A model generated the notes under the pieces. It saw only the letters and a list, made by a program, of their open reading frames with translations, did not search any database and was not told the origin of the DNA. Positions 1 to 64,000 of a stretch of 64,000 bases of DNA are shown here, one piece after another (within the stretch, counting starts at the first letter, position 1; each line of letters begins with the position of its first letter). The stretch comes from Prauserella aidingensis (lineage in GTDB: Bacteria; Actinomycetota; Actinomycetes; Mycobacteriales; Pseudonocardiaceae): contig NZ_JAMTCN010000001.1 of assembly GCF_024171865.1 (NCBI RefSeq), positions 124,001 through 188,000 on the forward strand, written 5' to 3'. Made by a program: the position numbers and the translations under genes.

Positions 1-1616
1 TGCGTTGTGACGCCACCGATCGCGGCCAGGTTTCCCGGCTCCTCGCCGGCATCCCGGAGGACCGGCCGTTGACCGGGGTTGTCCAAGTGGTCGGTGCGCT
101 CGACGACGGCATGCTGGCCGGTCAGACACGAGCCCGGTTGGAACCCGTGCTCGCCGCGAAGATCGACTCGGCGGTGCTGATCGACGAGTTGACGCGCGAG
201 GCGGACCCGGACGTGTTCGTGACGTTCTCCGGCGCTGCCGGGGTACTCGGCAACCCCGGACAGGCCAACTACGCCGCCGCGAACTCGTTCCTCGACGCGC
301 TCGCCCGGCGCAGGCGGCACGAGGGCCGCGCCGCGACGTCCATCGCGTTCGGACTGTGGGCGACCGAGAGCGACCTGACCCGCGACCTCGACGAGGCTGC
401 GGCCGCACGGATGGCGAGCGGCGGGTTCCGCATGCTCTCCGACGAGGAGGGTATGCGGCTCTTCGACGCAGCGCTCGCCGACGGTGCCGACGTGGCCGTG
501 CCGATGAAGCTCGACGTGCCCGCGATGCGCTCCGGCCCGGTGCACCCGGTCCTGCGCCGCGTCGCAGGCCTGGACGGGCCGTCGGAGCAGGAGCCGACCG
601 TTCCCGTCACGTCTGCGATCCCGGTGCCGGCAGCTCAGGGAGAGCCGCAGCCCCCGGACGCAGCCGGCGGAGCGGGGACGGCGGGACACCGGCCGCTCAT
701 AGACCGGCTGGCGGGTGCGGAGCCGGCACGCAGACGCGAGCTGCTGCTGGGGGTCGTGGCCGAGCAGGTGGCGGCAGTCCTCGAGGGATTCCGCTCCTCG
801 GACGTCGAGGCCGACACCGGGTTCGCCGAGATCGGCTTCGATTCGCTCACCGCCGTCGAACTGCGTAATCGCCTCGACGAGATCACCGGTCTGACCCTGC
901 CGGTCACGTTGGTGTTCGACCAGGCGACGGCCGGTGCGCTCGCCGGGCACCTGCTGGATCGGCTGTCCGCACGGATCTCCGGTGGTCCTTCCGCGAACGA
1001 CGAGGCGAAACCTGCGGAGCGGCTCGAGTCCGACGCCGCCCTGGCCGGCGTGCTCGGCGGTGAGCACATCGCGTCTGCGGGCGCGATCGCCGACGTGGGG
1101 GGTGGGGGCGGCGATCGCCTCGCGGAGCTGGCGGCTCGACAGGGTGATGCGGTCGTGCACACGCTTCCCGCCGACCCTGACGTCCCGCTGCCCGCAACCT
1201 ACGACCTCGTCGTCCTGCTCGGCGGCCTGGCTTCGGTGCGCAGGAAACGCGAGCTGTTCGCGCGCATCGACGCGGCGCTGATCGACGGCGGCCGACTGGT
1301 CGTCTCCGATCACGTCGGGACTCTGCGGGGAGACCTCGACGACCCGGCCTCGGGCCTACACGTGGCGAGCGTGGACACCTGGGTCGGCGTCCTCGGTTCG
1401 GCGCGGTTGGTGCTCGAGGAGCTGGCCGAACCGGACGAGGCCGGTATGCCAGGGGCGGCGGACGCGCTCGCGGAGCCGCGCAGGAGGGGCTGGGTCCGGC
1501 CGGTCGCCTTCCGCCTGCTCAAGGACACCGCTGCTGCCGCCGCCGAGCGGGACAGCGCCAACCACCACGCGCTGACGGCGTTCATCGGCGCAGGAGATCG
1601 GGAGAGCCACACATGA
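1..1616 (+). CDS. Modular PKS, 3' part: KR - ACP - methyltransferase-like C-terminus (5' truncated by window)
   Basis: The reading frame is open from base 3 and already inside a ketoreductase, so the gene starts upstream of the window; an internal TTG at 69 is not a real start. The visible KR part has the Tyr/Asn motif GQANYAAANSFLDALA and a preceding FSGAAG serine. An ACP follows with GFDSLTAVELRNRL; its pantetheinylated Ser is encoded at about 843-845. The last ~200 residues are unusual: after a linker comes a glycine-rich IADVGGGGGD stretch and a strand resembling the late part of class I methyltransferases (IDAALIDGGRLVVSDH). It looks like a short or decayed SAM-methyltransferase domain placed after the ACP. 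The stop overlaps the next start (ATGA), so the two PKS genes are translated together. No AT is visible. High confidence for PKS, low for the function of the last domain. Confidence 0.9.
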   Translation, partial: RCDATDRGQVSRLLAGIPEDRPLTGVVQVVGALDDGMLAGQTRARLEPVLAAKIDSAVLIDELTREADPDVFVTFSGAAGVLGNPGQANYAAANSFLDALARRRRHEGRAATSIAFGLWATESDLTRDLDEAAAARMASGGFRMLSDEEGMRLFDAALADGADVAVPMKLDVPAMRSGPVHPVLRRVAGLDGPSEQEPTVPVTSAIPVPAAQGEPQPPDAAGGAGTAGHRPLIDRLAGAEPARRRELLLGVVAEQVAAVLEGFRSSDVEADTGFAEIGFDSLTAVELRNRLDEITGLTLPVTLVFDQATAGALAGHLLDRLSARISGGPSANDEAKPAERLESDAALAGVLGGEHIASAGAIADVGGGGGDRLAELAARQGDAVVHTLPADPDVPLPATYDLVVLLGGLASVRRKRELFARIDAALIDGGRLVVSDHVGTLRGDLDDPASGLHVASVDTWVGVLGSARLVLEELAEPDEAGMPGAADALAEPRRRGWVRPVAFRLLKDTAAAAAERDSANHHALTAFIGAGDRESHT

Positions 1617-4600
1617 CAGACGTCGTGCAGATCGTCGAACAGGCCGCGGCGAAGCTGAATCTGACGACCCTCGCCGGGCTCGACCTGTCGAGGTCGGTGT
1701 CGCTCGTCGAGGCCATCAATGCCGAGCTGGGCACGAACCTGTCCACTGGAGTTGTCGCGGAACATCCCGATGTGCGGCGCCTGGCGTCGCACATCGAGAG
1801 GGTGCTCGCCGACAGGTCCGCCGGTGAGGACATCGCGGTCGTGGGCATGCACTGCCGGGCGGGCGAGGCAACCGGCACCGAGGAGTTCTGGCGGATCGTG
1901 CGTGCCGGCAAGGACGTCACCTCCGAGCTGGCCGATCCGGTCGCCCTCGACATGTACCGCCGGGCGTTCCCGGGTACCGAACTGCCGCGGTACGGCGCCA
2001 TGCCCGACGTGGACGCGTTCGATCCCGCCTTCTTCCGGATCTCGCCGACGGAGGCGGCCGCCATGGACGCCGCCCAGCGCGTGCTGCTCGAGAGCAGTTA
2101 CCACGCTCTCGAGGACGCCGCGATCGATGCCGCCGGCCTGCGCGGGGAACGGGTCGCGACGGTCATCGGCACGACGGGACTGGCTCCGCAGGCCGAGTAC
2201 ACGGCGCACTCGCTGTTGGGATCGGACACCAGCGTGATGGTGTCCCGGTTGGCGTACCACCTGGACCTGGCGGGCCCGGCCCTGGCGGTCGACACGGCCT
2301 GTTCGTCGTCGCTCGTAGCCATCGACGTGGCTCGCCGCATGCTGCTGTCCGGGGCCACCGACGTCGCGCTGGCGGGCGGCGTGTACGTGTGCAACCACCC
2401 CGGCGTGTTTCTGACGATGCAGAGCCTGGGAACCGTCTCGCCCAGCCGGTGTTGCCGCCCGTTCGATGCCTCGGCCGACGGGATGCTCGTCGGTGAGGGG
2501 GTCGGCGTGCTGGTGCTGAAACGACTCGACGACGCGGTCCGCGACAACGACCGGATCCACGGCGTGATCCGTGCGAGCGGGACCAATCAGGACGGCAGAA
2601 CGTCGGGCATCACCGCGCCGAGCACCCGGGCACAGTCGACCTTGCTGCGCGAGGTGCTCGATCGCAGCGGCGTCGACGTCGCCGAACTCGGTTACTACGA
2701 GGCGCACGGCACCGGAACGGCACTCGGGGATCCCATCGAGATCGCGGGCATCACGGACGCATACTCGGACCTCACTCCCGGGACCGGCCTGTTCCCCGTC
2801 GGGTCCGTCAAGGCCAACGTCGGTCACACGATGGGAGCAGCGGGCGTGCTCGGCGTGATGAAGGTGCTGCTGAGCATGCGAGAGGGGGTGACCGCGCCGT
2901 CGGCGAACTTCGACGAACCCAACCCGCACATCGACTTCTCCTCCGCGCCGGTTCGCGTGGACACCGACGAGCGGCCCTGGCGGCCAGCGAGCGATGGGCG
3001 TAGGCATGCCGCCGTCAGCTCGTTCGGTTACAGCGGGACGAACGCACACCTGGTGTTGTCGGACCACCCTGCGCCGGAACGGCCGGAGCGGGGGATGCCG
3101 AAGCCACAGCTGGTTCCGTTGTCGGCGCGCAGCGCGGAGCGTCTCCGGACCAAGGCCGCGGAGCTCGCGGCGGCCCTGCGCGGTCCGCTCGCCGCCACCG
3201 ACGTCGCCGACGTCGCCTACACCCTGCAGATCGGACGCGAATCCATGGCCGAACGCGCGGTGGTGCCTGCCTCGTCCACGGATGAACTGGCCGATCGGCT
3301 CGACGCGGTCGCCGCAGGTGAGTCCGCGGACATCGATACGTTTCCCGCCGCATTGGCCGAGCCTGCGCGCCAATGGGCGAACGGGGAGCACGTCGCGTGG
3401 GCACGGCTGCATCTGGGATCGGCGCCCGGGCGCGTCGGGCTGCCCGGATATCCGTTTGAACGCAACCGGTTCGAGCACGCGTGGGCGGACGGGACGCCGA
3501 TCGAACGTCCGTCGGCGGGGGAGGCACCCCTGACCCCGCACGCCACGGCCACCGCGAGGGACGACACATCGGGGGAGGCGAGCGGACCCGCCGTACGGGA
3601 GGAGCCCGACGGCGTTCCGTCGATGCTGGCGGAGCTGGATGCGGCCGCCGCGGCGCACTTCGCGGCGGATCCCGAACGGACCAGTCTGCGGGCCGCGCTG
3701 GCTGCGGAAGAACTCGCCGCCGAGCTGGGTGCACTGTGCGAGCGTCTGCTGCTCGCCTCACTACGGCGCATGGGTGTGTTCGAGGTGGCGGGTGAACGTC
3801 ACACCGCGGGTGAGTTGATCGAACGCCTCGGGGTCGTGCCCGAGCATCATCGGCTCATCGGCGGTCTGCTGCACCTGCTGGCCGATGCGGGGTATCTCGT
3901 GTCCTACGACGGCGTCTACACGACGACCGAAGCCTGCGCGTCGATGACGCTGCGGTGGGACATGTCCGAAGTGGAGGAACTGGCGGGCAGGCTCGTCGAG
4001 AGCAGACCCGAAATGGCGGGCTTCGCGAAGCTCCTCACGTCGTGCCTCGACGCCTACCCCGATGTGCTGACCGGCCGACTCAAAGCCCACGAGGTGCTGT
4101 TCCCCGAGGGATCTTTCACCGCCGTGGGCGACGTTTACCACAGCGATCAGGACGCCAACGTCCTGGTCGCCCGGTTGGTGGGCGACTACGTCGACGCCCG
4201 GCTGGCGCGGGATCCGGACGTCGGCGTGGCAGTGCTGGAGGTCGGCGCCGGAACGGGGGGCACGGCGGCCAAGGTGCTTCCGGCGATCTCAGCGCACGCG
4301 GACAAGGTGCGGTACACCTACACCGACATCTCCCGCGGTTTCACTCGTTACGGCGCCGACCGTTACGGAGGTGACCACGGGTGCCTCGAAACGGCCGTGC
4401 TCGACATCGACCGGGACCCGGCGACGCAGTCGGTGACCCCGGCCGGTTACGACGTGGTGCTGGCGACGAACGTGCTGCACGCCACTCCGCGGATCGATCG
4501 CACTCTCGCGAACGTACGGAAGCTTCTCCGCCCGGGTGGCGTCGTCCTCGTGCTCGAGGTGACGCGGGTGCAGCCCTTCCCGACGTTGACCTTCGGACTG

Positions 4601-5167
4601 ATGCCGGGTTGGTGGAGCTACGAGGACGCCCGACTGCCGAACGGGCCGTTGCTGAACGCTCCGATGTGGCGCAGAGCCATGGAACGCGCGGGCCTGTCGG
4701 CGGTGCGCTCGTTCTCCATGCTGGCCACCCGTGAGGACCGGGCGATGGAATCCGTACTGCTCGCCGAGAATCCCGGTGCGACCACGGCCGAGGTCCACGA
4801 GGTGGAGTTCGGGGACGTCGGTGCGGCGTCCGATGTGGAGGCGGCCGTGCCGGCAGACCTCGCCGGCGGCGACCCACCGGACACGCCCGAGGGTGGGGCG
4901 CTGCAGGCGATGGTCGCCGAAGCGGTTGCGGACGTGCTGGGACTGCCCGACGTGACGGCGACCGACGACTTCCAGGAACTCGGTGGCGACTCGATCCTCG
5001 CGACACAGGTGATCTCGCGGCTACGGGGCAGATTCCCGATCGAGCTCGACCTCGGCGGGTTGTTCGAGGCCAGCACGGTGGGCGGGATGGCCAAAGTCGT
5101 CGAGTCCGAGCTCGTGGAACGTATCGACGAGCTTCCTGACGGGGTCGTCGAGGACATGCTCGCCTGA
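1613..5167 (+). CDS. Trans-AT PKS module: ACP-like - KS - C-methyltransferase - carrier protein
   Basis: 1184 residues. Residues ~5-65 resemble an ACP, but the usual DSL reads R27-S28-V29, so the Ser is kept and its Asp is lost. Residues ~70-490 are a complete ketosynthase with the Cys-His-His triad: TACSSS (Cys230), HGTGT (His365), NVGH (His405). A short linker follows (LPGYPFERNRF), as is typical where AT is absent; no GHSxG occurs, so the extender must be loaded in trans. Residues ~620-1050 are a C-methyltransferase with the SAM motif EVGAGTGG. The C-terminal carrier has ELGGDSILATQV (Ser1127), which is PCP-like and suits hand-over to the following NRPS condensation domain. There is no KR, DH or ER, so the module should add an alpha-methylated beta-keto unit. 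Its start overlaps the preceding stop. Confidence 0.93.
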   Translation: MTDVVQIVEQAAAKLNLTTLAGLDLSRSVSLVEAINAELGTNLSTGVVAEHPDVRRLASHIERVLADRSAGEDIAVVGMHCRAGEATGTEEFWRIVRAGKDVTSELADPVALDMYRRAFPGTELPRYGAMPDVDAFDPAFFRISPTEAAAMDAAQRVLLESSYHALEDAAIDAAGLRGERVATVIGTTGLAPQAEYTAHSLLGSDTSVMVSRLAYHLDLAGPALAVDTACSSSLVAIDVARRMLLSGATDVALAGGVYVCNHPGVFLTMQSLGTVSPSRCCRPFDASADGMLVGEGVGVLVLKRLDDAVRDNDRIHGVIRASGTNQDGRTSGITAPSTRAQSTLLREVLDRSGVDVAELGYYEAHGTGTALGDPIEIAGITDAYSDLTPGTGLFPVGSVKANVGHTMGAAGVLGVMKVLLSMREGVTAPSANFDEPNPHIDFSSAPVRVDTDERPWRPASDGRRHAAVSSFGYSGTNAHLVLSDHPAPERPERGMPKPQLVPLSARSAERLRTKAAELAAALRGPLAATDVADVAYTLQIGRESMAERAVVPASSTDELADRLDAVAAGESADIDTFPAALAEPARQWANGEHVAWARLHLGSAPGRVGLPGYPFERNRFEHAWADGTPIERPSAGEAPLTPHATATARDDTSGEASGPAVREEPDGVPSMLAELDAAAAAHFAADPERTSLRAALAAEELAAELGALCERLLLASLRRMGVFEVAGERHTAGELIERLGVVPEHHRLIGGLLHLLADAGYLVSYDGVYTTTEACASMTLRWDMSEVEELAGRLVESRPEMAGFAKLLTSCLDAYPDVLTGRLKAHEVLFPEGSFTAVGDVYHSDQDANVLVARLVGDYVDARLARDPDVGVAVLEVGAGTGGTAAKVLPAISAHADKVRYTYTDISRGFTRYGADRYGGDHGCLETAVLDIDRDPATQSVTPAGYDVVLATNVLHATPRIDRTLANVRKLLRPGGVVLVLEVTRVQPFPTLTFGLMPGWWSYEDARLPNGPLLNAPMWRRAMERAGLSAVRSFSMLATREDRAMESVLLAENPGATTAEVHEVEFGDVGAASDVEAAVPADLAGGDPPDTPEGGALQAMVAEAVADVLGLPDVTATDDFQELGGDSILATQVISRLRGRFPIELDLGGLFEASTVGGMAKVVESELVERIDELPDGVVEDMLA

Positions 5168-5213
5168 CCGCCGGCCAACACGATCCATCATGAACCAGGG
5201 GAGAGGAGTCCGG

Positions 5214-8200
5214 ATGTCTCTGGACGAGCAGGTCGGCGCGGGCCGGGACAAGCTGTCACCGAAGAAGCGTGCGCTGCTGGCGAAGCTGACCGGTAGCGCT
5301 GACGACGCCGTGCCGGTACCGCGCGTGGGCGGGATTCCCCGCCGTGATCCGGACAGTCGTCCGCCACTGTCGTTCGCGCAGCGGCGGTTGTGGTTCCTGG
5401 ATCGCATGGTGCCGGGAAGCCCCGCATACAACGTCGTGATGACGTTCGCGATCAGCGGACCGCTGCGAACCGACGTCATGGGGAGGGCGGTCGCGGAGAT
5501 CGTCCGCAGGCACGAGGCACTGCGGACCACGTTGCCGGACGTCGACGGTGAGCCGTACCAGCTGGTCGCCGACGAGCTGGAGATACCGGTTCGCACCCAC
5601 GACGTCCGTGACGCGCCGGACACCATCGACGACCTCGTCACCCACCACGCGCGGGAACCCTTCGACCTCGCCGAGGGCCCACTGCTCCGAGTCGAGCTGT
5701 TCCGGACCGGTGACGAGCACTGGATCGTGTTCCTCAACGCACATCATGTCGTCGTCGACGGGTGGTCGCTCGGCCTGTTCTGGGAGGAACTGCTCACCAT
5801 CTACGACGCGTTCGCGGACGGCAGACCGTCGCCGTTTCCCGAACTGCCGATACAGTACCCGGACTTCGCCGTCTGGCAGCGGGAACACCTCGCGGGTGAT
5901 CGGCTGGAGACACAGTTGGCGTACTGGCGCGAACGCCTCGACGGGCTCGCCGAACACCTCGAGCTGCCGTTCGACCGGCCGCGGCCCGCAGTGCAGACCT
6001 TCGAGGGTGACGGTACGGAGCTCGTGTTTCCCGGGCGCGTCCGCGACGGCCTTCAGGAACTGGCGCGACAGCGCGGAGTCGGCCTGTTCACGGTGTTGCT
6101 GGCCGCGTTGAAGGCACTGCTCCACCGCTACACGGGGCAGGGCGACATCGCTGTCGGCTCACCCGTGACCAACCGGACGCACGTGGACGTCGAGCCGCTC
6201 ATCGGGTTCTTCGTCAACACCCTGGTCCACCGCACGGAGGTGGTGGGCGACGACCGTTTCGTCGACCTCGTGGAACGGGTCCGCGACGGGGTGGCGACGG
6301 CACAGCGGCATCAGGAGGTGCCGTTCGAAGCCATCGTCGAGACGCTGCGTCCCGAGCGGTACCTGAGCCAGAATCCGCTGTTCCAGGTGTGCTTCAACTT
6401 CCTGCCCGCCCGGCCGATGCGTGCGCCGGCCGGGTTGACCGTCGAACGTATCTCGGGCGTACGCAACAAGACCTCGAAATTCGACCTCTGGATCAGTGTC
6501 GTCGACCGTGACGACGACCTGCTGGTCGAAGTCGAGTACGACTCGACGGTCTTCGACCGCGGGACGATCGACCGGCTGCTCGCCGGCTACCGGGAGCTGC
6601 TCGACGCCGTCGTCGACTGCGCGGATGTCCGGATCTCCCGGTTGCCGGTGATGACCGCCGAGGACCGGAAACTGGTCGAATCCGACTGGGGTGGGCGGTC
6701 GACGAACGACCCGGTTCGCCCCGAACTGTTGCATGAGTTGATCACTGCCCGCGCGAACGAGGCCCCGGACAGCGTCGCGGTCACCGACGGAACCGCTGAG
6801 CTCACCTACGGCGAACTGGACGCCCGCGCGAATGCGCTCGCCGCGGCCTTGCGGGAGCGCGGGGTGAACCGCGGCACGCTGGTGGCACTGTCGGCCGAGC
6901 GGTCCGCCGACCTCGTGCTGGGTGTGCTGGGCATCCTGAAGGCCGGTGGGGCGTACGTGCCCGTCGATCCCGCCTACCCGGCCGACCGCATCAGGTACCT
7001 GCTCGCCGATAGCGGTGCGACCGTCCTCGTGACGCAGCGCCACCTCGTCGACAGTCTTGCTCGTGCGGACGTCGAGATCGTGACCGTGGACGGCCACGTC
7101 GAGGCCGGTGACCTCGGGCGGCTTCCCGGGGCGGGCCCGCACGACCCCGCGTACGTGATCTACACGTCCGGGTCGACGGGCAAGCCCAAAGGCGTGATGG
7201 TCAGTCATGCCAACGTCACACGGCTGTATTCCGCGACAGACCACTGGTTCCACTTCGGGCCGGACGACGTGTGGAGTCTTTTCCATTCGGCAAGTTTCGA
7301 CGTGTCGGTGTGGGAACTCTTCGGTGCGCTCACACACGGCGGCCGGCTCGTGATCGTGCCGTTCACTGTCTCGCGCTCACCCGAGGAATTCCTCCGGTTG
7401 CTCCGCAGCGAACACGTAACGGTGCTGAGCCAGACGCCGCTGGCGTTCCGGCACCTGATGGAGGCCGAAGAGAACGCACCGCCCGGTGAGCTCGCACTGC
7501 GCCTCGTGGTGTTCGGTGGTGAGAACCTGGACGTCACTGCGTTGAAGCCGTGGTTCGACCGGCACGGCGACACCAGGCCGAGGCTGGTCAACATGTACGG
7601 CATTACGGAGACGACCGTGCACGTCACCTACCGGGAGATCACACGCGCGGACGTCGATTGGCCGTCGGCCGGCTCACCCATCGGCCGTGCCATGCCGGAC
7701 CTGTCGGCACGGGTGCTGGACGTGTACGGCGAGCCGTGTCCCATCGGTGTCCGGGGGGAACTCCATGTCGGCGGTGACGGCGTGACGTCGGGATATTTCC
7801 ACCGGCCCGAGCTGACGGCGCGGCGGTTCGTCGAGGGCCCGCACGGGCGCGAGTACCGTTCCGGCGATCTGGTCCGCTGGTTGCCGTCGGGTGAACTGGA
7901 GTACCTCGGCCGGGCCGACCAACAAGTGAAGATCCGCGGACACCGGATCGAGCTCGGCGAGGTCGGCGGGGTACTGACCGAACATCCCGCCGTCCGGGAG
8001 GCGGTGGTCCTGCCGGACGACGACGGTACGCGCCTGATCGCCTACGTGATCCCCGACGACGAGCGTCCGGAGCCCGGCGGCGGAGGCGACCGCGGCGTGG
8101 AGTGGCGTGACGTCTTCGAGCGGGTCTACGACGAGGCGGCGGATGTTGACGGCGACTTCGACACTCGCGGTTGGGTCAGTAGTTATACGGGCCGCAACGT

Positions 8201-11159
8201 GTCCCCGGTCGATATGTGGGAATGGGTGAGCACGACGGTCGAGCGCGTGCTGTCGTTGGCTCCGCGCCGGGTCCTCGAAATCGGTTGTGGTACCGGTCTG
8301 CTGCTGTCCCGGGTCGCTCCGCACTGCGACGAGTACCACGGCACGGACATGTCGGAGGTAGCCATCGGGAACCTCCGTGAGACGGTGGCCTCGAAGCGCC
8401 CGGATCTGGCCGCGGTCGGCCTGTCGGTTGCCGCCGCTCACGAGCTCACCGAGTTCGCCACCGGACGGTTCGATACCGTCGTGATCAACTCGGTGGTCCA
8501 GTACTTCCCGGACCCGGCCTACCTGCGCGAGGTGGTGGAAGGCGCGCTTCGGGTGGTCGCACCCGGTGGTGCGATCTTCCTGGGCGACCTCCGCGCCCTT
8601 CATCTGCTCGACACGTTCCACGTTGACGTCGAACTCCGCCGGGACATCGACCGCAGCGTGTCACAGGCGCGGGCTCGCGCTCGGTATGCGCGCGCACAGG
8701 ACAGGGAGCTGCTCGTGGACCCGGCCTTCTTCCACGCACTTCGGCTGGAGCTGCCCGGGATCGGCAGGGTCGAGTCGCAGCTGCGTAAGGGCGAGCGCGA
8801 CAACGAGATGACACGCTACCGCTACGACGTCGTGCTTCACGTCGGTCCCGAGGTGGAGCAGCGGGTCCCGGACACGGTGGTCGACTGGGTCGACGGCGTG
8901 ACGGCCCCGTCGGACGTCGAATCGCTCGTGCTCGACGGGGACCACGACGCCGTCGCGGTGCGTGCGGTCCCGAACGCTCGGCTCGCCGACGTGGCGGGGA
9001 CATTGGCGGAGCTGCAGGTCCGTGGCGACGACGAAGCGGCGCCGGTCGTGTCGCCGGCCGGCAGCACACCCGGGGTGCATCCGGACCTGTGGAGCTCTCT
9101 CGCACGCCGACTCGGCCGGGTCGCGACCGTCACCTGGACCCCCGGTGCGCCCGACGGTCGGTACTCGGTCGTCGTCTCCGATCCGGCCACCAGTGGGCGA
9201 TGGGTGGCCCATGCGGCCGGGGAGGCCGTCAGCATCGGTGACACCACCACCGATCCCGCCTTCGCCAACGCCGCGGCGGCCCTGGCGCCGCGGTTGCGCG
9301 CTCATGTGAAGGACCGGCTGCCTGAGTACATGGTGCCCTCCACGTTCGTTCCGCTTCCCCGATTCCCGATCAACGCGAACGGCAAGCTCGACAAGAACGC
9401 GCTCCCGGCCGCGCCACTCGACGTATCGACCAGCCAGGAGGCGGCCGACGGGGTTCCGGACACGGCCGCGGAACGGATGCTGGCCGAGATCTGGGAGGAG
9501 GTGCTCGGCATCGCCCGAGTCGGCACCAGCAGCAACTTCTTCGAGCTCGGCGGCGATTCCATCCACACGATCCGGGTGGTCTCGGCGGCGCGAAAGCGCG
9601 GTGTCGAACTCACCCCCCAAATGCTGTTCCAGCACGACTCGCTGCGTGACCTCGCGGCGGCCGTCGCACCACCGGAGACGAGTGAGGGGCACCACGATCG
9701 GCGACCCCCGCAGCGGGTCCGCGGGCGAGACCGGCAGGAGATTCTCGCTGACCCGGCGCTGGAGGACGCCTATCCGCTTGCGCCGTTCCAGTCCTGGGCC
9801 CTGCGCACTCTGCTCGACCATCCGTCGGCCGGCGCGTTCCAGGTGCACCGGCTGACGCCGATGCCGCGTGGCATGGTCGAGCCCGAGGTCTTCCGTTCCG
9901 CCGCTGTTGCGTTGGCGCGTGCGTACCCGGCGCTGCGCACGTCGTTCGTCTGGGAGGGTATGGACGAGCCGCTGCAGGTGGTTCACCGTGACCCGCTCGT
10001 CGAGTTCGAGCACGTGGACTGGCGGCATCTCGCTCCGGACGAACAGGACGCCGCGCTCGAGAAGCACCTGAAGCAGGATCGGGAACGGGGCGTCGACCCG
10101 GGCGTGCCCGGGGGCCTACGGTACTTCGTCGCAGACGTCGACGACGACCGGTGCCTGATGGTCGCGAGCCTGAGCTATCTGTGCCTGGACGGCTGGTCGT
10201 ACGACATCATCGCCAACCAGTTCGACGCGGTCATCGGCGACCTGCTGGCGGGTCGTGAGCCCGACCCCGCTCCGAGCCCGCCCTATCGCGAATTCGTCGG
10301 CGGACTCGACGCGCGCGACCACGGTGCCGAGGCGGCGTACTGGCAGAAGGTACTCAGCGGGATCGACTCACCGATCGAGATGGCGTCCCGGATTCCGGGC
10401 AACGAGGTCGCCTCTGCGACCGGGTACGGCAGGCAATGGATCGACTTGCCTGCCGACCTCTCCGCCCGGGCACGTGCATTGGTCCAGCAGCGACGGACCA
10501 CCCTCAACGTGTTCTTCCAGACGGCATGGGCGCTCACGGTCGCCGCGTTCGCCGGCGACGAGCCGGGTACCGACGTCGTGCACGGCATGCTGCTCAACGG
10601 CCGGTCGTCCGGTCCCGAGGGGGTCGAGCGAATTGTGGGCACGACGCTGAACATCCTGCCCTTGCGTACGCGCGTCGACGGTGCGGAACCCGCGGTGCAC
10701 TTCCTGCGCCAAGTCATGGGCGAGGTGGTCGCATTGGGAACGCACGAGCTCACCCCGCTGCACGAAGCGCTGGCCCACGGCGAAATGGGAGCCGGCACGC
10801 TGCCGTGCGAGAGCTACCTGGTGTTCCAGAACGTCGGCATCGACACCTCCGAGCGATTCCCACCCGGCTACTACGTGACGCGTATGGGATTTCCGTTGCG
10901 GGTCGACGTCTTCCCGACGAGCACGATGACCGTGCACATGTCCTATTACCGCGACCGGTTCTCCGACGACGCCGTCGTTCGACTGCTGGGGGCGTACGAA
11001 GCGGCCGTTCGGGCTCTCCTCGACGGTATCGACGGGCCGGTTGTCGACGTGCTGTGCGCCGCCGGTCGAGCACGCCGCCCGTCGGCTTCGCCCACCGGTT
11101 TCCGGGAAGGCGAGTTCGTCGTCAACGACGTCCTGGCACTCGGAGGTGAAGACCTGTGA
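5214..11159 (+). CDS. NRPS: C - A (with inserted N-methyltransferase) - PCP - terminal C domain lacking the catalytic His
   Basis: 1981 residues from the ATG at 5214, chosen over the ATG at 5190 because GGAGAGGAG lies just before it. The first condensation domain has an intact HHVVVDG (His177-His178). The adenylation domain has YTSGSTGKPKG, FDVSVWELF and NMYGITETT. Read against GrsA, the specificity positions give D-V-W-S-V-G-M-V-H plus the late Lys, which resembles threonine-type codes, so a beta-hydroxy amino acid (Thr/Ser) is my best guess. Between A8 and A10 sits an N-methyltransferase (VLEIGCGTG, ~residues 965-1220). The PCP is ELGGDSIHT (Ser1449). The last ~440 residues form a second C domain whose HHxxxDG reads SYLCLDG (1654-1660), so both His are gone. 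No thioesterase follows; this domain may release or cyclise the chain (inference). Confidence 0.94.
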   Translation: MSLDEQVGAGRDKLSPKKRALLAKLTGSADDAVPVPRVGGIPRRDPDSRPPLSFAQRRLWFLDRMVPGSPAYNVVMTFAISGPLRTDVMGRAVAEIVRRHEALRTTLPDVDGEPYQLVADELEIPVRTHDVRDAPDTIDDLVTHHAREPFDLAEGPLLRVELFRTGDEHWIVFLNAHHVVVDGWSLGLFWEELLTIYDAFADGRPSPFPELPIQYPDFAVWQREHLAGDRLETQLAYWRERLDGLAEHLELPFDRPRPAVQTFEGDGTELVFPGRVRDGLQELARQRGVGLFTVLLAALKALLHRYTGQGDIAVGSPVTNRTHVDVEPLIGFFVNTLVHRTEVVGDDRFVDLVERVRDGVATAQRHQEVPFEAIVETLRPERYLSQNPLFQVCFNFLPARPMRAPAGLTVERISGVRNKTSKFDLWISVVDRDDDLLVEVEYDSTVFDRGTIDRLLAGYRELLDAVVDCADVRISRLPVMTAEDRKLVESDWGGRSTNDPVRPELLHELITARANEAPDSVAVTDGTAELTYGELDARANALAAALRERGVNRGTLVALSAERSADLVLGVLGILKAGGAYVPVDPAYPADRIRYLLADSGATVLVTQRHLVDSLARADVEIVTVDGHVEAGDLGRLPGAGPHDPAYVIYTSGSTGKPKGVMVSHANVTRLYSATDHWFHFGPDDVWSLFHSASFDVSVWELFGALTHGGRLVIVPFTVSRSPEEFLRLLRSEHVTVLSQTPLAFRHLMEAEENAPPGELALRLVVFGGENLDVTALKPWFDRHGDTRPRLVNMYGITETTVHVTYREITRADVDWPSAGSPIGRAMPDLSARVLDVYGEPCPIGVRGELHVGGDGVTSGYFHRPELTARRFVEGPHGREYRSGDLVRWLPSGELEYLGRADQQVKIRGHRIELGEVGGVLTEHPAVREAVVLPDDDGTRLIAYVIPDDERPEPGGGGDRGVEWRDVFERVYDEAADVDGDFDTRGWVSSYTGRNVSPVDMWEWVSTTVERVLSLAPRRVLEIGCGTGLLLSRVAPHCDEYHGTDMSEVAIGNLRETVASKRPDLAAVGLSVAAAHELTEFATGRFDTVVINSVVQYFPDPAYLREVVEGALRVVAPGGAIFLGDLRALHLLDTFHVDVELRRDIDRSVSQARARARYARAQDRELLVDPAFFHALRLELPGIGRVESQLRKGERDNEMTRYRYDVVLHVGPEVEQRVPDTVVDWVDGVTAPSDVESLVLDGDHDAVAVRAVPNARLADVAGTLAELQVRGDDEAAPVVSPAGSTPGVHPDLWSSLARRLGRVATVTWTPGAPDGRYSVVVSDPATSGRWVAHAAGEAVSIGDTTTDPAFANAAAALAPRLRAHVKDRLPEYMVPSTFVPLPRFPINANGKLDKNALPAAPLDVSTSQEAADGVPDTAAERMLAEIWEEVLGIARVGTSSNFFELGGDSIHTIRVVSAARKRGVELTPQMLFQHDSLRDLAAAVAPPETSEGHHDRRPPQRVRGRDRQEILADPALEDAYPLAPFQSWALRTLLDHPSAGAFQVHRLTPMPRGMVEPEVFRSAAVALARAYPALRTSFVWEGMDEPLQVVHRDPLVEFEHVDWRHLAPDEQDAALEKHLKQDRERGVDPGVPGGLRYFVADVDDDRCLMVASLSYLCLDGWSYDIIANQFDAVIGDLLAGREPDPAPSPPYREFVGGLDARDHGAEAAYWQKVLSGIDSPIEMASRIPGNEVASATGYGRQWIDLPADLSARARALVQQRRTTLNVFFQTAWALTVAAFAGDEPGTDVVHGMLLNGRSSGPEGVERIVGTTLNILPLRTRVDGAEPAVHFLRQVMGEVVALGTHELTPLHEALAHGEMGAGTLPCESYLVFQNVGIDTSERFPPGYYVTRMGFPLRVDVFPTSTMTVHMSYYRDRFSDDAVVRLLGAYEAAVRALLDGIDGPVVDVLCAAGRARRPSASPTGFREGEFVVNDVLALGGEDL

Positions 11160-14100
11160 CCGGCCCTGTCGTCTTCCTGCTCGCAGGCCAGGGCAGCCAG
11201 CACTACCAGATGGCGTCGCAACTCTACCGCGACGAGCCGGTTTTCCGTGCGGAGCTCGACCGCCTCGACGCCATCGTGGCCGAGCTGAGTGGCCGTTCGG
11301 TCGTTCAGGAACTGTACGGGGCGGGCAAGTTCACCGACGAGTTCAACGACACGCTCCTGACCCATCCGGCGATCGTGATGGTCGAGCTCGCCCTGGTGGA
11401 GTTGCTCCGTGCCGACGGCATCGAGCCGGACATCCTGCTGGGGTCGAGTCTCGGGGAGTTCACGTCCGCCGCTGTCGCCGGGGTGCTCACCGTTCCGGAG
11501 TGCCTCGAGCTGGTCGTCGGACAGGCCCGGTCGCTCGAAGGTCTGCCACCCGGCGGAATGCTCGCCATCCTGGCCGACCCGGGACTGTACGAACGGGTGC
11601 CGGAGCTATGTGAGGGAACGGATCTCGCCGCGCGGAACGGCCCCGGGCATTTCGTCGTGTCCGGGGCGGAAGAACAGCTCGTCGCGGCGGAGGTGGCGCT
11701 GAGTCGAGCGGACGTGCCCTGCCAGCGGGTCGCCGTGGAGCACGCGTTCCACTCGCGCCTCCTCGACTCGCGGCGGCAGGCGTTCGACGAGGCGGTGAGC
11801 CGGCTCGTGTTCCGGCGGCCGCGCGTCACGCTGGTGTCCTGTGCGACCGGGGACGTGATCGCACAGCCGGATCCGGAGCACTACTGGCAGGTCGTGTCCG
11901 GGCCCATCGAGTTCGAGAAGGCCGTGCGCGGCCTCGAATCGCGGGGTGCCCACCGGTACGTCGACGTGGGGCCGTCGGGAACCCTGCACAACCTCACCGC
12001 GGCCCTTCTGGGGCCGGAACGCGGCCGTTCGTACCCACTGCTGAGCGTCGTCGGCCAGGACGACCGGCTGCTCGCGACCGTGCGCGAGCAGCTGCGGCCG
12101 CACCCGACGAGTCCGCCGGCCGCAGCGGGTCCTCGGCGGTCCCTCGCGAAGGAGAAGACGCCTATGAAGGTCTACGGTTTTCCCGGACAGGGCTCCCAGT
12201 CGCAGGGCATGGGAGCCGACCTGTTCGACAGGTTTCCCGACCACGTCGGCACGGCGGATGCGGTGCTCGGCTATTCGATCCGCGAACTGTGCGAGCGCAA
12301 CCCCGAAGGCAGACTTCGACAGACGCAGTACACGCAACCCGCTCTGTACACCGTGTCGGCGCTGGCCTACCTCGCGCACGTCGACGACGATCCTGTTCCG
12401 CCCGATTTCGTCGTGGGGCACAGTCTCGGCGAGTACGCCGCCCTGTTCGCCGCGGGCGTCGTCGATTTCGAGACAGGACTGCGGCTCGTCGCGCGGCGCG
12501 GTGAGCTGATGGCGCAGGCGCCCGCAGGAGGCATGGCTGCGGTGGTCGGCTGCGACCTGTCGACGATCGAGCACATCGTCTCCGAGATCGACGACCTTTA
12601 CATCGCCAACGTCAACGCGGCCGACCAGGTGGTGCTGTCCGGGTCCGACACAGCCATCGACACGGCGAAGCCGCTGGCCGAGCAGGCGGGAGCGAGGTTC
12701 GGCCGACTGAGAGTCGGCGGTGCACTGCATTCACCGTTCGTGTCCGCGGCGGCCGAGGAGTTCGGCCGGTTCGCGCGGACGTTCGAGCTTGCCGAACCCC
12801 GCGTTCCGGTGATCGCGAACGTTGATGCACGCCCGCACGACCGGGCGACGATGGTGGAGCGGCTCACCCGTCAGATCGACAGCCCGGTGCGGTGGCTCGA
12901 CACGGTGCGCTACCTCCTGGCGCTCGGCGACGTCGACTTCGTCGAGCTCGGGCCGGGCCGCGTGTTGCGCAAACTCGTCGCCAAGATCCGCGAGCAGGAA
13001 ACCGTCCGGGAACCGCAGACCCGGCCCCGGGAGACCGCACGCCCCGCGGAGGACGCAGCCGTCCCTGAGGTGTCCACACCGTCCGCATCTTCGTCCCCGC
13101 ACCGTGGCGAGCCGGCGCACGCGGTCAGCGTTTCCCAGGCCACTACGGCGGCTGCGGCCGCCGATGCGCCGGCCCCGGCGGCCGGGGCCGGCGCATCGTT
13201 CCGGAGGCGATACGGTCTGGACCACGCCTGTGTCGCCGGTTCCCTCTACGGTGCCGTGTCCGGTGTTGACATGGTGACGTGCCTGGCGCGGGCCGGGGTG
13301 CTCGCCTTCTACGGCGCGGGGGGTACGGGTCTCGGCCAGGTCGAGGAGGACCTCGGCAAGATCGGCGCCGACCTGAGTGGATCGCGGCCGTTCGGTGCGA
13401 ACCTCCCGTATTCGTACGGCGACCACGAGCGGGAGCTCGCGCTGGTCGACCTCTATCGCCGATTGGGCGTGGACACCGTTGAGGCGTCCGGTCACCTGGA
13501 GATCTCGCCCGGCGTCGTCAAGTTCCGACTCACCGGCGGATCGGTCATCGCGAAGGTGAGCCGTTCGGACATCGCCCGACAGTTCCTTGAGCCCGCTTCG
13601 CCGGAGATCGTGCGATATCTGCACGAGAACGGCCACCTGTCCGACGACGAGGCGGCGAGAGCGGAAACGCTGCCGGTGGCCCGCGACGTCGTCGTGGAGG
13701 CCGGTTCGGGCTGGCTGAGCGGCGCGGCCACGCTTCCCACGTTGTTGCCTTCCGTGGTGCGGCTTCGCGACGCGATGCAGGCCTACGCCGAGCCCGTGCA
13801 CGTCGGCGCGGCCGGTGGGCTCGGAACTCCGGAGGCTGTTGCCGGTGCCTTCTTCATGGGCGCAGACTTCGTTCTCACCGGCTCGATCAACCAGTGCACG
13901 GTCGAGGCGGCGACGAGTCCCGTCGCGAAGGACATCCTGGCAGGCCTCTCCGTCCATGACGTCGACACCGCGCCGTGGCCCGACCTGTTCGAGCTCGGCG
14001 GACGCAACACCGTGGTGCGGAAAGGCCTGTTCTATCCGGCCAGGGCGAGCAAGCTGTACGAGCTGTGGCGTGCCCACGACAGGTTCACCGACATCGACGC

Positions 14101-14428
14101 GGCGACTCGTGACCAGATCGAGCGCAACTATCTGCGCAGGCCGTTCACGGACGTTCTCGCCGACGTCGGTGCGAGCGGCGATGCGAAACAGGACATGGCG
14201 GAGGTGTTCCGCACGTACTTGTCGGGAGGACTCGCCTTGGTATGGGAGGGGGATCCGGGTCGCCGGGTCGACTATCACCTGCCGTGCGGCCCCGCTATGG
14301 GCGCGTTCAACGACTGGGCGCGTGGCACCCCGTTCGAGGACTGGCGCGCACGGAACGTCGACACCGTCACCGTCGAACTGCTCCGGGCTGCGGGTGCGCT
14401 CCTCGACCACCACGGGATGAGCCGATGA
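11156..14428 (+). CDS. Free-standing tandem acyltransferase - acyltransferase - enoylreductase (AT1-AT2-ER)
   Basis: 1090 residues, GTG start preceded by GGAGGTG and overlapping the NRPS stop. Residues 1-310 are AT1: LLAGQGSQ, nucleophile motif GSSLGE (not the usual GHSLGE) and EHAFHS. Residues ~338-620 are AT2: FPGQGSQSQGMG, canonical GHSLGEYAALFAAG and GGALHSPF, as in FabD-like malonyl transferases. After a Pro/Ala/Thr-rich linker, residues ~680-1090 form a PfaD-like FMN enoylreductase (YGAGGTGLGQVEEDL, VHVGAAGGLGTPE). In trans-AT systems AT2-type domains load malonyl units, while AT1-type partners are often acyl hydrolases that clear stalled carriers; that split is inferred here from the two nucleophile motifs. 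The ER would act in trans on modules upstream of the window. Confidence 0.93.
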   Translation: MTGPVVFLLAGQGSQHYQMASQLYRDEPVFRAELDRLDAIVAELSGRSVVQELYGAGKFTDEFNDTLLTHPAIVMVELALVELLRADGIEPDILLGSSLGEFTSAAVAGVLTVPECLELVVGQARSLEGLPPGGMLAILADPGLYERVPELCEGTDLAARNGPGHFVVSGAEEQLVAAEVALSRADVPCQRVAVEHAFHSRLLDSRRQAFDEAVSRLVFRRPRVTLVSCATGDVIAQPDPEHYWQVVSGPIEFEKAVRGLESRGAHRYVDVGPSGTLHNLTAALLGPERGRSYPLLSVVGQDDRLLATVREQLRPHPTSPPAAAGPRRSLAKEKTPMKVYGFPGQGSQSQGMGADLFDRFPDHVGTADAVLGYSIRELCERNPEGRLRQTQYTQPALYTVSALAYLAHVDDDPVPPDFVVGHSLGEYAALFAAGVVDFETGLRLVARRGELMAQAPAGGMAAVVGCDLSTIEHIVSEIDDLYIANVNAADQVVLSGSDTAIDTAKPLAEQAGARFGRLRVGGALHSPFVSAAAEEFGRFARTFELAEPRVPVIANVDARPHDRATMVERLTRQIDSPVRWLDTVRYLLALGDVDFVELGPGRVLRKLVAKIREQETVREPQTRPRETARPAEDAAVPEVSTPSASSSPHRGEPAHAVSVSQATTAAAAADAPAPAAGAGASFRRRYGLDHACVAGSLYGAVSGVDMVTCLARAGVLAFYGAGGTGLGQVEEDLGKIGADLSGSRPFGANLPYSYGDHERELALVDLYRRLGVDTVEASGHLEISPGVVKFRLTGGSVIAKVSRSDIARQFLEPASPEIVRYLHENGHLSDDEAARAETLPVARDVVVEAGSGWLSGAATLPTLLPSVVRLRDAMQAYAEPVHVGAAGGLGTPEAVAGAFFMGADFVLTGSINQCTVEAATSPVAKDILAGLSVHDVDTAPWPDLFELGGRNTVVRKGLFYPARASKLYELWRAHDRFTDIDAATRDQIERNYLRRPFTDVLADVGASGDAKQDMAEVFRTYLSGGLALVWEGDPGRRVDYHLPCGPAMGAFNDWARGTPFEDWRARNVDTVTVELLRAAGALLDHHGMSR

Positions 14429-15507
14429 GCCCCGGGGTCGTCGGCCACACGGAGCCCGGGTACCGCGGGGTCGCAATGGTCTTCGCGGGCGCGGGCGGTC
14501 AGTGGCGTGGCATGGGCGCGGGTCTGTGGGACGAATCGCCGGTGTTCCGGGAGACCGCGACCGCGTGCGCCGACGCGTTCGCCCCCTACATCGACTGGTC
14601 CCTGACGGACGTGTTGTGCGGTGTACGCGGGGCCGCGTCGATGAACCGGCCCGACGTCGTGCAGCCGGCCCTGTTCACGTTGATGGTGTCGGTGGCCGCC
14701 GTGTGGCGCTCGTTCGGCGTGTACCCGGCCGCCGTCGCAGGTCACTCCCAAGGGGAGATCGCGGCCGCGCATGTCGCGGGAGCACTGTCGCTCGACGACG
14801 CTGCGCGCGTGGTCGCGTTGCGCAGCCGGCTTATCGCCGAGCGGCTCGTGGGCACCGGGTCGATGCTCTCTGTGCCGCTGTCGGTCAAGCTGGTCGAAGA
14901 GCGACTGGCCGATCACACCGGTGTGCTGGCCGTCGCCGCCGTCAACGGGCCGTCGGCGACGAGCGTCGCCGGCGATGTCGACGCGATCGAGAAACTGTTC
15001 GCGGAGCTGGTCGACGACGACGTCCGAGTGGCTCGCATCGCCTCGGACTTCGCGGCTCACTCTCCGCACATCGACGCCATCCACGCGCCCCTGCTCGACG
15101 CACTCGGCGGCATCCGCCCGCGCGCGGCGGGGATTGCGTTCTGTTCGTCCGTGACGGGCGATCTCGCCGAGCCCAGGTCGCTCGACGCGCCGTACTGGTA
15201 CCAGAATCTACGCGGCCGGGTGGAGTTCGAAGCCGCCGTGCGCACTCTGGTTCGGCTCGGATACCGGCACTTCGTCGAACCGTCGTCGCATCCGCTCCTC
15301 ACGGCACCGATCGGTGACATCGGCAGGGACGTGGGTGCGGACGTCGCGGCGGTCGGCTCGCTGGCGATGGGCGAGAGCGGTCTGCGGACCCTGACCGACT
15401 CGATCGCGACCGCGGAGAGACACGGCGTCCTGGTCGACTGGGAGGGCGCCCGCCGAGCGGGCCACCGGAACGTGGTCCCACCGCACCGTTCGAAGGAGCA
15501 TCCGTGA
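14425..15507 (+). CDS. Discrete acyltransferase, probably for the methoxymalonyl extender unit
   Basis: 360 residues; ATG overlaps the AT-AT-ER stop and its own stop overlaps the GTG of the dehydrogenase gene (GTGA). Unlike the preceding AT2, it resembles AT domains of cis-AT synthases: VFAGAGGQWRGMG at the N-terminus, nucleophile GHSQGEIAAAHVAGAL, and DFAAHS where malonyl ATs have HAFHS and methylmalonyl ATs YASHS. Direct coupling to the methoxymalonyl-ACP genes suggests it transfers that unit from the small ACP to one PKS carrier. This matches the two-AT arrangement known for oxazolomycin synthase. Family assignment is strong; substrate is inferred from context. Confidence 0.9.
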   Translation: MSPGVVGHTEPGYRGVAMVFAGAGGQWRGMGAGLWDESPVFRETATACADAFAPYIDWSLTDVLCGVRGAASMNRPDVVQPALFTLMVSVAAVWRSFGVYPAAVAGHSQGEIAAAHVAGALSLDDAARVVALRSRLIAERLVGTGSMLSVPLSVKLVEERLADHTGVLAVAAVNGPSATSVAGDVDAIEKLFAELVDDDVRVARIASDFAAHSPHIDAIHAPLLDALGGIRPRAAGIAFCSSVTGDLAEPRSLDAPYWYQNLRGRVEFEAAVRTLVRLGYRHFVEPSSHPLLTAPIGDIGRDVGADVAAVGSLAMGESGLRTLTDSIATAERHGVLVDWEGARRAGHRNVVPPHRSKEHP

Positions 15508-16367
15508 CAGAACAAAGTGGCGACCACCGGATCACGGTCCTGGGGGCGGGGACGATGGGCGTCGGTATCACCGCCGTGGCCGTCGGGCACGGCGTACCGG
15601 TCACCGTGGTCGATGTCGACCAGACGGTGCTGGAGGCGGCCCGGAACCGAATCCGGGCCGAGCTCCGGTTCGCCCGGATGATGGATGCGTTGCCCGAGGG
15701 GGAGCGCGGTGACCTGGTGTTGACGACGGCCGTCGACGACGGAGCGGACGCCACCGCCGTGATCGAAGCCGTCACCGAGTCGGCCGAGGTGAAGGCCGAA
15801 GCGCTGGCGGGAGCCGCCACGGTCGTGACACCGGGTACGCCGCTCGTGTCCAACACGTCGTCGATCCCGATCGACGAACTCGCCGATGCGGTCTGCCGCC
15901 CCGGCGACGTGATCGGTACGCATTTCATGAACCCGCCGTACCTGATTCCGCTGGTGGAAGTGATCCGGGGACGACGTACCGACCGGGCGGTCGAGACGAC
16001 GCTGATGTCACTGCTGTCGGCGATCGGCCGTACCGGCCGGGTAGTGGGGGACAGCCCGGGCTTCGTGACGAGTCGTGTCCTGCACCCGATGATCAACGAC
16101 GCGATCCGGGTCGTGCGTGAAGGCACGGCGGATGCGGAGACCGTCGACGCATTGTTCGAGGGTTGCCTCGGCCATCGGACGGGGCCGCTGCGGACGGCCG
16201 ACCTCATCGGACTCGACAATCTCGCGGATTCGCTGCGGGTCCTGCACCAGCGGACCGGTGACGAGGGCTGTGCGCCCGACCCACTGCTTCTCGACAAGGT
16301 CGAGGCAGGACTGTTCGGCCGGAAAACGGGCCGAGGTTTCTACAGCTACGGAGGAGACGCATCATGA
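15504..16367 (+). CDS. fkbK: 3-hydroxyacyl-CoA/ACP dehydrogenase of methoxymalonyl-ACP synthesis (FkbK-like)
   Basis: 287 residues. The N-terminal Rossmann motif VLGAGTMGVGITAVAVG and the NTSSIPIDELA and FMNPPYLIPLVEV stretches are those of the 3-hydroxybutyryl-CoA dehydrogenase family. In the FK520/ansamitocin-type pathway this enzyme oxidises the glyceryl unit carried on the small ACP, on the way to hydroxymalonyl-ACP. The start is GTG, overlapping the AT stop, and the stop overlaps the ACP start (ATGA). With fkbJ, fkbI and fkbH homologues directly following, the pathway assignment is well supported. Confidence 0.92.
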   Translation: MTEQSGDHRITVLGAGTMGVGITAVAVGHGVPVTVVDVDQTVLEAARNRIRAELRFARMMDALPEGERGDLVLTTAVDDGADATAVIEAVTESAEVKAEALAGAATVVTPGTPLVSNTSSIPIDELADAVCRPGDVIGTHFMNPPYLIPLVEVIRGRRTDRAVETTLMSLLSAIGRTGRVVGDSPGFVTSRVLHPMINDAIRVVREGTADAETVDALFEGCLGHRTGPLRTADLIGLDNLADSLRVLHQRTGDEGCAPDPLLLDKVEAGLFGRKTGRGFYSYGGDAS

Positions 16368-16651
16368 CCACCACGCCCCGGCCCGTCGACCCGGCGTCCG
16401 ACGAGGTCGCCGAGCGCATCTCGCGGTTCGTCGCCGAGCACACCCGGACCTCGTGGGAGCACGACACCGACCTGTTCGCCACGGCGGGCCTGTCGTCGAT
16501 GTTCGCGATGGAACTCGTGGTGTTCCTCGAGAAGAATTTCGACATCGAGATCGCGGGTCCGGACCTGAAGCTGGCCAACTTCCGCACGATCGAGCTGATG
16601 GCGCAGCTGGTCGCCCGGCTCCGCGAGTCCGATGAGGACGCTCGTGGCTGA
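16364..16651 (+). CDS. fkbJ: Stand-alone acyl carrier protein for methoxymalonyl-ACP (FkbJ-like)
   Basis: 95 residues. The carrier motif is GLSSMFAMELVVFLEKNF, with SSM where assembly-line carriers have DSL; this variant is usual in the methoxymalonyl ACP family, and the second Ser would carry phosphopantetheine. It is preceded by GGAGGAGA. It overlaps the dehydrogenase gene upstream and the acyl-ACP dehydrogenase gene downstream. It should carry the glyceryl, hydroxymalonyl and methoxymalonyl intermediates. Confidence 0.93.
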   Translation: MTTTPRPVDPASDEVAERISRFVAEHTRTSWEHDTDLFATAGLSSMFAMELVVFLEKNFDIEIAGPDLKLANFRTIELMAQLVARLRESDEDARG

Positions 16652-17777
16652 CCCGGCCGCCGCCGTGCTCGCCGACGAGTCCATCGGCGAGGCAGCGGGC
16701 GAGTGGGATGCCGCCGGTGTCGTACCGGACGACGTCGTCCGTACGTTCGCGTCGCGCGGCCTGCTGTGCGCGCAGGTACCCACGCGTTACGGCGGCCTCG
16801 GGATGTCGAGTCATGAGGGAGGCGAGTTCACCGCGTACGTCGGTTCGCGGTGCAGTTCGTTGCGCAGCATCATGACGTCACAGGGAATGGCGGCGTGGAC
16901 GATTCAGCGGACGGGTGATCGCAGGCAGCGCGCGGAGTTGCTGGGGCGGTTGACGAGTGGGGAGACCGCGGCCGTGGCCTTCAGCGAACGGAACGCGGGT
17001 AGCGACCTGTCGGCGATGGCGACCACGATCGAGCTTGACGGCGACACCGTGGTGGTGACCGGCGAAAAGGTGTGGATCACTGCCGCGACCTACGCCGATG
17101 TGATCGTCGTGTTCGGGCTGTTCGATGACGGTATGGGCGCGGTGGTCGTGCCTGCGACCGCCCCGGGGGTGTCCGTCGAGCGCATCGCCGAGCCGCTGGG
17201 TTGCGCGGCAGCGGGTCACGCCGTCGTCCGGCTCGACAGGGTTCGAGTCCCGGCGCGGGCTCTGCTCGGGGGAGGGGGGCAGGCACCCTCGCTGCTGACC
17301 GCGTACGCCCTGGCATCGGGGCGGATGTCGGTCGCCTGGGGCTGCGTGGGCATCCTCCGCGGCTGCCTCGCCGCCGTCAGCGACCACGTGCGGCAACGCG
17401 AACAGGGTGGTGCGGTGCTCGCCGAGCATCAGCTCGTGGCGCGTCACGTCGCGCGGTTGCACGTTGCGGAGCGGACGGCGACGCGGATGTGCGCGCACGC
17501 GAGCGAGTGCTGGGATGCGGGGTCGCCGGACGCCGTGTCGGCGACGGTACTGGCGAAGTATGTGAGCGCGCGGGGTGCGGCCGACGGGGCGTCGGACGCC
17601 GTTCAGCTTCTCGCGTCGGCCGGAGCAGGAAGCCACCATGTCGTGTCGCGTGCGTATCGCGACGCGAAGTTGATGGAGATCATCGAGGGCAGCAACGAGA
17701 TCTGTGAACTGTTGTTGGCCGAGCACGCGCTCGCGGGGTCGGCTCGACCGGCGGGAGCGACGGGAGTGAGCGTATGA
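16644..17777 (+). CDS. fkbI: Acyl-ACP dehydrogenase of methoxymalonyl-ACP synthesis (FkbI-like)
   Basis: Acyl-CoA dehydrogenase fold with FAD, 377 residues from the GTG at 16644, which has GAGG eight bases upstream; an in-frame ATG at 16632 (381 residues) lacks a Shine-Dalgarno sequence but is possible. Visible motifs are AFSERNAGSDLSAM and KVWITAATYADV in the middle domain and EIIEGSNEICELLLAEHAL near the C-terminus. Homologues oxidise the 3-carbon unit on the partner ACP to aminomalonyl or hydroxymalonyl forms; the fkbJ/fkbH neighbours select hydroxymalonyl. Its stop overlaps the next start (ATGA). Confidence 0.91.
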   Translation: MADPAAAVLADESIGEAAGEWDAAGVVPDDVVRTFASRGLLCAQVPTRYGGLGMSSHEGGEFTAYVGSRCSSLRSIMTSQGMAAWTIQRTGDRRQRAELLGRLTSGETAAVAFSERNAGSDLSAMATTIELDGDTVVVTGEKVWITAATYADVIVVFGLFDDGMGAVVVPATAPGVSVERIAEPLGCAAAGHAVVRLDRVRVPARALLGGGGQAPSLLTAYALASGRMSVAWGCVGILRGCLAAVSDHVRQREQGGAVLAEHQLVARHVARLHVAERTATRMCAHASECWDAGSPDAVSATVLAKYVSARGAADGASDAVQLLASAGAGSHHVVSRAYRDAKLMEIIEGSNEICELLLAEHALAGSARPAGATGVSV

Positions 17778-18838
17778 CGACGACGGTGAAGTGCCTGGTG
17801 TGGGATCTGGACAACACGCTGTGGCAGGGGACGCTCCTCGAAGATGACGAGGTGGTCCTCTCGGAGGAGATTCGTGCGGTGATCACCGAGCTCGACAGCA
17901 GGGGGATCCTACAGGCCGTGGCGAGCAAGAACGACCACGAGCACGCGTGGGGGCGGCTCGAGAAGCTCGGCGTGTCCGAGTACTTCGTGCTGGCCGAGAT
18001 CGGCTGGGGACCGAAGTCGGCATCGGTACGGACCATCGCGGAGCGGCTGAACTTCGCCGAGGGGGCCGTCGCGTTCATCGACGACCAGCCTGCGGAACGT
18101 GCGGAGGTCCGGTACCACCTGCCCGACGTGCGGTGTTTCGACGCTCCGGACGCGGCGCGCCTCACCGCGCTTCCCGAGTTCAGCCCCGCTCGGCGGACGA
18201 TCGATTCGGGCAGGCGCCGGGAGATGTACCAGGCGAACTTCCGGCGTGACGCCGAACGTGCCGAGTTCACCGGTCCCGACGAGGATTTCCTGCGTTCGCT
18301 CGACCTGGAACTGCAGATCCTCCGCGCCGGGGAGTCCGAACTGAGCCGGGTCGAGGAACTGACGGTGCGGACCAGTCAGATGAACGCGACCGGCGTGCCC
18401 TACTCCGACGAGACCTTGCGGGGATTCATCGCGGACCCCGGACACGAGGTGCTCGTCGCCACGCTGCAGGATCGCTTCGGCACCCACGGCGCGATCGGTG
18501 TGGCACTGCTGGAGACCGGGCAGGCGGCGTGGCGCCTGAAACTTCTGGCGACGTCATGCCGCGTCGTGTCGTTCGGGGTCGGCACGGTGATCCTCAACTG
18601 GTTGGCTGACCAGGCCGCGTCCGCGGCCGTCCACCTGCTCGCGGACTTCCGCCGCACCGACCGCAACCGGATGATGGAGATCGCTTATCGGTTCGCGGGG
18701 TTCGACGATGCCGACTGCGCTTGCCGTCGGGTGACCGGCGCCGCAGGCGGCGACGGTGTGGAGCTGCTGCACCTGGAGGCCGAGCGGCGGGAGCCACCCG
18801 ACACGATGCGTCTGCTCACCCCAGACCTGTCGGCGTGA
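17774..18838 (+). CDS. fkbH: HAD-type glyceryl-ACP synthase (FkbH-like)
   Basis: 354 residues. The HAD motif is at the N-terminus (VWDLDNTLWQG), followed by a second HAD signature FIDDQPAERAEV and a C-terminal region with the N-acyltransferase-like QMNATG. FkbH family enzymes take 1,3-bisphosphoglycerate, remove phosphate and load the glyceryl unit onto the pathway ACP, the first step to methoxymalonyl-ACP. The gene overlaps fkbI and has GGAGTGAG before its ATG. It is the last plus-strand gene of the biosynthetic operon. Confidence 0.93.
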   Translation: MTTTVKCLVWDLDNTLWQGTLLEDDEVVLSEEIRAVITELDSRGILQAVASKNDHEHAWGRLEKLGVSEYFVLAEIGWGPKSASVRTIAERLNFAEGAVAFIDDQPAERAEVRYHLPDVRCFDAPDAARLTALPEFSPARRTIDSGRRREMYQANFRRDAERAEFTGPDEDFLRSLDLELQILRAGESELSRVEELTVRTSQMNATGVPYSDETLRGFIADPGHEVLVATLQDRFGTHGAIGVALLETGQAAWRLKLLATSCRVVSFGVGTVILNWLADQAASAAVHLLADFRRTDRNRMMEIAYRFAGFDDADCACRRVTGAAGGDGVELLHLEAERREPPDTMRLLTPDLSA

Positions 18839-18850
18839 CCGGATCGCAGG

Positions 18851-19504
18851 CTAGCCCGCCTTGCGGGCGAGAGTGATGCCGTCGGCGACCGGCAGGACGC
18901 AGCTGTCGACCCGGTCGTCCCGGCGAACGCGTTCGTTGAGTTCGCGGACGGCCACCGTGTCGGCGTCCTGTGCGTCCGGATCGGCCACTCGCCCGAAGAA
19001 GAGCGTGTTGTCCACGACGATGAGGCCGCCCGGGCGAAGCAGAGTGACCGAGCGATCGTAATAGGCGGCGTAGTTGCGCTTGTCGGCGTCGATGAACACG
19101 ACGTCGACGCTGCCGGGCTCGAGTGTCTCCAACGTGCCGAGGGCGTCGCCGAGCCGCAGGTCGACGAGATGGTCGACGCCGGCCTTGCGCCAGAAATCCG
19201 CACCGATGTCGGTGACCTTCTTGCTGATGTCGCACGTGATCAGGCGACCGGACCGCGGCAGCGCACGCGCCATGGCCAGGGTGCTGTAGCCCGTGAAGGT
19301 GCCGAGTTCCAGCACCGTGGTCGCCCCGGTGAGCCGTACGAGGAACGCCAACAGTCGGGCCTCGCTCGGTGGCACCTGCATGGCGGTGCCGCCCGGGAGT
19401 TCCGCGGTCAGCTCGCGCAGTTCACGGAGAAGGTCGTCCTCGGCCTCCGAGATGTTCTCGATGTAGGCGAGTATTGCACTGTCCGCGGTGATCTGGGTGG
19501 CCAT
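18851..19504 (-). CDS. fkbG: SAM O-methyltransferase, FkbG-like (methoxymalonyl-ACP) or caffeoyl-CoA type
   Basis: 217 residues from the ATG at 19504; a GTG nine bases upstream is also in frame and neither has a clear Shine-Dalgarno. Class I methyltransferase of the caffeoyl-CoA O-methyltransferase family: [19 protein letters not shown] (SAM site), [26 protein letters not shown] (metal-binding Asp) and [11 protein letters not shown]. In FK520 and oxazolomycin clusters such an enzyme methylates hydroxymalonyl-ACP, the step missing from the plus-strand set. It is convergent to fkbH with a 12-base gap, so it has its own promoter somewhere in 19505-19755. The role is inferred from position and family. 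Confidence 0.85.
18854..18868. terminator. Small hairpin between convergent fkbH and fkbG homologues
   Basis: Perfect six-base arms GCCCGC/GCGGGC with a three-base loop, lying directly at the 3' end of the minus-strand methyltransferase gene and 16 bases after the plus-strand stop. No T-run follows, so it could equally be a chance feature of the GC-rich coding end. Confidence 0.35.
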
Positions 19505-19588
19505 GCGGAGCACTCTAGTGCGTGTGCCCGCAGCGGACCAGACGTCGCTGTGTCTTAAGAGGACGGACCAGCAGGAATACCGCTGTAC

Positions 19589-19629
19589 GACCGCCGGAGT
19601 GTAACTGTTTCCCGCTACGGCCGGCGGTC
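19589..19629. other. Dyad in the spacer between fkbG and the catabolic island
   Basis: Nine-base arms GACCGCCGG and CCGGCGGTC with a 23-base loop, in the 250-base spacer 19505-19755 that holds the promoter of the fkbG homologue. The region has slightly more A/T than its surroundings. It could be a regulator site or part of a terminator for the upstream end; no gene was found here. It is a natural edge for the biosynthetic cluster. Confidence 0.35.
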
Positions 19630-19755
19630 CTACGTGCCGCGGACGTCCGAAATCAGTGCTTCGATGTCGATTCGATCGTGGCCTCCTGCGAGGATCTCAC
19701 GTGTGTCTCCCGGGCACGCGACGGAACGCGATCGGGACGCGCGCGACGAACTCCG

Positions 19756-20703
19756 CTAGGCGTCGGTGTCGCCTGCGGTCGTGTCCGGGGCCAGGACGAT
19801 GTCGAACCGGGCCTTCGTCCACGTGCGGTCGCCGAGGTCGCGGCCGTCCGGGGTGGGCGCGCCGGGTTCCTGCCTCTCGAACCGTTTCACCAGCGACTCC
19901 TTGACGCCGAACACCGAGTCGCCGATCTCCAGCTGCGGATCACCCTCGACGAAGATGTGCGTGACGAGGGTGCGCAGGTTCGGCGCGGTCACCATGAAAT
20001 GCAGGTGCGCCGCTCGGACCGGTGACCGTCCGGCGGCCTCGAGGAGTCGTCCGACCGGGCCGTCGTGCGGGATCGGATACGGCGTCGGCGTCAGGCACCA
20101 GAACCGGAAACTGCCGTCCGCCTCGGTGAACAGGTGCCCGCGGCCCGCGACCCGCCCGTCGTCGTACTGCACGTCGTAGAAACCGTCCTCGTCGGCCTCC
20201 CACACCTCGACGCGCGCACCCGGAACCGGCGTGCCGTCGGTGTCACGCACGGTTCCCTCCACCCAGCACGGCTCGCCGGGTGCGCCGCCCGCGATGTCAC
20301 CGCCGTTGCCGACCAGCGGCGCGTCGTCGACGAAGAACGGGCCGAACACGGTGGCCTCCGTGGCATCGCGGCAGGCCTCGTTGTTGACGGCGATCGTCTG
20401 CATCGACGCACCGAGCACATCGGACAGCAGGATGAACTCCTGGCGCTTGTCGTCGGTGATGTGTCCCGTGGCGGTCAGGAAGTCGATCGCCTGCTTCCAC
20501 TCGTGCTCGGTGAGGCGGACGTCGCGGACGAACGCGTGCAGGTGTCGGGTCAGCGACGCGAGCACCTCGCGCAGCCGATCGTCGCCCGCGCCTGCGAACG
20601 AGGCGACGACCTCCTCGGTCAACCGCTCCTCGATCCTGCGCTGCTCGTCCGGCACCCCGCGCCTGCCGGATGCCGCAGGCGACGAGTCCTCGGTCGTGGT
20701 CAT
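19756..20703 (-). CDS. Intradiol ring-cleavage dioxygenase, hydroxyquinol/catechol 1,2-dioxygenase family
   Basis: 315 residues. The N-terminal helical dimerisation part (~residues 20-120) and the Fe(III) domain are both present: [34 protein letters not shown], a Tyr in GFYDVQY, a Tyr in [12 protein letters not shown] and the His pair in RAAHLHFMV, matching the two-Tyr two-His iron site. The length and the [11 protein letters not shown] stretch favour hydroxyquinol 1,2-dioxygenases, which open 1,2,4-trihydroxybenzene to maleylacetate, over plain catechol enzymes. It lies 60 bases downstream of a phenol-hydroxylase-like gene on the same strand, so the two probably act in sequence. No maleylacetate reductase is in the window. 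Confidence 0.88.
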
Positions 20704-20763
20704 ACGTCGGCTCCTTCTCGGTTCGGCCCGGTGTCGGTGCGTTCCACGGCGGCACCGGGCGGC

Positions 20764-22584
20764 TCAGGTGGTGGCCTGCGAGGCGGTGCGGTCGAGGATC
20801 CGGCTCAGCACGGCGACGAGCTCGCGCTCGGGGTCGTCGACGAGCCGGTGACTCCGCCAGGCGACGTGCTTGTCGGGTCGCACGAGCACCGCACCGTCCT
20901 CGGCCACGCCGCACAGCTCGGCCCAGTCGAAGTACAGGTCGGTCACCGCGCGGCCCGGCCCGATCACGACCGGCTCGACCGGTACCCCCAGGATCTCCGC
21001 GGCCTTGTGCGCGGCGGCGGCCCACGGCTCGCCCGTGACCCCGGTCAGCAGTGTGAACCCGTCGTAGCCGACGAGGTCGTGGGTGGACAGTTTCCGCTTC
21101 CCGTCACCGACCCACGCGTGTGGCAGGCGCACGCCAGGGTCGGTCGAGGGTTCGTAGTACAGCTCCGGATCACGCGCCGGCGCCCGCCGCGCTGTGCCGT
21201 CGCCGACGACGGCCGCCGACACCGCGGGGTCGTAGAACTGGCCGAGCTCCACGCCGTGTGCGTTGAACTCGTAGTTCTTCAGCGCCATCGCCTCGCGCAC
21301 GGCGGCGCGTTTCGCCGCACCCTCGGGGGTGTCGTCCTTGCGTTCCTCCAACCGCGCCCGCATCTGCTCCGCGTCGGCGGCGGTGTCGAGTCCGAGCGCG
21401 GAGAAGAGCGCACCGAACTCGCGGGCGGAGGTGTTGGCACGCACCACGATCTGCCGAGCCACGGGCGCCCGTTCGGCGGTGTACGTGTCGAGCAGGCCCG
21501 GACCGGCGCGGCCCTGCAGCACCGCCGCGATCTTCCACGCGAGGTTGTACGAGTCCTGGACCGACGTGTTGGAACCGAGCCCGTTGCTCGGCGGGTGCTT
21601 GTGGACCGCGTCGCCCGCGCAGAACACCCGGCCGCGCTGCAGGTTCGTGGCGTACTGCTCGTTGTTGCCCCACAGCGAGACGCCGGTGATCTCGACCTCC
21701 AGCTCCGGGTCGCCGACGAGCTCGCGCACGATCCGTACGGCGTCCTCGTCGGTCACGTCGGGCGGCCCCTGCTCGATGTCGTAGCCCCACACGATGAGCC
21801 ACTCGTTCCACGGGCGCACCATCCGCACGAGACCGGCGCCGATGCCGCCGACGTCGGCGCCGGGGCGGATCACCCAGTACAGCACCGAGGGGCGGTGGCC
21901 GCAGAGCTCCGAGAGGTCGGCCTTGAACGTGATGTTCATCGACCCCGCGATGTCCATGCGCCCCTCGTACGGCAGGTCGATGTCGGCGGCGACCTGCGAG
22001 CGCGCGCCGTCGGCGCCGATCAGGTAGCGCGCGCGAATCGTGTACTCGGTGCCGCTGAAGCGGTCGAGCACCCGGACGTGCACGCCCTCGTCGTCCTGCG
22101 TGTGGCCGAGGTACTCGGTGCTGAACCGCGTCTGCGTGCCACGCACGGTGGCGGCGCGCACCAGGGTCGGTTCGAGATAGGTCTGCGGGATGTCGCAGGG
22201 CAGCGACGGCGAGGCGAGTTCGTAGTCGGCGCGGCGCGCGGGATGGGTGCCCCAGGTGAGGATGCGGCCGATCTCCTCACCGGCGATCGCGGTGCAGAAG
22301 ACGGTGTCGCCCATCAGGTGGTGCGGTGTGGCATCCGCGAGGACGCGGTCCTCGATGCCCATGTCGCGGAAGATCTCCATGGTCCGCTGGTTGGTGATGT
22401 GGGCCCGCGGTGTGTTCGCCGTCCAGCGGTACTTGGTGATCATCGTGTTGCGGACCCCGAGCGTCGACAGGAACAGCGCCGCGGACGCGCCCGCGGGCCC
22501 CGAGCCGACGATCAGCACGTCGGTCTCGATCACGGCGGTGGTCGGCTGCGCGGTCTCGGAGAGTCCGTCGTCGAAAGTCACCAT
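20764..22584 (-). CDS. FAD-dependent aromatic hydroxylase (TfdB / phenol 2-monooxygenase-like)
   Basis: 606 residues, the size of TfdB-type phenol hydroxylases with the C-terminal thioredoxin-like domain. Motifs in order: DVLIVGSGPAGASAALFL for FAD (residues ~24-41), the DG motif YLIGADGARSQVA, and the GD motif VFCAGDAVHKHPPSNGLG. This group hydroxylates phenols or resorcinols ortho to the existing hydroxyl using NAD(P)H. With the intradiol dioxygenase next in the operon, a resorcinol or chlorophenol-type route through hydroxyquinol or catechol is likely. It is not adjacent enough to the PKS cluster to be a clear tailoring enzyme, and its partners are catabolic. Confidence 0.88.
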   Translation of the reverse strand: MVTFDDGLSETAQPTTAVIETDVLIVGSGPAGASAALFLSTLGVRNTMITKYRWTANTPRAHITNQRTMEIFRDMGIEDRVLADATPHHLMGDTVFCTAIAGEEIGRILTWGTHPARRADYELASPSLPCDIPQTYLEPTLVRAATVRGTQTRFSTEYLGHTQDDEGVHVRVLDRFSGTEYTIRARYLIGADGARSQVAADIDLPYEGRMDIAGSMNITFKADLSELCGHRPSVLYWVIRPGADVGGIGAGLVRMVRPWNEWLIVWGYDIEQGPPDVTDEDAVRIVRELVGDPELEVEITGVSLWGNNEQYATNLQRGRVFCAGDAVHKHPPSNGLGSNTSVQDSYNLAWKIAAVLQGRAGPGLLDTYTAERAPVARQIVVRANTSAREFGALFSALGLDTAADAEQMRARLEERKDDTPEGAAKRAAVREAMALKNYEFNAHGVELGQFYDPAVSAAVVGDGTARRAPARDPELYYEPSTDPGVRLPHAWVGDGKRKLSTHDLVGYDGFTLLTGVTGEPWAAAAHKAAEILGVPVEPVVIGPGRAVTDLYFDWAELCGVAEDGAVLVRPDKHVAWRSHRLVDDPERELVAVLSRILDRTASQATT

Positions 22585-22716
22585 GGGTCACTGGCCTCCG
22601 TCGTCGGCGCCCGGCCTCGTCGCCGGACCGTGGCCGACACGGTGCCACCGGCGGCGTGCGGGACGGTCCGTCTCGTGCGCGGATGGCGGAAACGAGCAAA
22701 AAGCCGGACGGGTGTG

Positions 22717-23643
22717 TCACCACGGACGGGCGTCGCGGCGGTCGCGGAGCGGTGTCGTGCCGAACCGCGCCCGATAACTACGGGAGAAGTACGCCTGCGA
22801 CCGGAACCCGTGGCGCGCGGCGACGTCGGCGAGCGTCTCCGTACGTGCGGCGGGGTCGGTGACGACCGCGCGTGCGGCGTCGAGGCGCGCGGCGAGGACG
22901 ACCTGTGGCACGCTGTGCCCGGTCTCGGCGAACACCCGGGACAGCTGGCGCTCCGACACGCCGACAGCGCGGGCGATCCGACCGGCGGACAGCTCCGGGT
23001 CGGCCAGGTGCCGGGTGATGAACGCCCGTGCCGCGGCGCGGTGACCGGCCGAGGCGGGCTGGTCACCCACGAGCGCCGGGAGCAACGCGAGCACGTCCGC
23101 CTCGAGCGCCGCCCGTTCGCCCGCACCGCGGAGCGCGGCGGCGACAAGCGAACCGAGGGCGTCGCCGTAGGGGGAGCCTGCGCCCACGAGCCGTGGCCGC
23201 GTGAGTTCCGAGCGGCCGGTCGTCTCGTGCAGCACGTTGCGGGGTGCCTTGACGACGAGCTCGGTGAGCCCTTGCGCGAACCCGCGGCGGAACGGCCGGT
23301 CGGCGTCGCACACGAGCGCCTGCCCCGGTGACACCAGTTCGCGGCCGTCGCGGTGGTGGAACCATCCTGCGCCCGCCACCGCGAGATAGACGACGACACC
23401 GTCGCCGGGACACGCCGCGATCCGCGCGGCGTCGCGGTCGACGACGTGCGGCGAACCGGTGACCCTGGCCAGTTGCAACCGGGGGAGCGTGAGGTTCAGT
23501 TCGGTCCCGACGAACGGCGTGTCACCCGGCGGGTGGGCGCGGAGCCCGAGGAGCGAACGCCGGTTGTGGTCCTCCCACGCGGCGAGCCTGCTGGATTCGG
23601 GCACGTCGCCGGTGTGGAAACGGGTCGGGCCGGACACGGTCAC
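22717..23643 (-). CDS. AraC-family transcriptional regulator (upstream of aromatic hydroxylase)
   Basis: 308 residues; GTG start with GGAGG seven bases before. The C-terminal third has two helix-turn-helix segments (GRIARAVGVSERQLSRVFAE and LADVAARHGFRSQAYFSRSY), the AraC/XylS signature. The N-terminal half is a cupin-like sensing region similar to the AraC-binding-like domain of NahR/XylS-type aromatic regulators. It is read in the same direction as the hydroxylase-dioxygenase genes, with a ~130-base gap that could hold their promoter, so it is a candidate activator for them. Confidence 0.88.
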   Translation of the reverse strand: MTVSGPTRFHTGDVPESSRLAAWEDHNRRSLLGLRAHPPGDTPFVGTELNLTLPRLQLARVTGSPHVVDRDAARIAACPGDGVVVYLAVAGAGWFHHRDGRELVSPGQALVCDADRPFRRGFAQGLTELVVKAPRNVLHETTGRSELTRPRLVGAGSPYGDALGSLVAAALRGAGERAALEADVLALLPALVGDQPASAGHRAAARAFITRHLADPELSAGRIARAVGVSERQLSRVFAETGHSVPQVVLAARLDAARAVVTDPAARTETLADVAARHGFRSQAYFSRSYRARFGTTPLRDRRDARPW

Positions 23644-23695
23644 GGGCGTCCTCCGTTCGCGGGCGGCCGGGCGGATCGGCGTGGGAAGTGGCCGT

Positions 23696-24682
23696 TCATT
23701 CGGGGCCGGCGGCGTCGGCCAGTGCGTTCCTGCGGAACTGCGCGGGGGTCAGACCGGTTTCGCGTTTGAAGACCTGCCCGAAGTGCGAGGGCCCGGTGAA
23801 GCCCCAGCGCGCGCCGATCGCCGACGCCGGCACCTGCGCGAGAGCCGGGTCGGCGAGGTCGAGCCGGCAGCGTTCGATGCGGCGCTGTCGGATGTACCGC
23901 GCGACCGTGGTTCCGGTTCGTTCGAAGAGCGCGTGCAGCGAACGAGGGGACAGGAAGTGGGCCGCCGCGATCCGCCCGGGGTCCAGGTCCGCGTCGGACA
24001 GGTGCGCGTCGATGTGGTCCAGGACGCGTTCGAGCTGCTCCTCGTCCCGCCTGTGCGGGGGCGCGTGGCTGCCGAGTTCGCCCAGCAACATGGTGCCGAC
24101 CAGGGTCATGAGCGAGTGCACGGTCGTGTGCCCGTGGACGCCGAGGGATTCGAGGTTGCGGTTGACACCCAGGATCGTGCTCCACACGGCGTCGTTGAGC
24201 CCGGGATCGCACGCCATCGGCCGTGCGGTGAGCTCGGCGAGGCGGTCGCCGTGGTGCGAGGCGACCGCCGTTTTCGGGAAGCGGATACACGTCGACCGGT
24301 AGTCCTCACCGACGGTGAGCACCGCGGGCCTGCTGGAGTCGTAGAGAGCGAACAGGCCGGGTTCCAGCGCGGCGGTCCGGTCGTCCTGCTCGATGCGGAT
24401 CCGCCCTTCCAGCTGCAGGGTGAGCACGTAGAACCCGGTGTCGTCCTCGCTGATCGTCCGGTGGTCGCGGTAGGCGGCGTGCGGGCCCGAGGTCATGTCG
24501 ATGAAGCTGACCCCGTGCAGGTACCGCTCGCGGACCGTGCCGGTGAACCGGTCGGGCCGGGCGCAGTCGAACTCGAACCGGAACACGCTGCGCCGGACGG
24601 CGTCCTTCCAGGACGGGAACGTGACCGGGCGGGGCGACGGCCCGGTCACGGCGAACTGCTCGGTCAGCGACGTAAGTGACAT
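23696..24682 (-). CDS. AraC-family transcriptional regulator (divergent from LinE-like operon)
   Basis: 328 residues from the ATG at 24682, chosen because GGAG lies nine bases upstream; longer in-frame starts at 24691 and 24754 lack a good ribosome site. C-terminal AraC helices: GRIAAAHFLSPRSLHALFE and IGARWGFTGPSHFGQVFKRE. The N-terminal domain (PSWKDAVRRSVFRFEFD, SGPHAAYRDHRT) is the AraC-binding-like type found with aromatic degradation genes. It is transcribed away from the ring-cleavage operon starting at 24914, so it probably controls that operon and itself from the 231-base gap. Confidence 0.9.
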   Translation of the reverse strand: MSLTSLTEQFAVTGPSPRPVTFPSWKDAVRRSVFRFEFDCARPDRFTGTVRERYLHGVSFIDMTSGPHAAYRDHRTISEDDTGFYVLTLQLEGRIRIEQDDRTAALEPGLFALYDSSRPAVLTVGEDYRSTCIRFPKTAVASHHGDRLAELTARPMACDPGLNDAVWSTILGVNRNLESLGVHGHTTVHSLMTLVGTMLLGELGSHAPPHRRDEEQLERVLDHIDAHLSDADLDPGRIAAAHFLSPRSLHALFERTGTTVARYIRQRRIERCRLDLADPALAQVPASAIGARWGFTGPSHFGQVFKRETGLTPAQFRRNALADAAGPE

Positions 24683-24875
24683 CGTTGTCATCTCCACAGC
24701 TGGCGACTGCACGTCGTTCCGGCCACAGTACCCAGCGGCCGTGCCGTGCACCATGGCCGAGCCGCGGGCGGCCGGTCCTCCGCAGGTGAGCGGTGGTGCG
24801 CGGGTTCGACATCGTCGTGCGCTCTGACGTCACACGCCGGCGGGCGGGCGTTCCTACAGTTCGCCTCAGCCGGAG

Positions 24876-24903
24876 TTCTCCGTGTGGATTTTCTCAGTGT
24901 GGA
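24876..24903 (+). repeat. Two 13-base direct repeats overlapping the ribosome site of the ring-cleavage gene
   Basis: TTCTCCGTGTGGA (24876-24888) and TTCTCAGTGTGGA (24891-24903) differ at one base and are spaced 15 bases start to start. The second one runs into the GGAGGAG ribosome site of the gene at 24914. Possible binding half-sites for the divergent AraC regulator, or a chance duplication. Confidence 0.45.
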
Positions 24904-24913
24904 GGAGCCATCG

Positions 24914-25867
24914 ATGACATACGTGACAGGGTCGCACCACGTGACGCTTTCCGTGGCCGACGCCCAGGAAGACGTCGATTTCCACGTCAAGGTCCTCGGG
25001 ATGCGTTTCATCAAGCGCACCGTGCTGTTCGACGGCTCGCTGCCCGTCTACCACCTGTACTACTCGAACGCCGCAGGCGATCCGTCGAGCGTGGTGACGA
25101 CGTTCCCGTGGGCGCAGGCCGGGTTCTACGGCAAGCGGGGCACCAACCAGGCGCGTGAGGTGCTGCTGTCGGTGCCGGACCACTCGCTGGACTTCTGGTA
25201 CGACCGGCTCACCGGCCACGACATCGAGGTGGCCAACGTCGAACGGTTCGGCAAGCGCAGGCTCGCGTTCCGCCACCCCTCGGGCATCGAGTACGTGTTC
25301 GTCGGCAACAGCGGCGACGAGCGGATCGGCCACCCCGGTTACGGCGTGCCGCAGGAACACGCGATCCACGGCATCCACGGCGTGGGCGTGCACATGGCCA
25401 CGCCCGACCGCATGGTCGAGTTCGCCGACGAGTCGTTCTTCGCCACCGGCGGGCTCGCCGAGGAGGGCTCCGTGCTCGGGATGCAGATCGGCGACGCCAA
25501 GCACGGCAACCACCTCGAGATCACGGTCAACCGCAGCGACGACCAGGGCACATGGGGGTACGGTGCCGGCACCTACCACCACTTCGCCTGGAACCTCGAC
25601 ACGCTCGACAACCAGGACGCGGTGAAGTTCGGCATCGAGGGCCGCGGCTACACCGACATCTCCGAACTCAAGGACCGCAAGTACTTCAAGAGCGTCTACG
25701 TCCGGACGCCGAGCGGCGCGCTGTTCGAGCTCGCGGTCACCCACACCGACGGCGGGTGGACCTGCGACGAGTCGCCGCACGAGCTGGGCAGCCGGTTCCA
25801 GCTGCCGGAACAGTTCGAACACCGCCGCGACGAGCTGCTCGGCAGGCTCGAACCGATCGACATCTGA
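24914..25867 (+). CDS. Extradiol ring-cleaving dioxygenase of the VOC fold (LinE / MhqO hydroquinone 1,2-dioxygenase type)
   Basis: 317 residues from the ATG at 24914, behind GGAGGAG; longer frames upstream have no ribosome site. Two vicinal-oxygen-chelate halves. Stretches typical of LinE and MhqO are GSHHVTLSVADAQEDVDF, LPVYHLYYSN, GFYGKRGTNQ, TYHHFAWNLDT, SVYVRTPSGALFELAV and TCDESPHELGS. Candidate metal ligands are the His of GSHH, the His of TYHH and the Glu of ALFEL. LinE family enzymes open (chloro)hydroquinones, para-diols rather than catechols. It heads a five-gene operon. Confidence 0.9.
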   Translation: MTYVTGSHHVTLSVADAQEDVDFHVKVLGMRFIKRTVLFDGSLPVYHLYYSNAAGDPSSVVTTFPWAQAGFYGKRGTNQAREVLLSVPDHSLDFWYDRLTGHDIEVANVERFGKRRLAFRHPSGIEYVFVGNSGDERIGHPGYGVPQEHAIHGIHGVGVHMATPDRMVEFADESFFATGGLAEEGSVLGMQIGDAKHGNHLEITVNRSDDQGTWGYGAGTYHHFAWNLDTLDNQDAVKFGIEGRGYTDISELKDRKYFKSVYVRTPSGALFELAVTHTDGGWTCDESPHELGSRFQLPEQFEHRRDELLGRLEPIDI

Positions 25868-25902
25868 GCCGCGGCCTTCGGACAAGCGTGGAGGTGACGG
25901 AC

Positions 25903-26925
25903 ATGACGGCACCACATGTGGCGGGCGGCCACGAGTCGACCGTCCGCCGTGGACAGTTCTGGATCCCCGGCGAGCGCGTCGTGGCCGAGCACGGAACCGT
26001 GCAGCGCGCCCCGATGTTCGTCTCGTGGGAGGCGCCGCAGGAGGGGGCTCACCCCGTGCCGCTCGTGCTCGTGCACGGCGGAGGCGGACAAGGCACCGAC
26101 TGGACGGGCACTCCCGACGGCAGGCCGGGATGGGCCACGCGGTTCGTCGAGGCCGGGTTCGCGGTCTACGTCGTCGACCGCTGCGGGCACGGCAGGTCGC
26201 CGTACCACCCGGACGTGATCGGGCCGATGGGAGCACAGTTCCCGTACGAGGCCGCCACGGCGCTGTTCCTGCCCGACGAGATGCGCGAGCACCAGACACA
26301 GTGGACGTTCGCGCGGGAGGTCGGCTCCGACGACGTCGACCAGCTCCTGAGTCCGATGGGCCCACTGCCCGCGGACCTCGCCGAGTCGCAACGCCTCGAC
26401 GCGGACCGGCTCGCCAAGCTCCTCGACCTCCTCGGCGAGGCGGTACTCGTGACGCACTCGGCGGGCGGGCCGGTCGGCTGGCTGGCCGCGGCCGCGCGGC
26501 CGGGGACCGTGGCGGCGATCGCCGCGATCGAACCGGTCGGGCCGCCCTTCGCGGAGATCCCCGGCATGGGCACGCTCAGCTGGGGCCTCACCAGCGCCGA
26601 GATCGCGTGCGACCCGCCCGCGGCCACTCCCGAGGAGGTGGCGGGGAGACGCATCCCCGGCCTGGCCGGCACGCCGGTCGCGGTGGTGACCGGCGGTGCC
26701 TCGGCGTTCGCGGACTTCGCGCCGCAGGTCGTGGACTTCCTGAGCGGAGCGGGTGCCGACGCCCGGCATGTGCACCTGCCCGACCACGGCATCACCGGCA
26801 ACGGTCACGCGCTGATCTTCGAGGCCAACTCGGACGAGACCGTCAAGCCGGTCATCGACTGGATTCTCACCGCCGTCGAGCCGCGTGTGACGGCCCCGGC
26901 ACCGACCGAAGGACGGACATCATGA
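25903..26925 (+). CDS. Alpha/beta hydrolase
   Basis: 340 residues from the ATG at 25903 with GGAGG eight bases upstream. Alpha/beta-hydrolase features: oxyanion region LVLVHGGGGQGTDW, strand VYVVDRCGHGRS, nucleophile elbow VTHSAGG, and a late His in DHGITGNGHALIF. It follows the ring-cleavage gene by 35 bases and overlaps the next gene (ATGA), so a role in cleaving a ring-fission product or ester is likely. The exact substrate cannot be told from sequence. Confidence 0.85.
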   Translation: MTAPHVAGGHESTVRRGQFWIPGERVVAEHGTVQRAPMFVSWEAPQEGAHPVPLVLVHGGGGQGTDWTGTPDGRPGWATRFVEAGFAVYVVDRCGHGRSPYHPDVIGPMGAQFPYEAATALFLPDEMREHQTQWTFAREVGSDDVDQLLSPMGPLPADLAESQRLDADRLAKLLDLLGEAVLVTHSAGGPVGWLAAAARPGTVAAIAAIEPVGPPFAEIPGMGTLSWGLTSAEIACDPPAATPEEVAGRRIPGLAGTPVAVVTGGASAFADFAPQVVDFLSGAGADARHVHLPDHGITGNGHALIFEANSDETVKPVIDWILTAVEPRVTAPAPTEGRTS

Positions 26926-28100
26926 ACCAGCTGCACGTCAGCGAGCACTTCGACCACATCATGGAGCGTCTCACCGCGATCACCCCGGTGCTGGAGGAGA
27001 ACGCCGACCAGGGCGAGGAACTGGGCAGGCTGGCCGACGAGAGCGCGAAGGCCCTGCGGGAGAGCGGCGCCCTGAAGATCGGCATTCCGCACGAACTCGG
27101 TGGGTACGAGTTCTCCCCGCGCCAGGTGATCGACACGATCGCGAAGGTGTCCTACGCGGACGCCTCCGCGGGCTGGGCGTTCATGGCCCTGCAGATGGTC
27201 ACCGGGACGACGGCCGCCTACCTGGGGCCGGAGGCCGTGGCGGACCTGTACCCCGACGTGGCCGACGATCGGTACGCCACGCTCGCAGGCCAGGGCACGA
27301 AGCTCGGCACCGCCGTCAAGGTCGACGGCGGCTACCGCATCAGCGGGCACTGGCACTTCGCGTCGGGAATGTCGATGGCGTCCCACATTCACACCGCCGC
27401 GTTCTGCGAGGAGACCGGCGAGGCGCTCATCTTCTCCCTTCCCAAGGAGCAGGTGACGGTCGTCGACAACTGGGACGTCATGGGCCTGCGCGGCACGGGC
27501 AGCCACGACTACGTGTGCGAGGACGTGTTCGTGCCCGCCACGCACGTCTACGAGATCGCGACGACGACCACCCTGCAGGGCGGGGCGATCTACCGCATGG
27601 GCCTGGCCAACATGTCCGGCATCTGCCACACCGGTTGGGCGCTCGGCGTGGGCAGGCGGATGCTCGACGAGATGAAGGCCCTGGCGGCCAAGAAGACCGG
27701 CGGCCCGAACGCGTCGGTGGACACCCAGCAGTTCTACGCGGAGTACGCCGAGGCCGAGGCGAAACTGCGGGCGGCCCGGGCGTGGGCGATGGAGGTGTGG
27801 GCCGACAACGAGGTCACCCTCGACGCGGGCGAACCGCTCGACACGGAGCAGGAGACACTCACCCGGCTGATGCTGAACAACACGACGTGGTCGGTGCACG
27901 CGGTGGGGCAGACCGTCTACAAGTGGGCGGCCACCGCGGCGCTGCGGCGCGGCGTCCTGCAGCGGTTCTTCCGTGATCTGCACGCGGGCACCCAGCACGT
28001 CACCTCAGGGCCGGTCGTGTTGCAGAACTGCGGCAAACTGCTCAGCGGCCTGGCGCCGAACGCGCAGTGGGTGTTCCTGGAGCTGCAGGAGGCGCAGTGA
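26922..28100 (+). CDS. Flavin-dependent monooxygenase of acyl-CoA dehydrogenase fold (HsaA/HpaB-like oxygenase component)
   Basis: 392 residues; start overlaps the hydrolase stop. It has the acyl-CoA-dehydrogenase fold of group D monooxygenases: IPHELGGYEFSPRQVIDTI, SYADASAGWAF, ISGHWHFASGMSMASHI, NWDVMGLRGTGSHDYVCEDV, and a C-terminal CGKLLSGLAPNAQWVFLELQ. The catalytic Glu of true dehydrogenases is not evident. The flavin reductase gene begins on its last base, as expected for the HsaA-HsaB type, which ortho-hydroxylates phenols with reduced flavin from the partner. It probably makes the hydroquinone or polyol that the LinE-like enzyme cleaves. Confidence 0.9.
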   Translation: MNQLHVSEHFDHIMERLTAITPVLEENADQGEELGRLADESAKALRESGALKIGIPHELGGYEFSPRQVIDTIAKVSYADASAGWAFMALQMVTGTTAAYLGPEAVADLYPDVADDRYATLAGQGTKLGTAVKVDGGYRISGHWHFASGMSMASHIHTAAFCEETGEALIFSLPKEQVTVVDNWDVMGLRGTGSHDYVCEDVFVPATHVYEIATTTTLQGGAIYRMGLANMSGICHTGWALGVGRRMLDEMKALAAKKTGGPNASVDTQQFYAEYAEAEAKLRAARAWAMEVWADNEVTLDAGEPLDTEQETLTRLMLNNTTWSVHAVGQTVYKWAATAALRRGVLQRFFRDLHAGTQHVTSGPVVLQNCGKLLSGLAPNAQWVFLELQEAQ

Positions 28101-28609
28101 TGTCGGAGTCCGACGAGGCCCTGGCCGAGCGGTTCGCGGCCGCGTTCCGCACGCATCCGGCCGGGGTCGCCATCATCACGGCCGACGACGGCTCGGGACC
28201 CGCCGGGCTCACGGCGACGTCGGTCATCTCGCTAAGCGCACGGCCCGCCCTGCTGGCGTTCTCGTTGTCGGCCCGCTCGTCGGCGGCGCCGCGCATCGAG
28301 GCGGCGGGCAGCGTCGTGGTGCACCTGCTCGACGCCGGGCAGGTCGACCTGGCGAAGCGGTTCGCCACGGGTGGCATCGACCGGTTCGCGCCGCCGTGCC
28401 GGTGGCACCGGTTGGCCACCGGTGAACCCGTGTTGTCGTCGGTGGGTACGTGGCTGCGGGGACGGATCGCCGACGGGCTGACGGCGGGTGGTTCGACACT
28501 GGTCGTGGTCGAGGTCGACGAGGTCGGTCCGGGCGCCGCGGCCGACGCGCCGCTCGTGTACCGGGACCGCACCTGGTACGCGCTCGACGAACGGGCGGTG
28601 ACCGCATGA
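28100..28609 (+). CDS. Flavin reductase component (HsaB/HpaC-like)
   Basis: 169 residues from the ATG at 28100, which shares its A with the preceding stop. FMN-binding split-barrel reductase: FRTHPAGVAIITADDGSG, GLTATSVISLSARPALLAFS and a C-terminal PLVYRDRTWYAL. It would supply reduced flavin to the adjacent monooxygenase. Its stop overlaps the esterase start (ATGA). Confidence 0.9.
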   Translation: MSESDEALAERFAAAFRTHPAGVAIITADDGSGPAGLTATSVISLSARPALLAFSLSARSSAAPRIEAAGSVVVHLLDAGQVDLAKRFATGGIDRFAPPCRWHRLATGEPVLSSVGTWLRGRIADGLTAGGSTLVVVEVDEVGPGAAADAPLVYRDRTWYALDERAVTA

Positions 28610-29241
28610 GCGCGCCGTTGCAGGAATGGGGCGCGGCGGCCGACCGGGCCGAGTTGGCCGTCCTGACGGTCCACGGCCGCGGGCAGGACCCGGCGTTCAT
28701 GCGGGAGACCTCGCAGCGGTTCGGACCGGCTCCGGTGCGGTTCTTCGCCCCGGAGGCCGAGGGCAACACGTGGTACCCGCTCTCGTTCCTCGAACCCGTG
28801 GACCGGAACGAACCGGCGCTCGGCCGGTCGTTGGAGGTGCTCGACGATGCGCTCGGGCGGATCGCACGGGCCGGGTTCGACGCGCGGCGGACCGTGCTCT
28901 GGGGTTTCTCGCAGGGCGCGTGCCTGGTCTCGCAGCTGATCCTCACCGCACCGCGCCCGGTGGCGGGCCTCGTCGTGTTCACCGGCGGGTACGTCGGTAC
29001 GGAGCCACCCGGGCCGGAGGAGGGTTCGCTGCAGGGTGTCCCGGCCGTGGTGCGGAGCATCGAGCACGATCCGTGGGTGCCGCGGAACCGGGTCGAGGCG
29101 ACGACGGAGCTGCTGCGCCGGGCGGGTGCGGACGTCGATCACCGGATCGACCCGGGCGACGAGCACATCATCACCGACGAGGCGTGCCGGACGGCGACCG
29201 AGTTGCTCGTCGCCACGGCCGCGCGAGTGTCGTCGGGGTGA
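28606..29241 (+). CDS. Phospholipase/carboxylesterase-family hydrolase (MhqD-like)
   Basis: 211 residues. Alpha/beta hydrolase of the carboxylesterase type: VLTVHGRGQDPAFM, nucleophile WGFSQGACL, Asp in EHDPWVP and His in GDEHIIT make the expected triad. In Bacillus the quinone-responsive MhqD hydrolase accompanies MhqO ring-cleaving dioxygenases, and this operon joins the same two families. It ends the operon and is followed by a strong hairpin. Confidence 0.87.
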   Translation: MSAPLQEWGAAADRAELAVLTVHGRGQDPAFMRETSQRFGPAPVRFFAPEAEGNTWYPLSFLEPVDRNEPALGRSLEVLDDALGRIARAGFDARRTVLWGFSQGACLVSQLILTAPRPVAGLVVFTGGYVGTEPPGPEEGSLQGVPAVVRSIEHDPWVPRNRVEATTELLRRAGADVDHRIDPGDEHIITDEACRTATELLVATAARVSSG

Positions 29242-29263
29242 CCACCTCGGGGCGAGGATCGTG

Positions 29264-29305
29264 ACCGTCCCCGGCAGCCGCGGATCCGTGGCTGCCGGGG
29301 ACGGT
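29264..29305 (+). terminator. Strong hairpin terminator of the ring-cleavage operon
   Basis: Perfect 16-base arms ACCGTCCCCGGCAGCC and GGCTGCCGGGGACGGT with a ten-base loop that is itself mostly self-complementary, 22 bases after the esterase stop. No T-run, as is common in GC-rich actinobacteria. Confidence 0.8.
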
Positions 29306-29759
29306 TCGCGTGTCCGCCCGACACCTGGTTCTGCGGGGACCGTCGAGTGGCTCGATCGAGTGAGAATCGTTGCCGGGCCTCGGCGGTCGAGGACACCGCG
29401 GAGCCCGCGAGGCACGGAACGCGAGCTGCTCGCGATGGCGCCGTCGGTGCGTTTGCCGTGGTGAGGCGCCGCGGGGTCGCCACGCCGGCGGCCGGCGACG
29501 CGCCCGTCCGCCCCGTGCACGTGGGGCTCTCGGCGGGGGTTACCGTGACCGCGGCCACGTCGTAATCAACTCGTGACAACAACGTCGTCGGCGGCCGGAA
29601 CGGCCGATTCCGTGGCACAGCGCCGTCAAGGTGACACAGCGAGAAGAACGGTCATTCGGGGCAACGGCGCCCCCTCGCGCCGGCGGTGGTCGTTCGTGTC
29701 GACGGTGGCCATCGGCGCCCACGACGGTCACAGCTCACCCCGCAGGAGGTATCGACACC
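29306..29759. other. Non-coding spacer before the TylF-like methyltransferase gene
   Basis: About 450 bases with no convincing gene: open frames here lack ribosome sites and known domains. It must hold the promoter for the gene at 29760. An AGGAGGT ribosome site closes the region at 29744-29750. Confidence 0.5.
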
Positions 29760-30551
29760 GTGCTCGAGAAGAAGCGTCACAAGGCGGAGCAGTTGGCCAG
29801 GGGTGCCTACCGTGCGGTGCGGGACCGGGGTCGCTCCCGCGACGTCGAACGGCTCGAAGCGGAGGTGGCGGCCCTCCGCAAGGACGTGAAGCGCGTGCTG
29901 GACCGGGTCGTCGAGTTCGAGATCCGGTCGCGGCGCGACACGGTGTACGCGGGTGATCAGGAAGCGGCGCTGGAAAGTCACCATTTCGCGCGGGAGAACA
30001 TGATCGGGGCGGAGCATTTCCGCACGCCCGCCGAGACGCTGCGGCATGCGCTGTCGCTCGCGCCGACCGGTGGACTCGCGTTCGAATTCGGGGTGGCCAC
30101 CGGCAACACGCTTCGCCTGATCACGTCGGTCCGCGACGACAAGCAGGTCTTCGGCTTCGACTCGTTCCAGGGGCTCCCCGAACCGTGGCTGGTCGGGATC
30201 CAGGCCGGCACCTTCGCACGTGAGGACCTGCCGGACGTGCCCGGTGCGGAACTGGTCGTTGGCTGGTTCGAGGACACGCTGCCGGACTTCCTCGACCAGC
30301 ACCCGGGCCCGGTGGACTTCCTGCACATCGACAGCGACCTCTACAGCTCGGCGAAGACGGTGCTCGACCTCGTCGGGCCCCGGCTGCGCCCCGGCAGCAT
30401 CGTCGCTTTCGACGAGTACTTCAACTACCCGGGCTGGCAGGAGCACGAGCACAAGGCCTGGCAGGAGTACGTCGAGCGCACGGGCACCTCGTTCACCTAC
30501 GAGGCCTACACCTACGCCAACCGGCAGGTGGTCGTCCGCATCACCGGGTGA
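29760..30551 (+). CDS. Class I SAM methyltransferase, TylF/macrocin O-methyltransferase-like, with N-terminal coiled coil
   Basis: 263 residues from the GTG at 29760, chosen for AGGAGGT ten bases before it; the frame is open for 129 bases further upstream without a ribosome site. Residues ~25-55 are a charged coiled-coil-like helix (VERLEAEVAALRKDVKRVL). The catalytic domain has FEFGVATGNTLRLIT (SAM), FGFDSFQGLPEPW, FLHIDSDLYSSAKTVLD and FDEYFNYPGW, the pattern of TylF-like sugar O-methyltransferases and related proteins. The gene stands alone, so the substrate is unknown. It could be a distant tailoring enzyme or a surface-glycan methyltransferase. Confidence 0.85.
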   Translation: MLEKKRHKAEQLARGAYRAVRDRGRSRDVERLEAEVAALRKDVKRVLDRVVEFEIRSRRDTVYAGDQEAALESHHFARENMIGAEHFRTPAETLRHALSLAPTGGLAFEFGVATGNTLRLITSVRDDKQVFGFDSFQGLPEPWLVGIQAGTFAREDLPDVPGAELVVGWFEDTLPDFLDQHPGPVDFLHIDSDLYSSAKTVLDLVGPRLRPGSIVAFDEYFNYPGWQEHEHKAWQEYVERTGTSFTYEAYTYANRQVVVRITG

Positions 30552-30572
30552 CCGCCGTCCCGGACGTGGGAT

Positions 30573-31214
30573 TCAGGTCCGCGCCGTGGCTCCTCGGAGC
30601 TGGGCGGCCACGGCGCGGCGGAACGCCTCCACGCTCGCCGTACTGCCGGGTTCGGGTGGCGTCACGGCACCGTTGCCCGCGATGCGGTCGAACACGAGGC
30701 CCTCGGCCAGGGCCACGAGGTCGGCACCCGCGGTCTCCGGGTCCGGGGCACCCAACGCGTCGAGCAACGCGACCGCGGCGGGCACGGAGAACGCGGCACG
30801 CGCGAGGACCGGGTGGAGTTCCCCGTCTCCGGAGGTCTCGACGACCAGCGCGTAACGCGCCACGGTGTCCCGTCGGCGGGTTCCGACGGTGTGGTCGAGG
30901 AACGTGGCGATGCGCGCGGCGGCGGCGTCGATGTCGTCGGCGTCCGGCATGTCCGCGGTGTTCCTGGTGTCGGCCGGTTCGGGGTCGCTGCCGGTGCCCG
31001 CGACCCCGTCGAAGTCCGCGCGCGCTCGTGCGGCGAGCCGGTGCACCGCGGCGGCCAGCAGCGTCCGCCGGGTGCGCAGGTAGTACGACGTGGACCCCGC
31101 CGGGAGTCCGAGCCGGGTGTCGACGGCGCGGTGCGTCAGGGCGCGTGCTCCGTGGTCGGCCACGATGTCCAGCGCCGCCTCCGCCATGAGGGTGCGGCGA
31201 TCTCGATCACTCAT
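30573..31214 (-). CDS. TetR-family transcriptional regulator
   Basis: 213 residues from the ATG at 31214; the frame extends further but the N-terminal helix-turn-helix starts here (RRTLMAEAALDIVADHGARA, GLPAGSTSYYLRTRRTLL). The C-terminal ligand domain is poorly conserved, with a Asp/Ala-rich loop around residues 75-100. It is divergent from the ZapE-like ATPase gene, and two tandem operator-like repeats lie between the two starts, so it most likely represses itself and that gene. Confidence 0.88.
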   Translation of the reverse strand: MSDRDRRTLMAEAALDIVADHGARALTHRAVDTRLGLPAGSTSYYLRTRRTLLAAAVHRLAARARADFDGVAGTGSDPEPADTRNTADMPDADDIDAAAARIATFLDHTVGTRRRDTVARYALVVETSGDGELHPVLARAAFSVPAAVALLDALGAPDPETAGADLVALAEGLVFDRIAGNGAVTPPEPGSTASVEAFRRAVAAQLRGATART

Positions 31215-31240
31215 CGGCCCGCCTTCCGCTTGTCCGCAGT

Positions 31241-31276
31241 ACTCTTCAACCGTAGAGGACTCTTCAGGTGTAGAGG
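31241..31276. promoter_or_regulatory. Tandem 18-base operator between TetR and ZapE genes
   Basis: Two adjoining 18-mers, ACTCTTCAACCGTAGAGG (31241-31258) and ACTCTTCAGGTGTAGAGG (31259-31276), differ only in three central bases. Each is an imperfect dyad (CTCTTC...GTAGAG). The second includes part of the ribosome site of the gene at 31285 and the first lies 26 bases from the TetR start. Spacing close to two helical turns suits two TetR dimers on one face. Confidence 0.75.
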
Positions 31277-31284
31277 AGCGGCGG

Positions 31285-32331
31285 ATGGGCGGGACTGCTG
31301 CATTCACGACGGCGTTCACGACGGCGGCCGCGCAGCGGGGGTTCCGGCTGGACGATGCGCAGCGAGACGCGGCTGCGGTGCTCGCCGCGCTGGGGGAGCG
31401 GTTGGCGAGGCGGTTCGTGCGCCGTCGTCCCGGCGGTGTGTACCTGTACGGACCGGCAGGCCGGGGCAAGACGTTCCTCGCCGACACGTTCTGCGACGCG
31501 GTCGCGGTGCCGGCGCTGCGCGTGCACTGCCATGCGTTCTTCGATCGGTTGCACGGCGCGGTGTTCCGGTGCGGTTCGGTCGAGGCGGCCGTCGCCGAGT
31601 TGATCGGGCACGCCCGGCTCGTGGTGTTCGACGAGTTCCACGTCGCGACTCCGGGGGACGCCGCGTTGGTCACGCGGTTGCTCGACGTACTGGCGGACCG
31701 GAGGGTCGCCCTCGTGGCGACGTCGAACGACCACCCGGACGAGTTGCTGCCCGATCCGCTGTATCACCACCTCTTCCTGCCCGGCATCGCGGTGATCAAG
31801 CGGCGCCTGGACGTCGTCGCCGTGGCGGGGCCGACGGATCACCGGACACGGGGCGGGCCCGCCGGTGGTTTCGGCGGGGTTCATGTCCGGTGCACCGGTC
31901 CCGGCGACGTCGTCGCCGCCGGTCTGGCTCCGCCGTCGGCGGAGGAGCGTTCGCAGGTACGGGGGACCGGGAGAACGCTGCCGGCACTGGCGGTGCGCGC
32001 CGACAGCGGTGTCCCGGCCGTGAACGGCGAGGTGTGGTTCGACTTCGGCGAGCTGTGCGAACGGCCGACGTCCACTCACGACTACCTGGCACTGGCCGAG
32101 CGCTTCGGGACATGGGTGCTCAGCGGGGTGCGTCCGCCGCGCAGCCCGGACGGCTGGCAGCGGCTGGTGAATCTGGTGGACGTCCTTCACGATCGCGGCA
32201 GGACGCTGCATCTGATCGCCGACCGCAGCTTGCCGGAACTGCTCGCGCACCGTCCACAGGGGACGGATCGAACCGCGAGCAGGCTGGGGTTGTTGCGAGA
32301 GTCGTCGCCGGAGGCGCCGCCTGTCGGGTGA
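31285..32331 (+). CDS. zapE: AFG1/ZapE-family ATPase
   Basis: 348 residues from the ATG at 31285, behind AGAGGAG. P-loop ATPase of the AFG1/ZapE family: YLYGPAGRGKTFLADTF (Walker A, residues ~52-68), LRVHCHAFFDRLH, LVVFDEFHVATPGDAAL (Walker B) and LVATSNDHPDELLPD (sensor 1). ZapE helps Z-ring constriction in Gram-negative bacteria and AFG1 degrades mitochondrial proteins; the role in actinobacteria is not established. It sits opposite a TetR gene with shared operators, an unexpected control for such a gene. Confidence 0.87.
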   Translation: MGGTAAFTTAFTTAAAQRGFRLDDAQRDAAAVLAALGERLARRFVRRRPGGVYLYGPAGRGKTFLADTFCDAVAVPALRVHCHAFFDRLHGAVFRCGSVEAAVAELIGHARLVVFDEFHVATPGDAALVTRLLDVLADRRVALVATSNDHPDELLPDPLYHHLFLPGIAVIKRRLDVVAVAGPTDHRTRGGPAGGFGGVHVRCTGPGDVVAAGLAPPSAEERSQVRGTGRTLPALAVRADSGVPAVNGEVWFDFGELCERPTSTHDYLALAERFGTWVLSGVRPPRSPDGWQRLVNLVDVLHDRGRTLHLIADRSLPELLAHRPQGTDRTASRLGLLRESSPEAPPVG

Positions 32332-32394
32332 CCGCGCGGGACGCCGTCGCGCATGCGGGGCAGCGTCGCGAACGGTCGCGGGCGCCGGTGGTGT

Positions 32395-32847
32395 TCAGCG
32401 CGGTGCGGCCGTCTCGCGGAGAGAACGCACCTCGGCGAGGCTGTCGGCCAGGGTGCGTTCGCCCAGCACTCCGAGGACGGCCTGTTCGGTGTCGGCATTC
32501 AGTCTGCTGAAGAACTCCTCGGTGTTGGCCGTCGCCTCGCAGGACGCGGTGTCGGGGCGGCAGGCCCACAACGGCTTGTCCCCGACGGAACACCGGTAGA
32601 TCTCGGCGAGAGTGATCTCGTCGGCGGGGCGGGCGAGTCGGGCTCCGCCTGCGCGTCCCTTCGTCGATTCGACGAGGCCGCCGTGGACGAGCGGCACGAG
32701 CAGTTTGCGGACCAGGCTCGGGTTGGTCGCCAGGACGTCCGCGAGCTGCGCCGAGCTCGACGTCGGCGGGTCGGCGGGGTCGTGCTCCGCGGTGGCGGCG
32801 AGGTAGAGCATCGCCTTCAGCGCGCTCGAGAACCGAATGTCCAGCAC
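32395..32847 (-). CDS. Rrf2-family transcriptional regulator with three cysteines
   Basis: 150 residues from the GTG at 32847, chosen because AGGTGG lies nine bases upstream and the protein then begins at the family's usual position (LDIRFSSALKAMLYLAA). The winged helix has SSSAQLADVLATNPSLVRKLL followed by the wing GRAGGARLARPADEITLAEIY. Three Cys follow (RCSVGDKPLWACRPDTASC), spaced C-X9-C-X6-C, close to the Fe-S cysteines of IscR/NsrR-type members but not identical in spacing. It is divergent from the flavin reductase gene at 33059, so a redox or electrophile response is plausible. Confidence 0.88.
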   Translation of the reverse strand: MLDIRFSSALKAMLYLAATAEHDPADPPTSSSAQLADVLATNPSLVRKLLVPLVHGGLVESTKGRAGGARLARPADEITLAEIYRCSVGDKPLWACRPDTASCEATANTEEFFSRLNADTEQAVLGVLGERTLADSLAEVRSLRETAAPR

Positions 32848-33058
32848 GTGCCCGTTCACCACCTTCCTGTTCCATAGCTCCAGCGTACCGGCGGCGCGGG
32901 ATTCCCGTGCGCCCAATGGTATTCGACACAGTTACAGTTTCGCCGCGGATATGTATGTTTGACAGGAGCAGTTTTCGTCCCGGATTCGGTACGCGGTGTC
33001 CGTGCCGACGGCGCCGCCGGTCCTGACAGTGCAGTAGTCGAAACGCAGTAGGAGCAGC
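32848..33058. promoter_or_regulatory. Divergent promoter region between Rrf2 and old-yellow-enzyme genes
   Basis: Notably A/T-richer than its surroundings. It has a perfect plus-strand -35 element TTGACA at 32959-32964, with only a weak -10 (GGATTC) about 17 bases on. A perfect 11-base palindrome CGGGATTCCCG lies at 32897-32907. These are candidate control sites for the two divergent genes; the regulator site itself is not proven. Confidence 0.5.
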
Positions 33059-34177
33059 ATGTCCACACGCGCCGCACAGGCCCTCGCCCGCCCGTTCACC
33101 CTGGGCTCGGCGGAGCTGCCGAACCGGATCGTCATGGCGCCGATGACGCGGGCGTTCTCGCCGTACGGTGTCCCCGGCGACGACGTCGCGGCCTACTACA
33201 GCAGGCGTGCCGCCGCGGGCACGGGCCTGATCATCACCGAGGGCACGTACGTCGACCATCCGTCCGCGGGCGACATCGGGAAGGCGCCGCGGTTCCACGG
33301 CGAGGACTCCTTCGCCGGCTGGCGGCGCGTCGTCGACGCGGTACACGCCGAGGGCGGCACGATCATGCCGCAGCTGTGGCACGTGGGCATCCAGCGGGTG
33401 GCCGGGAAGCCGCCGTATCCGGAGGCGCCGTCGGTGGGGCCCTCCGGTGTGGCGCTGGACGGCACAGAGGGTGCGGGCGACGCGCTCACCTCGGCCGACA
33501 TCGACCGGATCGTCGAGGCGTTCGCCGAGGCCGCGGCGCAGGCCGAGCGGATCGGGTTCGACGGTGTCGAGCTCCACGGCGCCCACGGGTACCTGATCGA
33601 CCAGTTCCTGTGGGAGCGCACCAACCGCCGCACGGACGGGTACGGCGGTGACGCGGCCTCGCGGACGCGGTTCGCGGCCGACATCGTGCGCGCCGTGCGC
33701 GAGCGGGTGTCTCCCGACTTCCCGGTGTTGTTCCGCTTCTCGCAGTGGAAGGCCGACAACTACGACGCGAAGCTCGCGACCACGCCGGACGAACTGCAGG
33801 AAGTGCTCGGCCCGATCGCCTCGGCCGGTGTGACGGCCTTCCACGCCTCGGGGCGACGCTACTGGGAGCCGGAGTTCCCCGACTACGACTCGACGTTGAA
33901 CATCGGCGGCTGGGCCCGCAAGGTCACGGGCAAACCGGTCATCACGGTCGGGTCGGTCGGACTCGACGCGGTGTTCAGCCCGGAGACCTTCCAGGGTGCG
34001 GGAGCGGGTGTGCAGAGCATCGAGGGGCTGCTGGAACGGTTCGAACGCGACGAGTTCGACCTGGTCGCCGTCGGCCGAGCACTGCTCGCGGACCCGGAGT
34101 GGGCGAGCAAGGTGCTCGGCGGTCGCGAAGCCGAGCTCGTCCCCTTCACCAAGGACGCCGTGCAGACGCTGCACTGA
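33059..34177 (+). CDS. Old yellow enzyme-type FMN ene-reductase / NADH:flavin oxidoreductase
   Basis: 372 residues; AGGAG nine bases before the ATG. TIM-barrel FMN protein with the OYE order of motifs: PNRIVMAPMTRAFS near the N-terminus, GLIITEGTYVDHPSAG, MPQLWHVGIQR (His), GFDGVELHGAHGYLIDQFL, TNRRTDGYGG and a C-terminal VAVGRALLADPEW. Such enzymes reduce activated C=C bonds, quinones or nitro compounds with NAD(P)H. It is divergent from the Rrf2 gene and ends at a hairpin. Confidence 0.92.
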   Translation: MSTRAAQALARPFTLGSAELPNRIVMAPMTRAFSPYGVPGDDVAAYYSRRAAAGTGLIITEGTYVDHPSAGDIGKAPRFHGEDSFAGWRRVVDAVHAEGGTIMPQLWHVGIQRVAGKPPYPEAPSVGPSGVALDGTEGAGDALTSADIDRIVEAFAEAAAQAERIGFDGVELHGAHGYLIDQFLWERTNRRTDGYGGDAASRTRFAADIVRAVRERVSPDFPVLFRFSQWKADNYDAKLATTPDELQEVLGPIASAGVTAFHASGRRYWEPEFPDYDSTLNIGGWARKVTGKPVITVGSVGLDAVFSPETFQGAGAGVQSIEGLLERFERDEFDLVAVGRALLADPEWASKVLGGREAELVPFTKDAVQTLH

Positions 34178-34185
34178 CGCGTGCG

Positions 34186-34227
34186 GGGCCGGTGACGGCG
34201 ACGTGCGGCTGCCGCCGTCACCGGCCC
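34186..34227. terminator. Bidirectional hairpin terminator
   Basis: Perfect 15-base arms GGGCCGGTGACGGCG (34186-34200) and CGCCGTCACCGGCCC (34213-34227) with a 12-base loop, between the convergent ene-reductase and luciferase-like genes. Confidence 0.8.
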
Positions 34228-34235
34228 GGTGGTCG

Positions 34236-35414
34236 TCACGACTGTTCGGTCTTCTCCTTCTCGTAGCGTTCCGTCATGGTCGCCACCGCCTGCAGCTGTG
34301 CAGCGGCGTAGTCCTCCCGTGTGCTACGGGCGCGCTGCTTCGCGGCGAGCGTCTGGTCCGCGTGCGAGACGGCCCCGCCCTGGAAGTGCGGCATGACGTG
34401 TTGGGCGATGAGCTCGTAGGAGCGTTTCGTCGCGGCCGGGTCGGCCCACTCGTGGGCGAGCAGCAGCATGCAGCCGAACCCGCCGGACTGGTCCCACAAC
34501 CGTTGCACCTGGGCGCGGGCGTCCTCCACGGTGCCGATCGCGCCGACACCGGCCTCGTTGATGAAGTCGATCATCTCGCGGAGGCGGTTGCCTTCGACGG
34601 CCATCTGCGGGAACGCCGCGGTCTTCTGGAAGTAGTCGAACCACGTCTCGATCCCGTACTCGACGTCCCGGTAGGCCTGCTCCCGTGTCTCGGCCACGTG
34701 CATCAGGCCGACGAGCCGCCAGTCGCGGCGCGACACGGTGTGGCCGTAGTGCGCCGCGCGTTCCTCGACGACGCCCCAGTGGTGGGCGAGTGCGTCGAAG
34801 CCGTCCTGCGTCATCGTCGCTCCGATCGACAGCAGTCCGGCGCCGTGGCGCCCTGCCAGCCGCGGTCCCGTCGGGGAGGCCACCGCGGCGACGGCGATGT
34901 CGAAACACGGCTCGGTGTACGGCCGCAGGTGCAGTCGCGCGTCGACGAGACTGTGCGTCCGTGTCTGTTCCGTGACGGTCTCGCCGCGCAGCAGCCGCAT
35001 GATGATGTCGAGATCGACCTCCATCAGTTCACGGGTGTCCGTCGGCGTGAGGCCCAGCATCATCGAGTCCGACGGCAGGGATCCCGGGCCGCAGCCGAGC
35101 ATCGTGCGCCCGCGCGTCAGGTGGTCGAGCAGCACCATGCGCTCGGCCACCCACAGCGGATTGTGATACGCGATCGACGTCACGCCGGTGCCCAGTTTGA
35201 TCCGCCGCGTCCGCTCGGCGGCCGCGGCGATGAAGATCTCCGGTGACGCGATCAGTTCGGTGCCCGCGGAATGGTGTTCGCCGATCCACGCCTCGTCGTA
35301 CCCGCACGCGTCCAGGTGTTCGACCAGCTCGAGGTCGCGCTGCAGTGCCAGCGTCGGGTTCTCGCCCGCGGGGTGGAACGGGGCGAGAAAGGTGCCGAAA
35401 CGCAGTCGATCCAT
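34236..35414 (-). CDS. Luciferase-like flavin-dependent monooxygenase (LimB-like)
   Basis: 392 residues with AAGGAGAG before the ATG. Bacterial-luciferase-like fold: RFGTFLAPFHPAGENPTLAL, YDEAWIGEHHSAG, SPEIFIAAAAERTRRIKLGT and AYHNPLWVAERMVLLDHLT near the N-terminus, then GPGSLPSDSMMLG. The pattern is close to limonene 1,2-monooxygenase LimB and related alkane or terpene enzymes that use FMNH2 from a separate reductase. It is divergent from alkB, and both are hydrocarbon-type oxygenases. Confidence 0.88.
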   Translation of the reverse strand: MDRLRFGTFLAPFHPAGENPTLALQRDLELVEHLDACGYDEAWIGEHHSAGTELIASPEIFIAAAAERTRRIKLGTGVTSIAYHNPLWVAERMVLLDHLTRGRTMLGCGPGSLPSDSMMLGLTPTDTRELMEVDLDIIMRLLRGETVTEQTRTHSLVDARLHLRPYTEPCFDIAVAAVASPTGPRLAGRHGAGLLSIGATMTQDGFDALAHHWGVVEERAAHYGHTVSRRDWRLVGLMHVAETREQAYRDVEYGIETWFDYFQKTAAFPQMAVEGNRLREMIDFINEAGVGAIGTVEDARAQVQRLWDQSGGFGCMLLLAHEWADPAATKRSYELIAQHVMPHFQGGAVSHADQTLAAKQRARSTREDYAAAQLQAVATMTERYEKEKTEQS

Positions 35415-35560
35415 GGGGCTCTCCTTGAGCTCGTGGTGCTCGGGCGATCCCTCCGAACGTAATCCGGATCACACCCGGCGACTGTCCAGATATTCGACAC
35501 CGCGACTCGCGGCCCGCTCGTTCGGGCGATGTACGCGCCGCTCCCTATTGTCCATGCCGC

Positions 35561-35585
35561 TTTACAAACTCTACGATTCTGTAAA
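35561..35585. promoter_or_regulatory. Operator-like dyad upstream of alkB
   Basis: A 25-base imperfect palindrome with outer arms TTTACA (35561-35566) and TGTAAA (35580-35585); 9 of 12 base pairs match across the centre. It ends 20 bases before the alkB ATG in an A/T-rich patch and is the likely site of the TetR (AlkX-type) regulator encoded just downstream of alkB. Confidence 0.6.
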
Positions 35586-35605
35586 TCGGATCGAGGAGGC
35601 ATGCG

Positions 35606-37102
35606 ATGAGTGACGCGACGGCAACGGTGCCCGCCGGCTCGACGGAGGAATGGACCGACCGCAAGCGGTACCTGTGGTTGATCGGCCTGGTCGTGCCGTC
35701 ATTGGTGTTCGTCGCGATCGGCCTGCACGCGGCCACGGGATGGGGTGTGTGGCTGTGGATCGGACCGATCGTGATCCTGGGGGTCGTGCCGCTGCTCGAC
35801 CTGGTGGCCGGACTGGACCGGAGCAATCCGCCGGACGACGTCATCGAACGGCTCGAAAGCGACCGCTACTACCGGTGGGTGACCTACGCGTTCCTGCCCA
35901 TCCAGTACGCGGGGTTCGTCGTCGCGCTGTGGCTGATCGCCCGTGGTGACCTGTCGGCCCTGGACGAGGTCGGGCTGGCGATCACGGTCGGCTGCGTGGG
36001 CGGTATCGGTATCAACACCGCGCACGAACTGGGGCACAAGAAGGAGAGCCACGAACGGTGGCTCTCGAAGATCGCGCTCGCACAGAGCTTCTACGGCCAC
36101 TTCTACATCGAGCACAACCGCGGCCACCACGTCCGTGTGGCCACGCCCGAGGATCCGGCGAGCAGCCGGGTGGGCGAGAGTTTCTACCGGTTCTGGCCGC
36201 GGACCGTCGTGGGTTCCCTGCGGTCGGCGTGGCGGCTCGAGCGCAAGCGCTACGCACGGCGCGACCGGCACCCGTACCGCATCGGCAACGACGTGCTCAA
36301 CGCGTGGCTCATGTCGGCGCTGCTGTGGGCGGCGATGGTCGTGTGGCTCGGGATCGGCGTCCTGCCGTACCTGCTGATCCAGGCGGTGGTCGGGTTCTCG
36401 CTGCTCGAGATCGTGAACTACATGGAGCACTACGGCATGCTGCGGCAGCTGCGCGGCACCCCGGGGCGCCGCCGTTACGAGCGCGTCGACCCCAGCCACA
36501 GCTGGAACTCGAACAACATCGCGACGAACGTCCTGCTGTATCACCTGCAACGGCACAGCGACCACCACGCGAATCCGGTCCGCCGCTACCAGACGTTGCG
36601 TGACTTCGCGGAATCGCCGGTGCTGCCCACCGGGTACGCCGGGATGATCGTGCTCGCACTGATTCCGCCGCTGTGGCGGCGCGTGATGGATCCGCGCGTG
36701 CTGGCCCACTTCGACGGCGACATCGCCCGCGCCAACATTCAGCCGAGCAAGCGGGAGAAAATCCTCGCCCGGTACGGCGGCGCAGGCGTGTCGGACACCG
36801 GCGCGGCGACCACCGTCACCGAGGCGACCCTCGAGAACGAGACGTCCCTCGAGAACACGGCCACGCGGGACACGGCCGAGGACTCGGCGACCGGGTCCGT
36901 CGCCGCCGACGTCCACGGCGAGGCCACCGAGGGCGGGATGTGTCCCGGCTGCGGCTACGTCTACGACGAGCGGACCGGTGATCCGAGGGAGGGCTTCCCG
37001 GCGGGCACTCCCTGGTCGGCGATCCCGGACTCGTGGTGCTGCCCTGACTGCGGTGTGCGCGAGAAGATCGACTTCGTCGCTCCGGGAAGGGTCGGCGCGT
37101 GA
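35606..37102 (+). CDS. alkB: Alkane 1-monooxygenase fused to rubredoxin
   Basis: 498 residues, GAGGAGG before the ATG. Residues 1-395 are a membrane di-iron hydroxylase with about six hydrophobic helices and the His boxes NTAHELGHK, EHNRGHH and LQRHSDHH, plus NYMEHYG. After an acidic Thr/Glu-rich linker (~395-440), residues ~441-492 are a rubredoxin with CPGCGYVYDE and WCCPDCGV, the two CxxC iron pairs. The fusion supplies electrons in cis for terminal hydroxylation of medium or long alkanes. Separate rubredoxin genes are usual elsewhere; fusions are known in some actinobacteria. A TetR gene follows 42 bases on. Confidence 0.95.
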   Translation: MSDATATVPAGSTEEWTDRKRYLWLIGLVVPSLVFVAIGLHAATGWGVWLWIGPIVILGVVPLLDLVAGLDRSNPPDDVIERLESDRYYRWVTYAFLPIQYAGFVVALWLIARGDLSALDEVGLAITVGCVGGIGINTAHELGHKKESHERWLSKIALAQSFYGHFYIEHNRGHHVRVATPEDPASSRVGESFYRFWPRTVVGSLRSAWRLERKRYARRDRHPYRIGNDVLNAWLMSALLWAAMVVWLGIGVLPYLLIQAVVGFSLLEIVNYMEHYGMLRQLRGTPGRRRYERVDPSHSWNSNNIATNVLLYHLQRHSDHHANPVRRYQTLRDFAESPVLPTGYAGMIVLALIPPLWRRVMDPRVLAHFDGDIARANIQPSKREKILARYGGAGVSDTGAATTVTEATLENETSLENTATRDTAEDSATGSVAADVHGEATEGGMCPGCGYVYDERTGDPREGFPAGTPWSAIPDSWCCPDCGVREKIDFVAPGRVGA

Positions 37103-37144
37103 GCCGGTTCGTGGCGGGCCGGGAGCACGGCGGGGACGCCTAGA

Positions 37145-37783
37145 ATGGCGATCATGGGTGACACTCTCGCGGCCGCGACGGCGGTCGGCGGTCAGTACCG
37201 GCAGCCGATCATCGTCGCGGCCGTCGAGATCACCGCGCGCGAGGGCTGGTCGGCGGTCACGATGGCCCGGCTGGCCGAGCGCATCGGGGTCAGCAGGCAG
37301 ACGGTCTACAACGAGGTCGGGTCGAAGACCGCGTTGGCCGAAGCCATGGTCGCCCGCGAGCTCGACCGGTTTCTCGCGCTCGTGCGCGGGGCGTTCGACC
37401 GCCACCCCGACGACCTTCCCGGCGCGATCTACGACGCCGTGCGCGGCGTGCTCGACCTCGCCGCCGACAACGTGCTGCTGCGTGCCGTCGCGTCGGCCAC
37501 CCACGGCGGGGACACGGAACTGCTGCCGCTGCTGACCACCCGCGCCGACACGCTCATCACCGAAGCGACGGCGATCCTCGCCGAGCGGGTGCGCTCCCAC
37601 CGGCCCGGACTGGGCGCCGAGCAGCTCGACGTGGCGGTCGACGTGCTCGTGCGTGCGGTCCTCAGCCACGTCATGCAGCCCTCCGACACGCCCGCGCGCA
37701 CCGCGGACGGGCTGGCGTGGCTGGCGGCAAGGGTGCTCGACGACGGTTCGTCGGGCGTTCCCCTGCGCTACGGCGGTCGCTGA
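37145..37783 (+). CDS. TetR-family regulator of the alkB locus (AlkX-like)
   Basis: 212 residues from the ATG at 37145 (another ATG at 37154). Helix-turn-helix: IIVAAVEITAREGWSAVTMA and RIGVSRQTVYNEVGSKTALA. It directly follows alkB-rubredoxin, the place of alkX-type TetR repressors in actinobacterial alkB loci, which sense fatty acids or alkanol products. The dyad before alkB is its probable target. Confidence 0.87.
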   Translation: MAIMGDTLAAATAVGGQYRQPIIVAAVEITAREGWSAVTMARLAERIGVSRQTVYNEVGSKTALAEAMVARELDRFLALVRGAFDRHPDDLPGAIYDAVRGVLDLAADNVLLRAVASATHGGDTELLPLLTTRADTLITEATAILAERVRSHRPGLGAEQLDVAVDVLVRAVLSHVMQPSDTPARTADGLAWLAARVLDDGSSGVPLRYGGR

Positions 37784-37806
37784 CCGGCCCGTCCGGGACC
37801 GGTCAG
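37780..37806. terminator. Compact hairpin overlapping two convergent stop codons
   Basis: Arms CTGACCGG (37780-37787) and CCGGTCAG (37799-37806) include the stop codons of the TetR gene and of the convergent response-regulator gene. It can stop transcription from both sides. Confidence 0.6.
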
Positions 37807-38489
37807 ACCACCCAGTGGTACCGGTGTTCGGGACGGCCCGCCGAGCCGTAACGCATCCGCAGCTCGGCACGTCCGTCGGAACACAGGTACTCGAGATACC
37901 GGCGCGCGGTGACGCGCGCGATCCCCGCACGTTCGGCGACCTCGACGGCCGACAGGTCGGCACCCGCCGTGCGCAGGGTGTCCGCGACCAGCCGGGCCGT
38001 CTCGGCGGTCAGCCCTTTCGGCAGCTCGCGCCGGCTGGCGGGTCGGTGGACGCCGAAGACGCTGTCCACGTCGCGCTGGGTGACCTCGTCGACGCCGGTC
38101 AGCGTGTTCCGAGTGGCGGCGAAGCGTTCCAGTTGGTCCCGCAGCGCGTCGAGGTCGAACGGCTTGATCAGATAGTAGACGGCGCCGCCGTGCATCGCCC
38201 TGCGTACGCTGTCGACGTCGCGCAATGCACTGACGACCAGCACGTCGACGGGCGCCGAACCGCCGGCACCGGTGCCGCCGCGCAGTCGCTGCAGTACGTC
38301 GATGCCCGACATGTCGGGCAGGTACAGATCCAGCAGGACCAGGTCCGGCCGGTGCGCCGCGACCGCCTCCAGTGCCGCCGAGCCGGTGTGCACGACGCCC
38401 GCCACGGCGAAACCGCGCATCGCGGCGACGCAGTCCGCGTGGTTGCGGGCCACCCGCGCGTCGTCGTCGACGACGAGTACGGACAGCAC
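37803..38489 (-). CDS. Response regulator, CitB/DcuR family
   Basis: 228 residues. Receiver domain with VLVVDDDARVARNHADCV, phospho-acceptor Asp in LVLLDLYLPDMSGIDVL and the conserved Lys in YYLIKPFDLDAL. The C-terminal output helix-turn-helix (VEVAERAGIARVTARRYLEYL) is of the CitB/DpiA type. The sensor kinase gene lies nine bases upstream on the same strand. With the citrate-family transporter next door, it probably activates tricarboxylate uptake. Confidence 0.92.
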   Translation of the reverse strand: MLSVLVVDDDARVARNHADCVAAMRGFAVAGVVHTGSAALEAVAAHRPDLVLLDLYLPDMSGIDVLQRLRGGTGAGGSAPVDVLVVSALRDVDSVRRAMHGGAVYYLIKPFDLDALRDQLERFAATRNTLTGVDEVTQRDVDSVFGVHRPASRRELPKGLTAETARLVADTLRTAGADLSAVEVAERAGIARVTARRYLEYLCSDGRAELRMRYGSAGRPEHRYHWVV

Positions 38490-38498
38490 TCGGGCACC

Positions 38499-40274
38499 TC
38501 ACCTCTCCTGGATCTCTGCGGCCGGGTTCGGGGCCGGCCGCACCCGCGCATCCTCCCGTACGGGAAGGAACGCGCTGAACACGGTCTCCTCGGTGGTGTC
38601 GACGTCGACCCAGCCGCCCCAACGCGCACATGCCTGCCGCACGAGCGCCAGGCCGAGCCCGCGCGGCCCGGAACCGTCCGGCGCGCGGTCCTTCGTGCTC
38701 ACACCCGGGGTGAACACGCTGTCACCGAGCTCGACGTCGATGCCCGGGCCCGCATCGGTCACGCGCACCTCGAGCAACCGGTGCTCGTCGTCGTGGAGCC
38801 GGACGAGCAGTTCGACCCAGCCGTCGGAACCGACCGCGTCGAGGGCGTTGTCGACGAGGTTGCCGACGACGAGCAGCACGTCGTCGCGCAGCCCCGGCGG
38901 CAGGGTCGCAGGCACGTCACTGAGCGCCGCGAGCTCGAAGTCCACACCCTGTTCGGAGGCCTGCGCCGACTTCGCCAGCACGAGCGCCGCCAACGCCGTG
39001 TCGGCCACGTGGTCCGAGACCCGGGTCGACGCCTCGGCCGTCGTGGCCGACAACTCGGCCAGGTACCGCCGTGCCTCCGTGACGGCTCCGAGGTCGAGCA
39101 TGCCGCCCACCGTGTGGATCCGGTTGGCGAACTCGTGGGTCTGGGCCCGCAGGCCGCCGACCACGGTCCTGACGCCGTCGAGCTCACCGCCCAGCCGCAC
39201 GAGCTCGGTGTGGTCGCGCAGGGTGACGAGTCTGCCCGTGCCCTGCGCGCCGATCCGCACGGCACGGTGTTCGCACACCAGGAGCCGGTCGCCTGCGGGC
39301 AGGAACACCTCGCCGTCGGTGTCCTCCTTGCCCTCCAGCATCGCGCGCAGGCGCGGATGGAGCCCGAGATCGGCAGGGGTTCGCCCGACGCAGTCGCCGG
39401 GCAGGCCGAGCATCGCGCGGGCCGAGTCGTTGGCCAGCAGCACGGCTCCGTCGGCGTCGGCCGCGAGGACGCCTTCGGAGATCGCGTACAGCAGCGCCTC
39501 CCTGCTCTCCAGCAGTTCGGTGATCTCCCGCGGTTCGAGGCCGTGTGTCTTGGCGCGGATCCTGCGCGAGATGAGCCACGCCCCGCCCGCACCGACGACG
39601 AGCGCGAGCAACAGCCCGGCGCCGATCGTGGGCAGCGTGCCTGCCGCCGCGAGCGAGACCCGCGAGGACAGCACGCCGACCGACACGTAGCCGACGACCT
39701 CGCCCGAGCGCGACTCGACCGGCACCCGGGTCCGCAGCGTCAGGCCGGCGGGGCCCCATTCGGTGCCCGTCCAGACGTTGCCCGCGAGGACCGGTGCGGG
39801 GTCGGTGTGTGGCCTGCCGCCGATCTCGTCCGGATCGGGATGGGAGTGGCGGATGCCGTCGGAGTCGACGATCACGACGTAGCGCACCTCGGCGGCGCGG
39901 CGGATCCGCTCGGCGAGGGAGGCGATCTCGCCGCGATGCCGGGGATCGGCGAGGTAGTCCCGCACCGTCGGCAGTTCGGCGACGGAGTGGGCCAGCGTCA
40001 GCGCGCGTTGCGTGTACTCGTCGCGCACCTCGCGGTACTGGTTGACCGTCCACAGTGCACCGGCGGCGAGCAGGGCGACGAGTAGCAGGAGCGTGATCGC
40101 GAGGAACAGGGAACCGGTCAGGGACAGGCGGGGACGGGTTCTCCCGGTGCGGCGCGCCCTCACCGCCGCCGCTCCTCGGGACTCACCGGCATCCGCGGAG
40201 CCCGGGAACTCGGCGAAGCCGGTGAAGCCGGTTCTGCGGCTGAGACCACTACGACCATTACCGATCCAATGCAC
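38499..40274 (-). CDS. Sensor histidine kinase, CitA/DcuS family
   Basis: 591 residues from a GTG at 40274; the first ~45 residues are basic and low-complexity, so a later start is possible. One membrane helix (LFLAITLLLLVALLAAGALW), an extracytoplasmic PAS-like sensor domain (~85-225), a second helix (TIGAGLLLALVVGAGGAWL), a cytoplasmic PAS domain (ALLYAISEGVLAADADGAVL), the Spo0B-type phospho-His helix RAQTHEFANRIHTVGGML, and an ATPase domain with NLVDNALDAVG and GPRGLGLALVRQ. This is the layout of citrate/C4-dicarboxylate sensors. It is divergent from the CitMHS transporter gene. Confidence 0.92.
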   Translation of the reverse strand: MHWIGNGRSGLSRRTGFTGFAEFPGSADAGESRGAAAVRARRTGRTRPRLSLTGSLFLAITLLLLVALLAAGALWTVNQYREVRDEYTQRALTLAHSVAELPTVRDYLADPRHRGEIASLAERIRRAAEVRYVVIVDSDGIRHSHPDPDEIGGRPHTDPAPVLAGNVWTGTEWGPAGLTLRTRVPVESRSGEVVGYVSVGVLSSRVSLAAAGTLPTIGAGLLLALVVGAGGAWLISRRIRAKTHGLEPREITELLESREALLYAISEGVLAADADGAVLLANDSARAMLGLPGDCVGRTPADLGLHPRLRAMLEGKEDTDGEVFLPAGDRLLVCEHRAVRIGAQGTGRLVTLRDHTELVRLGGELDGVRTVVGGLRAQTHEFANRIHTVGGMLDLGAVTEARRYLAELSATTAEASTRVSDHVADTALAALVLAKSAQASEQGVDFELAALSDVPATLPPGLRDDVLLVVGNLVDNALDAVGSDGWVELLVRLHDDEHRLLEVRVTDAGPGIDVELGDSVFTPGVSTKDRAPDGSGPRGLGLALVRQACARWGGWVDVDTTEETVFSAFLPVREDARVRPAPNPAAEIQER

Positions 40275-40399
40275 ACAACGCTCGTGGGCGCGGCCACGCC
40301 CGGTTCATGATGTCGCAAATCGCCGTACATCCGGGTGACACACCTCCTCGGGTCCGCGGCGGGCGAACTCGATGACCAACGGAGGCAGGAGACGCGCCC

Positions 40400-41863
40400 A
40401 TGCTCAGTATCGTCGGCTTCGGGGTGATCGCGGCGATAGCGACGCTGTTGATCCTCGGCCGGATCGCACCGGTGGTGGGGATGACCGTCATTCCGACGGT
40501 CGGCGCCTTCCTCGCCGGTTTCAACGCCGAGGAGATCGGCGAGTTCTTCGAATCGGGGCTCGCCTCGGTGCTCAACGTCGCCGTCATGCTGGTGTTCGCC
40601 ATCCTGTTCTTCGGCATCATGAACGACGTCCGGCTGTTCAACCCGCTGATCAACCTGATGGTGCGGATCAGCGGTGGCAACGTCGTCGGCGTCGCGATGG
40701 TCACCGTGATCATCGGCGTCGTGTGCCACCTCGACGGATCCGGTGCCACGTCGTACCTGATCGCGATCCCCGCGCTGCTCCCGCTGTACCGGCGCCTCGG
40801 GATGAGCCCGTACCTGCTGATGCTGCTGCTCAGCACCAGCATGGCCATTCTGAACATGTTGCCGTGGGGTGGCCCGGTGGGCCGAGCCGCCGCGAGCACC
40901 GGGCACGACCCGATCGCGCTGTGGCAGGAACTGATCCCGTTGCAGATCGTGGGCGTCGTGATGCTGCTGGGTATGGCCGCGCTGCTCGGGCTGCGGGAGA
41001 ACCGGAGGATCGCACGCGTCGCCGCGGCGGGAGACCCCGAACCCGAGCTCGCCCTCACGGCGGCCCCGTCGGCAGGCTCCGGTGGAGGCACCGATGTCGG
41101 CGGGCACGGACCCGACGTCGCCGCCGGCGGGCACGGCGGCGCCGTCGACACGCCTTCGGGACTGTCCGGAGGTACGGGCGACGCGGGGAACCCTGCGGCC
41201 CCGGGCGACGCGGATGCCGGCACCGGCGGGGACGCGGTGGCCGGAAAGCCGTACCGGCCCTGGTTCAACGGACCGCTGGTCCTGACGTTGCTGGGTGTCC
41301 TCGTGGCCGACGTGCTGCCGGCGGGACTGGTGTTCATGCTGGGTCTCAGCGCGGCACTCGTGGTGAACTACCCGAAGGTGTCCGACCAGATGGAACGCAT
41401 CCGCGCCCACGGCGGCGGTGCCCTCGGCACCGGCGCGATCATCCTCGCGGCCGGTTGTTTCCTCGGCGTGCTGGAGGAGTCCGGCATGCTGCGGTCGCTG
41501 GCGACCGACATGATCGCACTGCTGCCGGACGGCGTCGTGCCGTTCCTGCACCTCGTCGTCGGTGTGCTCGGGATGCCGTTCGAACTGGTGCTGAGCACCG
41601 ACGCGCACTACTTCGCGCTGCTGCCGCTCGTGCACGACGCGGCGACCCAGCTGGGCGTGGGCTCGACCACGGTCGTGTTCGCGGTGCTCATCGGCAACGT
41701 CATCGGGACGTACATCAGCCCGTTCAACGCCTCGGTGTGGCTCGGGATCGGACTCGCGGGCGTGGACATGGGCAAGCACATCCGCTACTCGTTCCTCCCG
41801 ATGTGGGGCTTCAGCATCGCGCTGCTCGCCGTCGCGGTGCCGCTCGGGATCGTCGCGTTGTAG
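40400..41863 (+). CDS. CitMHS-family divalent-metal:citrate transporter
   Basis: 487 residues, AGGAGGCAGGAG before the ATG. About a dozen hydrophobic segments; family stretches include GRIAPVVGMTVIPTVGAFLA, VCHLDGSGATSYLIAIPALL, NMLPWGGPVGRAA and LIGNVIGTYISPFNASVWLG. CitMHS proteins import citrate complexed to Mg, Ca or other metals. A glycine/alanine-rich hydrophilic loop of ~80 residues (about 212-290) separates the two halves and is longer than usual. Control by the divergent CitA/CitB-like pair is likely. Confidence 0.92.
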   Translation: MLSIVGFGVIAAIATLLILGRIAPVVGMTVIPTVGAFLAGFNAEEIGEFFESGLASVLNVAVMLVFAILFFGIMNDVRLFNPLINLMVRISGGNVVGVAMVTVIIGVVCHLDGSGATSYLIAIPALLPLYRRLGMSPYLLMLLLSTSMAILNMLPWGGPVGRAAASTGHDPIALWQELIPLQIVGVVMLLGMAALLGLRENRRIARVAAAGDPEPELALTAAPSAGSGGGTDVGGHGPDVAAGGHGGAVDTPSGLSGGTGDAGNPAAPGDADAGTGGDAVAGKPYRPWFNGPLVLTLLGVLVADVLPAGLVFMLGLSAALVVNYPKVSDQMERIRAHGGGALGTGAIILAAGCFLGVLEESGMLRSLATDMIALLPDGVVPFLHLVVGVLGMPFELVLSTDAHYFALLPLVHDAATQLGVGSTTVVFAVLIGNVIGTYISPFNASVWLGIGLAGVDMGKHIRYSFLPMWGFSIALLAVAVPLGIVAL

Positions 41864-41923
41864 GAGTCGGGGCCGGGTGCTGCGGCAGGAAGGAACCGGT
41901 CGTGTCGCGATCGACCCGTCACT

Positions 41924-41960
41924 GTGGGCGGGCCTCCGGGGGTTCCGGAGACCCGCCCAC
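41924..41960. terminator. Bidirectional hairpin terminator
   Basis: Sixteen-base arms GTGGGCGGGCCTCCGG (41924-41939) and CCGGAGACCCGCCCAC (41945-41960) with one mismatch and a five-base loop, between the convergent transporter and molybdenum hydroxylase genes. Confidence 0.78.
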
Positions 41961-41974
41961 GGCTCGCGCGGGTC

Positions 41975-44161
41975 TCAGCCGTCCTCGAGCAGGTCCTCGA
42001 TCCGGATGGGCAGCCGCCGCACCCGGATGCCGGTGGCGTTGTGCACCGCGTTGGCGACGGCCGCGGCCACGCCCACGATGCCGATCTCGCCGAGCCCCCG
42101 CGCGCCGAGATCGCTGAGCAGCGTGTCCGGGTGTTCGACGAACTGCACGTCGACGTCGGGAATGTCGGCGTTGACGGGAAGGAGATAGTCGGCGAGGTCG
42201 CGGCGGGACATCCTGCCGTCGTCGTCGAACTCGATGCCCTCGTGGAGTGCCGCGGACACGCCCCAGATCATGCCGCCCGCGAGTTGACCGCGCGCCGTGC
42301 GCGGGTTGATGATCCTGCCCGCGTCGAAGACACCGAGCAGGCGTGACACCCGGACCTCCCGGGTGAGCCGGTGCACCCGCACCTCGCAGAACTGCGCGCC
42401 CCACGAGCCGAACGAGTGTTTCGTCGTCTCCTCTCCCGGCGCGGTGGTTCCCGTCGCGGACAGTGTGCTGCGCCCGGTGGCCCGCAGTACGTCGCCGAAC
42501 GTCATCGGGTCGCGCTCCGGAGCGTCCAGCGCGTACACGGTCCCGTGGGCGTAGCCGACGTCGTGTCCGCGCAGCGGCCCTTCCTCCGACGACGCGAGCG
42601 CCACCAGCTGTTCGATCACCGTGCTCGCGGCGACCATCGTGGCGGACCCGGCACTCGCCGTCGCGGTGGAACCGCCCGACAGGCCGCCGGGCGGTAACCG
42701 CGAGTCTCCGAGCCGTGGGACGACGCGGTCCTGCGGGACGTCGAGCGATTCGGCGCCGACGATCCGCAGTACGCCGAGCAGGCCGGTGCCGGGGTCGGCA
42801 CCCGCCGTCGCGACGTCCGCGGTGCCGTCGTCGTGGAGGGTCACCCCGACCGTCGCGGGGAACCGCAGCCCGGGGAACATCGCGGTGGCCGTGCCCATGC
42901 CGACGAGCCAGTCGCCGTCGCGCCGGCCACCGGGCGTGCGGTCGGCCCAACCGAACCGGGCGGCACCGATCTCGAAGCATTCGTCGAGGTGCTTGCTCGA
43001 CCACTGGAGGTCCTCGCCGGGCGGTGCGGTCGAGTTGTTGCGCAACCGCAGCGCGACCGGGTCCATGCCGATGGCCTCGGCGAGTTCGTCGACCGCGCTC
43101 TCGAGGGCGAACGATCCCGGTGCCTCGCCCGGCGCCCGCATGAAGGTCGCAGGCGGGACGTCGAGCGGCACGGCCTTCTGGCTGATCGCCAGGTTCTCCG
43201 TGGTGTACCACTCGCGGGACGTGCCGTGCGAGGTCGGCTCGACGAAGCCGATCTCCCGGGTGGTGGTCGACCACGAGTCGTGCCGCACCGCGACGAGGCC
43301 GCCGTCGCGGCGCGCACCGAGGGCGATGCGCTGGCGCGTGGCGGGACGGTTGGCCGTGGCGGTGAAGACCTGCTCCCGGGTGAGGGCGGCTTTCACCGGC
43401 CGGTCCAGCGCCACGGCCGCGGCGGACGCCAGCAGCGCGGGCATCGACGTCGCCTTGCCGCCGAACGCACCGCCCACCACCGGGTTCTCGACGTGCACGG
43501 CGTCCACGGGGACGTCGACGGCGCTCGCGAGGTCGCTCGCCACCAGGTGGGGCGCCTGATTCCCGGCGTACACCGTGAGTTCGCCGCCGGACCACACGGC
43601 CAACGCGGAATGGGGCTCCATCGCCGCGTGGTTCTGCGCCGCCGTCTCGTACGTCGCGTCGATCGTCACGTCGCTCGCCTCGAGTGCGTCCTCGATGGAC
43701 GCGACGCCGTCGGCCAGGACCGTCAGCGACGGCGGTGCCTCGCTGGCGGCGGGTTGCGCGTCGACGGCGGACGTGAGCCCGTCGGAGAACGAGGTGGCCG
43801 CCGGTCGCTCGTGGTAGGCCACGTCGGCGAGCGCGGCGGCGTCCCGCGCCTGCTCGAACGTCTCCGCCACCACGAAGCCGATCGGCTGGCCGTGGTACCG
43901 CACGTCCTTGTCCTGCAGTGGCAGCCACATCCGGCCGAGCAGCGCCGAGTTCACCGGGTGCAGGGGGAGTGGTTCGAACGGCGTGTACACCGCGAGCACC
44001 CCCGGAGCCGCGCGCACCGCCTCGACGTCCATCGACGCCAGTTCTCCGCGGGCGACGGTGCTGAGGACCAGGTAACCGTGTGCGGCGCCCTCGACGACGT
44101 TGTCGAGGGCGTACGTCGCGCGGCCGGTGACCTTGAGCGGGGCGTCCGGTCTGGCGGTCAT
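41975..44161 (-). CDS. Molybdenum hydroxylase large (Mo-cofactor) subunit, PaoC/CoxL family
   Basis: 728 residues, the size of a free-standing xanthine dehydrogenase-family large subunit. Visible: the N-terminal KVTGRATYALD, the cofactor stretch NPVVGGAFGGKA, GAPGEAPGSF-like MRAPGEAPGSFALESAVDEL, and the C-terminal active-site Glu in ARGLGEIGIVGVAAAVANAV. It overlaps the FAD-subunit gene (start inside its stop). With the two other subunits it forms a cytoplasmic or exported aldehyde/aromatic oxidoreductase of the PaoABC type. Substrate unknown. Confidence 0.92.
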   Translation of the reverse strand: MTARPDAPLKVTGRATYALDNVVEGAAHGYLVLSTVARGELASMDVEAVRAAPGVLAVYTPFEPLPLHPVNSALLGRMWLPLQDKDVRYHGQPIGFVVAETFEQARDAAALADVAYHERPAATSFSDGLTSAVDAQPAASEAPPSLTVLADGVASIEDALEASDVTIDATYETAAQNHAAMEPHSALAVWSGGELTVYAGNQAPHLVASDLASAVDVPVDAVHVENPVVGGAFGGKATSMPALLASAAAVALDRPVKAALTREQVFTATANRPATRQRIALGARRDGGLVAVRHDSWSTTTREIGFVEPTSHGTSREWYTTENLAISQKAVPLDVPPATFMRAPGEAPGSFALESAVDELAEAIGMDPVALRLRNNSTAPPGEDLQWSSKHLDECFEIGAARFGWADRTPGGRRDGDWLVGMGTATAMFPGLRFPATVGVTLHDDGTADVATAGADPGTGLLGVLRIVGAESLDVPQDRVVPRLGDSRLPPGGLSGGSTATASAGSATMVAASTVIEQLVALASSEEGPLRGHDVGYAHGTVYALDAPERDPMTFGDVLRATGRSTLSATGTTAPGEETTKHSFGSWGAQFCEVRVHRLTREVRVSRLLGVFDAGRIINPRTARGQLAGGMIWGVSAALHEGIEFDDDGRMSRRDLADYLLPVNADIPDVDVQFVEHPDTLLSDLGARGLGEIGIVGVAAAVANAVHNATGIRVRRLPIRIEDLLEDG

Positions 44162-45153
44162 CGCGTGCTCCCTTCGGCCAGTTCGAGCAGCGCACGGACG
44201 AGCGTCCGCCGCAGCAGCGGCACCTTGAACCCGTTGTGCGTCAACGGTGTCGCGCCGTGTGTGGCGACCTCGGCCGCTGCCGCGAACGCCGATTCGGTCG
44301 CCGGTTCGCCCCGGAGTGCCGCCTCGACGCCGGGGAGTCGCCAGGGGATCGTGCCCACCCCGCCCGCGGCGATCCGGGCGTCCACCACGACGCCGTCGCG
44401 GACGTCGAGTGAAGCGGCGACGGAGCAGAGCGCGAACTCGTACGACTGCCGGTCACGGACCTTGACGTAGGTGGAATGCGCCGCCCGCTCCGGATGGGGG
44501 ACGACCACGTCGGTGGTCAGCTCACCGTCCCGCAGGCCGGTCTCGATCTCCGGGGTGTCGCCCGGGGTCCGGTAGAAGTCGGCGAGCGGGGTGGTCCGGG
44601 CGCCGTCGGAGCCGACGAGGCGTACCTCGGCGTCGAGCGCGACAAGGGCGACGGCGAGGTCGCTCGCGTGCGTCGCCACGCAGTGGTCGGAGGTGCCGAG
44701 CACCGCATGGCCGCGGTTGTTGCCGCCGAGTGCGCTGCAGCCACTCCCGGGGGTGCGTTTGTTGCAGGGCATCGTGGTGTCGCGGAAGTACCCGCACCGC
44801 GTGCGCTGCAGCAGGTTGCCGCCGATGGTGGCCATGTTCCGCAGTTGCTGCGACGCGCTGAGCGTCAGGGCGCGACGGACGGCGGGCGGCACGTCGGGAT
44901 GCTCGGCCACGTCGCTCATCCGCTCGAGTGCGCCGATCCGGAGTCCGTGGCCGGCGTTGCCGTTGTCGCTGTGGCCGCCTTCGTCGGCGCCGATCCCGCG
45001 GAGCGGCAGGGCGTTGATGTCGGCCACCCGTGGGGGAGTGAGGACGTCCAGTTTCATGAGGTCGACGAGTGTCGTGCCGCCCGCGAGGAAGGTGTGGCGG
45101 CCGTCGACGGCGTCGTCGATCGTCGTCGGGGCGGTGATGTCAAACTGTCGCAT
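44158..45153 (-). CDS. Molybdenum hydroxylase FAD subunit with predicted [4Fe-4S] site (PaoB-like)
   Basis: 331 residues. FAD-binding motifs TFLAGGTTLVDLMK and TIGGNLLQRTRCGYFRD, plus a CO-dehydrogenase flavoprotein C-terminal domain. Four Cys at 120, 130, 139 and 158 (in RCGYF, MPCNKR, GSGCSA and SDHCVA) sit in the insertion that holds an extra [4Fe-4S] cluster in E. coli PaoB and in 4-hydroxybenzoyl-CoA reductase-like proteins. It overlaps both neighbouring subunit genes. Confidence 0.92.
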   Translation of the reverse strand: MRQFDITAPTTIDDAVDGRHTFLAGGTTLVDLMKLDVLTPPRVADINALPLRGIGADEGGHSDNGNAGHGLRIGALERMSDVAEHPDVPPAVRRALTLSASQQLRNMATIGGNLLQRTRCGYFRDTTMPCNKRTPGSGCSALGGNNRGHAVLGTSDHCVATHASDLAVALVALDAEVRLVGSDGARTTPLADFYRTPGDTPEIETGLRDGELTTDVVVPHPERAAHSTYVKVRDRQSYEFALCSVAASLDVRDGVVVDARIAAGGVGTIPWRLPGVEAALRGEPATESAFAAAAEVATHGATPLTHNGFKVPLLRRTLVRALLELAEGSTR

Positions 45154-45613
45154 CGGCTCGCCCTTCTTCGCTCGCGCCGTCGCGGACGGCGGCGACGATG
45201 GTGGGATAGGCCGAGCAGCGACAGAGGTTGCCCGACATGAACTCCCGGATCTCGTCCGGCTCGGCGAGGCCGCGGTCCGCGGCGGCGACGGCGGACATGA
45301 TCTGACCGGGAGTGCAGAATCCGCACTGCAACGCGTCGTGCTCGGCGAAGGCGCGTTGCATCGGGTGGAGTCGTTCGGGAGTGGACAGTCCTTCGACGGT
45401 GGTCACGGGCTGTGTCACGGTGGCGGCGAGGGTGAGGCAGGACAGGGCGGTGCGTCCTCCGATGTGGACGGTGCAGGCGCCGCACTGCCCGCGGTCGCAC
45501 CCCTTCTTCGGTCCGGTGACGCCGAGACGCTCCCGCAGTGCGTCCAGGAGTGTCACGCCGGGTGCGACATCGAGGTGTTCGGTGGTGCCGTTGATCTCGA
45601 GTGCGATGTTCAT
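45140..45613 (-). CDS. Molybdenum hydroxylase [2Fe-2S] subunit (PaoA-like)
   Basis: 157 residues. Plant-type ferredoxin cluster CDRGQCGACTVHI and the second cluster CGFCTPGQIM with NLCRCSAYP, the two [2Fe-2S] sites of this family. There is no twin-arginine signal, unlike E. coli PaoA, so the complex is probably cytoplasmic. First gene of the three-gene operon, divergent from a TetR gene across a nested dyad. Confidence 0.93.
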   Translation of the reverse strand: MNIALEINGTTEHLDVAPGVTLLDALRERLGVTGPKKGCDRGQCGACTVHIGGRTALSCLTLAATVTQPVTTVEGLSTPERLHPMQRAFAEHDALQCGFCTPGQIMSAVAAADRGLAEPDEIREFMSGNLCRCSAYPTIVAAVRDGASEEGRADATV

Positions 45614-45667
45614 GGGGTCCGTTCCGCGCAGTTCGGATGCGCTGTCGAGTGCGGAAGGGAACGAGAA

Positions 45668-45718
45668 GCGGATAGGTATCCGCAGTGACGTCCACGACGT
45701 TAGCGGATACCTATCCGG
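45668..45718. promoter_or_regulatory. Nested inverted repeat operator between TetR and molybdenum hydroxylase operon
   Basis: Two 15-base arms, CGGATAGGTATCCGC (45669-45683) and GCGGATACCTATCCG (45703-45717), are perfect inverted copies 19 bases apart. Each arm is itself a palindrome around GGATA-NN-TATCC, so the region has two operator dyads with centres 35 bases apart. It lies between the divergent starts at 45613 and 45778, and is the likely binding site for the TetR protein. Confidence 0.8.
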
Positions 45719-45777
45719 TTTGCAACGGGTAGGCTGCTCGGGCCGGGGAGTCGTGTCGAGCAGTCGCGGGAGGGTGG

Positions 45778-46356
45778 ATGTCGAGCGGATCGGTGAGCCG
45801 CAGGCGTGCCGATGCCCGCCGCAATCACGAGGCGATCCTCGTCGCCGCGGCCGCGTCGCTGACCAGAACCGGTGAGCTGTCGTTCAACGCGATCGCGAAA
45901 CAGGCCGGCGTCGGGGTCGGCACCGTCTACCGGCACTTCCCGACGCCCGCGTCGCTCATCCTGGCGGTCTACGAGCGCGAGGTCGACCAGATCGTCGACG
46001 CGGTACCGGGCCTGCTCGCCGAGCAGCCCCCGGACGCGGCGTTCCGCGCGTGGATCATGGACCACGTCGCGCACTACATGATGACCAAGCGCGGCCTGGC
46101 CGAGGCGTTGCAGCGCGTCAGTGCGACGTCCGAGGAGTCCGACGCACTTCCGGCCGGCGCCTTCGACCGGATCCGCTGTGCGCTGGCGGACCTGCTGCGC
46201 GCGAACGTGGAAGCCGGGAACGTCCGCGAGGACGCGGAGGTCGACACGGTCATCCGCTGCCTGTTCGGCCTGTTCCATCTCGACCCGGCGAGCGACTGGC
46301 AGGCCGAGGTCGCCAAGGTGACCGACGTGGTGTGGCGCGGCATCCGAGCCGACTGA
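45778..46356 (+). CDS. TetR-family regulator of the molybdenum hydroxylase operon
   Basis: 192 residues; GGGAGGGTGG before the ATG. Helix-turn-helix: EAILVAAAASLTRTGELSFN and QAGVGVGTVYRHFPTPASLI, followed by a TetR ligand domain like those of actinobacterial transcription factors with a C-terminal SBP region (LLRANVEAGNVREDAEVDTV). It should bind the nested dyad 60-110 bases upstream and control both itself and the three-subunit oxidoreductase. Confidence 0.9.
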   Translation: MSSGSVSRRRADARRNHEAILVAAAASLTRTGELSFNAIAKQAGVGVGTVYRHFPTPASLILAVYEREVDQIVDAVPGLLAEQPPDAAFRAWIMDHVAHYMMTKRGLAEALQRVSATSEESDALPAGAFDRIRCALADLLRANVEAGNVREDAEVDTVIRCLFGLFHLDPASDWQAEVAKVTDVVWRGIRAD

Positions 46357-46419
46357 GGAGACCGCCGGGTCGAGCGGTCGACGATCACGGGTCCCACCCT
46401 GGTGCTAGCGTGCCTCGGT

Positions 46420-47565
46420 ATGTCTTCCGCCGACCCGGCCGCACGACGCCGGATCTATCTGGTCGCACCGACCGGGCTGCCCAACTTCGGTGACGAGCTG
46501 GTCGCCGCGACATGGCTGCGGTACCTGGCAGGCACCGAGCCCGACGCCGAGGTGTGGCTCGACTGCCACACGCCCGGCACCGCCCAGGTGATGCTCGCGG
46601 GGCTGCACCCGGGCCTCCGGTGTACCAACACGCTGTGGCGCCTGGCGGTCGAGGCTCCCGACCCGGAGCCCTGGGCGGTCGCGACGTGGATCCGCAAGGT
46701 CGTCCACGATCCGGGGCTCGCACCGCGGTGCCGGCCAGGGGTCGAACTGCTCGCCACCGCGAACGTGATCCACCTGCTCGGAGGTGGCTACGTCAACGCC
46801 CTGTGGCCGCAGCACGTCGGACTGCTCGCCGGGGCCATCGCGGCGAGCGTGCGTTCGGGCGCGCGGCTCGCGATGACCGGGCAGGGCTTCGTGCCGGCCG
46901 CGCCGCACACCGCGGAACTGCTGTATGCGCTCGCCGCCCGGTTCGACGTCGTGGACGTCCGTGACCCGGATTCGGCCGACCTGCTCGCCGACGGCGCGGC
47001 CGTGGGGTTCACGTGCGACGACGTGTTCCTCGACGTGCCGGAACCCGAATACCAGGACTGCACGCGCGCGGTCATGGTGTGCGTGCAGTCCGACATCGGC
47101 GAGCTCGGCCCGCCCGCCCTCGCGAGCCGGGTCAGGGGCATCCTGCGCCGGTGGGACGTCGATCCCGGCGACGTGACGTTCGTCGAAGCCATCCCGCGGA
47201 TCGACCGCGCGGTGTACGACCTGCTCGCCGCGGACCTGCCGGGCGCGGCCTTCATGCCGTTCTCGGACCTGTGGCGCGACGGCGTGCCCGCGCTCGCCGG
47301 GCAGGTGTGGCTCTCCACGCGATTCCACCTGCATCTGACCGCCGCCGCGGCGGGTGCAGGCGGAGTCGCGCTGAGCGTGTCGCCGGACTACTACGACACG
47401 AAGCACCGCAGCCTGATCGACCTCGGCAGCGGCTGGACGATGCTCGACGCGGCCGGTGCCGACGTCCCGGAGTTCCCCGGGAGGGGTGGTTTCCCGGACG
47501 GCACCGTCGCGGAACTGCGGGCCCGCAAGGCGGAGGTCGCCGACCGCATCTACGGCCGCAGCTGA
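46420..47565 (+). CDS. Polysaccharide pyruvyl transferase-family protein
   Basis: 381 residues from the ATG at 46420; an in-frame GTG at 46402 adds six residues. Family features: an N-terminal LVAPTGLPNFGDELVAATW, the loop VIHLLGGGYVNALW, LAMTGQGFVPAAP, and a late STRFHLHLTAAAAGAGGVAL. Members transfer pyruvate ketals to glycans, but many actinobacterial homologues are uncharacterised. It stands between a TetR gene and an exported protein gene; the partners give no clear pathway. Confidence 0.8.
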   Translation: MSSADPAARRRIYLVAPTGLPNFGDELVAATWLRYLAGTEPDAEVWLDCHTPGTAQVMLAGLHPGLRCTNTLWRLAVEAPDPEPWAVATWIRKVVHDPGLAPRCRPGVELLATANVIHLLGGGYVNALWPQHVGLLAGAIAASVRSGARLAMTGQGFVPAAPHTAELLYALAARFDVVDVRDPDSADLLADGAAVGFTCDDVFLDVPEPEYQDCTRAVMVCVQSDIGELGPPALASRVRGILRRWDVDPGDVTFVEAIPRIDRAVYDLLAADLPGAAFMPFSDLWRDGVPALAGQVWLSTRFHLHLTAAAAGAGGVALSVSPDYYDTKHRSLIDLGSGWTMLDAAGADVPEFPGRGGFPDGTVAELRARKAEVADRIYGRS

Positions 47566-47571
47566 CCGCGC

Positions 47572-47602
47572 ACCGCGGCCGCGCCGGCACCGCTGCCGCG
47601 GT
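47572..47602 (+). terminator. Possible hairpin terminator after pyruvyl-transferase-like gene
   Basis: Eight-base arms ACCGCGGC (47572-47579) and GCCGCGGT (47595-47602) with a 15-base GC-rich loop, a few bases after the stop. Weak support. Confidence 0.4.
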
Positions 47603-47713
47603 CCACCCGACGACCGGTCCACGTGGCGGCGTGCCCGCGTCCCCGTGTGGCGGCCGGTTGCGGTTCTCCGAACCGGGGTACGTCATCGCGTAGTGGCGCC
47701 TGGACGGGGGAAC

Positions 47714-49849
47714 ATGGCGGGACGGCGGAACCAGGGGCGCGCGACCGCGCCCGGCCGCGGAGGCATGCGCAGGGCGGTCGGACTGCGCCGGACCGGTGTG
47801 ACGACCGTTCTCGTCACCGTCGTGATGCTGGTCCTGGTCACCGCAGGCAGCCAGGCGTACTTCTCCGACACGGCGGAGGGTTCGGCGGTGTCGTCCGGAA
47901 GTCCCGCCCTCACGATCCGGGATCTGACCGTGGCCGGGCGGTCGGAGGGCCGCGTCGTCGACCACGGGGAGCCGTACGAGGTGAGGTTCACCGTCGTCAA
48001 CGACGGCGGTGCGCCGTGGCGCGGGAACCTCACGCTGTTCGACCACGTCGACACCGACTCCGGCGCGGACCTCGGCGAGCGGGGTGTCGTCCTGGCGTGG
48101 CCGGGCTCCACGCCGCGGTCGGACATCGCACAGGCGGTCGGGGCGGGCGATTACTCGACGGCGACGGTGATCGGGCCGAACACCTCCGACACCGGTGCCA
48201 TGCCGGGCGCGAGTCCCGCCACCACCGGACAGGCGGTGGACCTGCCGGAATTCACCCTCGGCGCCGGACAGCAGCGGTCGTTCACGTTCCGGGTGGTGGT
48301 GCTGTCGAACCGGCTCGACGCGGGCGGCGAGGGCATGTCGCGGCTCGCCGAGGACTCCGGGGCCGTGGCGACGCCGCTGCGGTTCGGCGTGCTGGCCCGG
48401 AACACCGGTACGGCCGGGACGCGCACCTCCGCGCGGTCCGGTGGCCGGGGGCGGATCGTCGATGCGCACGTACGGATGCGGGTCAACACTCCGCCGGAGC
48501 TGCGGGCCGCGGGCGCGAACACCGGACCGTTCCTCGGTCAGGTGGGCGGTGATCAGGCCACCGACGGGTACCTGCGCGCGCTCGTCAGGGCCACCGACGC
48601 CGAGGACGATCCCGACGGCGACGGGGAGAAGCTGGAGGGAAGCATCTCCTGGACCTCGGACTTCGACCCGGACACGGCGGGCGAGTGGTCGGCGCGGTAC
48701 ACCGTGACGGATTCGGCGGGTGCCTCCGCCGAACCGGTCACGGTCGCGGGCGAGACATGGACGTTCGTCAAGATCGTCACCGGCCGGGACCACACGCTCG
48801 CCCTCGACTCGACGGGCCGAGTGTGGACCTGGGGCCGCGCCTCGGGCGGGCGGCTCGGCTCGGGGGATGCGGGTGACGGGGGAGTCCCCACCCTCCTGCC
48901 CACTTTCGACGGCGGTGACGACGCGGCCCGGGTGGTGGACATCGCCGCCGGGGCGCGGAGTTCGTACGCCGTGACCGCCGACGGCAGGGTCTGGGCGTGG
49001 GGCCGCGACGACCACGGCCTGGGCAACGGCAGCACGCGTAGCGACCATCCTGCGGCCTTCGACCTGCCGGAGCCCGCCGCGCAGATCTCGGCCGGTCACC
49101 ACACGACGGGCGCGGTCACCACCGGCGGCAACGTCTACGCCTGGGGTGAGAACACCCACGGGCAGGTGGGTGACGGCACGACCGCGGACCGGGACACGCC
49201 CGTCGCGGTGGACGTGTCGGGGGTCGAGCAGCTGTCGATGGGGCATCGCGCGGGTGCGGCGATCACCGGCGACGGTGGACTCCACACGTGGGGTTCGGAC
49301 GGCCACGGACTTCTCGGCGACGGCACGGATTCCCACGGCGACACCGCGAACCCGCCGACGAGGGTCGACCCCCGTGGCGCCGGGTACAGCATGGTCTCGA
49401 TGGGCAGGCTGCACGCGTTGGCGATCACCGGTGAGGGCGTGGTCCACGGCTGGGGTCACGACGGCGCGCACCGCATCGGCGGCAGCGGTGACCGGGACGA
49501 ACCGACCGCACTGGGACTGGACGAGTACGGACCGGCCAGGCACGTGACGGCAGGCTACGACCGGTCCTGGGTGACGTTGAGCGACGGCCGCCTGGTGACG
49601 GCGGGCGCGAACGAGCACGGGGAGCTGTTCACGGGAGCCGGGTCGGCGCACGGTTTCGACACGGCGACCGACGTGCACGCCAACTCCGTCGTGATGGCGG
49701 CGGGCGGCCGCGACAGCGCCCACGTGCTGCCGGTGGACGGCCACGTGTACTCGGTCGGCCGGAACGACCACCATCAGCTCGGCGACGGCACGACGACGTC
49801 GACGACGAAGTCCGTGAAATGGGGGTTCGACCCGCCCTCGGTGCCGTGA
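47714..49849 (+). CDS. Exported RCC1-repeat protein with SipW-type N-terminus
   Basis: 711 residues from the ATG at 47714. A basic N-terminus and a hydrophobic segment (VTTVLVTVVMLVLVTAGSQ) are followed by AYFSDTAEGSAVSSG, the A-Y-F-x-D form of SipW-type signal peptides seen in camelysin/TasA-like proteins. Residues ~60-350 are beta-rich with DUF11-like and cadherin-like stretches. Residues ~360-700 have about seven RCC1-type blades, with cores such as VWTWGRASGGRLG, VYAWGENTHGQVGDG and VYSVGRNDHHQLGDG, predicted to form a propeller. The function is unknown; a surface adhesin or matrix-like protein is one option. Confidence 0.85.
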   Translation: MAGRRNQGRATAPGRGGMRRAVGLRRTGVTTVLVTVVMLVLVTAGSQAYFSDTAEGSAVSSGSPALTIRDLTVAGRSEGRVVDHGEPYEVRFTVVNDGGAPWRGNLTLFDHVDTDSGADLGERGVVLAWPGSTPRSDIAQAVGAGDYSTATVIGPNTSDTGAMPGASPATTGQAVDLPEFTLGAGQQRSFTFRVVVLSNRLDAGGEGMSRLAEDSGAVATPLRFGVLARNTGTAGTRTSARSGGRGRIVDAHVRMRVNTPPELRAAGANTGPFLGQVGGDQATDGYLRALVRATDAEDDPDGDGEKLEGSISWTSDFDPDTAGEWSARYTVTDSAGASAEPVTVAGETWTFVKIVTGRDHTLALDSTGRVWTWGRASGGRLGSGDAGDGGVPTLLPTFDGGDDAARVVDIAAGARSSYAVTADGRVWAWGRDDHGLGNGSTRSDHPAAFDLPEPAAQISAGHHTTGAVTTGGNVYAWGENTHGQVGDGTTADRDTPVAVDVSGVEQLSMGHRAGAAITGDGGLHTWGSDGHGLLGDGTDSHGDTANPPTRVDPRGAGYSMVSMGRLHALAITGEGVVHGWGHDGAHRIGGSGDRDEPTALGLDEYGPARHVTAGYDRSWVTLSDGRLVTAGANEHGELFTGAGSAHGFDTATDVHANSVVMAAGGRDSAHVLPVDGHVYSVGRNDHHQLGDGTTTSTTKSVKWGFDPPSVP

Positions 49850-50106
49850 CCCGTGCGTGCTCCCTCCTGCGCATTGGACACGGTCGTTTCCGCAGGTGGC
49901 GAAGCACTTCTCGGCGTCGTGAGCCCTTGACGCGCCGTGGGGCGCGGCGCATGCTGACAGCACGCAGTTTAGTAATGCAGAACTCGTTGCGAATGACACA
50001 ACCGGCATCGGTCGCCGGTGCGACTGCGTGAACGGCAACGAGGCGGCGGGCGTTCGCCCATTCTCACGACATGCATCGGACGGGTCGGAGAACCGAGGTG
50101 GCCCTC

Positions 50107-51330
50107 ATGACGGATGTACTCAACACCGCCGCCCGGCCGGACATCGCGGGGGACTCGCCCGCGATCGTGGACCGGCCCGCGGTGATGCTCTACACGCGGC
50201 TGCGGAAGTCGCCGTATTTCTGGAAATCCCGGGCCTGCGGCGCTGCGGTCTACAGCGTGTACAACCACACCTACCACCCGCGCCACTACGGCGACCCGGT
50301 CGGCGAGTACTGGGCGCTGCTCGACGGCGTCACGATCTGGGACGTCGGCGTCGAACGCCAGCTCGAGATCTCGGGCCCGGACGCATTCGACTTCACCAAC
50401 ATGCTCGTGCCACGGGACCTGACCAAGTGCGAGGTCGGGCAGTGCAAGTACGTGTTCGTCACCGCGCCCGACGGCGGGATCGTCAACGATCCGGTCCTGT
50501 TGCGACTCGAGGAGAACCGTTTCTGGCTGTCGCTGGCCGATTCGGACGTCGGACTGTGGGCCATGGGCCTGGCACACGCGGGCGGCTGGAACGTCCACAT
50601 CGCCGAGGCCGATGTCGCACCGCTCCAGGTGCAGGGGCCGCGGTCCAGGGAGGTGCTGCGCGACCTGTTCGGCGACGCCGTGCTCGACGTGCCGTACTAC
50701 CGGATGCGTGAGTTCACCGTGGACGGCATGCGGGTCGTCGTCAGCCGCACCGGGTACTCCGGCGAGCTGGGCTACGAGCTGTACCTGTACGACGCGTCCC
50801 GTGACGCCGAACGCCTGTGGGACGCGGTGTGGGAGGCGGGCAGGCCGTACGGCATGCGCCCGATCGGGCCGTGCCACATGCGCCGTATCGAGGCGGGCAT
50901 GCTCGCCTACGGCTGTGACATCACGCTCGACACCAATCCACTGGAGGTCGGCTACGACTACCGGTGGATGGTCGATCTCGACCAGGAGGCCGACTTCATC
51001 GGCAAGTCGGCGCTCGCGCGGGCTCGGTCCGAGGGGATCTCCCGCCTCATGGTCGGACTCGAGATCTCCGGCGAACCCCTCGGCACCTACAACGACGGGT
51101 CGATGATCGAGCCGTTCACCGTCCACGACGGATCGCACGCGCCGGTGGGCCGCGTGACCAGTGCCTGCCGCTCGCCGCGACTGGAACGCAACATCGGGCT
51201 CGCGATGGTGCCGATCGAACTCAGCGAGGTCGGCACGACGCTCCAGGTCCGCACGCCGGACGGCGTGCGCGAGGCCACGGTCGTCGAGAAGCCGTTCGTC
51301 GATCCGCGGAAGGAGACCCCGAAACGATGA
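50107..51330 (+). CDS. GcvT-family tetrahydrofolate-dependent methyltransferase, DmdA-like
   Basis: 407 residues from the ATG at 50107. GcvT/aminomethyltransferase family; the order TRLRKSPYFWKS, YSVYNHTYHPRHYG, IWDVGVERQLEISG, CEVGQCKYVFVTAPDG, NRFWLSLADSDVGLWA and SRTGYSGELGYELYL resembles DMSP demethylase DmdA more than GcvT itself. Such enzymes move a methyl group to tetrahydrofolate, giving 5-methyl-THF. A MetF-like gene follows with an ATGA overlap, then formate-THF ligase, a layout like ligM-metF-ligH for O-demethylation. Substrate (DMSP, betaine or a methoxy-aromatic) cannot be fixed from sequence. Confidence 0.85.
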   Translation: MTDVLNTAARPDIAGDSPAIVDRPAVMLYTRLRKSPYFWKSRACGAAVYSVYNHTYHPRHYGDPVGEYWALLDGVTIWDVGVERQLEISGPDAFDFTNMLVPRDLTKCEVGQCKYVFVTAPDGGIVNDPVLLRLEENRFWLSLADSDVGLWAMGLAHAGGWNVHIAEADVAPLQVQGPRSREVLRDLFGDAVLDVPYYRMREFTVDGMRVVVSRTGYSGELGYELYLYDASRDAERLWDAVWEAGRPYGMRPIGPCHMRRIEAGMLAYGCDITLDTNPLEVGYDYRWMVDLDQEADFIGKSALARARSEGISRLMVGLEISGEPLGTYNDGSMIEPFTVHDGSHAPVGRVTSACRSPRLERNIGLAMVPIELSEVGTTLQVRTPDGVREATVVEKPFVDPRKETPKR

Positions 51331-52229
51331 AGCGCAGGCGGGAGTCCGGGAAGGCGGCCGTGCCGGCAGCGGCGCGGGCCGGCATCCTGGCGCGCCCGCG
51401 CTTCGAGGTGCTGCCGCTGCGCGGGGTGCTCGAGGAAACAGGCGGGCTGCCCGAGCACACGGTCGTCACGGTGACGGCCTCCCCGCGCCGCGGGACCGGC
51501 GCGACCGTCGAGCTGTGCGAGAAGCTCGCGGCACAGCGCCTGCGCCCGGTGCCGCATCTCGCGGCCCGGCAGCTGACCGGTCGCGGCGAGCTGATCGACG
51601 TGCTCGACCGGCTCGCCGGCGCCGGAGTGGCCGACGTCTTCGTCGTCGGAGGCGACACGGCCTCGCCTGCGGGGCCGTACCCCGACGGGGAGGCGCTGCT
51701 GCGGGAGATGGCCGACCTCGGCAGGCTGCCCGCGGAGGTCGGCGTGCCGTCGTACCCGGAGGGTCATCCGTCGATCGACGACGCGGCGCTGTGGGCGTCG
51801 TTGCGGTCCAAACAGGACCTGGCGACCTACACGGTGACACAACTGTGCTTCGACCTCACCGCGATCCGCGACTTCCTGCGGCGTGCCGGTGAGGAAGGGA
51901 TCGTGCTTCCGGTCGTGGTCGGCGTACCGGGCGCCGTCGACGTCGCGACGCTGGCAAGGGTCGGTGCCCGCATCGGGGTCGGCGACTCGTTGCGGTTCGT
52001 CACGTCCCACCGGTCGCTCGTCGGACGGCTGCTGCGTCCTCGGCGCGGCCGCGACGCCGTCCTGCGTGGAGTGGCCGACCTCGGCTCGCGGCCCGGTGAA
52101 CCCGGTCCCGCGGGTGTGCACTGCTACACGTTCAACAAGGTGCGGGCGACCGCCCGCATGCTCGCCGAGTTGCCCGCCGCGACCCGCGGTGGGGGCGGAT
52201 CGGCGGGACAGCCACGAGGGGAGGGGTGA
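51327..52229 (+). CDS. Methylenetetrahydrofolate reductase-like protein (MetF family)
   Basis: 300 residues; start overlaps the preceding stop. TIM-barrel reductase with a methylenetetrahydrofolate-reductase pattern: VTVTASPRRGTGATVELCEKL, LRPVPHLAARQL, ADVFVVGGDTASPAGPYPD and a flavin/folate region QDLATYTVTQLCFDLTAIRDF, PVVVGVPGAVDVATL. In this operon it most likely works in the oxidative direction, turning 5-methyl-THF from the DmdA-like protein into methylene-THF. It is more divergent than housekeeping MetF. Confidence 0.85.
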   Translation: MKRRRESGKAAVPAAARAGILARPRFEVLPLRGVLEETGGLPEHTVVTVTASPRRGTGATVELCEKLAAQRLRPVPHLAARQLTGRGELIDVLDRLAGAGVADVFVVGGDTASPAGPYPDGEALLREMADLGRLPAEVGVPSYPEGHPSIDDAALWASLRSKQDLATYTVTQLCFDLTAIRDFLRRAGEEGIVLPVVVGVPGAVDVATLARVGARIGVGDSLRFVTSHRSLVGRLLRPRRGRDAVLRGVADLGSRPGEPGPAGVHCYTFNKVRATARMLAELPAATRGGGGSAGQPRGEG

Positions 52230-52232
52230 GCC

Positions 52233-53933
52233 ATGCCGTCGATGCCGTCGGACCTGGAGATCTCCCGCGCGACGCTGCGCAAGCCGCTGGCGGACGTGGC
52301 AGCGGACATGGGGATCGAATCGCGGTTGTTCGAGCCGTACGGACACGCCGCGGGCAAGATCTCCCTGGAGGCGGTCGACGAGTTCGCCGATCGCCCGCGG
52401 GCGAAGTACGTCGTGGTCACGTCGATCACCCCGACCCCGCTGGGCGAGGGGAAGACCACCACGACGGTCGGCCTGGGCCAGGCGTTCGGGCACATCGGCA
52501 AACGCGGCGTGATCGCGGTCCGGCAGGCGTCGATGGGGCCCACGTTCGGCATCAAAGGCGGCGCGGCGGGCGGCGGCTACTCGCAGGTGGTGCCGATGGA
52601 GGCGGTCAACCTGCATCTGACCGGCGACCTGCACGCTGTCACTTCGGCGCACAACCTGCTCGCTGCGATGGTCGACAACCACCTCCACAAGGGCAACGAA
52701 CTCGACATCGACCCGCTCGCCGTGGCGTGGCGCCGTGTCCTGGACGTCAACGACCGTGACCTGCGGCAGATCGTCACCGGCCTGGGTGGGCGGCAGGACG
52801 GGCTGCCTCGGCAGACCGGCTTCGACATCACGGCCGCCAGCGAGGTGATGGCGGTGCTGGCGCTGTCGTCGTCGCTGTCGGACCTGCGCGCACGGCTGTG
52901 TCGCATGGTCGTGGCCTACGACCGGCGGGGCGAGCCGGTGACCGCCGAGGACCTGCACGCCGCGGGCGCGATGTGTGTGCAGTTGCGCGAGGCGCTGAAA
53001 CCCAACCTGCTGCAGACGACCGAGCAGACGCCGGCCCTCGTCCACTGCGGACCGTTCGGCAACATCGCCCACGGCAACTCCTCGGTCGTGGCCGACCTGA
53101 TCGGCATCCGCTGCGGCGACTACCTCGTCACCGAGGCCGGGTTCGGCGCCGACATGGGCGCGGAACGGTTCTTCAACATCAAGTGCCGTACGTCCGGACT
53201 GACCCCGGACGCGGCGGTGGTGGTGGCGACGGTCCGCGGACTGAAGGCGCACACCGGGCGCTACCGGGTCGTCGCGGGCAAGCCGCTGCCGGAGGAGATG
53301 CTCGCCGAGAGTCCCGACGACGTCCGGGACGGTGCGGCGAACCTGCGCAAGCAGATCGCGAACGTGCGCGCGCACGGCGTGACCCCCGTCGTGGCCGTCA
53401 ACGCGTTCCCCGGCGACCACGACAGCGAGAAACAGGCCATTCTGGACGTGGCGGCGGAGGAGGGGGCGCGGGCCGCCGTCACGACGCATGCCGCCCGCGG
53501 CGGCAAGGGCGCGGCCGAGCTGGCCGAAGCGGTCGTCGAGGCCTGTGCCGAACCGGCCGCGTTCGCACACCTGTACCCGGACGGCGCCTCGCTCACCGAG
53601 AAGATCGAGACGATCGCGCGGCGCATGTACGGCGCCGACGGCGTCGAGCTCAGCGCCACCGCGCGCAGGCAGCTCGACGACTACGAGCGGCACGGATTCG
53701 CCCGCCTGCCGGTGTGCGTGGCGAAGACGCACCTGTCGCTGTCGGCCGATCCGTCGCGCAAGGGTGCACCGGTCGGCTGGACGTTGCCGGTGCGCGAGGT
53801 GCGCCTGTCCGCGGGCGCGGGGTTCATCTACCCGATCTGCGGCGACATGCGCACCATGCCCGGTCTGTCGTCGCAACCGGCGGCGGAGCACATCGACATC
53901 GACGAAGCGGGTCAGGTCGTGGGGCTGTCGTAG
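52233..53933 (+). CDS. fhs: Formate-tetrahydrofolate ligase
   Basis: 566 residues, GAGGGGAGGGGTGAG before the ATG. P-loop ITPTPLGEGKTTTTVGLGQAF, then IAVRQASMGPTFGIKGGAAG and YLVTEAGFGADMGAERFF, the hallmarks of Fhs. It interconverts formate plus THF and 10-formyl-THF with ATP. In a demethylation operon it would run toward formate and ATP, completing oxidation of the methyl group. No FolD is next to it, so the methylene to formyl step must use a gene elsewhere. Confidence 0.96.
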   Translation: MPSMPSDLEISRATLRKPLADVAADMGIESRLFEPYGHAAGKISLEAVDEFADRPRAKYVVVTSITPTPLGEGKTTTTVGLGQAFGHIGKRGVIAVRQASMGPTFGIKGGAAGGGYSQVVPMEAVNLHLTGDLHAVTSAHNLLAAMVDNHLHKGNELDIDPLAVAWRRVLDVNDRDLRQIVTGLGGRQDGLPRQTGFDITAASEVMAVLALSSSLSDLRARLCRMVVAYDRRGEPVTAEDLHAAGAMCVQLREALKPNLLQTTEQTPALVHCGPFGNIAHGNSSVVADLIGIRCGDYLVTEAGFGADMGAERFFNIKCRTSGLTPDAAVVVATVRGLKAHTGRYRVVAGKPLPEEMLAESPDDVRDGAANLRKQIANVRAHGVTPVVAVNAFPGDHDSEKQAILDVAAEEGARAAVTTHAARGGKGAAELAEAVVEACAEPAAFAHLYPDGASLTEKIETIARRMYGADGVELSATARRQLDDYERHGFARLPVCVAKTHLSLSADPSRKGAPVGWTLPVREVRLSAGAGFIYPICGDMRTMPGLSSQPAAEHIDIDEAGQVVGLS

Positions 53934-53947
53934 AGGAAGTGATCGAG

Positions 53948-56479
53948 ATGACCGAGATTCCCGAACGCGCCGACGTCGTCGTCATCGGAGCCGGCATCGT
54001 GGGCAACGCGGTGTGCCACCACCTCGCCGAACTGGGGTGGCGCGACATCGTGCTGATCGAGAAGGGGCCGCTGCCGGACCCGGGCGGGTCGACGGGACAT
54101 GCGTCGAACTTCATCTTCCCCGTCGACCACTCCCGCGAGATCACCGCGCTGACGACGGACTCCATGCGCCAGTACGAGAAACTGGGCACCCTCATCACCT
54201 CCGGCGGTGTCGAGGTGGCGAGGCAGCCGCAACGGGTCGAGGAGCTCAAACGGCGCATGGCCTCGGCGCGTGCGTGGGGCGTGGACGCCGAGCTGATCAC
54301 GCCGCGCCGGGTGGCCGAGCTCGTCCCGTTCGTCGATCCGGACATTCTGCTCGCCGGGTTCTGGACCCCGTCGGTGGCCGTCGTCGATCCGCTGCGGGCG
54401 GGGGCGCTGATGCGGGAGCAGGCGATCGCCGACGGCGCGCTGACCGTGTCGGCCAACACCGCGGTGACCGGTATCCGCACCGACCGGGGACGGGTGCAGG
54501 CCGTGTGCACCGACGCCGGGGACGTCGAGACGCCGGTCGTCGTCGTCGCCTGCGGGGTGTGGAGCCCGCGGATCGCGCGGCTGGCGGGCGCGGAGATCCC
54601 GTTGACGCCCGCGGTGCACCAGATGATGGACGTCGGGCCGATTCCCGAGCTCGAGGCGACCGGCACGGCCATCGCCTATCCGATCGTGCGGGACATGGAC
54701 GCGCTCATGTACGAGCGGCAGAGCGGTGCCGACCTGGAGATCGGCTCCTACGCGCACCGGCCGATCCTGCACGAGCCCGACGACATCCCGTCGCTGGAGT
54801 CGGCGGCGCTCTCGCCCACCCAGCTGCCGTTCACCTCCGAGGACTTCGACCCGCAGCTGGAGCAGGCGCTCGAACTGTTCGGCAGCATCCTCGACCGGCC
54901 CGATGCCGGCGTGCGGCACGCCATCAACGGCCTGCTGTCCATGACCCCCGACGGCGCGCCGGTGCTGGGGCCGTGTCCCGAGGTGGCCGGGCTGTGGTCC
55001 GCGGCGGCCGTGTGGATCAAGGAGGGTCCGAGTGTCGGGCGGATGCTGGCCGAGTGGCTCACCCATGGCGACTGCGAGTTCGACATGCACGGCGCCGACA
55101 TCGCCCGATTCTACCCGCACCAGCGCACCCGCGAACACGTGCGGGCCCGCGCGAACGAGGGCTTCAACAAGACGTACGGCATCGTGCACCCGCGCGAGCA
55201 GTGGGAGTCCTCGCGCGGCCGGAAACTCTCGCCGTTCCACACCCGCGAACGCGAGGCCGACGCGGTGTTCTTCGAGGTCGGCGGCTGGGAACGGCCGCAC
55301 TGGTACGAGTCCAACCGCGCCCTGCTCGACGAATTCGGCGACCGGGTCACACACCGTCAACACGAGTGGGACGCCCGGTGGTGGTCGCCGATCGTCGAGG
55401 CCGAGCATCTCGCCATGCGCGAGCGCGCCGCGATGATCGACCTCACGGCGTTCGCCCAGTTCGACGTCCGGGGACCGGGCGCACTCGACTACCTGCAGCG
55501 CATGGTCGTGGCCCAGCTCGACCGGCCGGTCGGCAGGCTCTGCTACACCCCGGTGCTGACCCCGGGCGGCGGGTTCCGCAGCGACCTCACGGTCGTGCGG
55601 CTCGGCGAGGACCGCTTCCGCGTCATCACCGGCGGCGCGGACGGGGCCCGTGACCGGTCCTGGTTCGAGAGTCACCTGCCCGCCGACGGATCGGCGTCCC
55701 TGGTGGACGTGACGTCGGCCGTGTGCACGCTCGGCCTGTGGGGTCCGCGCGCCAGGGACGTCCTGGCCGCGACGACCGAGGACGACGTGTCCGGCGAGGC
55801 GTTGCCGTTCGGCACCGCCCGGTGGATCGATGTCGCGGGCATCCCGGTGCTCGCGCTGCGCGTGTCCTATGTGGGCGATCTCGGGTGGGAACTGCACGCG
55901 CCGTTCGAACACGGACAGGCGCTGTGGGACGCGATCGCCGAGGCCGGGCGGCCGCACGGGATCGTCCCCGCGGGCATCGGCGTCTACGGCACGACCGGCA
56001 GGCTCGAGAAGGGCTACCGGCTCATGGGCGCCGAGCTCGACGGCGAGTACGACCCCGTGGAGGCCGGACTCGCGCTGCCCAAGGTCAAGGCCGCGGACTT
56101 CGTCGGCAAGGACGCCTACCTGGCCGCACGTGAGGGCACGCCCGCGGCGACGCTGTGCACTCTCACGCTGGGCACCCTCACGGTCGACGACCACACCGGC
56201 ACGGACGGCATCGCACGGTATCCGCAGGGCGGCGAGCCGATCGTGACGACGGCCGGGGAGCGCATCGTGGACCGCAAGGGCCGCGGCTCGGTCGTCACGA
56301 GTGCGGGGCCCGCACCGTCGCTGGGCGCCCACCTGCTGATGGCGTACCTGCCGCCGGAATTCGCCGTCGAGGGAACGTCGCTGCAGGTGGAGTACATGGC
56401 CGAGCGGTATCCGGTCACGGTGGCACGGGCGGGCCGGACGCCGCTGTTCGACCCGGAGGACACGCGCATGAAGGCGTGA
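53948..56479 (+). CDS. Dimethylglycine/sarcosine dehydrogenase-like FAD - GcvT fusion
   Basis: 843 residues; GAGGAAGTG before the ATG. Residues 1-~430 are a DAO-type FAD domain with DVVVIGAGIVGNAVCHHLAEL and DPGGSTGHASNFIFPVD; the His of STGHA aligns with the His that binds FAD covalently in dimethylglycine dehydrogenase. The C-terminal ~400 residues are a GcvT-like folate domain (ERAAMIDLTAFAQFDVRGPG, RVSYVGDLGWELH, GYRLMGAELDGEYDP). Such proteins oxidatively demethylate N-methyl groups, pass formaldehyde to THF and give electrons to ETF, whose genes follow. Amine substrate unknown. Confidence 0.9.
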   Translation: MTEIPERADVVVIGAGIVGNAVCHHLAELGWRDIVLIEKGPLPDPGGSTGHASNFIFPVDHSREITALTTDSMRQYEKLGTLITSGGVEVARQPQRVEELKRRMASARAWGVDAELITPRRVAELVPFVDPDILLAGFWTPSVAVVDPLRAGALMREQAIADGALTVSANTAVTGIRTDRGRVQAVCTDAGDVETPVVVVACGVWSPRIARLAGAEIPLTPAVHQMMDVGPIPELEATGTAIAYPIVRDMDALMYERQSGADLEIGSYAHRPILHEPDDIPSLESAALSPTQLPFTSEDFDPQLEQALELFGSILDRPDAGVRHAINGLLSMTPDGAPVLGPCPEVAGLWSAAAVWIKEGPSVGRMLAEWLTHGDCEFDMHGADIARFYPHQRTREHVRARANEGFNKTYGIVHPREQWESSRGRKLSPFHTREREADAVFFEVGGWERPHWYESNRALLDEFGDRVTHRQHEWDARWWSPIVEAEHLAMRERAAMIDLTAFAQFDVRGPGALDYLQRMVVAQLDRPVGRLCYTPVLTPGGGFRSDLTVVRLGEDRFRVITGGADGARDRSWFESHLPADGSASLVDVTSAVCTLGLWGPRARDVLAATTEDDVSGEALPFGTARWIDVAGIPVLALRVSYVGDLGWELHAPFEHGQALWDAIAEAGRPHGIVPAGIGVYGTTGRLEKGYRLMGAELDGEYDPVEAGLALPKVKAADFVGKDAYLAAREGTPAATLCTLTLGTLTVDDHTGTDGIARYPQGGEPIVTTAGERIVDRKGRGSVVTSAGPAPSLGAHLLMAYLPPEFAVEGTSLQVEYMAERYPVTVARAGRTPLFDPEDTRMKA

Positions 56480-56525
56480 GGCGGCCGGACGACCGGAGCC
56501 GGGCCGCCGGAGGGAGGCGGACGTC

Positions 56526-57281
56526 GTGGACATCGTGGTCTGCATCAAACGGGTGCCCGCGTTCGGAGCGCAGGTACCGCTGACCGACGACGGGAGCGCC
56601 GTCGACACGCGGCACCTCGGCTTCACCATCGGGCCGCACGAGGAATGTGCGGTGGAGGAGGCCGTACGGCTCGTGTCGGCCCACGGCGGACGTGTCACCG
56701 TCCTGACGGTCGGACCCGAGGAGGCGGGCGAACAGCTCCGCTACGCGCTCGCGATGGGAGCGCACCGTGGCGTGCTCGTCGACACCGGCACGACCGATCT
56801 CGACCCGGAGGCCACCGCGACGGCCGTGCTCGCGGGACTGGCCGACGAACCGGAACCGGACCTGCTGCTCTTCGGCGACGCCTCGGCGGACGCGGGCCAC
56901 GGCCAGGTCGCAATCCGGGTGGCCCTGGCACGCGGCCTGCCCGTCGTCGGCGGGATCACGGGCATGGACGCCGACGCCGGGGGAGGGTTGCGTGCGACCC
57001 GCGAGACCCCGGCAGGCACCGAGGTGTTCCGGGTGCCGATGCCTGCGGCCGTGACGGTCAAGGAGGGCCTGAACCTGCCGCGGTATCCGACCCTGCCGGG
57101 GCGGCTGAAGGCGAAGAAGGCGGAGCTGCGGACGGTCTCGTGTGCCCCGGAGCCGGGCGGCCTGCGCACCGTCGGACTGCGCAGGCCCGCCGACGACCGT
57201 GCCGGAGCGGTTCCATTGGGCCGCGGCGCCGCCGCGGCGCCCGCTGTGGTCGACATCCTGGCCGAGCTGGGGAAGGTGTGA
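56526..57281 (+). CDS. etfB: Electron transfer flavoprotein beta subunit
   Basis: 251 residues with a GTG start after GGAGGGAGG. ETF-beta features: VDIVVCIKRVP at the start, HEECAVEEAVRLVSAHGGRVTVLTVGP and LLFGDASADAGHGQV. It takes electrons from the dimethylglycine-dehydrogenase-like enzyme just upstream. It pairs with the ETF-alpha gene five bases later. Confidence 0.93.
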   Translation: MDIVVCIKRVPAFGAQVPLTDDGSAVDTRHLGFTIGPHEECAVEEAVRLVSAHGGRVTVLTVGPEEAGEQLRYALAMGAHRGVLVDTGTTDLDPEATATAVLAGLADEPEPDLLLFGDASADAGHGQVAIRVALARGLPVVGGITGMDADAGGGLRATRETPAGTEVFRVPMPAAVTVKEGLNLPRYPTLPGRLKAKKAELRTVSCAPEPGGLRTVGLRRPADDRAGAVPLGRGAAAAPAVVDILAELGKV

Positions 57282-57286
57282 CGACG

Positions 57287-58291
57287 ATGAAACTGGTCGT
57301 GGTGACCGACGCGACGGTGCCGGCCGAGCTGCCCGCGGTGGCGCGCTCGCTCGCGGGCAGGGACGAACCGGTCGAGGCGGTGACGTTCGGCGGAGCAGGG
57401 ACCGAGACGGGCGACCTGGCCCGCGTACTCGGCGGCCACGGGGTCGGCAGGCTCCACGTCGCGCGGCACGCACTGCTCGACGACTACGCCCCCGAAGCGT
57501 GGGGGAACGCGTTGGCGGCGGTGATCGACCGGCTCGGACCGTCCGGTGTGCTCGCATCCGCGGGTGACCGCGGCGCCGAGGTCCTGGCACATGCGGCCGC
57601 GCGTGCGGACCTGCCGCTGGCGACCGACTGCGTACGCCTCGCGGGCGACGAGGACGGCACGTGGCACGTGACCCGTACCCGCAGCGGTGGCGTGCTGCTG
57701 GAGGACGCCGAACTGAGGGCGCCGGTGACGCTGGCGACGATCGCCCCGGCGGTCGAGGTTCCGCAGGTGCCGCTCCAGCCCGCGGGCGAGTGCGAGGTCG
57801 TCGAGTCCGCAGTGGACGTTCCGCCGGAACTCGCCCGGACCCGCGTGGTCGAGCACGTCGCGAGCGAGACCGGGTTGTCACTGGCGACGGCGCCGGTCGT
57901 GGTCTCCGGCGGCCGCGGTGTCGGCGGCGCGGAGGGGTTCGCCGTGCTGGAGGAACTCGCGGAGCGGCTCGGCGGCGTCGTCGGCTGTTCGCGGGTGGCC
58001 ACGAACAACGGGTGGCGCCCGCACCGTGACCAGGTGGGTCTCACCGGCACGAAGATCGCTGCCGACCTCTACATCGCCTGCGGGATCAGCGGCGCCACCC
58101 AGCACTGGGTGGGGTGCATGGACTCGGCCGTGATCCTGGCGATCAACACCGACCCCGAGGCGCCGATGATGCAGCGCGCGACGTACGCGGTCGAGGGCGA
58201 CGTCCACGAGGTGTTGCCCGCGGTGCTCGCCGAGATCCGCAGGCGCGCCGAGGAACCGGCCGTGGCCGAGTCGGTCGAGCGGCAGGTGTGA
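57287..58291 (+). CDS. etfA: Electron transfer flavoprotein alpha subunit
   Basis: 334 residues from the ATG at 57287, with GGAAGG before it. The C-terminal FAD domain is diagnostic: VVSGGRGVGGAEGFAVLEEL, VGCSRVATNNGW, VGLTGTKIAADLYIACG, ISGATQHWVGCMDSA and INTDPEAPMMQ. Together with EtfB it links the demethylase operon to the respiratory chain through an ETF-quinone oxidoreductase not seen here. This is the last gene of the operon. Confidence 0.95.
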   Translation: MKLVVVTDATVPAELPAVARSLAGRDEPVEAVTFGGAGTETGDLARVLGGHGVGRLHVARHALLDDYAPEAWGNALAAVIDRLGPSGVLASAGDRGAEVLAHAAARADLPLATDCVRLAGDEDGTWHVTRTRSGGVLLEDAELRAPVTLATIAPAVEVPQVPLQPAGECEVVESAVDVPPELARTRVVEHVASETGLSLATAPVVVSGGRGVGGAEGFAVLEELAERLGGVVGCSRVATNNGWRPHRDQVGLTGTKIAADLYIACGISGATQHWVGCMDSAVILAINTDPEAPMMQRATYAVEGDVHEVLPAVLAEIRRRAEEPAVAESVERQV

Positions 58292-58450
58292 TCCGCCGCA
58301 CCCGCGGCCTGCGGTTCTCGGACGCCGCATGCGGGCGACGACCCGACGTTCGCCCCGGTCGAGTGGCGTTTCGGCACGCGGTGTGACCGATCTGCGGGGC
58401 ATTCGCTCCGTCGGGGATCGCACTTTCGGGTCATGTACGATGGGCCGCAC

Positions 58451-58479
58451 GCCGTAAGATACGAGCCGTATCTTACGGC
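58451..58479. promoter_or_regulatory. Perfect 29-base palindromic operator upstream of the MMPL exporter
   Basis: Arms GCCGTAAGATACG (58451-58463) and CGTATCTTACGGC (58467-58479) are exact inverted copies around a three-base centre, in an A/T-rich spot of a GC-rich spacer. The size and symmetry suit a TetR dimer; the TetR gene convergent to the exporter (start 61831) is the nearest candidate. Confidence 0.75.
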
Positions 58480-58650
58480 GGGGTGGTGACCGAGGCGCCC
58501 GCCGACGTCGCCGGCCGGGGGATCCGCCGTGGCACACGCGTGGCCGAACCGCGCTGCCCGTGTCCGGAACCGCGCTGTGGCCGTGGCCCGTCCGCGGGAG
58601 TGCCGCGCCACGTCGGGTGTTCGTCCTCCGCGGCCGGTGTCCTCGCCGGC

Positions 58651-58672
58651 GCGGGTGTGCGGGAACACCCGC
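58651..58672 (+). other. Leader hairpin upstream of the MMPL gene
   Basis: Perfect eight-base arms GCGGGTGT and ACACCCGC with a six-base loop, in the long spacer between the operator and the exporter ATG. It could slow or stop transcription in the leader or merely stabilise it. Confidence 0.4.
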
Positions 58673-58791
58673 CCCGAACCGACCGCATGCGGCAGCAGCG
58701 GGCCGATTCGTGCCGACCCGTCCGGCAACGGAGCCGGTGATCGTGCGGCACGAGCCCCAGTCCGTCACGTATCCAGGAGCCGAAACCGCGC

Positions 58792-61137
58792 ATGGCCAAA
58801 CTACTTTTCCGCCTCGGCAGGACCGCGTACCGCCGGTGGCCGTTCTTCCTGATCGCCTGGCTCGTCGTGCTCGCGGGCGTGGGCACGTTCTCCGCCACGC
58901 AGTCCCAGCCGATGTCGGATCAGTTCACGATCCCCGGCATCGAGTCGGTCGAGGCGGCGGAGACGCTGCCGGAGATCATGGACGGCCAGTCCTCACCGAT
59001 GGACGAGGCGAACGTGCAGGTCGTCGTGCAGGCGCCCGAGGGTGAACAACTGGCGGCGCCGCAGCACATGCAAGCCGTCAACGAGCTGATCGCCGACCTG
59101 CGCGGCATCGACACCGTGCCGCAGGGCGAGCAGGCGATCGTCGGCCCGGTCCAGGCGGACGCGGGCCTCGAGCAGCAGGCGCTCCAGCAGGCCCAGCAGC
59201 AGGCCGAGGCGCAGGGGCAGCCGTTCGACCGCGAGGCCGCGCTGCAGCAGGTCGAACCGCAGCTGGCCGCGTCGTCGCCGCTGTCGGAGGACGGGCGCAC
59301 CGGCCTGGTCGACTTCGCCCTCGACGTCGAGCAGGTCACCGACGTCGAACCCGAAACCCAGCAGCGGATCCTCGACGTCGTCGAGCAGCACGCCGAATCC
59401 TCGGATCTCGCCATGGAGGTCCGCGGCTCGGGCATGCAGGTGATGGAGATCGGCGGCGCCACGGCCGAGATCATCGGCATCGTGATGGCGCTGATCATCC
59501 TCGCGCTGACGTTCGGTTCGCTCGTGTCGGCGGGTATGCCGGTCGTGACCGCGGGCATCGGCGTCGCGATGGGCACGATGGGCATCACGGCCATGACCGT
59601 GTTCACCGACATCTCGACGACCACGCCGATCCTGGCCACCATGATCGGGCTGGCCGTGGGCATCGACTACGCGCTGTTCATTCTCGCGCGCTACCGCAGC
59701 GAACTCGACCACACCGACGACCGCTCCACCGCGCTCGGCATCGCCGTCGGCACCGCGGGCTCGGCCGTCGTGTTCGCGGGCCTCACGGTGATCATCGCGC
59801 TCGCCGCGCTGAGCGTCGTCGGCATCCCGTTCCTCACCACGATGGGCCTGGCCGCCGCGGCCACCGTGGCCATCGCGGTGCTCGTCGCGCTGACGCTGCT
59901 GCCGGCCGTGGTCGGCATGCTGAAGGGCAAGACGTTCGGGCTGACGTTCCGCAAGTACGACCCCAAGCGCGAGGACTCGGGCCTCGTGCTCAACAACGGG
60001 GTGCGCTGGTCGCGGTTCATCGGCAAGAAGCCGCTCGCCTGGACCCTGCTGGTCGTCGTCGCGCTCGGTGCGCTGGCGATCCCGTTCAAGGATCTGCGAC
60101 TCGGCATGCCGAGCGACTCGACGGCCCCGTCCGACTCGTCGCGCAGGCAGGCCGCCGAGATGATCGGCGACGCCTTCGGTCCGGGCAAGCTCGACCCGCT
60201 GATGCTCGTCGTCGACGCGCGGGAGATCTCGGACGACCCGCAGGCCCAGCAGACCGCCTACCAGGAGGCCCAGCGGTGGGCCGCCGAACAGGACGGTGTT
60301 CGCCACATCGTGCCCGCGCCCGGGAACGACAAGGGCACGATGGTCATGCTGCAGCCCGAGTTCGGGCCCGACGACCCGCGTACCGCGCAGTTGCTGGAGA
60401 GCCTGCGCGCGGGCGAGGCCGGGTTCGAGGACCGCACCGGCGTGGACCTCGGCATCACCGGCACCGTCGCGATCATGGAGGACATCTCCCAGCAGCTCAA
60501 CGACGCGCTCGTGCCGTACCTGGCCACCGTCGTCGGCCTGGCGTTCGTGCTGCTCGTGTTGGTGTTCCGCTCGCTGCTCGTGCCGTTGACCGCCACCCTC
60601 GGCTTCCTGCTGTCGGTGCTGGCCACGCTCGGCGTGACCGTGGCGCTGTTCCAGGAGGGCTGGTTCGGCATCTTCGAAGGCGGGCCGATCATCAGCTTCA
60701 TGCCGATCATCCTGGTCGGCGTGGTGTTCGGATTGGCGATGGACTACCAGGTGTTCCTGGTGACCCGGATCCGCGAGGCGCATGTGCACGGGGCGTCGTA
60801 CAAGGACGCCATCGTCGACGGCTTCCGCAACTCGGCCCGTGTCGTGACCGCCGCCGCGCTGATCATGACCTCGGTGTTCGCCGGCTTCATGCTCATGGAC
60901 GACGTGATGATCAAGTCGATGGGCTTCGCGCTCGCCGTCGCGGTCGTGTTCGACGCGTTCGTGATCCGGATGCTGCTCATCCCGTCGCTGATGTACCTGA
61001 TGAAGGACACGGCGTGGGCCATGCCGAAGTGGCTCGACAGGATCATCCCGAACGTCGACGTCGAAGGGGAGAAACTCGAGCGGCCCGGCGCCGCACGCGA
61101 TCGCGCCGACGCGGAGCGCGAACCCGCGAACGTCTGA
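58792..61137 (+). CDS. MMPL-family RND-type exporter
   Basis: 781 residues, AGGAG 12 bases before the ATG. Twelve-helix RND layout of MMPL proteins: helix 1 (FFLIAWLVVLAGVGTFS), a large outer loop, a first bundle with GLAVGIDYALFILARYRSEL, a second outer loop, and a second bundle with GLAMDYQVFLVTRIREA. The first loop has a Gln-rich helix (QQALQQAQQQAEAQGQ) that may form a coiled coil. MMPL proteins export lipids or drugs. The cognate TetR-like operator lies upstream and the nearest TetR gene is convergent. Confidence 0.92.
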   Translation: MAKLLFRLGRTAYRRWPFFLIAWLVVLAGVGTFSATQSQPMSDQFTIPGIESVEAAETLPEIMDGQSSPMDEANVQVVVQAPEGEQLAAPQHMQAVNELIADLRGIDTVPQGEQAIVGPVQADAGLEQQALQQAQQQAEAQGQPFDREAALQQVEPQLAASSPLSEDGRTGLVDFALDVEQVTDVEPETQQRILDVVEQHAESSDLAMEVRGSGMQVMEIGGATAEIIGIVMALIILALTFGSLVSAGMPVVTAGIGVAMGTMGITAMTVFTDISTTTPILATMIGLAVGIDYALFILARYRSELDHTDDRSTALGIAVGTAGSAVVFAGLTVIIALAALSVVGIPFLTTMGLAAAATVAIAVLVALTLLPAVVGMLKGKTFGLTFRKYDPKREDSGLVLNNGVRWSRFIGKKPLAWTLLVVVALGALAIPFKDLRLGMPSDSTAPSDSSRRQAAEMIGDAFGPGKLDPLMLVVDAREISDDPQAQQTAYQEAQRWAAEQDGVRHIVPAPGNDKGTMVMLQPEFGPDDPRTAQLLESLRAGEAGFEDRTGVDLGITGTVAIMEDISQQLNDALVPYLATVVGLAFVLLVLVFRSLLVPLTATLGFLLSVLATLGVTVALFQEGWFGIFEGGPIISFMPIILVGVVFGLAMDYQVFLVTRIREAHVHGASYKDAIVDGFRNSARVVTAAALIMTSVFAGFMLMDDVMIKSMGFALAVAVVFDAFVIRMLLIPSLMYLMKDTAWAMPKWLDRIIPNVDVEGEKLERPGAARDRADAEREPANV

Positions 61138-61157
61138 CGCCGCGGTACGCAGAACAG

Positions 61158-61191
61158 GAGCCCCTCGGGCACGTCGGTGTCCGAGGGGCTC
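61158..61191. terminator. Bidirectional hairpin terminator
   Basis: Fifteen-base arms GAGCCCCTCGGGCAC (61158-61172) and GTGTCCGAGGGGCTC (61177-61191) with one mismatch and a four-base loop, between the exporter and the convergent TetR gene. Confidence 0.82.
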
Positions 61192-61240
61192 TTCCGTGTC
61201 CGGGGAGTAGCCGTATCGGGGGAGCGTCCGAGCCAAGGGA

Positions 61241-61831
61241 TCAGACGCGGCGCGTCAGCAGGGGCAGGCAGATGCGATCGACGATGTCGGCCACGGCGGC
61301 CTCGTCGACGTGTCCGATGAAGAGCATCTCGTGGTGCCACAGCGCCAGCGGCAACATCGCGATCCGCTCCGGCAGGGGCTCCGGACCGAGCTCGCCGCGC
61401 GCGCGTGCCGCATCCAGCACCCGCTGCAGCGCCTGTTCCGCCGGGGCGGCGGCGAGCTCGGCCAACTGCGGCAGCAGGTCGTCGTCCACGTCGGCGATGA
61501 GCCGCCGCACGGTGGTGATGCCGATCTGCTCGAACCGTCTGCCGAGCGCGACGCCCAGCGCCATCAGATCGGAGCGGAGATCGCCCGCACTGTCCGAGGG
61601 CAGATCGGCGGGCGCACGCCGGATGAGTGCGTCCAGAACCATCTGCGCCCGCGTCGCGTACCGGCGGTAGATCACCGGCTTGCTCGTGTGCGCGCGGTGC
61701 GCGACGCCGTCGAAGGTGAGGCCTGCGTACCCGCGGTCGGCCAGTTCGCACAGCACGGCGTCGAGAATCGCCTCCCGCAGCTCCTCACCGCTGCGGCGGG
61801 TCGCGCGCGCCGGATCGCTGTGCTCACTCAT
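61241..61831 (-). CDS. TetR-family regulator
   Basis: 196 residues from the ATG at 61831; the frame extends 25 codons further without a good start. Helix-turn-helix: REAILDAVLCELADRGYAGL and VAHRAHTSKPVIYRRYATRA. It has a TetR C-terminal domain (GVALGRRFEQIGITTVRRLI). It is convergent with the MMPL exporter and may bind the 29-base palindrome upstream of that gene; alternatively it controls the molybdenum hydroxylase behind it, read in the same direction. Confidence 0.87.
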   Translation of the reverse strand: MSEHSDPARATRRSGEELREAILDAVLCELADRGYAGLTFDGVAHRAHTSKPVIYRRYATRAQMVLDALIRRAPADLPSDSAGDLRSDLMALGVALGRRFEQIGITTVRRLIADVDDDLLPQLAELAAAPAEQALQRVLDAARARGELGPEPLPERIAMLPLALWHHEMLFIGHVDEAAVADIVDRICLPLLTRRV

Positions 61832-61934
61832 GCCGACCCTGCACTGTACCGGGCCGCGGGCCGTGCGCGCCCCGGACGGCCCGGCGGGGCGTTGTGGCCT
61901 CCCCACCGGGCCGTCCGGGACCGCCCGGTGACGC

Positions 61935-62429
61935 TCACATCCGCGTCTCGCCGTCCCGGATGGCCTCGCGAATGCGCGTGTAGGTGCCGCAACGGCAGAT
62001 GTTGCGGATGCCGTCGAGGTCGGCGTCGGTGATCGTCCTGCCCTCGTCGCGGACCTTCCGCACCAGCGCGACCGCGGCCATGATCTGGCCCGGCTGGCAG
62101 TAGCCGCACTGGACGACGTCCCGCTCGAGCCACGCCTCCTGCATCGGGTGCAGGCCGTGCGGCCCGCGGGCGTCCTCGGCGGTCTGCGCAGGCAGACCCT
62201 CGATGGTGGTCACCTCGTCGTCGGCGGACAGCTCGCCGACCGGTACGGCGCACGGGTTGAACGCCTTGCCGTTGATGTGCGACGTGCACGCCTTGCAGAC
62301 GTTGATGCCGCAGCCGTACTTCGGGCCGGTGACGCCGAGCAGGTCGCGCAGCACCCACAGCACACGCACGTCGTCTTCGACGTCGACCGTCACCCGCTCA
62401 CCGTTGACGACGAAAGTCTGTTCAGGCAT
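61935..62429 (-). CDS. Molybdenum hydroxylase [2Fe-2S] small subunit (IorA-like)
   Basis: 164 residues. Ferredoxin cluster CGINVCKACTSHI (the usual GxGQCGAC is altered), second cluster CGYCQPGQIM with NICRCGTYTRI. It belongs with the large-subunit gene 45 bases upstream, forming an isoquinoline-1-oxidoreductase-like two-subunit enzyme without an FAD subunit. Such enzymes pass electrons to cytochromes or quinones. No signal peptide is evident. Confidence 0.92.
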   Translation of the reverse strand: MPEQTFVVNGERVTVDVEDDVRVLWVLRDLLGVTGPKYGCGINVCKACTSHINGKAFNPCAVPVGELSADDEVTTIEGLPAQTAEDARGPHGLHPMQEAWLERDVVQCGYCQPGQIMAAVALVRKVRDEGRTITDADLDGIRNICRCGTYTRIREAIRDGETRM

Positions 62430-62474
62430 CTGGGGTCTCCGTGTTTCCCATCGGTACTGGAAGGAAGGTGGTGG

Positions 62475-64000
62475 TCAGTAGGTGTGGTCGAGACCGTCGG
62501 TCGGCGACTGCGGCACAGGCGGGCTGTACGGCTTAGGCTCGAACGACAACGTCCGGTGGTTGATCGGGAACTCCGTCGGCATCGCGGCGGTGGCGCGGGC
62601 GTAGGCGCACGCGGCCGCGGCGGCCGACGCGGCGACGCCCGCCTCGCCGACCCCGCCCGGCGGTTCGGTGGATTCGAGCACGACGACGTCGAGTTCGGGC
62701 GGGGTGTTCCACTGCCGGGTGTAGAAGTAGTTGTCCCAGCTGGCTTCCTGGAAGTGGCCGTCGCGCAGATGGAGGCTGCTGGTCAGGGTCATCGCGATGC
62801 CGTCGTTGACGCAGCCCTGCATCTGCGCCTCGACCCCGCGCGGGTTGATCACCCTGCCGCAGTCGATCACCATCGTCGCCTTCGTGACGCGCGGTCCGGT
62901 CACGGCGTTGCGGACCTTGCGGCCCACCGTCTCCGGGCGGCAGTCGATCTCCATGATGCAGGCGGTGACGCCCTTGTACTCGACGTGCACGCCGATGCCC
63001 TGCGCCATGCCTTCCGGCAGCTCCTTGCCCCACTCGGCCTTCTCGGCCGCCGTCTCGAGCGCGGTGCGGAGTCGGCCGTTGCGCAGGTGCGCGAGCCGGA
63101 ACTCGAGCGGGTCGGTGCCCATGCGCTGCGCGAGCTGGTCGACGATCAGTTCGTTCGCCGTGCGGACGTCGGGGGAGTAGATGTTGCGCATCGAACTGGT
63201 GTTGAACCGCGTGTCGGTCTCGACCAGCGACTGGCCGACGGCGCCGAAGTCGTACGGCAGGATCGTCGTCAGCTGGAAGATCACCTGGGCGAACGGCATG
63301 TTGCCCAGGCCCGCGGGCAGGTCGGCCGCCTTGGCGGTGATGATGTCGCCGAGACCGTGCCGGAAGTCGGTCTCGATACTGGTGTGCGCCTGCTGGAAGC
63401 CGAGCACGGTGTCACCCGCGTAGCAGGCGCGGATCCGGGATGTGGCGAGCGGGTGGGTCCGGCCGACCCGGGCGTCGTCGGCGCGGTGCCACATGAGTTT
63501 GACGGGCACGCCCATGGCCTGGCTGATCCGCGCCGCTTCGATCGCCGGTTCGTCGAACAGCCGCCTGCCGAACGAGCCGCCACCCTGGACCACGTGGACC
63601 GTCACGTTGTTGAGGGGAATGCCGACGGCCTCGGCGATGCGGCCCTGGGCGACGTTCGGGTTCTTCAGGCTCGCCCAGATCTCGGCGCGGCCGTCGCGCA
63701 CGTCGGCGACCGCACTGTTGGTGTCCATGGCGGAGTTGCTGCGGAACCAGAACGTGAAATCGCCCGAGACGGTCTCGCCCGCGGGAAGTTCGGGCGCGGG
63801 TGCCTCGGCGGCGCGGACACCGGCGAGCGCGTCCTCGTCGGACATGCCGGCGACCGGCCCGTCGTTCCAGGACACGTCGAGCGCGCGGACCGCGTCGATG
63901 CACTGGCCGAACGTCGAGGCCCGCACCGCGACGCCGGTCGGGACGATGGCCACGTGCGTGACCCCCGGCATGTTGCGGACCTCGTCCGCGTTGTTCACCG
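62475..64000 (-). CDS. Molybdenum hydroxylase large subunit (IorB-like), N-terminal part beyond window
   Basis: At least 508 residues are visible; the frame is open to the window end, so the N-terminus lies beyond 64000. Family features: a cofactor stretch VVQGGGSFGRRLFDEPAIEA, TSSMRNIYSPDVRTANE, AVIDCGRVINPRGVEAQMQG-type MVIDCGRVINPRGVEAQMQG, and the active-site Glu in GGVGEAGVAASAAAAACAYA. IorB-type large subunits hold both Mo-cofactor domains in one chain. With the small [2Fe-2S] protein it should hydroxylate an N-heterocycle or aldehyde; substrate unknown. Confidence 0.9.
   Translation of the reverse strand, partial: VNNADEVRNMPGVTHVAIVPTGVAVRASTFGQCIDAVRALDVSWNDGPVAGMSDEDALAGVRAAEAPAPELPAGETVSGDFTFWFRSNSAMDTNSAVADVRDGRAEIWASLKNPNVAQGRIAEAVGIPLNNVTVHVVQGGGSFGRRLFDEPAIEAARISQAMGVPVKLMWHRADDARVGRTHPLATSRIRACYAGDTVLGFQQAHTSIETDFRHGLGDIITAKAADLPAGLGNMPFAQVIFQLTTILPYDFGAVGQSLVETDTRFNTSSMRNIYSPDVRTANELIVDQLAQRMGTDPLEFRLAHLRNGRLRTALETAAEKAEWGKELPEGMAQGIGVHVEYKGVTACIMEIDCRPETVGRKVRNAVTGPRVTKATMVIDCGRVINPRGVEAQMQGCVNDGIAMTLTSSLHLRDGHFQEASWDNYFYTRQWNTPPELDVVVLESTEPPGGVGEAGVAASAAAAACAYARATAAMPTEFPINHRTLSFEPKPYSPPVPQSPTDGLDHTY

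What the first reader, a model, noticed from the sequence alone, without database searches (positions are those of the whole stretch)
1..19504. Trans-AT PKS/NRPS cluster end with methoxymalonyl supply: a likely oxazolomycin-class locus
Seen: AT-less KS module, free AT-AT-ER, a second AT of cis type, complete fkbG/H/I/J/K-like set, and an NRPS with an N-methylating module. Known: oxazolomycin is made by a trans-AT hybrid that uses malonyl and methoxymalonyl units with two kinds of free AT. Inferred: the product here may share the N-methyl gamma-lactam/beta-lactone head. Only the 3' end of the cluster is in view, so identity is open.
Basis: partly seen in the sequence, partly recalled or inferred. 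Interest (0 to 1): 0.75.

Follow-up and report, generated by a model that had tools for sequence, protein, structure and literature searches.

The report
Lajollamycin-type nitro-polyene antibiotic gene cluster
This stretch is the tail end of a complete gene cluster that most likely makes a lajollamycin-like antibiotic, a nitrated relative of oxazolomycin; the kind is already known, but this gap-free copy lies outside Streptomyces and points to an unusual enzyme domain that may close the molecule's strained rings.

Summary
In detail: window 1-19513 holds the 3' end of a trans-AT PKS/NRPS cluster with free ATs, a methoxymalonyl-ACP gene set and an N-methylating NRPS. The rest lies directly upstream on the same contig (cluster about G000:C2:64615-143513, no N). 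It begins with LuxR, P450 and nitric oxide synthase genes, then a KSQ-loaded PKS. Gene kind and order match the published lajollamycin (laj) cluster at 17 of 17 positions. The oxazole-starter genes of oxazolomycin-type clusters are absent. The host falls with Pseudonocardiaceae; laj-like clusters in Saccharomonospora and Prauserella are already in print. Two points stand out. The nitrating P450 is the most conserved protein of the cluster (86-88%; the others 45-80%) although its synonymous sites are as diverged as theirs. The NRPS's terminal condensation-like domain has lost its catalytic HH in 7 of 7 laj and oxazolomycin-type relatives examined, while internal C domains keep it (12 of 12), which makes it a candidate ring-closing release domain. 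Ordinary as a cluster; modest interest.

The parts
1..1616 (+). 3' end (KR-ACP) of the Laj8-like PKS (2464 aa; whole gene G000:C2:118222-125616; MT-KS0-DH-ER-KR-ACP), the proposed methoxymalonyl-using protein
1613..5167 (+). Laj9-like PKS module KS-MT-ACP, no AT and no KR
   Evidence: 73.6% identical to S. oryzae
5190..11159 (+). Laj10-like NRPS C-A-MT-PCP-C*; nine specificity residues DVWSVGMVH
9690..11156 (+). Terminal condensation-like domain in which HHxxxDG is SYLCLDG (Ser1662-Tyr1663, about 10173-10178)
11156..14428 (+). Laj11/OzmM-like free AT1-AT2-ER; AT1 has GSSLG, AT2 GHSLG
14425..15507 (+). Laj12-like free AT (360 aa from the ATG overlapping the previous stop codon), proposed methoxymalonyl-ACP loader
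15504..16367 (+). FkbK/OzmG-type 3-hydroxyacyl-CoA dehydrogenase
16364..16651 (+). FkbJ/OzmE-type discrete ACP (95 aa)
16632..17777 (+). FkbI/OzmD-type acyl-CoA dehydrogenase
17774..18838 (+). FkbH/OzmB-type glyceryl transferase/phosphatase
   Evidence: TIGR01686
18851..19513 (-). FkbG/OzmF-type O-methyltransferase, 3' border of the cluster

Best explanation
The region is the 3' part of a complete lajollamycin-type biosynthetic gene cluster (about G000:C2:64615-143513) in a bacterium of Pseudonocardiaceae. Proposed working: a decarboxylating KSQ gives an acetyl starter and a cis-AT module adds methylmalonate. Trans-AT modules served with malonyl units by AT2 of 11156-14428 build the polyene, take in a Gly unit and build the middle part. 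One step uses methoxymalonyl-ACP made by 15504-19513 and loaded by the AT at 14425-15507. A KR-less KS-MT-ACP module leaves a beta-ketone, and the NRPS adds an N-methylated Ser/Thr-like residue. Cyclisation and release give the spiro-beta-lactone/gamma-lactam head without a recognised thioesterase, and NOS plus P450 nitrate the end of the tetraene. Shown here: gene content, order, domains, motifs, homology. Inferred: product, substrates, order of events, release step.
For: Gene kind and order agree with the 17 laj genes of PMC10831120 Table 1 at 17 of 17 positions. Colinear relatives: S. oryzae (three contigs), G488 (gap-free), G341. KSQ, cis-AT with YASH, three DH-KR modules with C-MT in the third and the Gly code DILQFGLIW fit the structure details given in PMC10831120. 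NOS domain, 512.8 bits, and P450 with intact heme motif.
Against: The S. qinglanensis proteins themselves were not available for comparison. Laj12 is 360 aa here against 697 there and Laj11 1090 against 1224. The Laj8-like KS, and one KS of Laj6, lack the first catalytic His; a motif scan suggests the same for the G488 Laj8-like KS. The A10 residues DVWSVGMVH match neither the Ser nor the Thr code that I recall, so that residue is uncertain. No metabolite data exist.
Confidence: 0.86

Rival explanations
1. An oxazolomycin-making locus: formyl-glycine/oxazole starter, triene, same head.
For: The head and methoxymalonyl parts are shared with oxazolomycin-type clusters.
Against: No formyl transferase domain in the scanned cluster proteins and no SGGKDS motif in C2:44001-188000; both are in G575/G591. 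NOS, nitrating-type P450 and KSQ starter are present instead.
Confidence: 0.02
2. A congener with the same head and tail but without, or with different, tailoring: for instance an un-nitrated product or another amino acid in the head.
For: A10 residues differ between clusters: DVWSVGMVH here and in G341, DMWSVGMVH in G488, DFWNIGMVH in S. oryzae. Assembly proteins are only about 60-75% identical.
Against: The P450 is the most conserved protein of the cluster, with intact motifs, and NOS is 75-80% identical.
Confidence: 0.1
3. The His-less terminal C domain is an X-domain-like platform that recruits the nitrating P450 to the carrier-bound chain.
For: Glycopeptide X domains are altered C domains that recruit P450s (recalled). 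PMC10831120 does not exclude on-line nitration.
Against: The same altered motif is in G575 and G591, which are not among the P450 hits; in their fetched 100 kb the best P450 match is 36% (G575) or none, and no NOS is found.
Confidence: 0.05

Closest known systems
Lajollamycin (laj) cluster, Streptomyces qinglanensis CGMCC 4.6825 (PMC10831120)
   Same: Same 17 gene kinds in the same order: LuxR, nitrating P450, NOS, KSQ-type starter PKS, trans-AT PKSs, NRPS, two free ATs, methoxymalonyl set
   Different: Other family of actinomycetes; free AT 360 aa instead of 697; S. qinglanensis sequence itself not compared; close stand-ins are about 45-88% identical by protein
Oxazolomycin (ozm) cluster and the oxazolomycin-type clusters G575, G591
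   Same: AT-AT-ER, methoxymalonyl set, KS-MT-ACP, C-A-MT-PCP-C* NRPS with the same altered terminal motif
   Different: They start from F-A-PCP with an SGGKDS protein and lack NOS and the nitrating P450 in the stretch fetched; gene order differs
Phthoxazolin (ptx) cluster (PMC5764310)
   Same: AT-AT-oxidoreductase protein with inactive-looking AT1; trans-AT PKS/NRPS with a Gly module
   Different: Oxazole starter; no mention of 'methoxymalonyl' in the main text

Membership tests
Lajollamycin-type cluster | NOS gene and nitrating P450 gene next to the starter PKS | tested here: met
   P450 86-88% to four other such clusters
Lajollamycin-type cluster | Laj4-type KS-ACP-KS-AT-DH-KR-ACP starter protein | tested here: met
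   (first KS is KSQ)
Lajollamycin-type cluster | Two free AT proteins and methoxymalonyl-ACP set | tested here: met
   free AT shorter than Laj12
Lajollamycin-type cluster | Sequence identity to the S. qinglanensis laj proteins | not tested
   Sequence not available; compared with S. oryzae, G341, G488, G538 instead
[quoted passage not shown]
   Needs metabolite analysis
Oxazolomycin cluster proper | Formylating loading module F-A-PCP (OzmO) and SGGKDS cyclodehydratase (OzmP) | tested here: not met
   positive control G575/G591
Oxazolomycin class in the wide sense | AT-less line, AT-AT-ER, methoxymalonyl-ACP set, C-A-MT-PCP terminal NRPS | tested here: met
   one module with its own AT exists, in the Laj4-like protein, as in laj

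The most novel reading that the evidence does not exclude
The terminal condensation-like domain of the lajollamycin/oxazolomycin NRPS is a distinct His-less domain type that catalyses or templates the aldol closure of the gamma-lactam and the beta-lactone-forming release of the chain, with the conserved Tyr of [SN]Y[LF]CLDG at the place of the catalytic His. It would be the missing ring-forming step of the class.
Probability: 0.3. Interest if true: 0.65.

Novelty: new member of a known kind. Interest (0 to 1): 0.33.

Why it matters
It gives a gap-free lajollamycin-type cluster from Pseudonocardiaceae; the only other copy seen in the 390 family genomes sampled is broken by scaffold gaps. Comparing laj and oxazolomycin-type lines separates what is shared (head and His-less terminal C domain) from what differs (tail and nitration). 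That puts the question how this class closes its spiro-beta-lactone and leaves the enzyme without a recognised thioesterase onto one domain that can be tested. The unusually conserved nitrating P450 is also a lead for biocatalysis.

Tried and rejected
Module shuffle in G341: blocks of the Laj6- and Laj8-like proteins look transposed and part of Laj9 missing. The fetched stretch has seven runs of exactly 100 N, and five of the six odd junctions lie at such runs; the sixth (about 59.9-60.0 kb of that stretch) does not. A scaffolding/assembly artefact is the likely reading, not proved.

Recent transfer of the P450: rejected, its 4-fold sites are 46-48% identical like those of the other genes. Local gene conversion at the FkbK C-terminus (86-89% against 63-64% for the N-terminal part in three laj-type relatives): rejected, 4-fold identity there is 45-48%.

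P450 recruitment as the role of the terminal C domain: made unlikely by G575/G591.

No 16S was found in the draft genome, so RpoB was used. The primary oxazolomycin paper PMC2888422 is not held, so I do not know whether OzmL's terminal domain is discussed there. A PADLOC scan of the AT, a plasmid search (best identity 50%) and a two-row alignment with a meaningless second row were of no use. Structure prediction and fold search were not run. No phylogenetic tree was built.

Full report
WHERE IT LIES. The window is G000:C2:124001-188000 of an 80-contig, 5.65-Mb draft genome. I fetched C2:44001-124000. The cluster runs from about C2:64615 to 143513 (window 19513); no N occurs in the 144 kb examined. 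Upstream genes in C2 coordinates: LuxR 64615-66168, P450 66245-67462, NOS 67495-68688, PKS 68790-76046 (2418 aa), 75982-90321 (4779 aa), 90318-114185 (7955 aa), 114182-118225 (1347 aa), 118222-125616 (2464 aa, ending at window 1616).

OBSERVATION. Every item in the finding is borne out by Pfam/NCBIfam. Refinements: the second AT starts at 14425, overlapping the previous stop codon, and is 360 aa. AT1 of the AT-AT-ER protein has GSSLG where AT2 has GHSLG; PMC5764310 (passages) calls the first AT of PtxA apparently inactive through a His-to-Ser and another change, much as in OzmM and KirC1.

ASSEMBLY LINE (weak ACP calls marked '?'). Laj4-like: KSQ-ACP-KS-AT-DH-KR-ACP. Laj5-like: three KS-DH-KR-ACP modules, the third with C-MT. 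Laj6-like: KS-KR-MT-ACP, C-A-PCP with Gly-type residues DILQFGLIW, KS-DH-KR-ACP, KS-DH-ACP?-MT-KR-ACP, KS0, KS-KR-ACP. Laj7-like: KS and three or four ACPs. Laj8-like: MT-KS0-DH-ER-KR-ACP. Laj9-like: KS-MT-ACP. Laj10-like: C-A-MT-PCP-C*. Of 13 KS domains one is KSQ (VDTGQSSS), two lack the first catalytic His and 10 keep Cys-His-His. The Laj4 AT has YASH, a methylmalonyl mark by recall. An acetyl starter, methylmalonate and C-methylation in the third Laj5 module fit the nitro-bearing end and the 4'-methyl of lajollamycin B as described in PMC10831120 (parts 2 and 3 of 4 and passages read). This is inference. The A10 residues DVWSVGMVH match neither recalled code, Ser (DVWHLSLID) nor Thr (DFWNIGMVH), in full; S. 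oryzae has DFWNIGMVH. S. qinglanensis makes both Ser- and Thr-type lajollamycins.

IDENTITY. Table 1 of PMC10831120 lists 17 laj genes; kind and order agree at 17 of 17 positions. Lengths are within about 8% except for Laj12 (360 here, 697 there), Laj11 (1090, 1224) and Laj3 (397, 438). I did not have the S. qinglanensis sequence. G488, from the Streptomyces sample, is colinear, with a P450 of 405 aa and an NRPS of 2004 aa, the published lengths of Laj2 and Laj10. No formyl transferase domain appears in the scanned cluster proteins, and no SGGKDS in C2:44001-188000 or in the 95 kb of G488; G575 and G591 have both. So the class inference holds and the 'oxazolomycin' reading is replaced by lajollamycin-type.

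HOST AND SPREAD. RpoB is 92% identical to G341 (same family, other genus), 84-87% to six named genomes (Amycolatopsis, Umezawaea, Actinokineospora, Saccharopolyspora, Kutzneria, Lentzea; all Pseudonocardiaceae by recall) and 76-79% to five others, S. oryzae 77%. PMC10831120 states that such clusters occur in Streptomyces, Saccharomonospora and Prauserella; the genus here is not established. P450: 243 of 390 family genomes match at E <= 1e-110, but besides G000 itself only G341 (88%) exceeds 52% identity; none of the 6 other genomes of the genus matches at E <= 1e-120; 3 of 392 genomes of the Streptomyces sample match at E <= 1e-180, with 86-87%. In some searches four candidates per genome were scored. 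Window proteins are about equally far from G341 and from S. oryzae (NRPS 71.2 and 69.4%, Laj4-like 62.1 and 62.7%) although the hosts are not (RpoB 92 and 77%), which suggests transfer between families; no tree was built.

CONSTRAINT. The P450 is 87.6, 87.4, 86.4 and 86.2% identical to G341, S. oryzae, G538 and G488. The other cluster proteins measured are 45-80% (two relatives, 15 other genes; the O-methyltransferase is not in that table and is 64% to S. oryzae; Laj7 against S. oryzae is dropped because the match is a paralogous KS, the orthologue not being on the contigs fetched). At 4-fold sites the P450 is 46-48% identical, like the other genes (about 40-53%; the outlier is the small ACP, 75.9% of 29 sites in S. 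oryzae). The excess is therefore best read as purifying selection.

TERMINAL DOMAIN. The last 489 residues are a condensation-type domain (best PDB relative PvdL, E 2.7e-50) in which HHxxxDG is SYLCLDG. The change (SY, once NY) is present in 7 of 7 aligned clusters: window, G341, G488, G538, S. oryzae, G575, G591. The internal C domains keep HH: 6 of 6 for the first C of this NRPS and 6 of 6 for the Laj6 C, window plus five relatives each, matches under 38% identity not shown. In the Streptomyces sample 5 of 392 genomes have a terminal domain match at E <= 1e-60; all five are in this set. No thioesterase domain appeared in the scanned cluster proteins; one alpha/beta-hydrolase hit, in an ORF at 25552-26925, lies 6 kb beyond the cluster and overlaps other ORFs. 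Because G575/G591 show no NOS or nitrating-type P450 in the fetched 100 kb, the change belongs to the class, not to nitration. I propose that the domain closes the rings and releases the chain; that is not shown. Searches for 'oxazolomycin, condensation domain, lactone' (5 papers), 'OzmL' (2 papers, one relevant) and 'condensation domain, catalytic histidine, beta-lactone, release' (5 papers) listed no paper whose title or abstract start describes it. Of the papers listed there I saw passages of PMC4979870, PMC7990883 and parts of PMC10831120 only; the primary oxazolomycin paper is not held. So it may be in print elsewhere.

VERDICT. A real, complete cluster of a known type in a less usual host. 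The interest lies more in the class-wide release question than in the cluster itself.

Noticed in passing
L109-L111, L118, L119 (G341:C2, both contig ends): The laj-like cluster of G341 spans the contig ends and has seven runs of exactly 100 N; apparent shuffling of Laj6/Laj8 blocks is probably an assembly artefact, though one of six odd junctions has no N run.
   Followed up: partly
window 14425-15507 against G488 (L136 region): The free AT is 360 aa here, but 685 aa in G488 (AT at residues 291-608) and 697 aa in S. qinglanensis; the extra N-terminal part may be a remnant of a KS-AT linker.
   Followed up: partly
window 19756-24754 (-): Next to the cluster lie an intradiol-type dioxygenase, an FAD-dependent aromatic hydroxylase and two AraC-type regulators, which look like aromatic catabolism rather than part of the cluster.
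   Followed up: no
G000 contigs C8, C43, C44, C47, C52, C53, C56, C57, C61, C13: Many further type I ketosynthases (55 KS matches in the genome, 13 of them in this cluster) point to other large PKS clusters broken over contigs.
   Followed up: no
window 16056-16364: The C-terminal 103 residues of the FkbK-type dehydrogenase are far more conserved (86-89%) than the N-terminal part (63-64%) in three laj-type relatives, without lower synonymous divergence.
   Followed up: yes
G341, after the FkbH-like gene (84-100 kb of the joined stretch): No FkbG-type O-methyltransferase was found within about 14 kb after FkbH in G341, while S. oryzae and G488 have it there.
   Followed up: no
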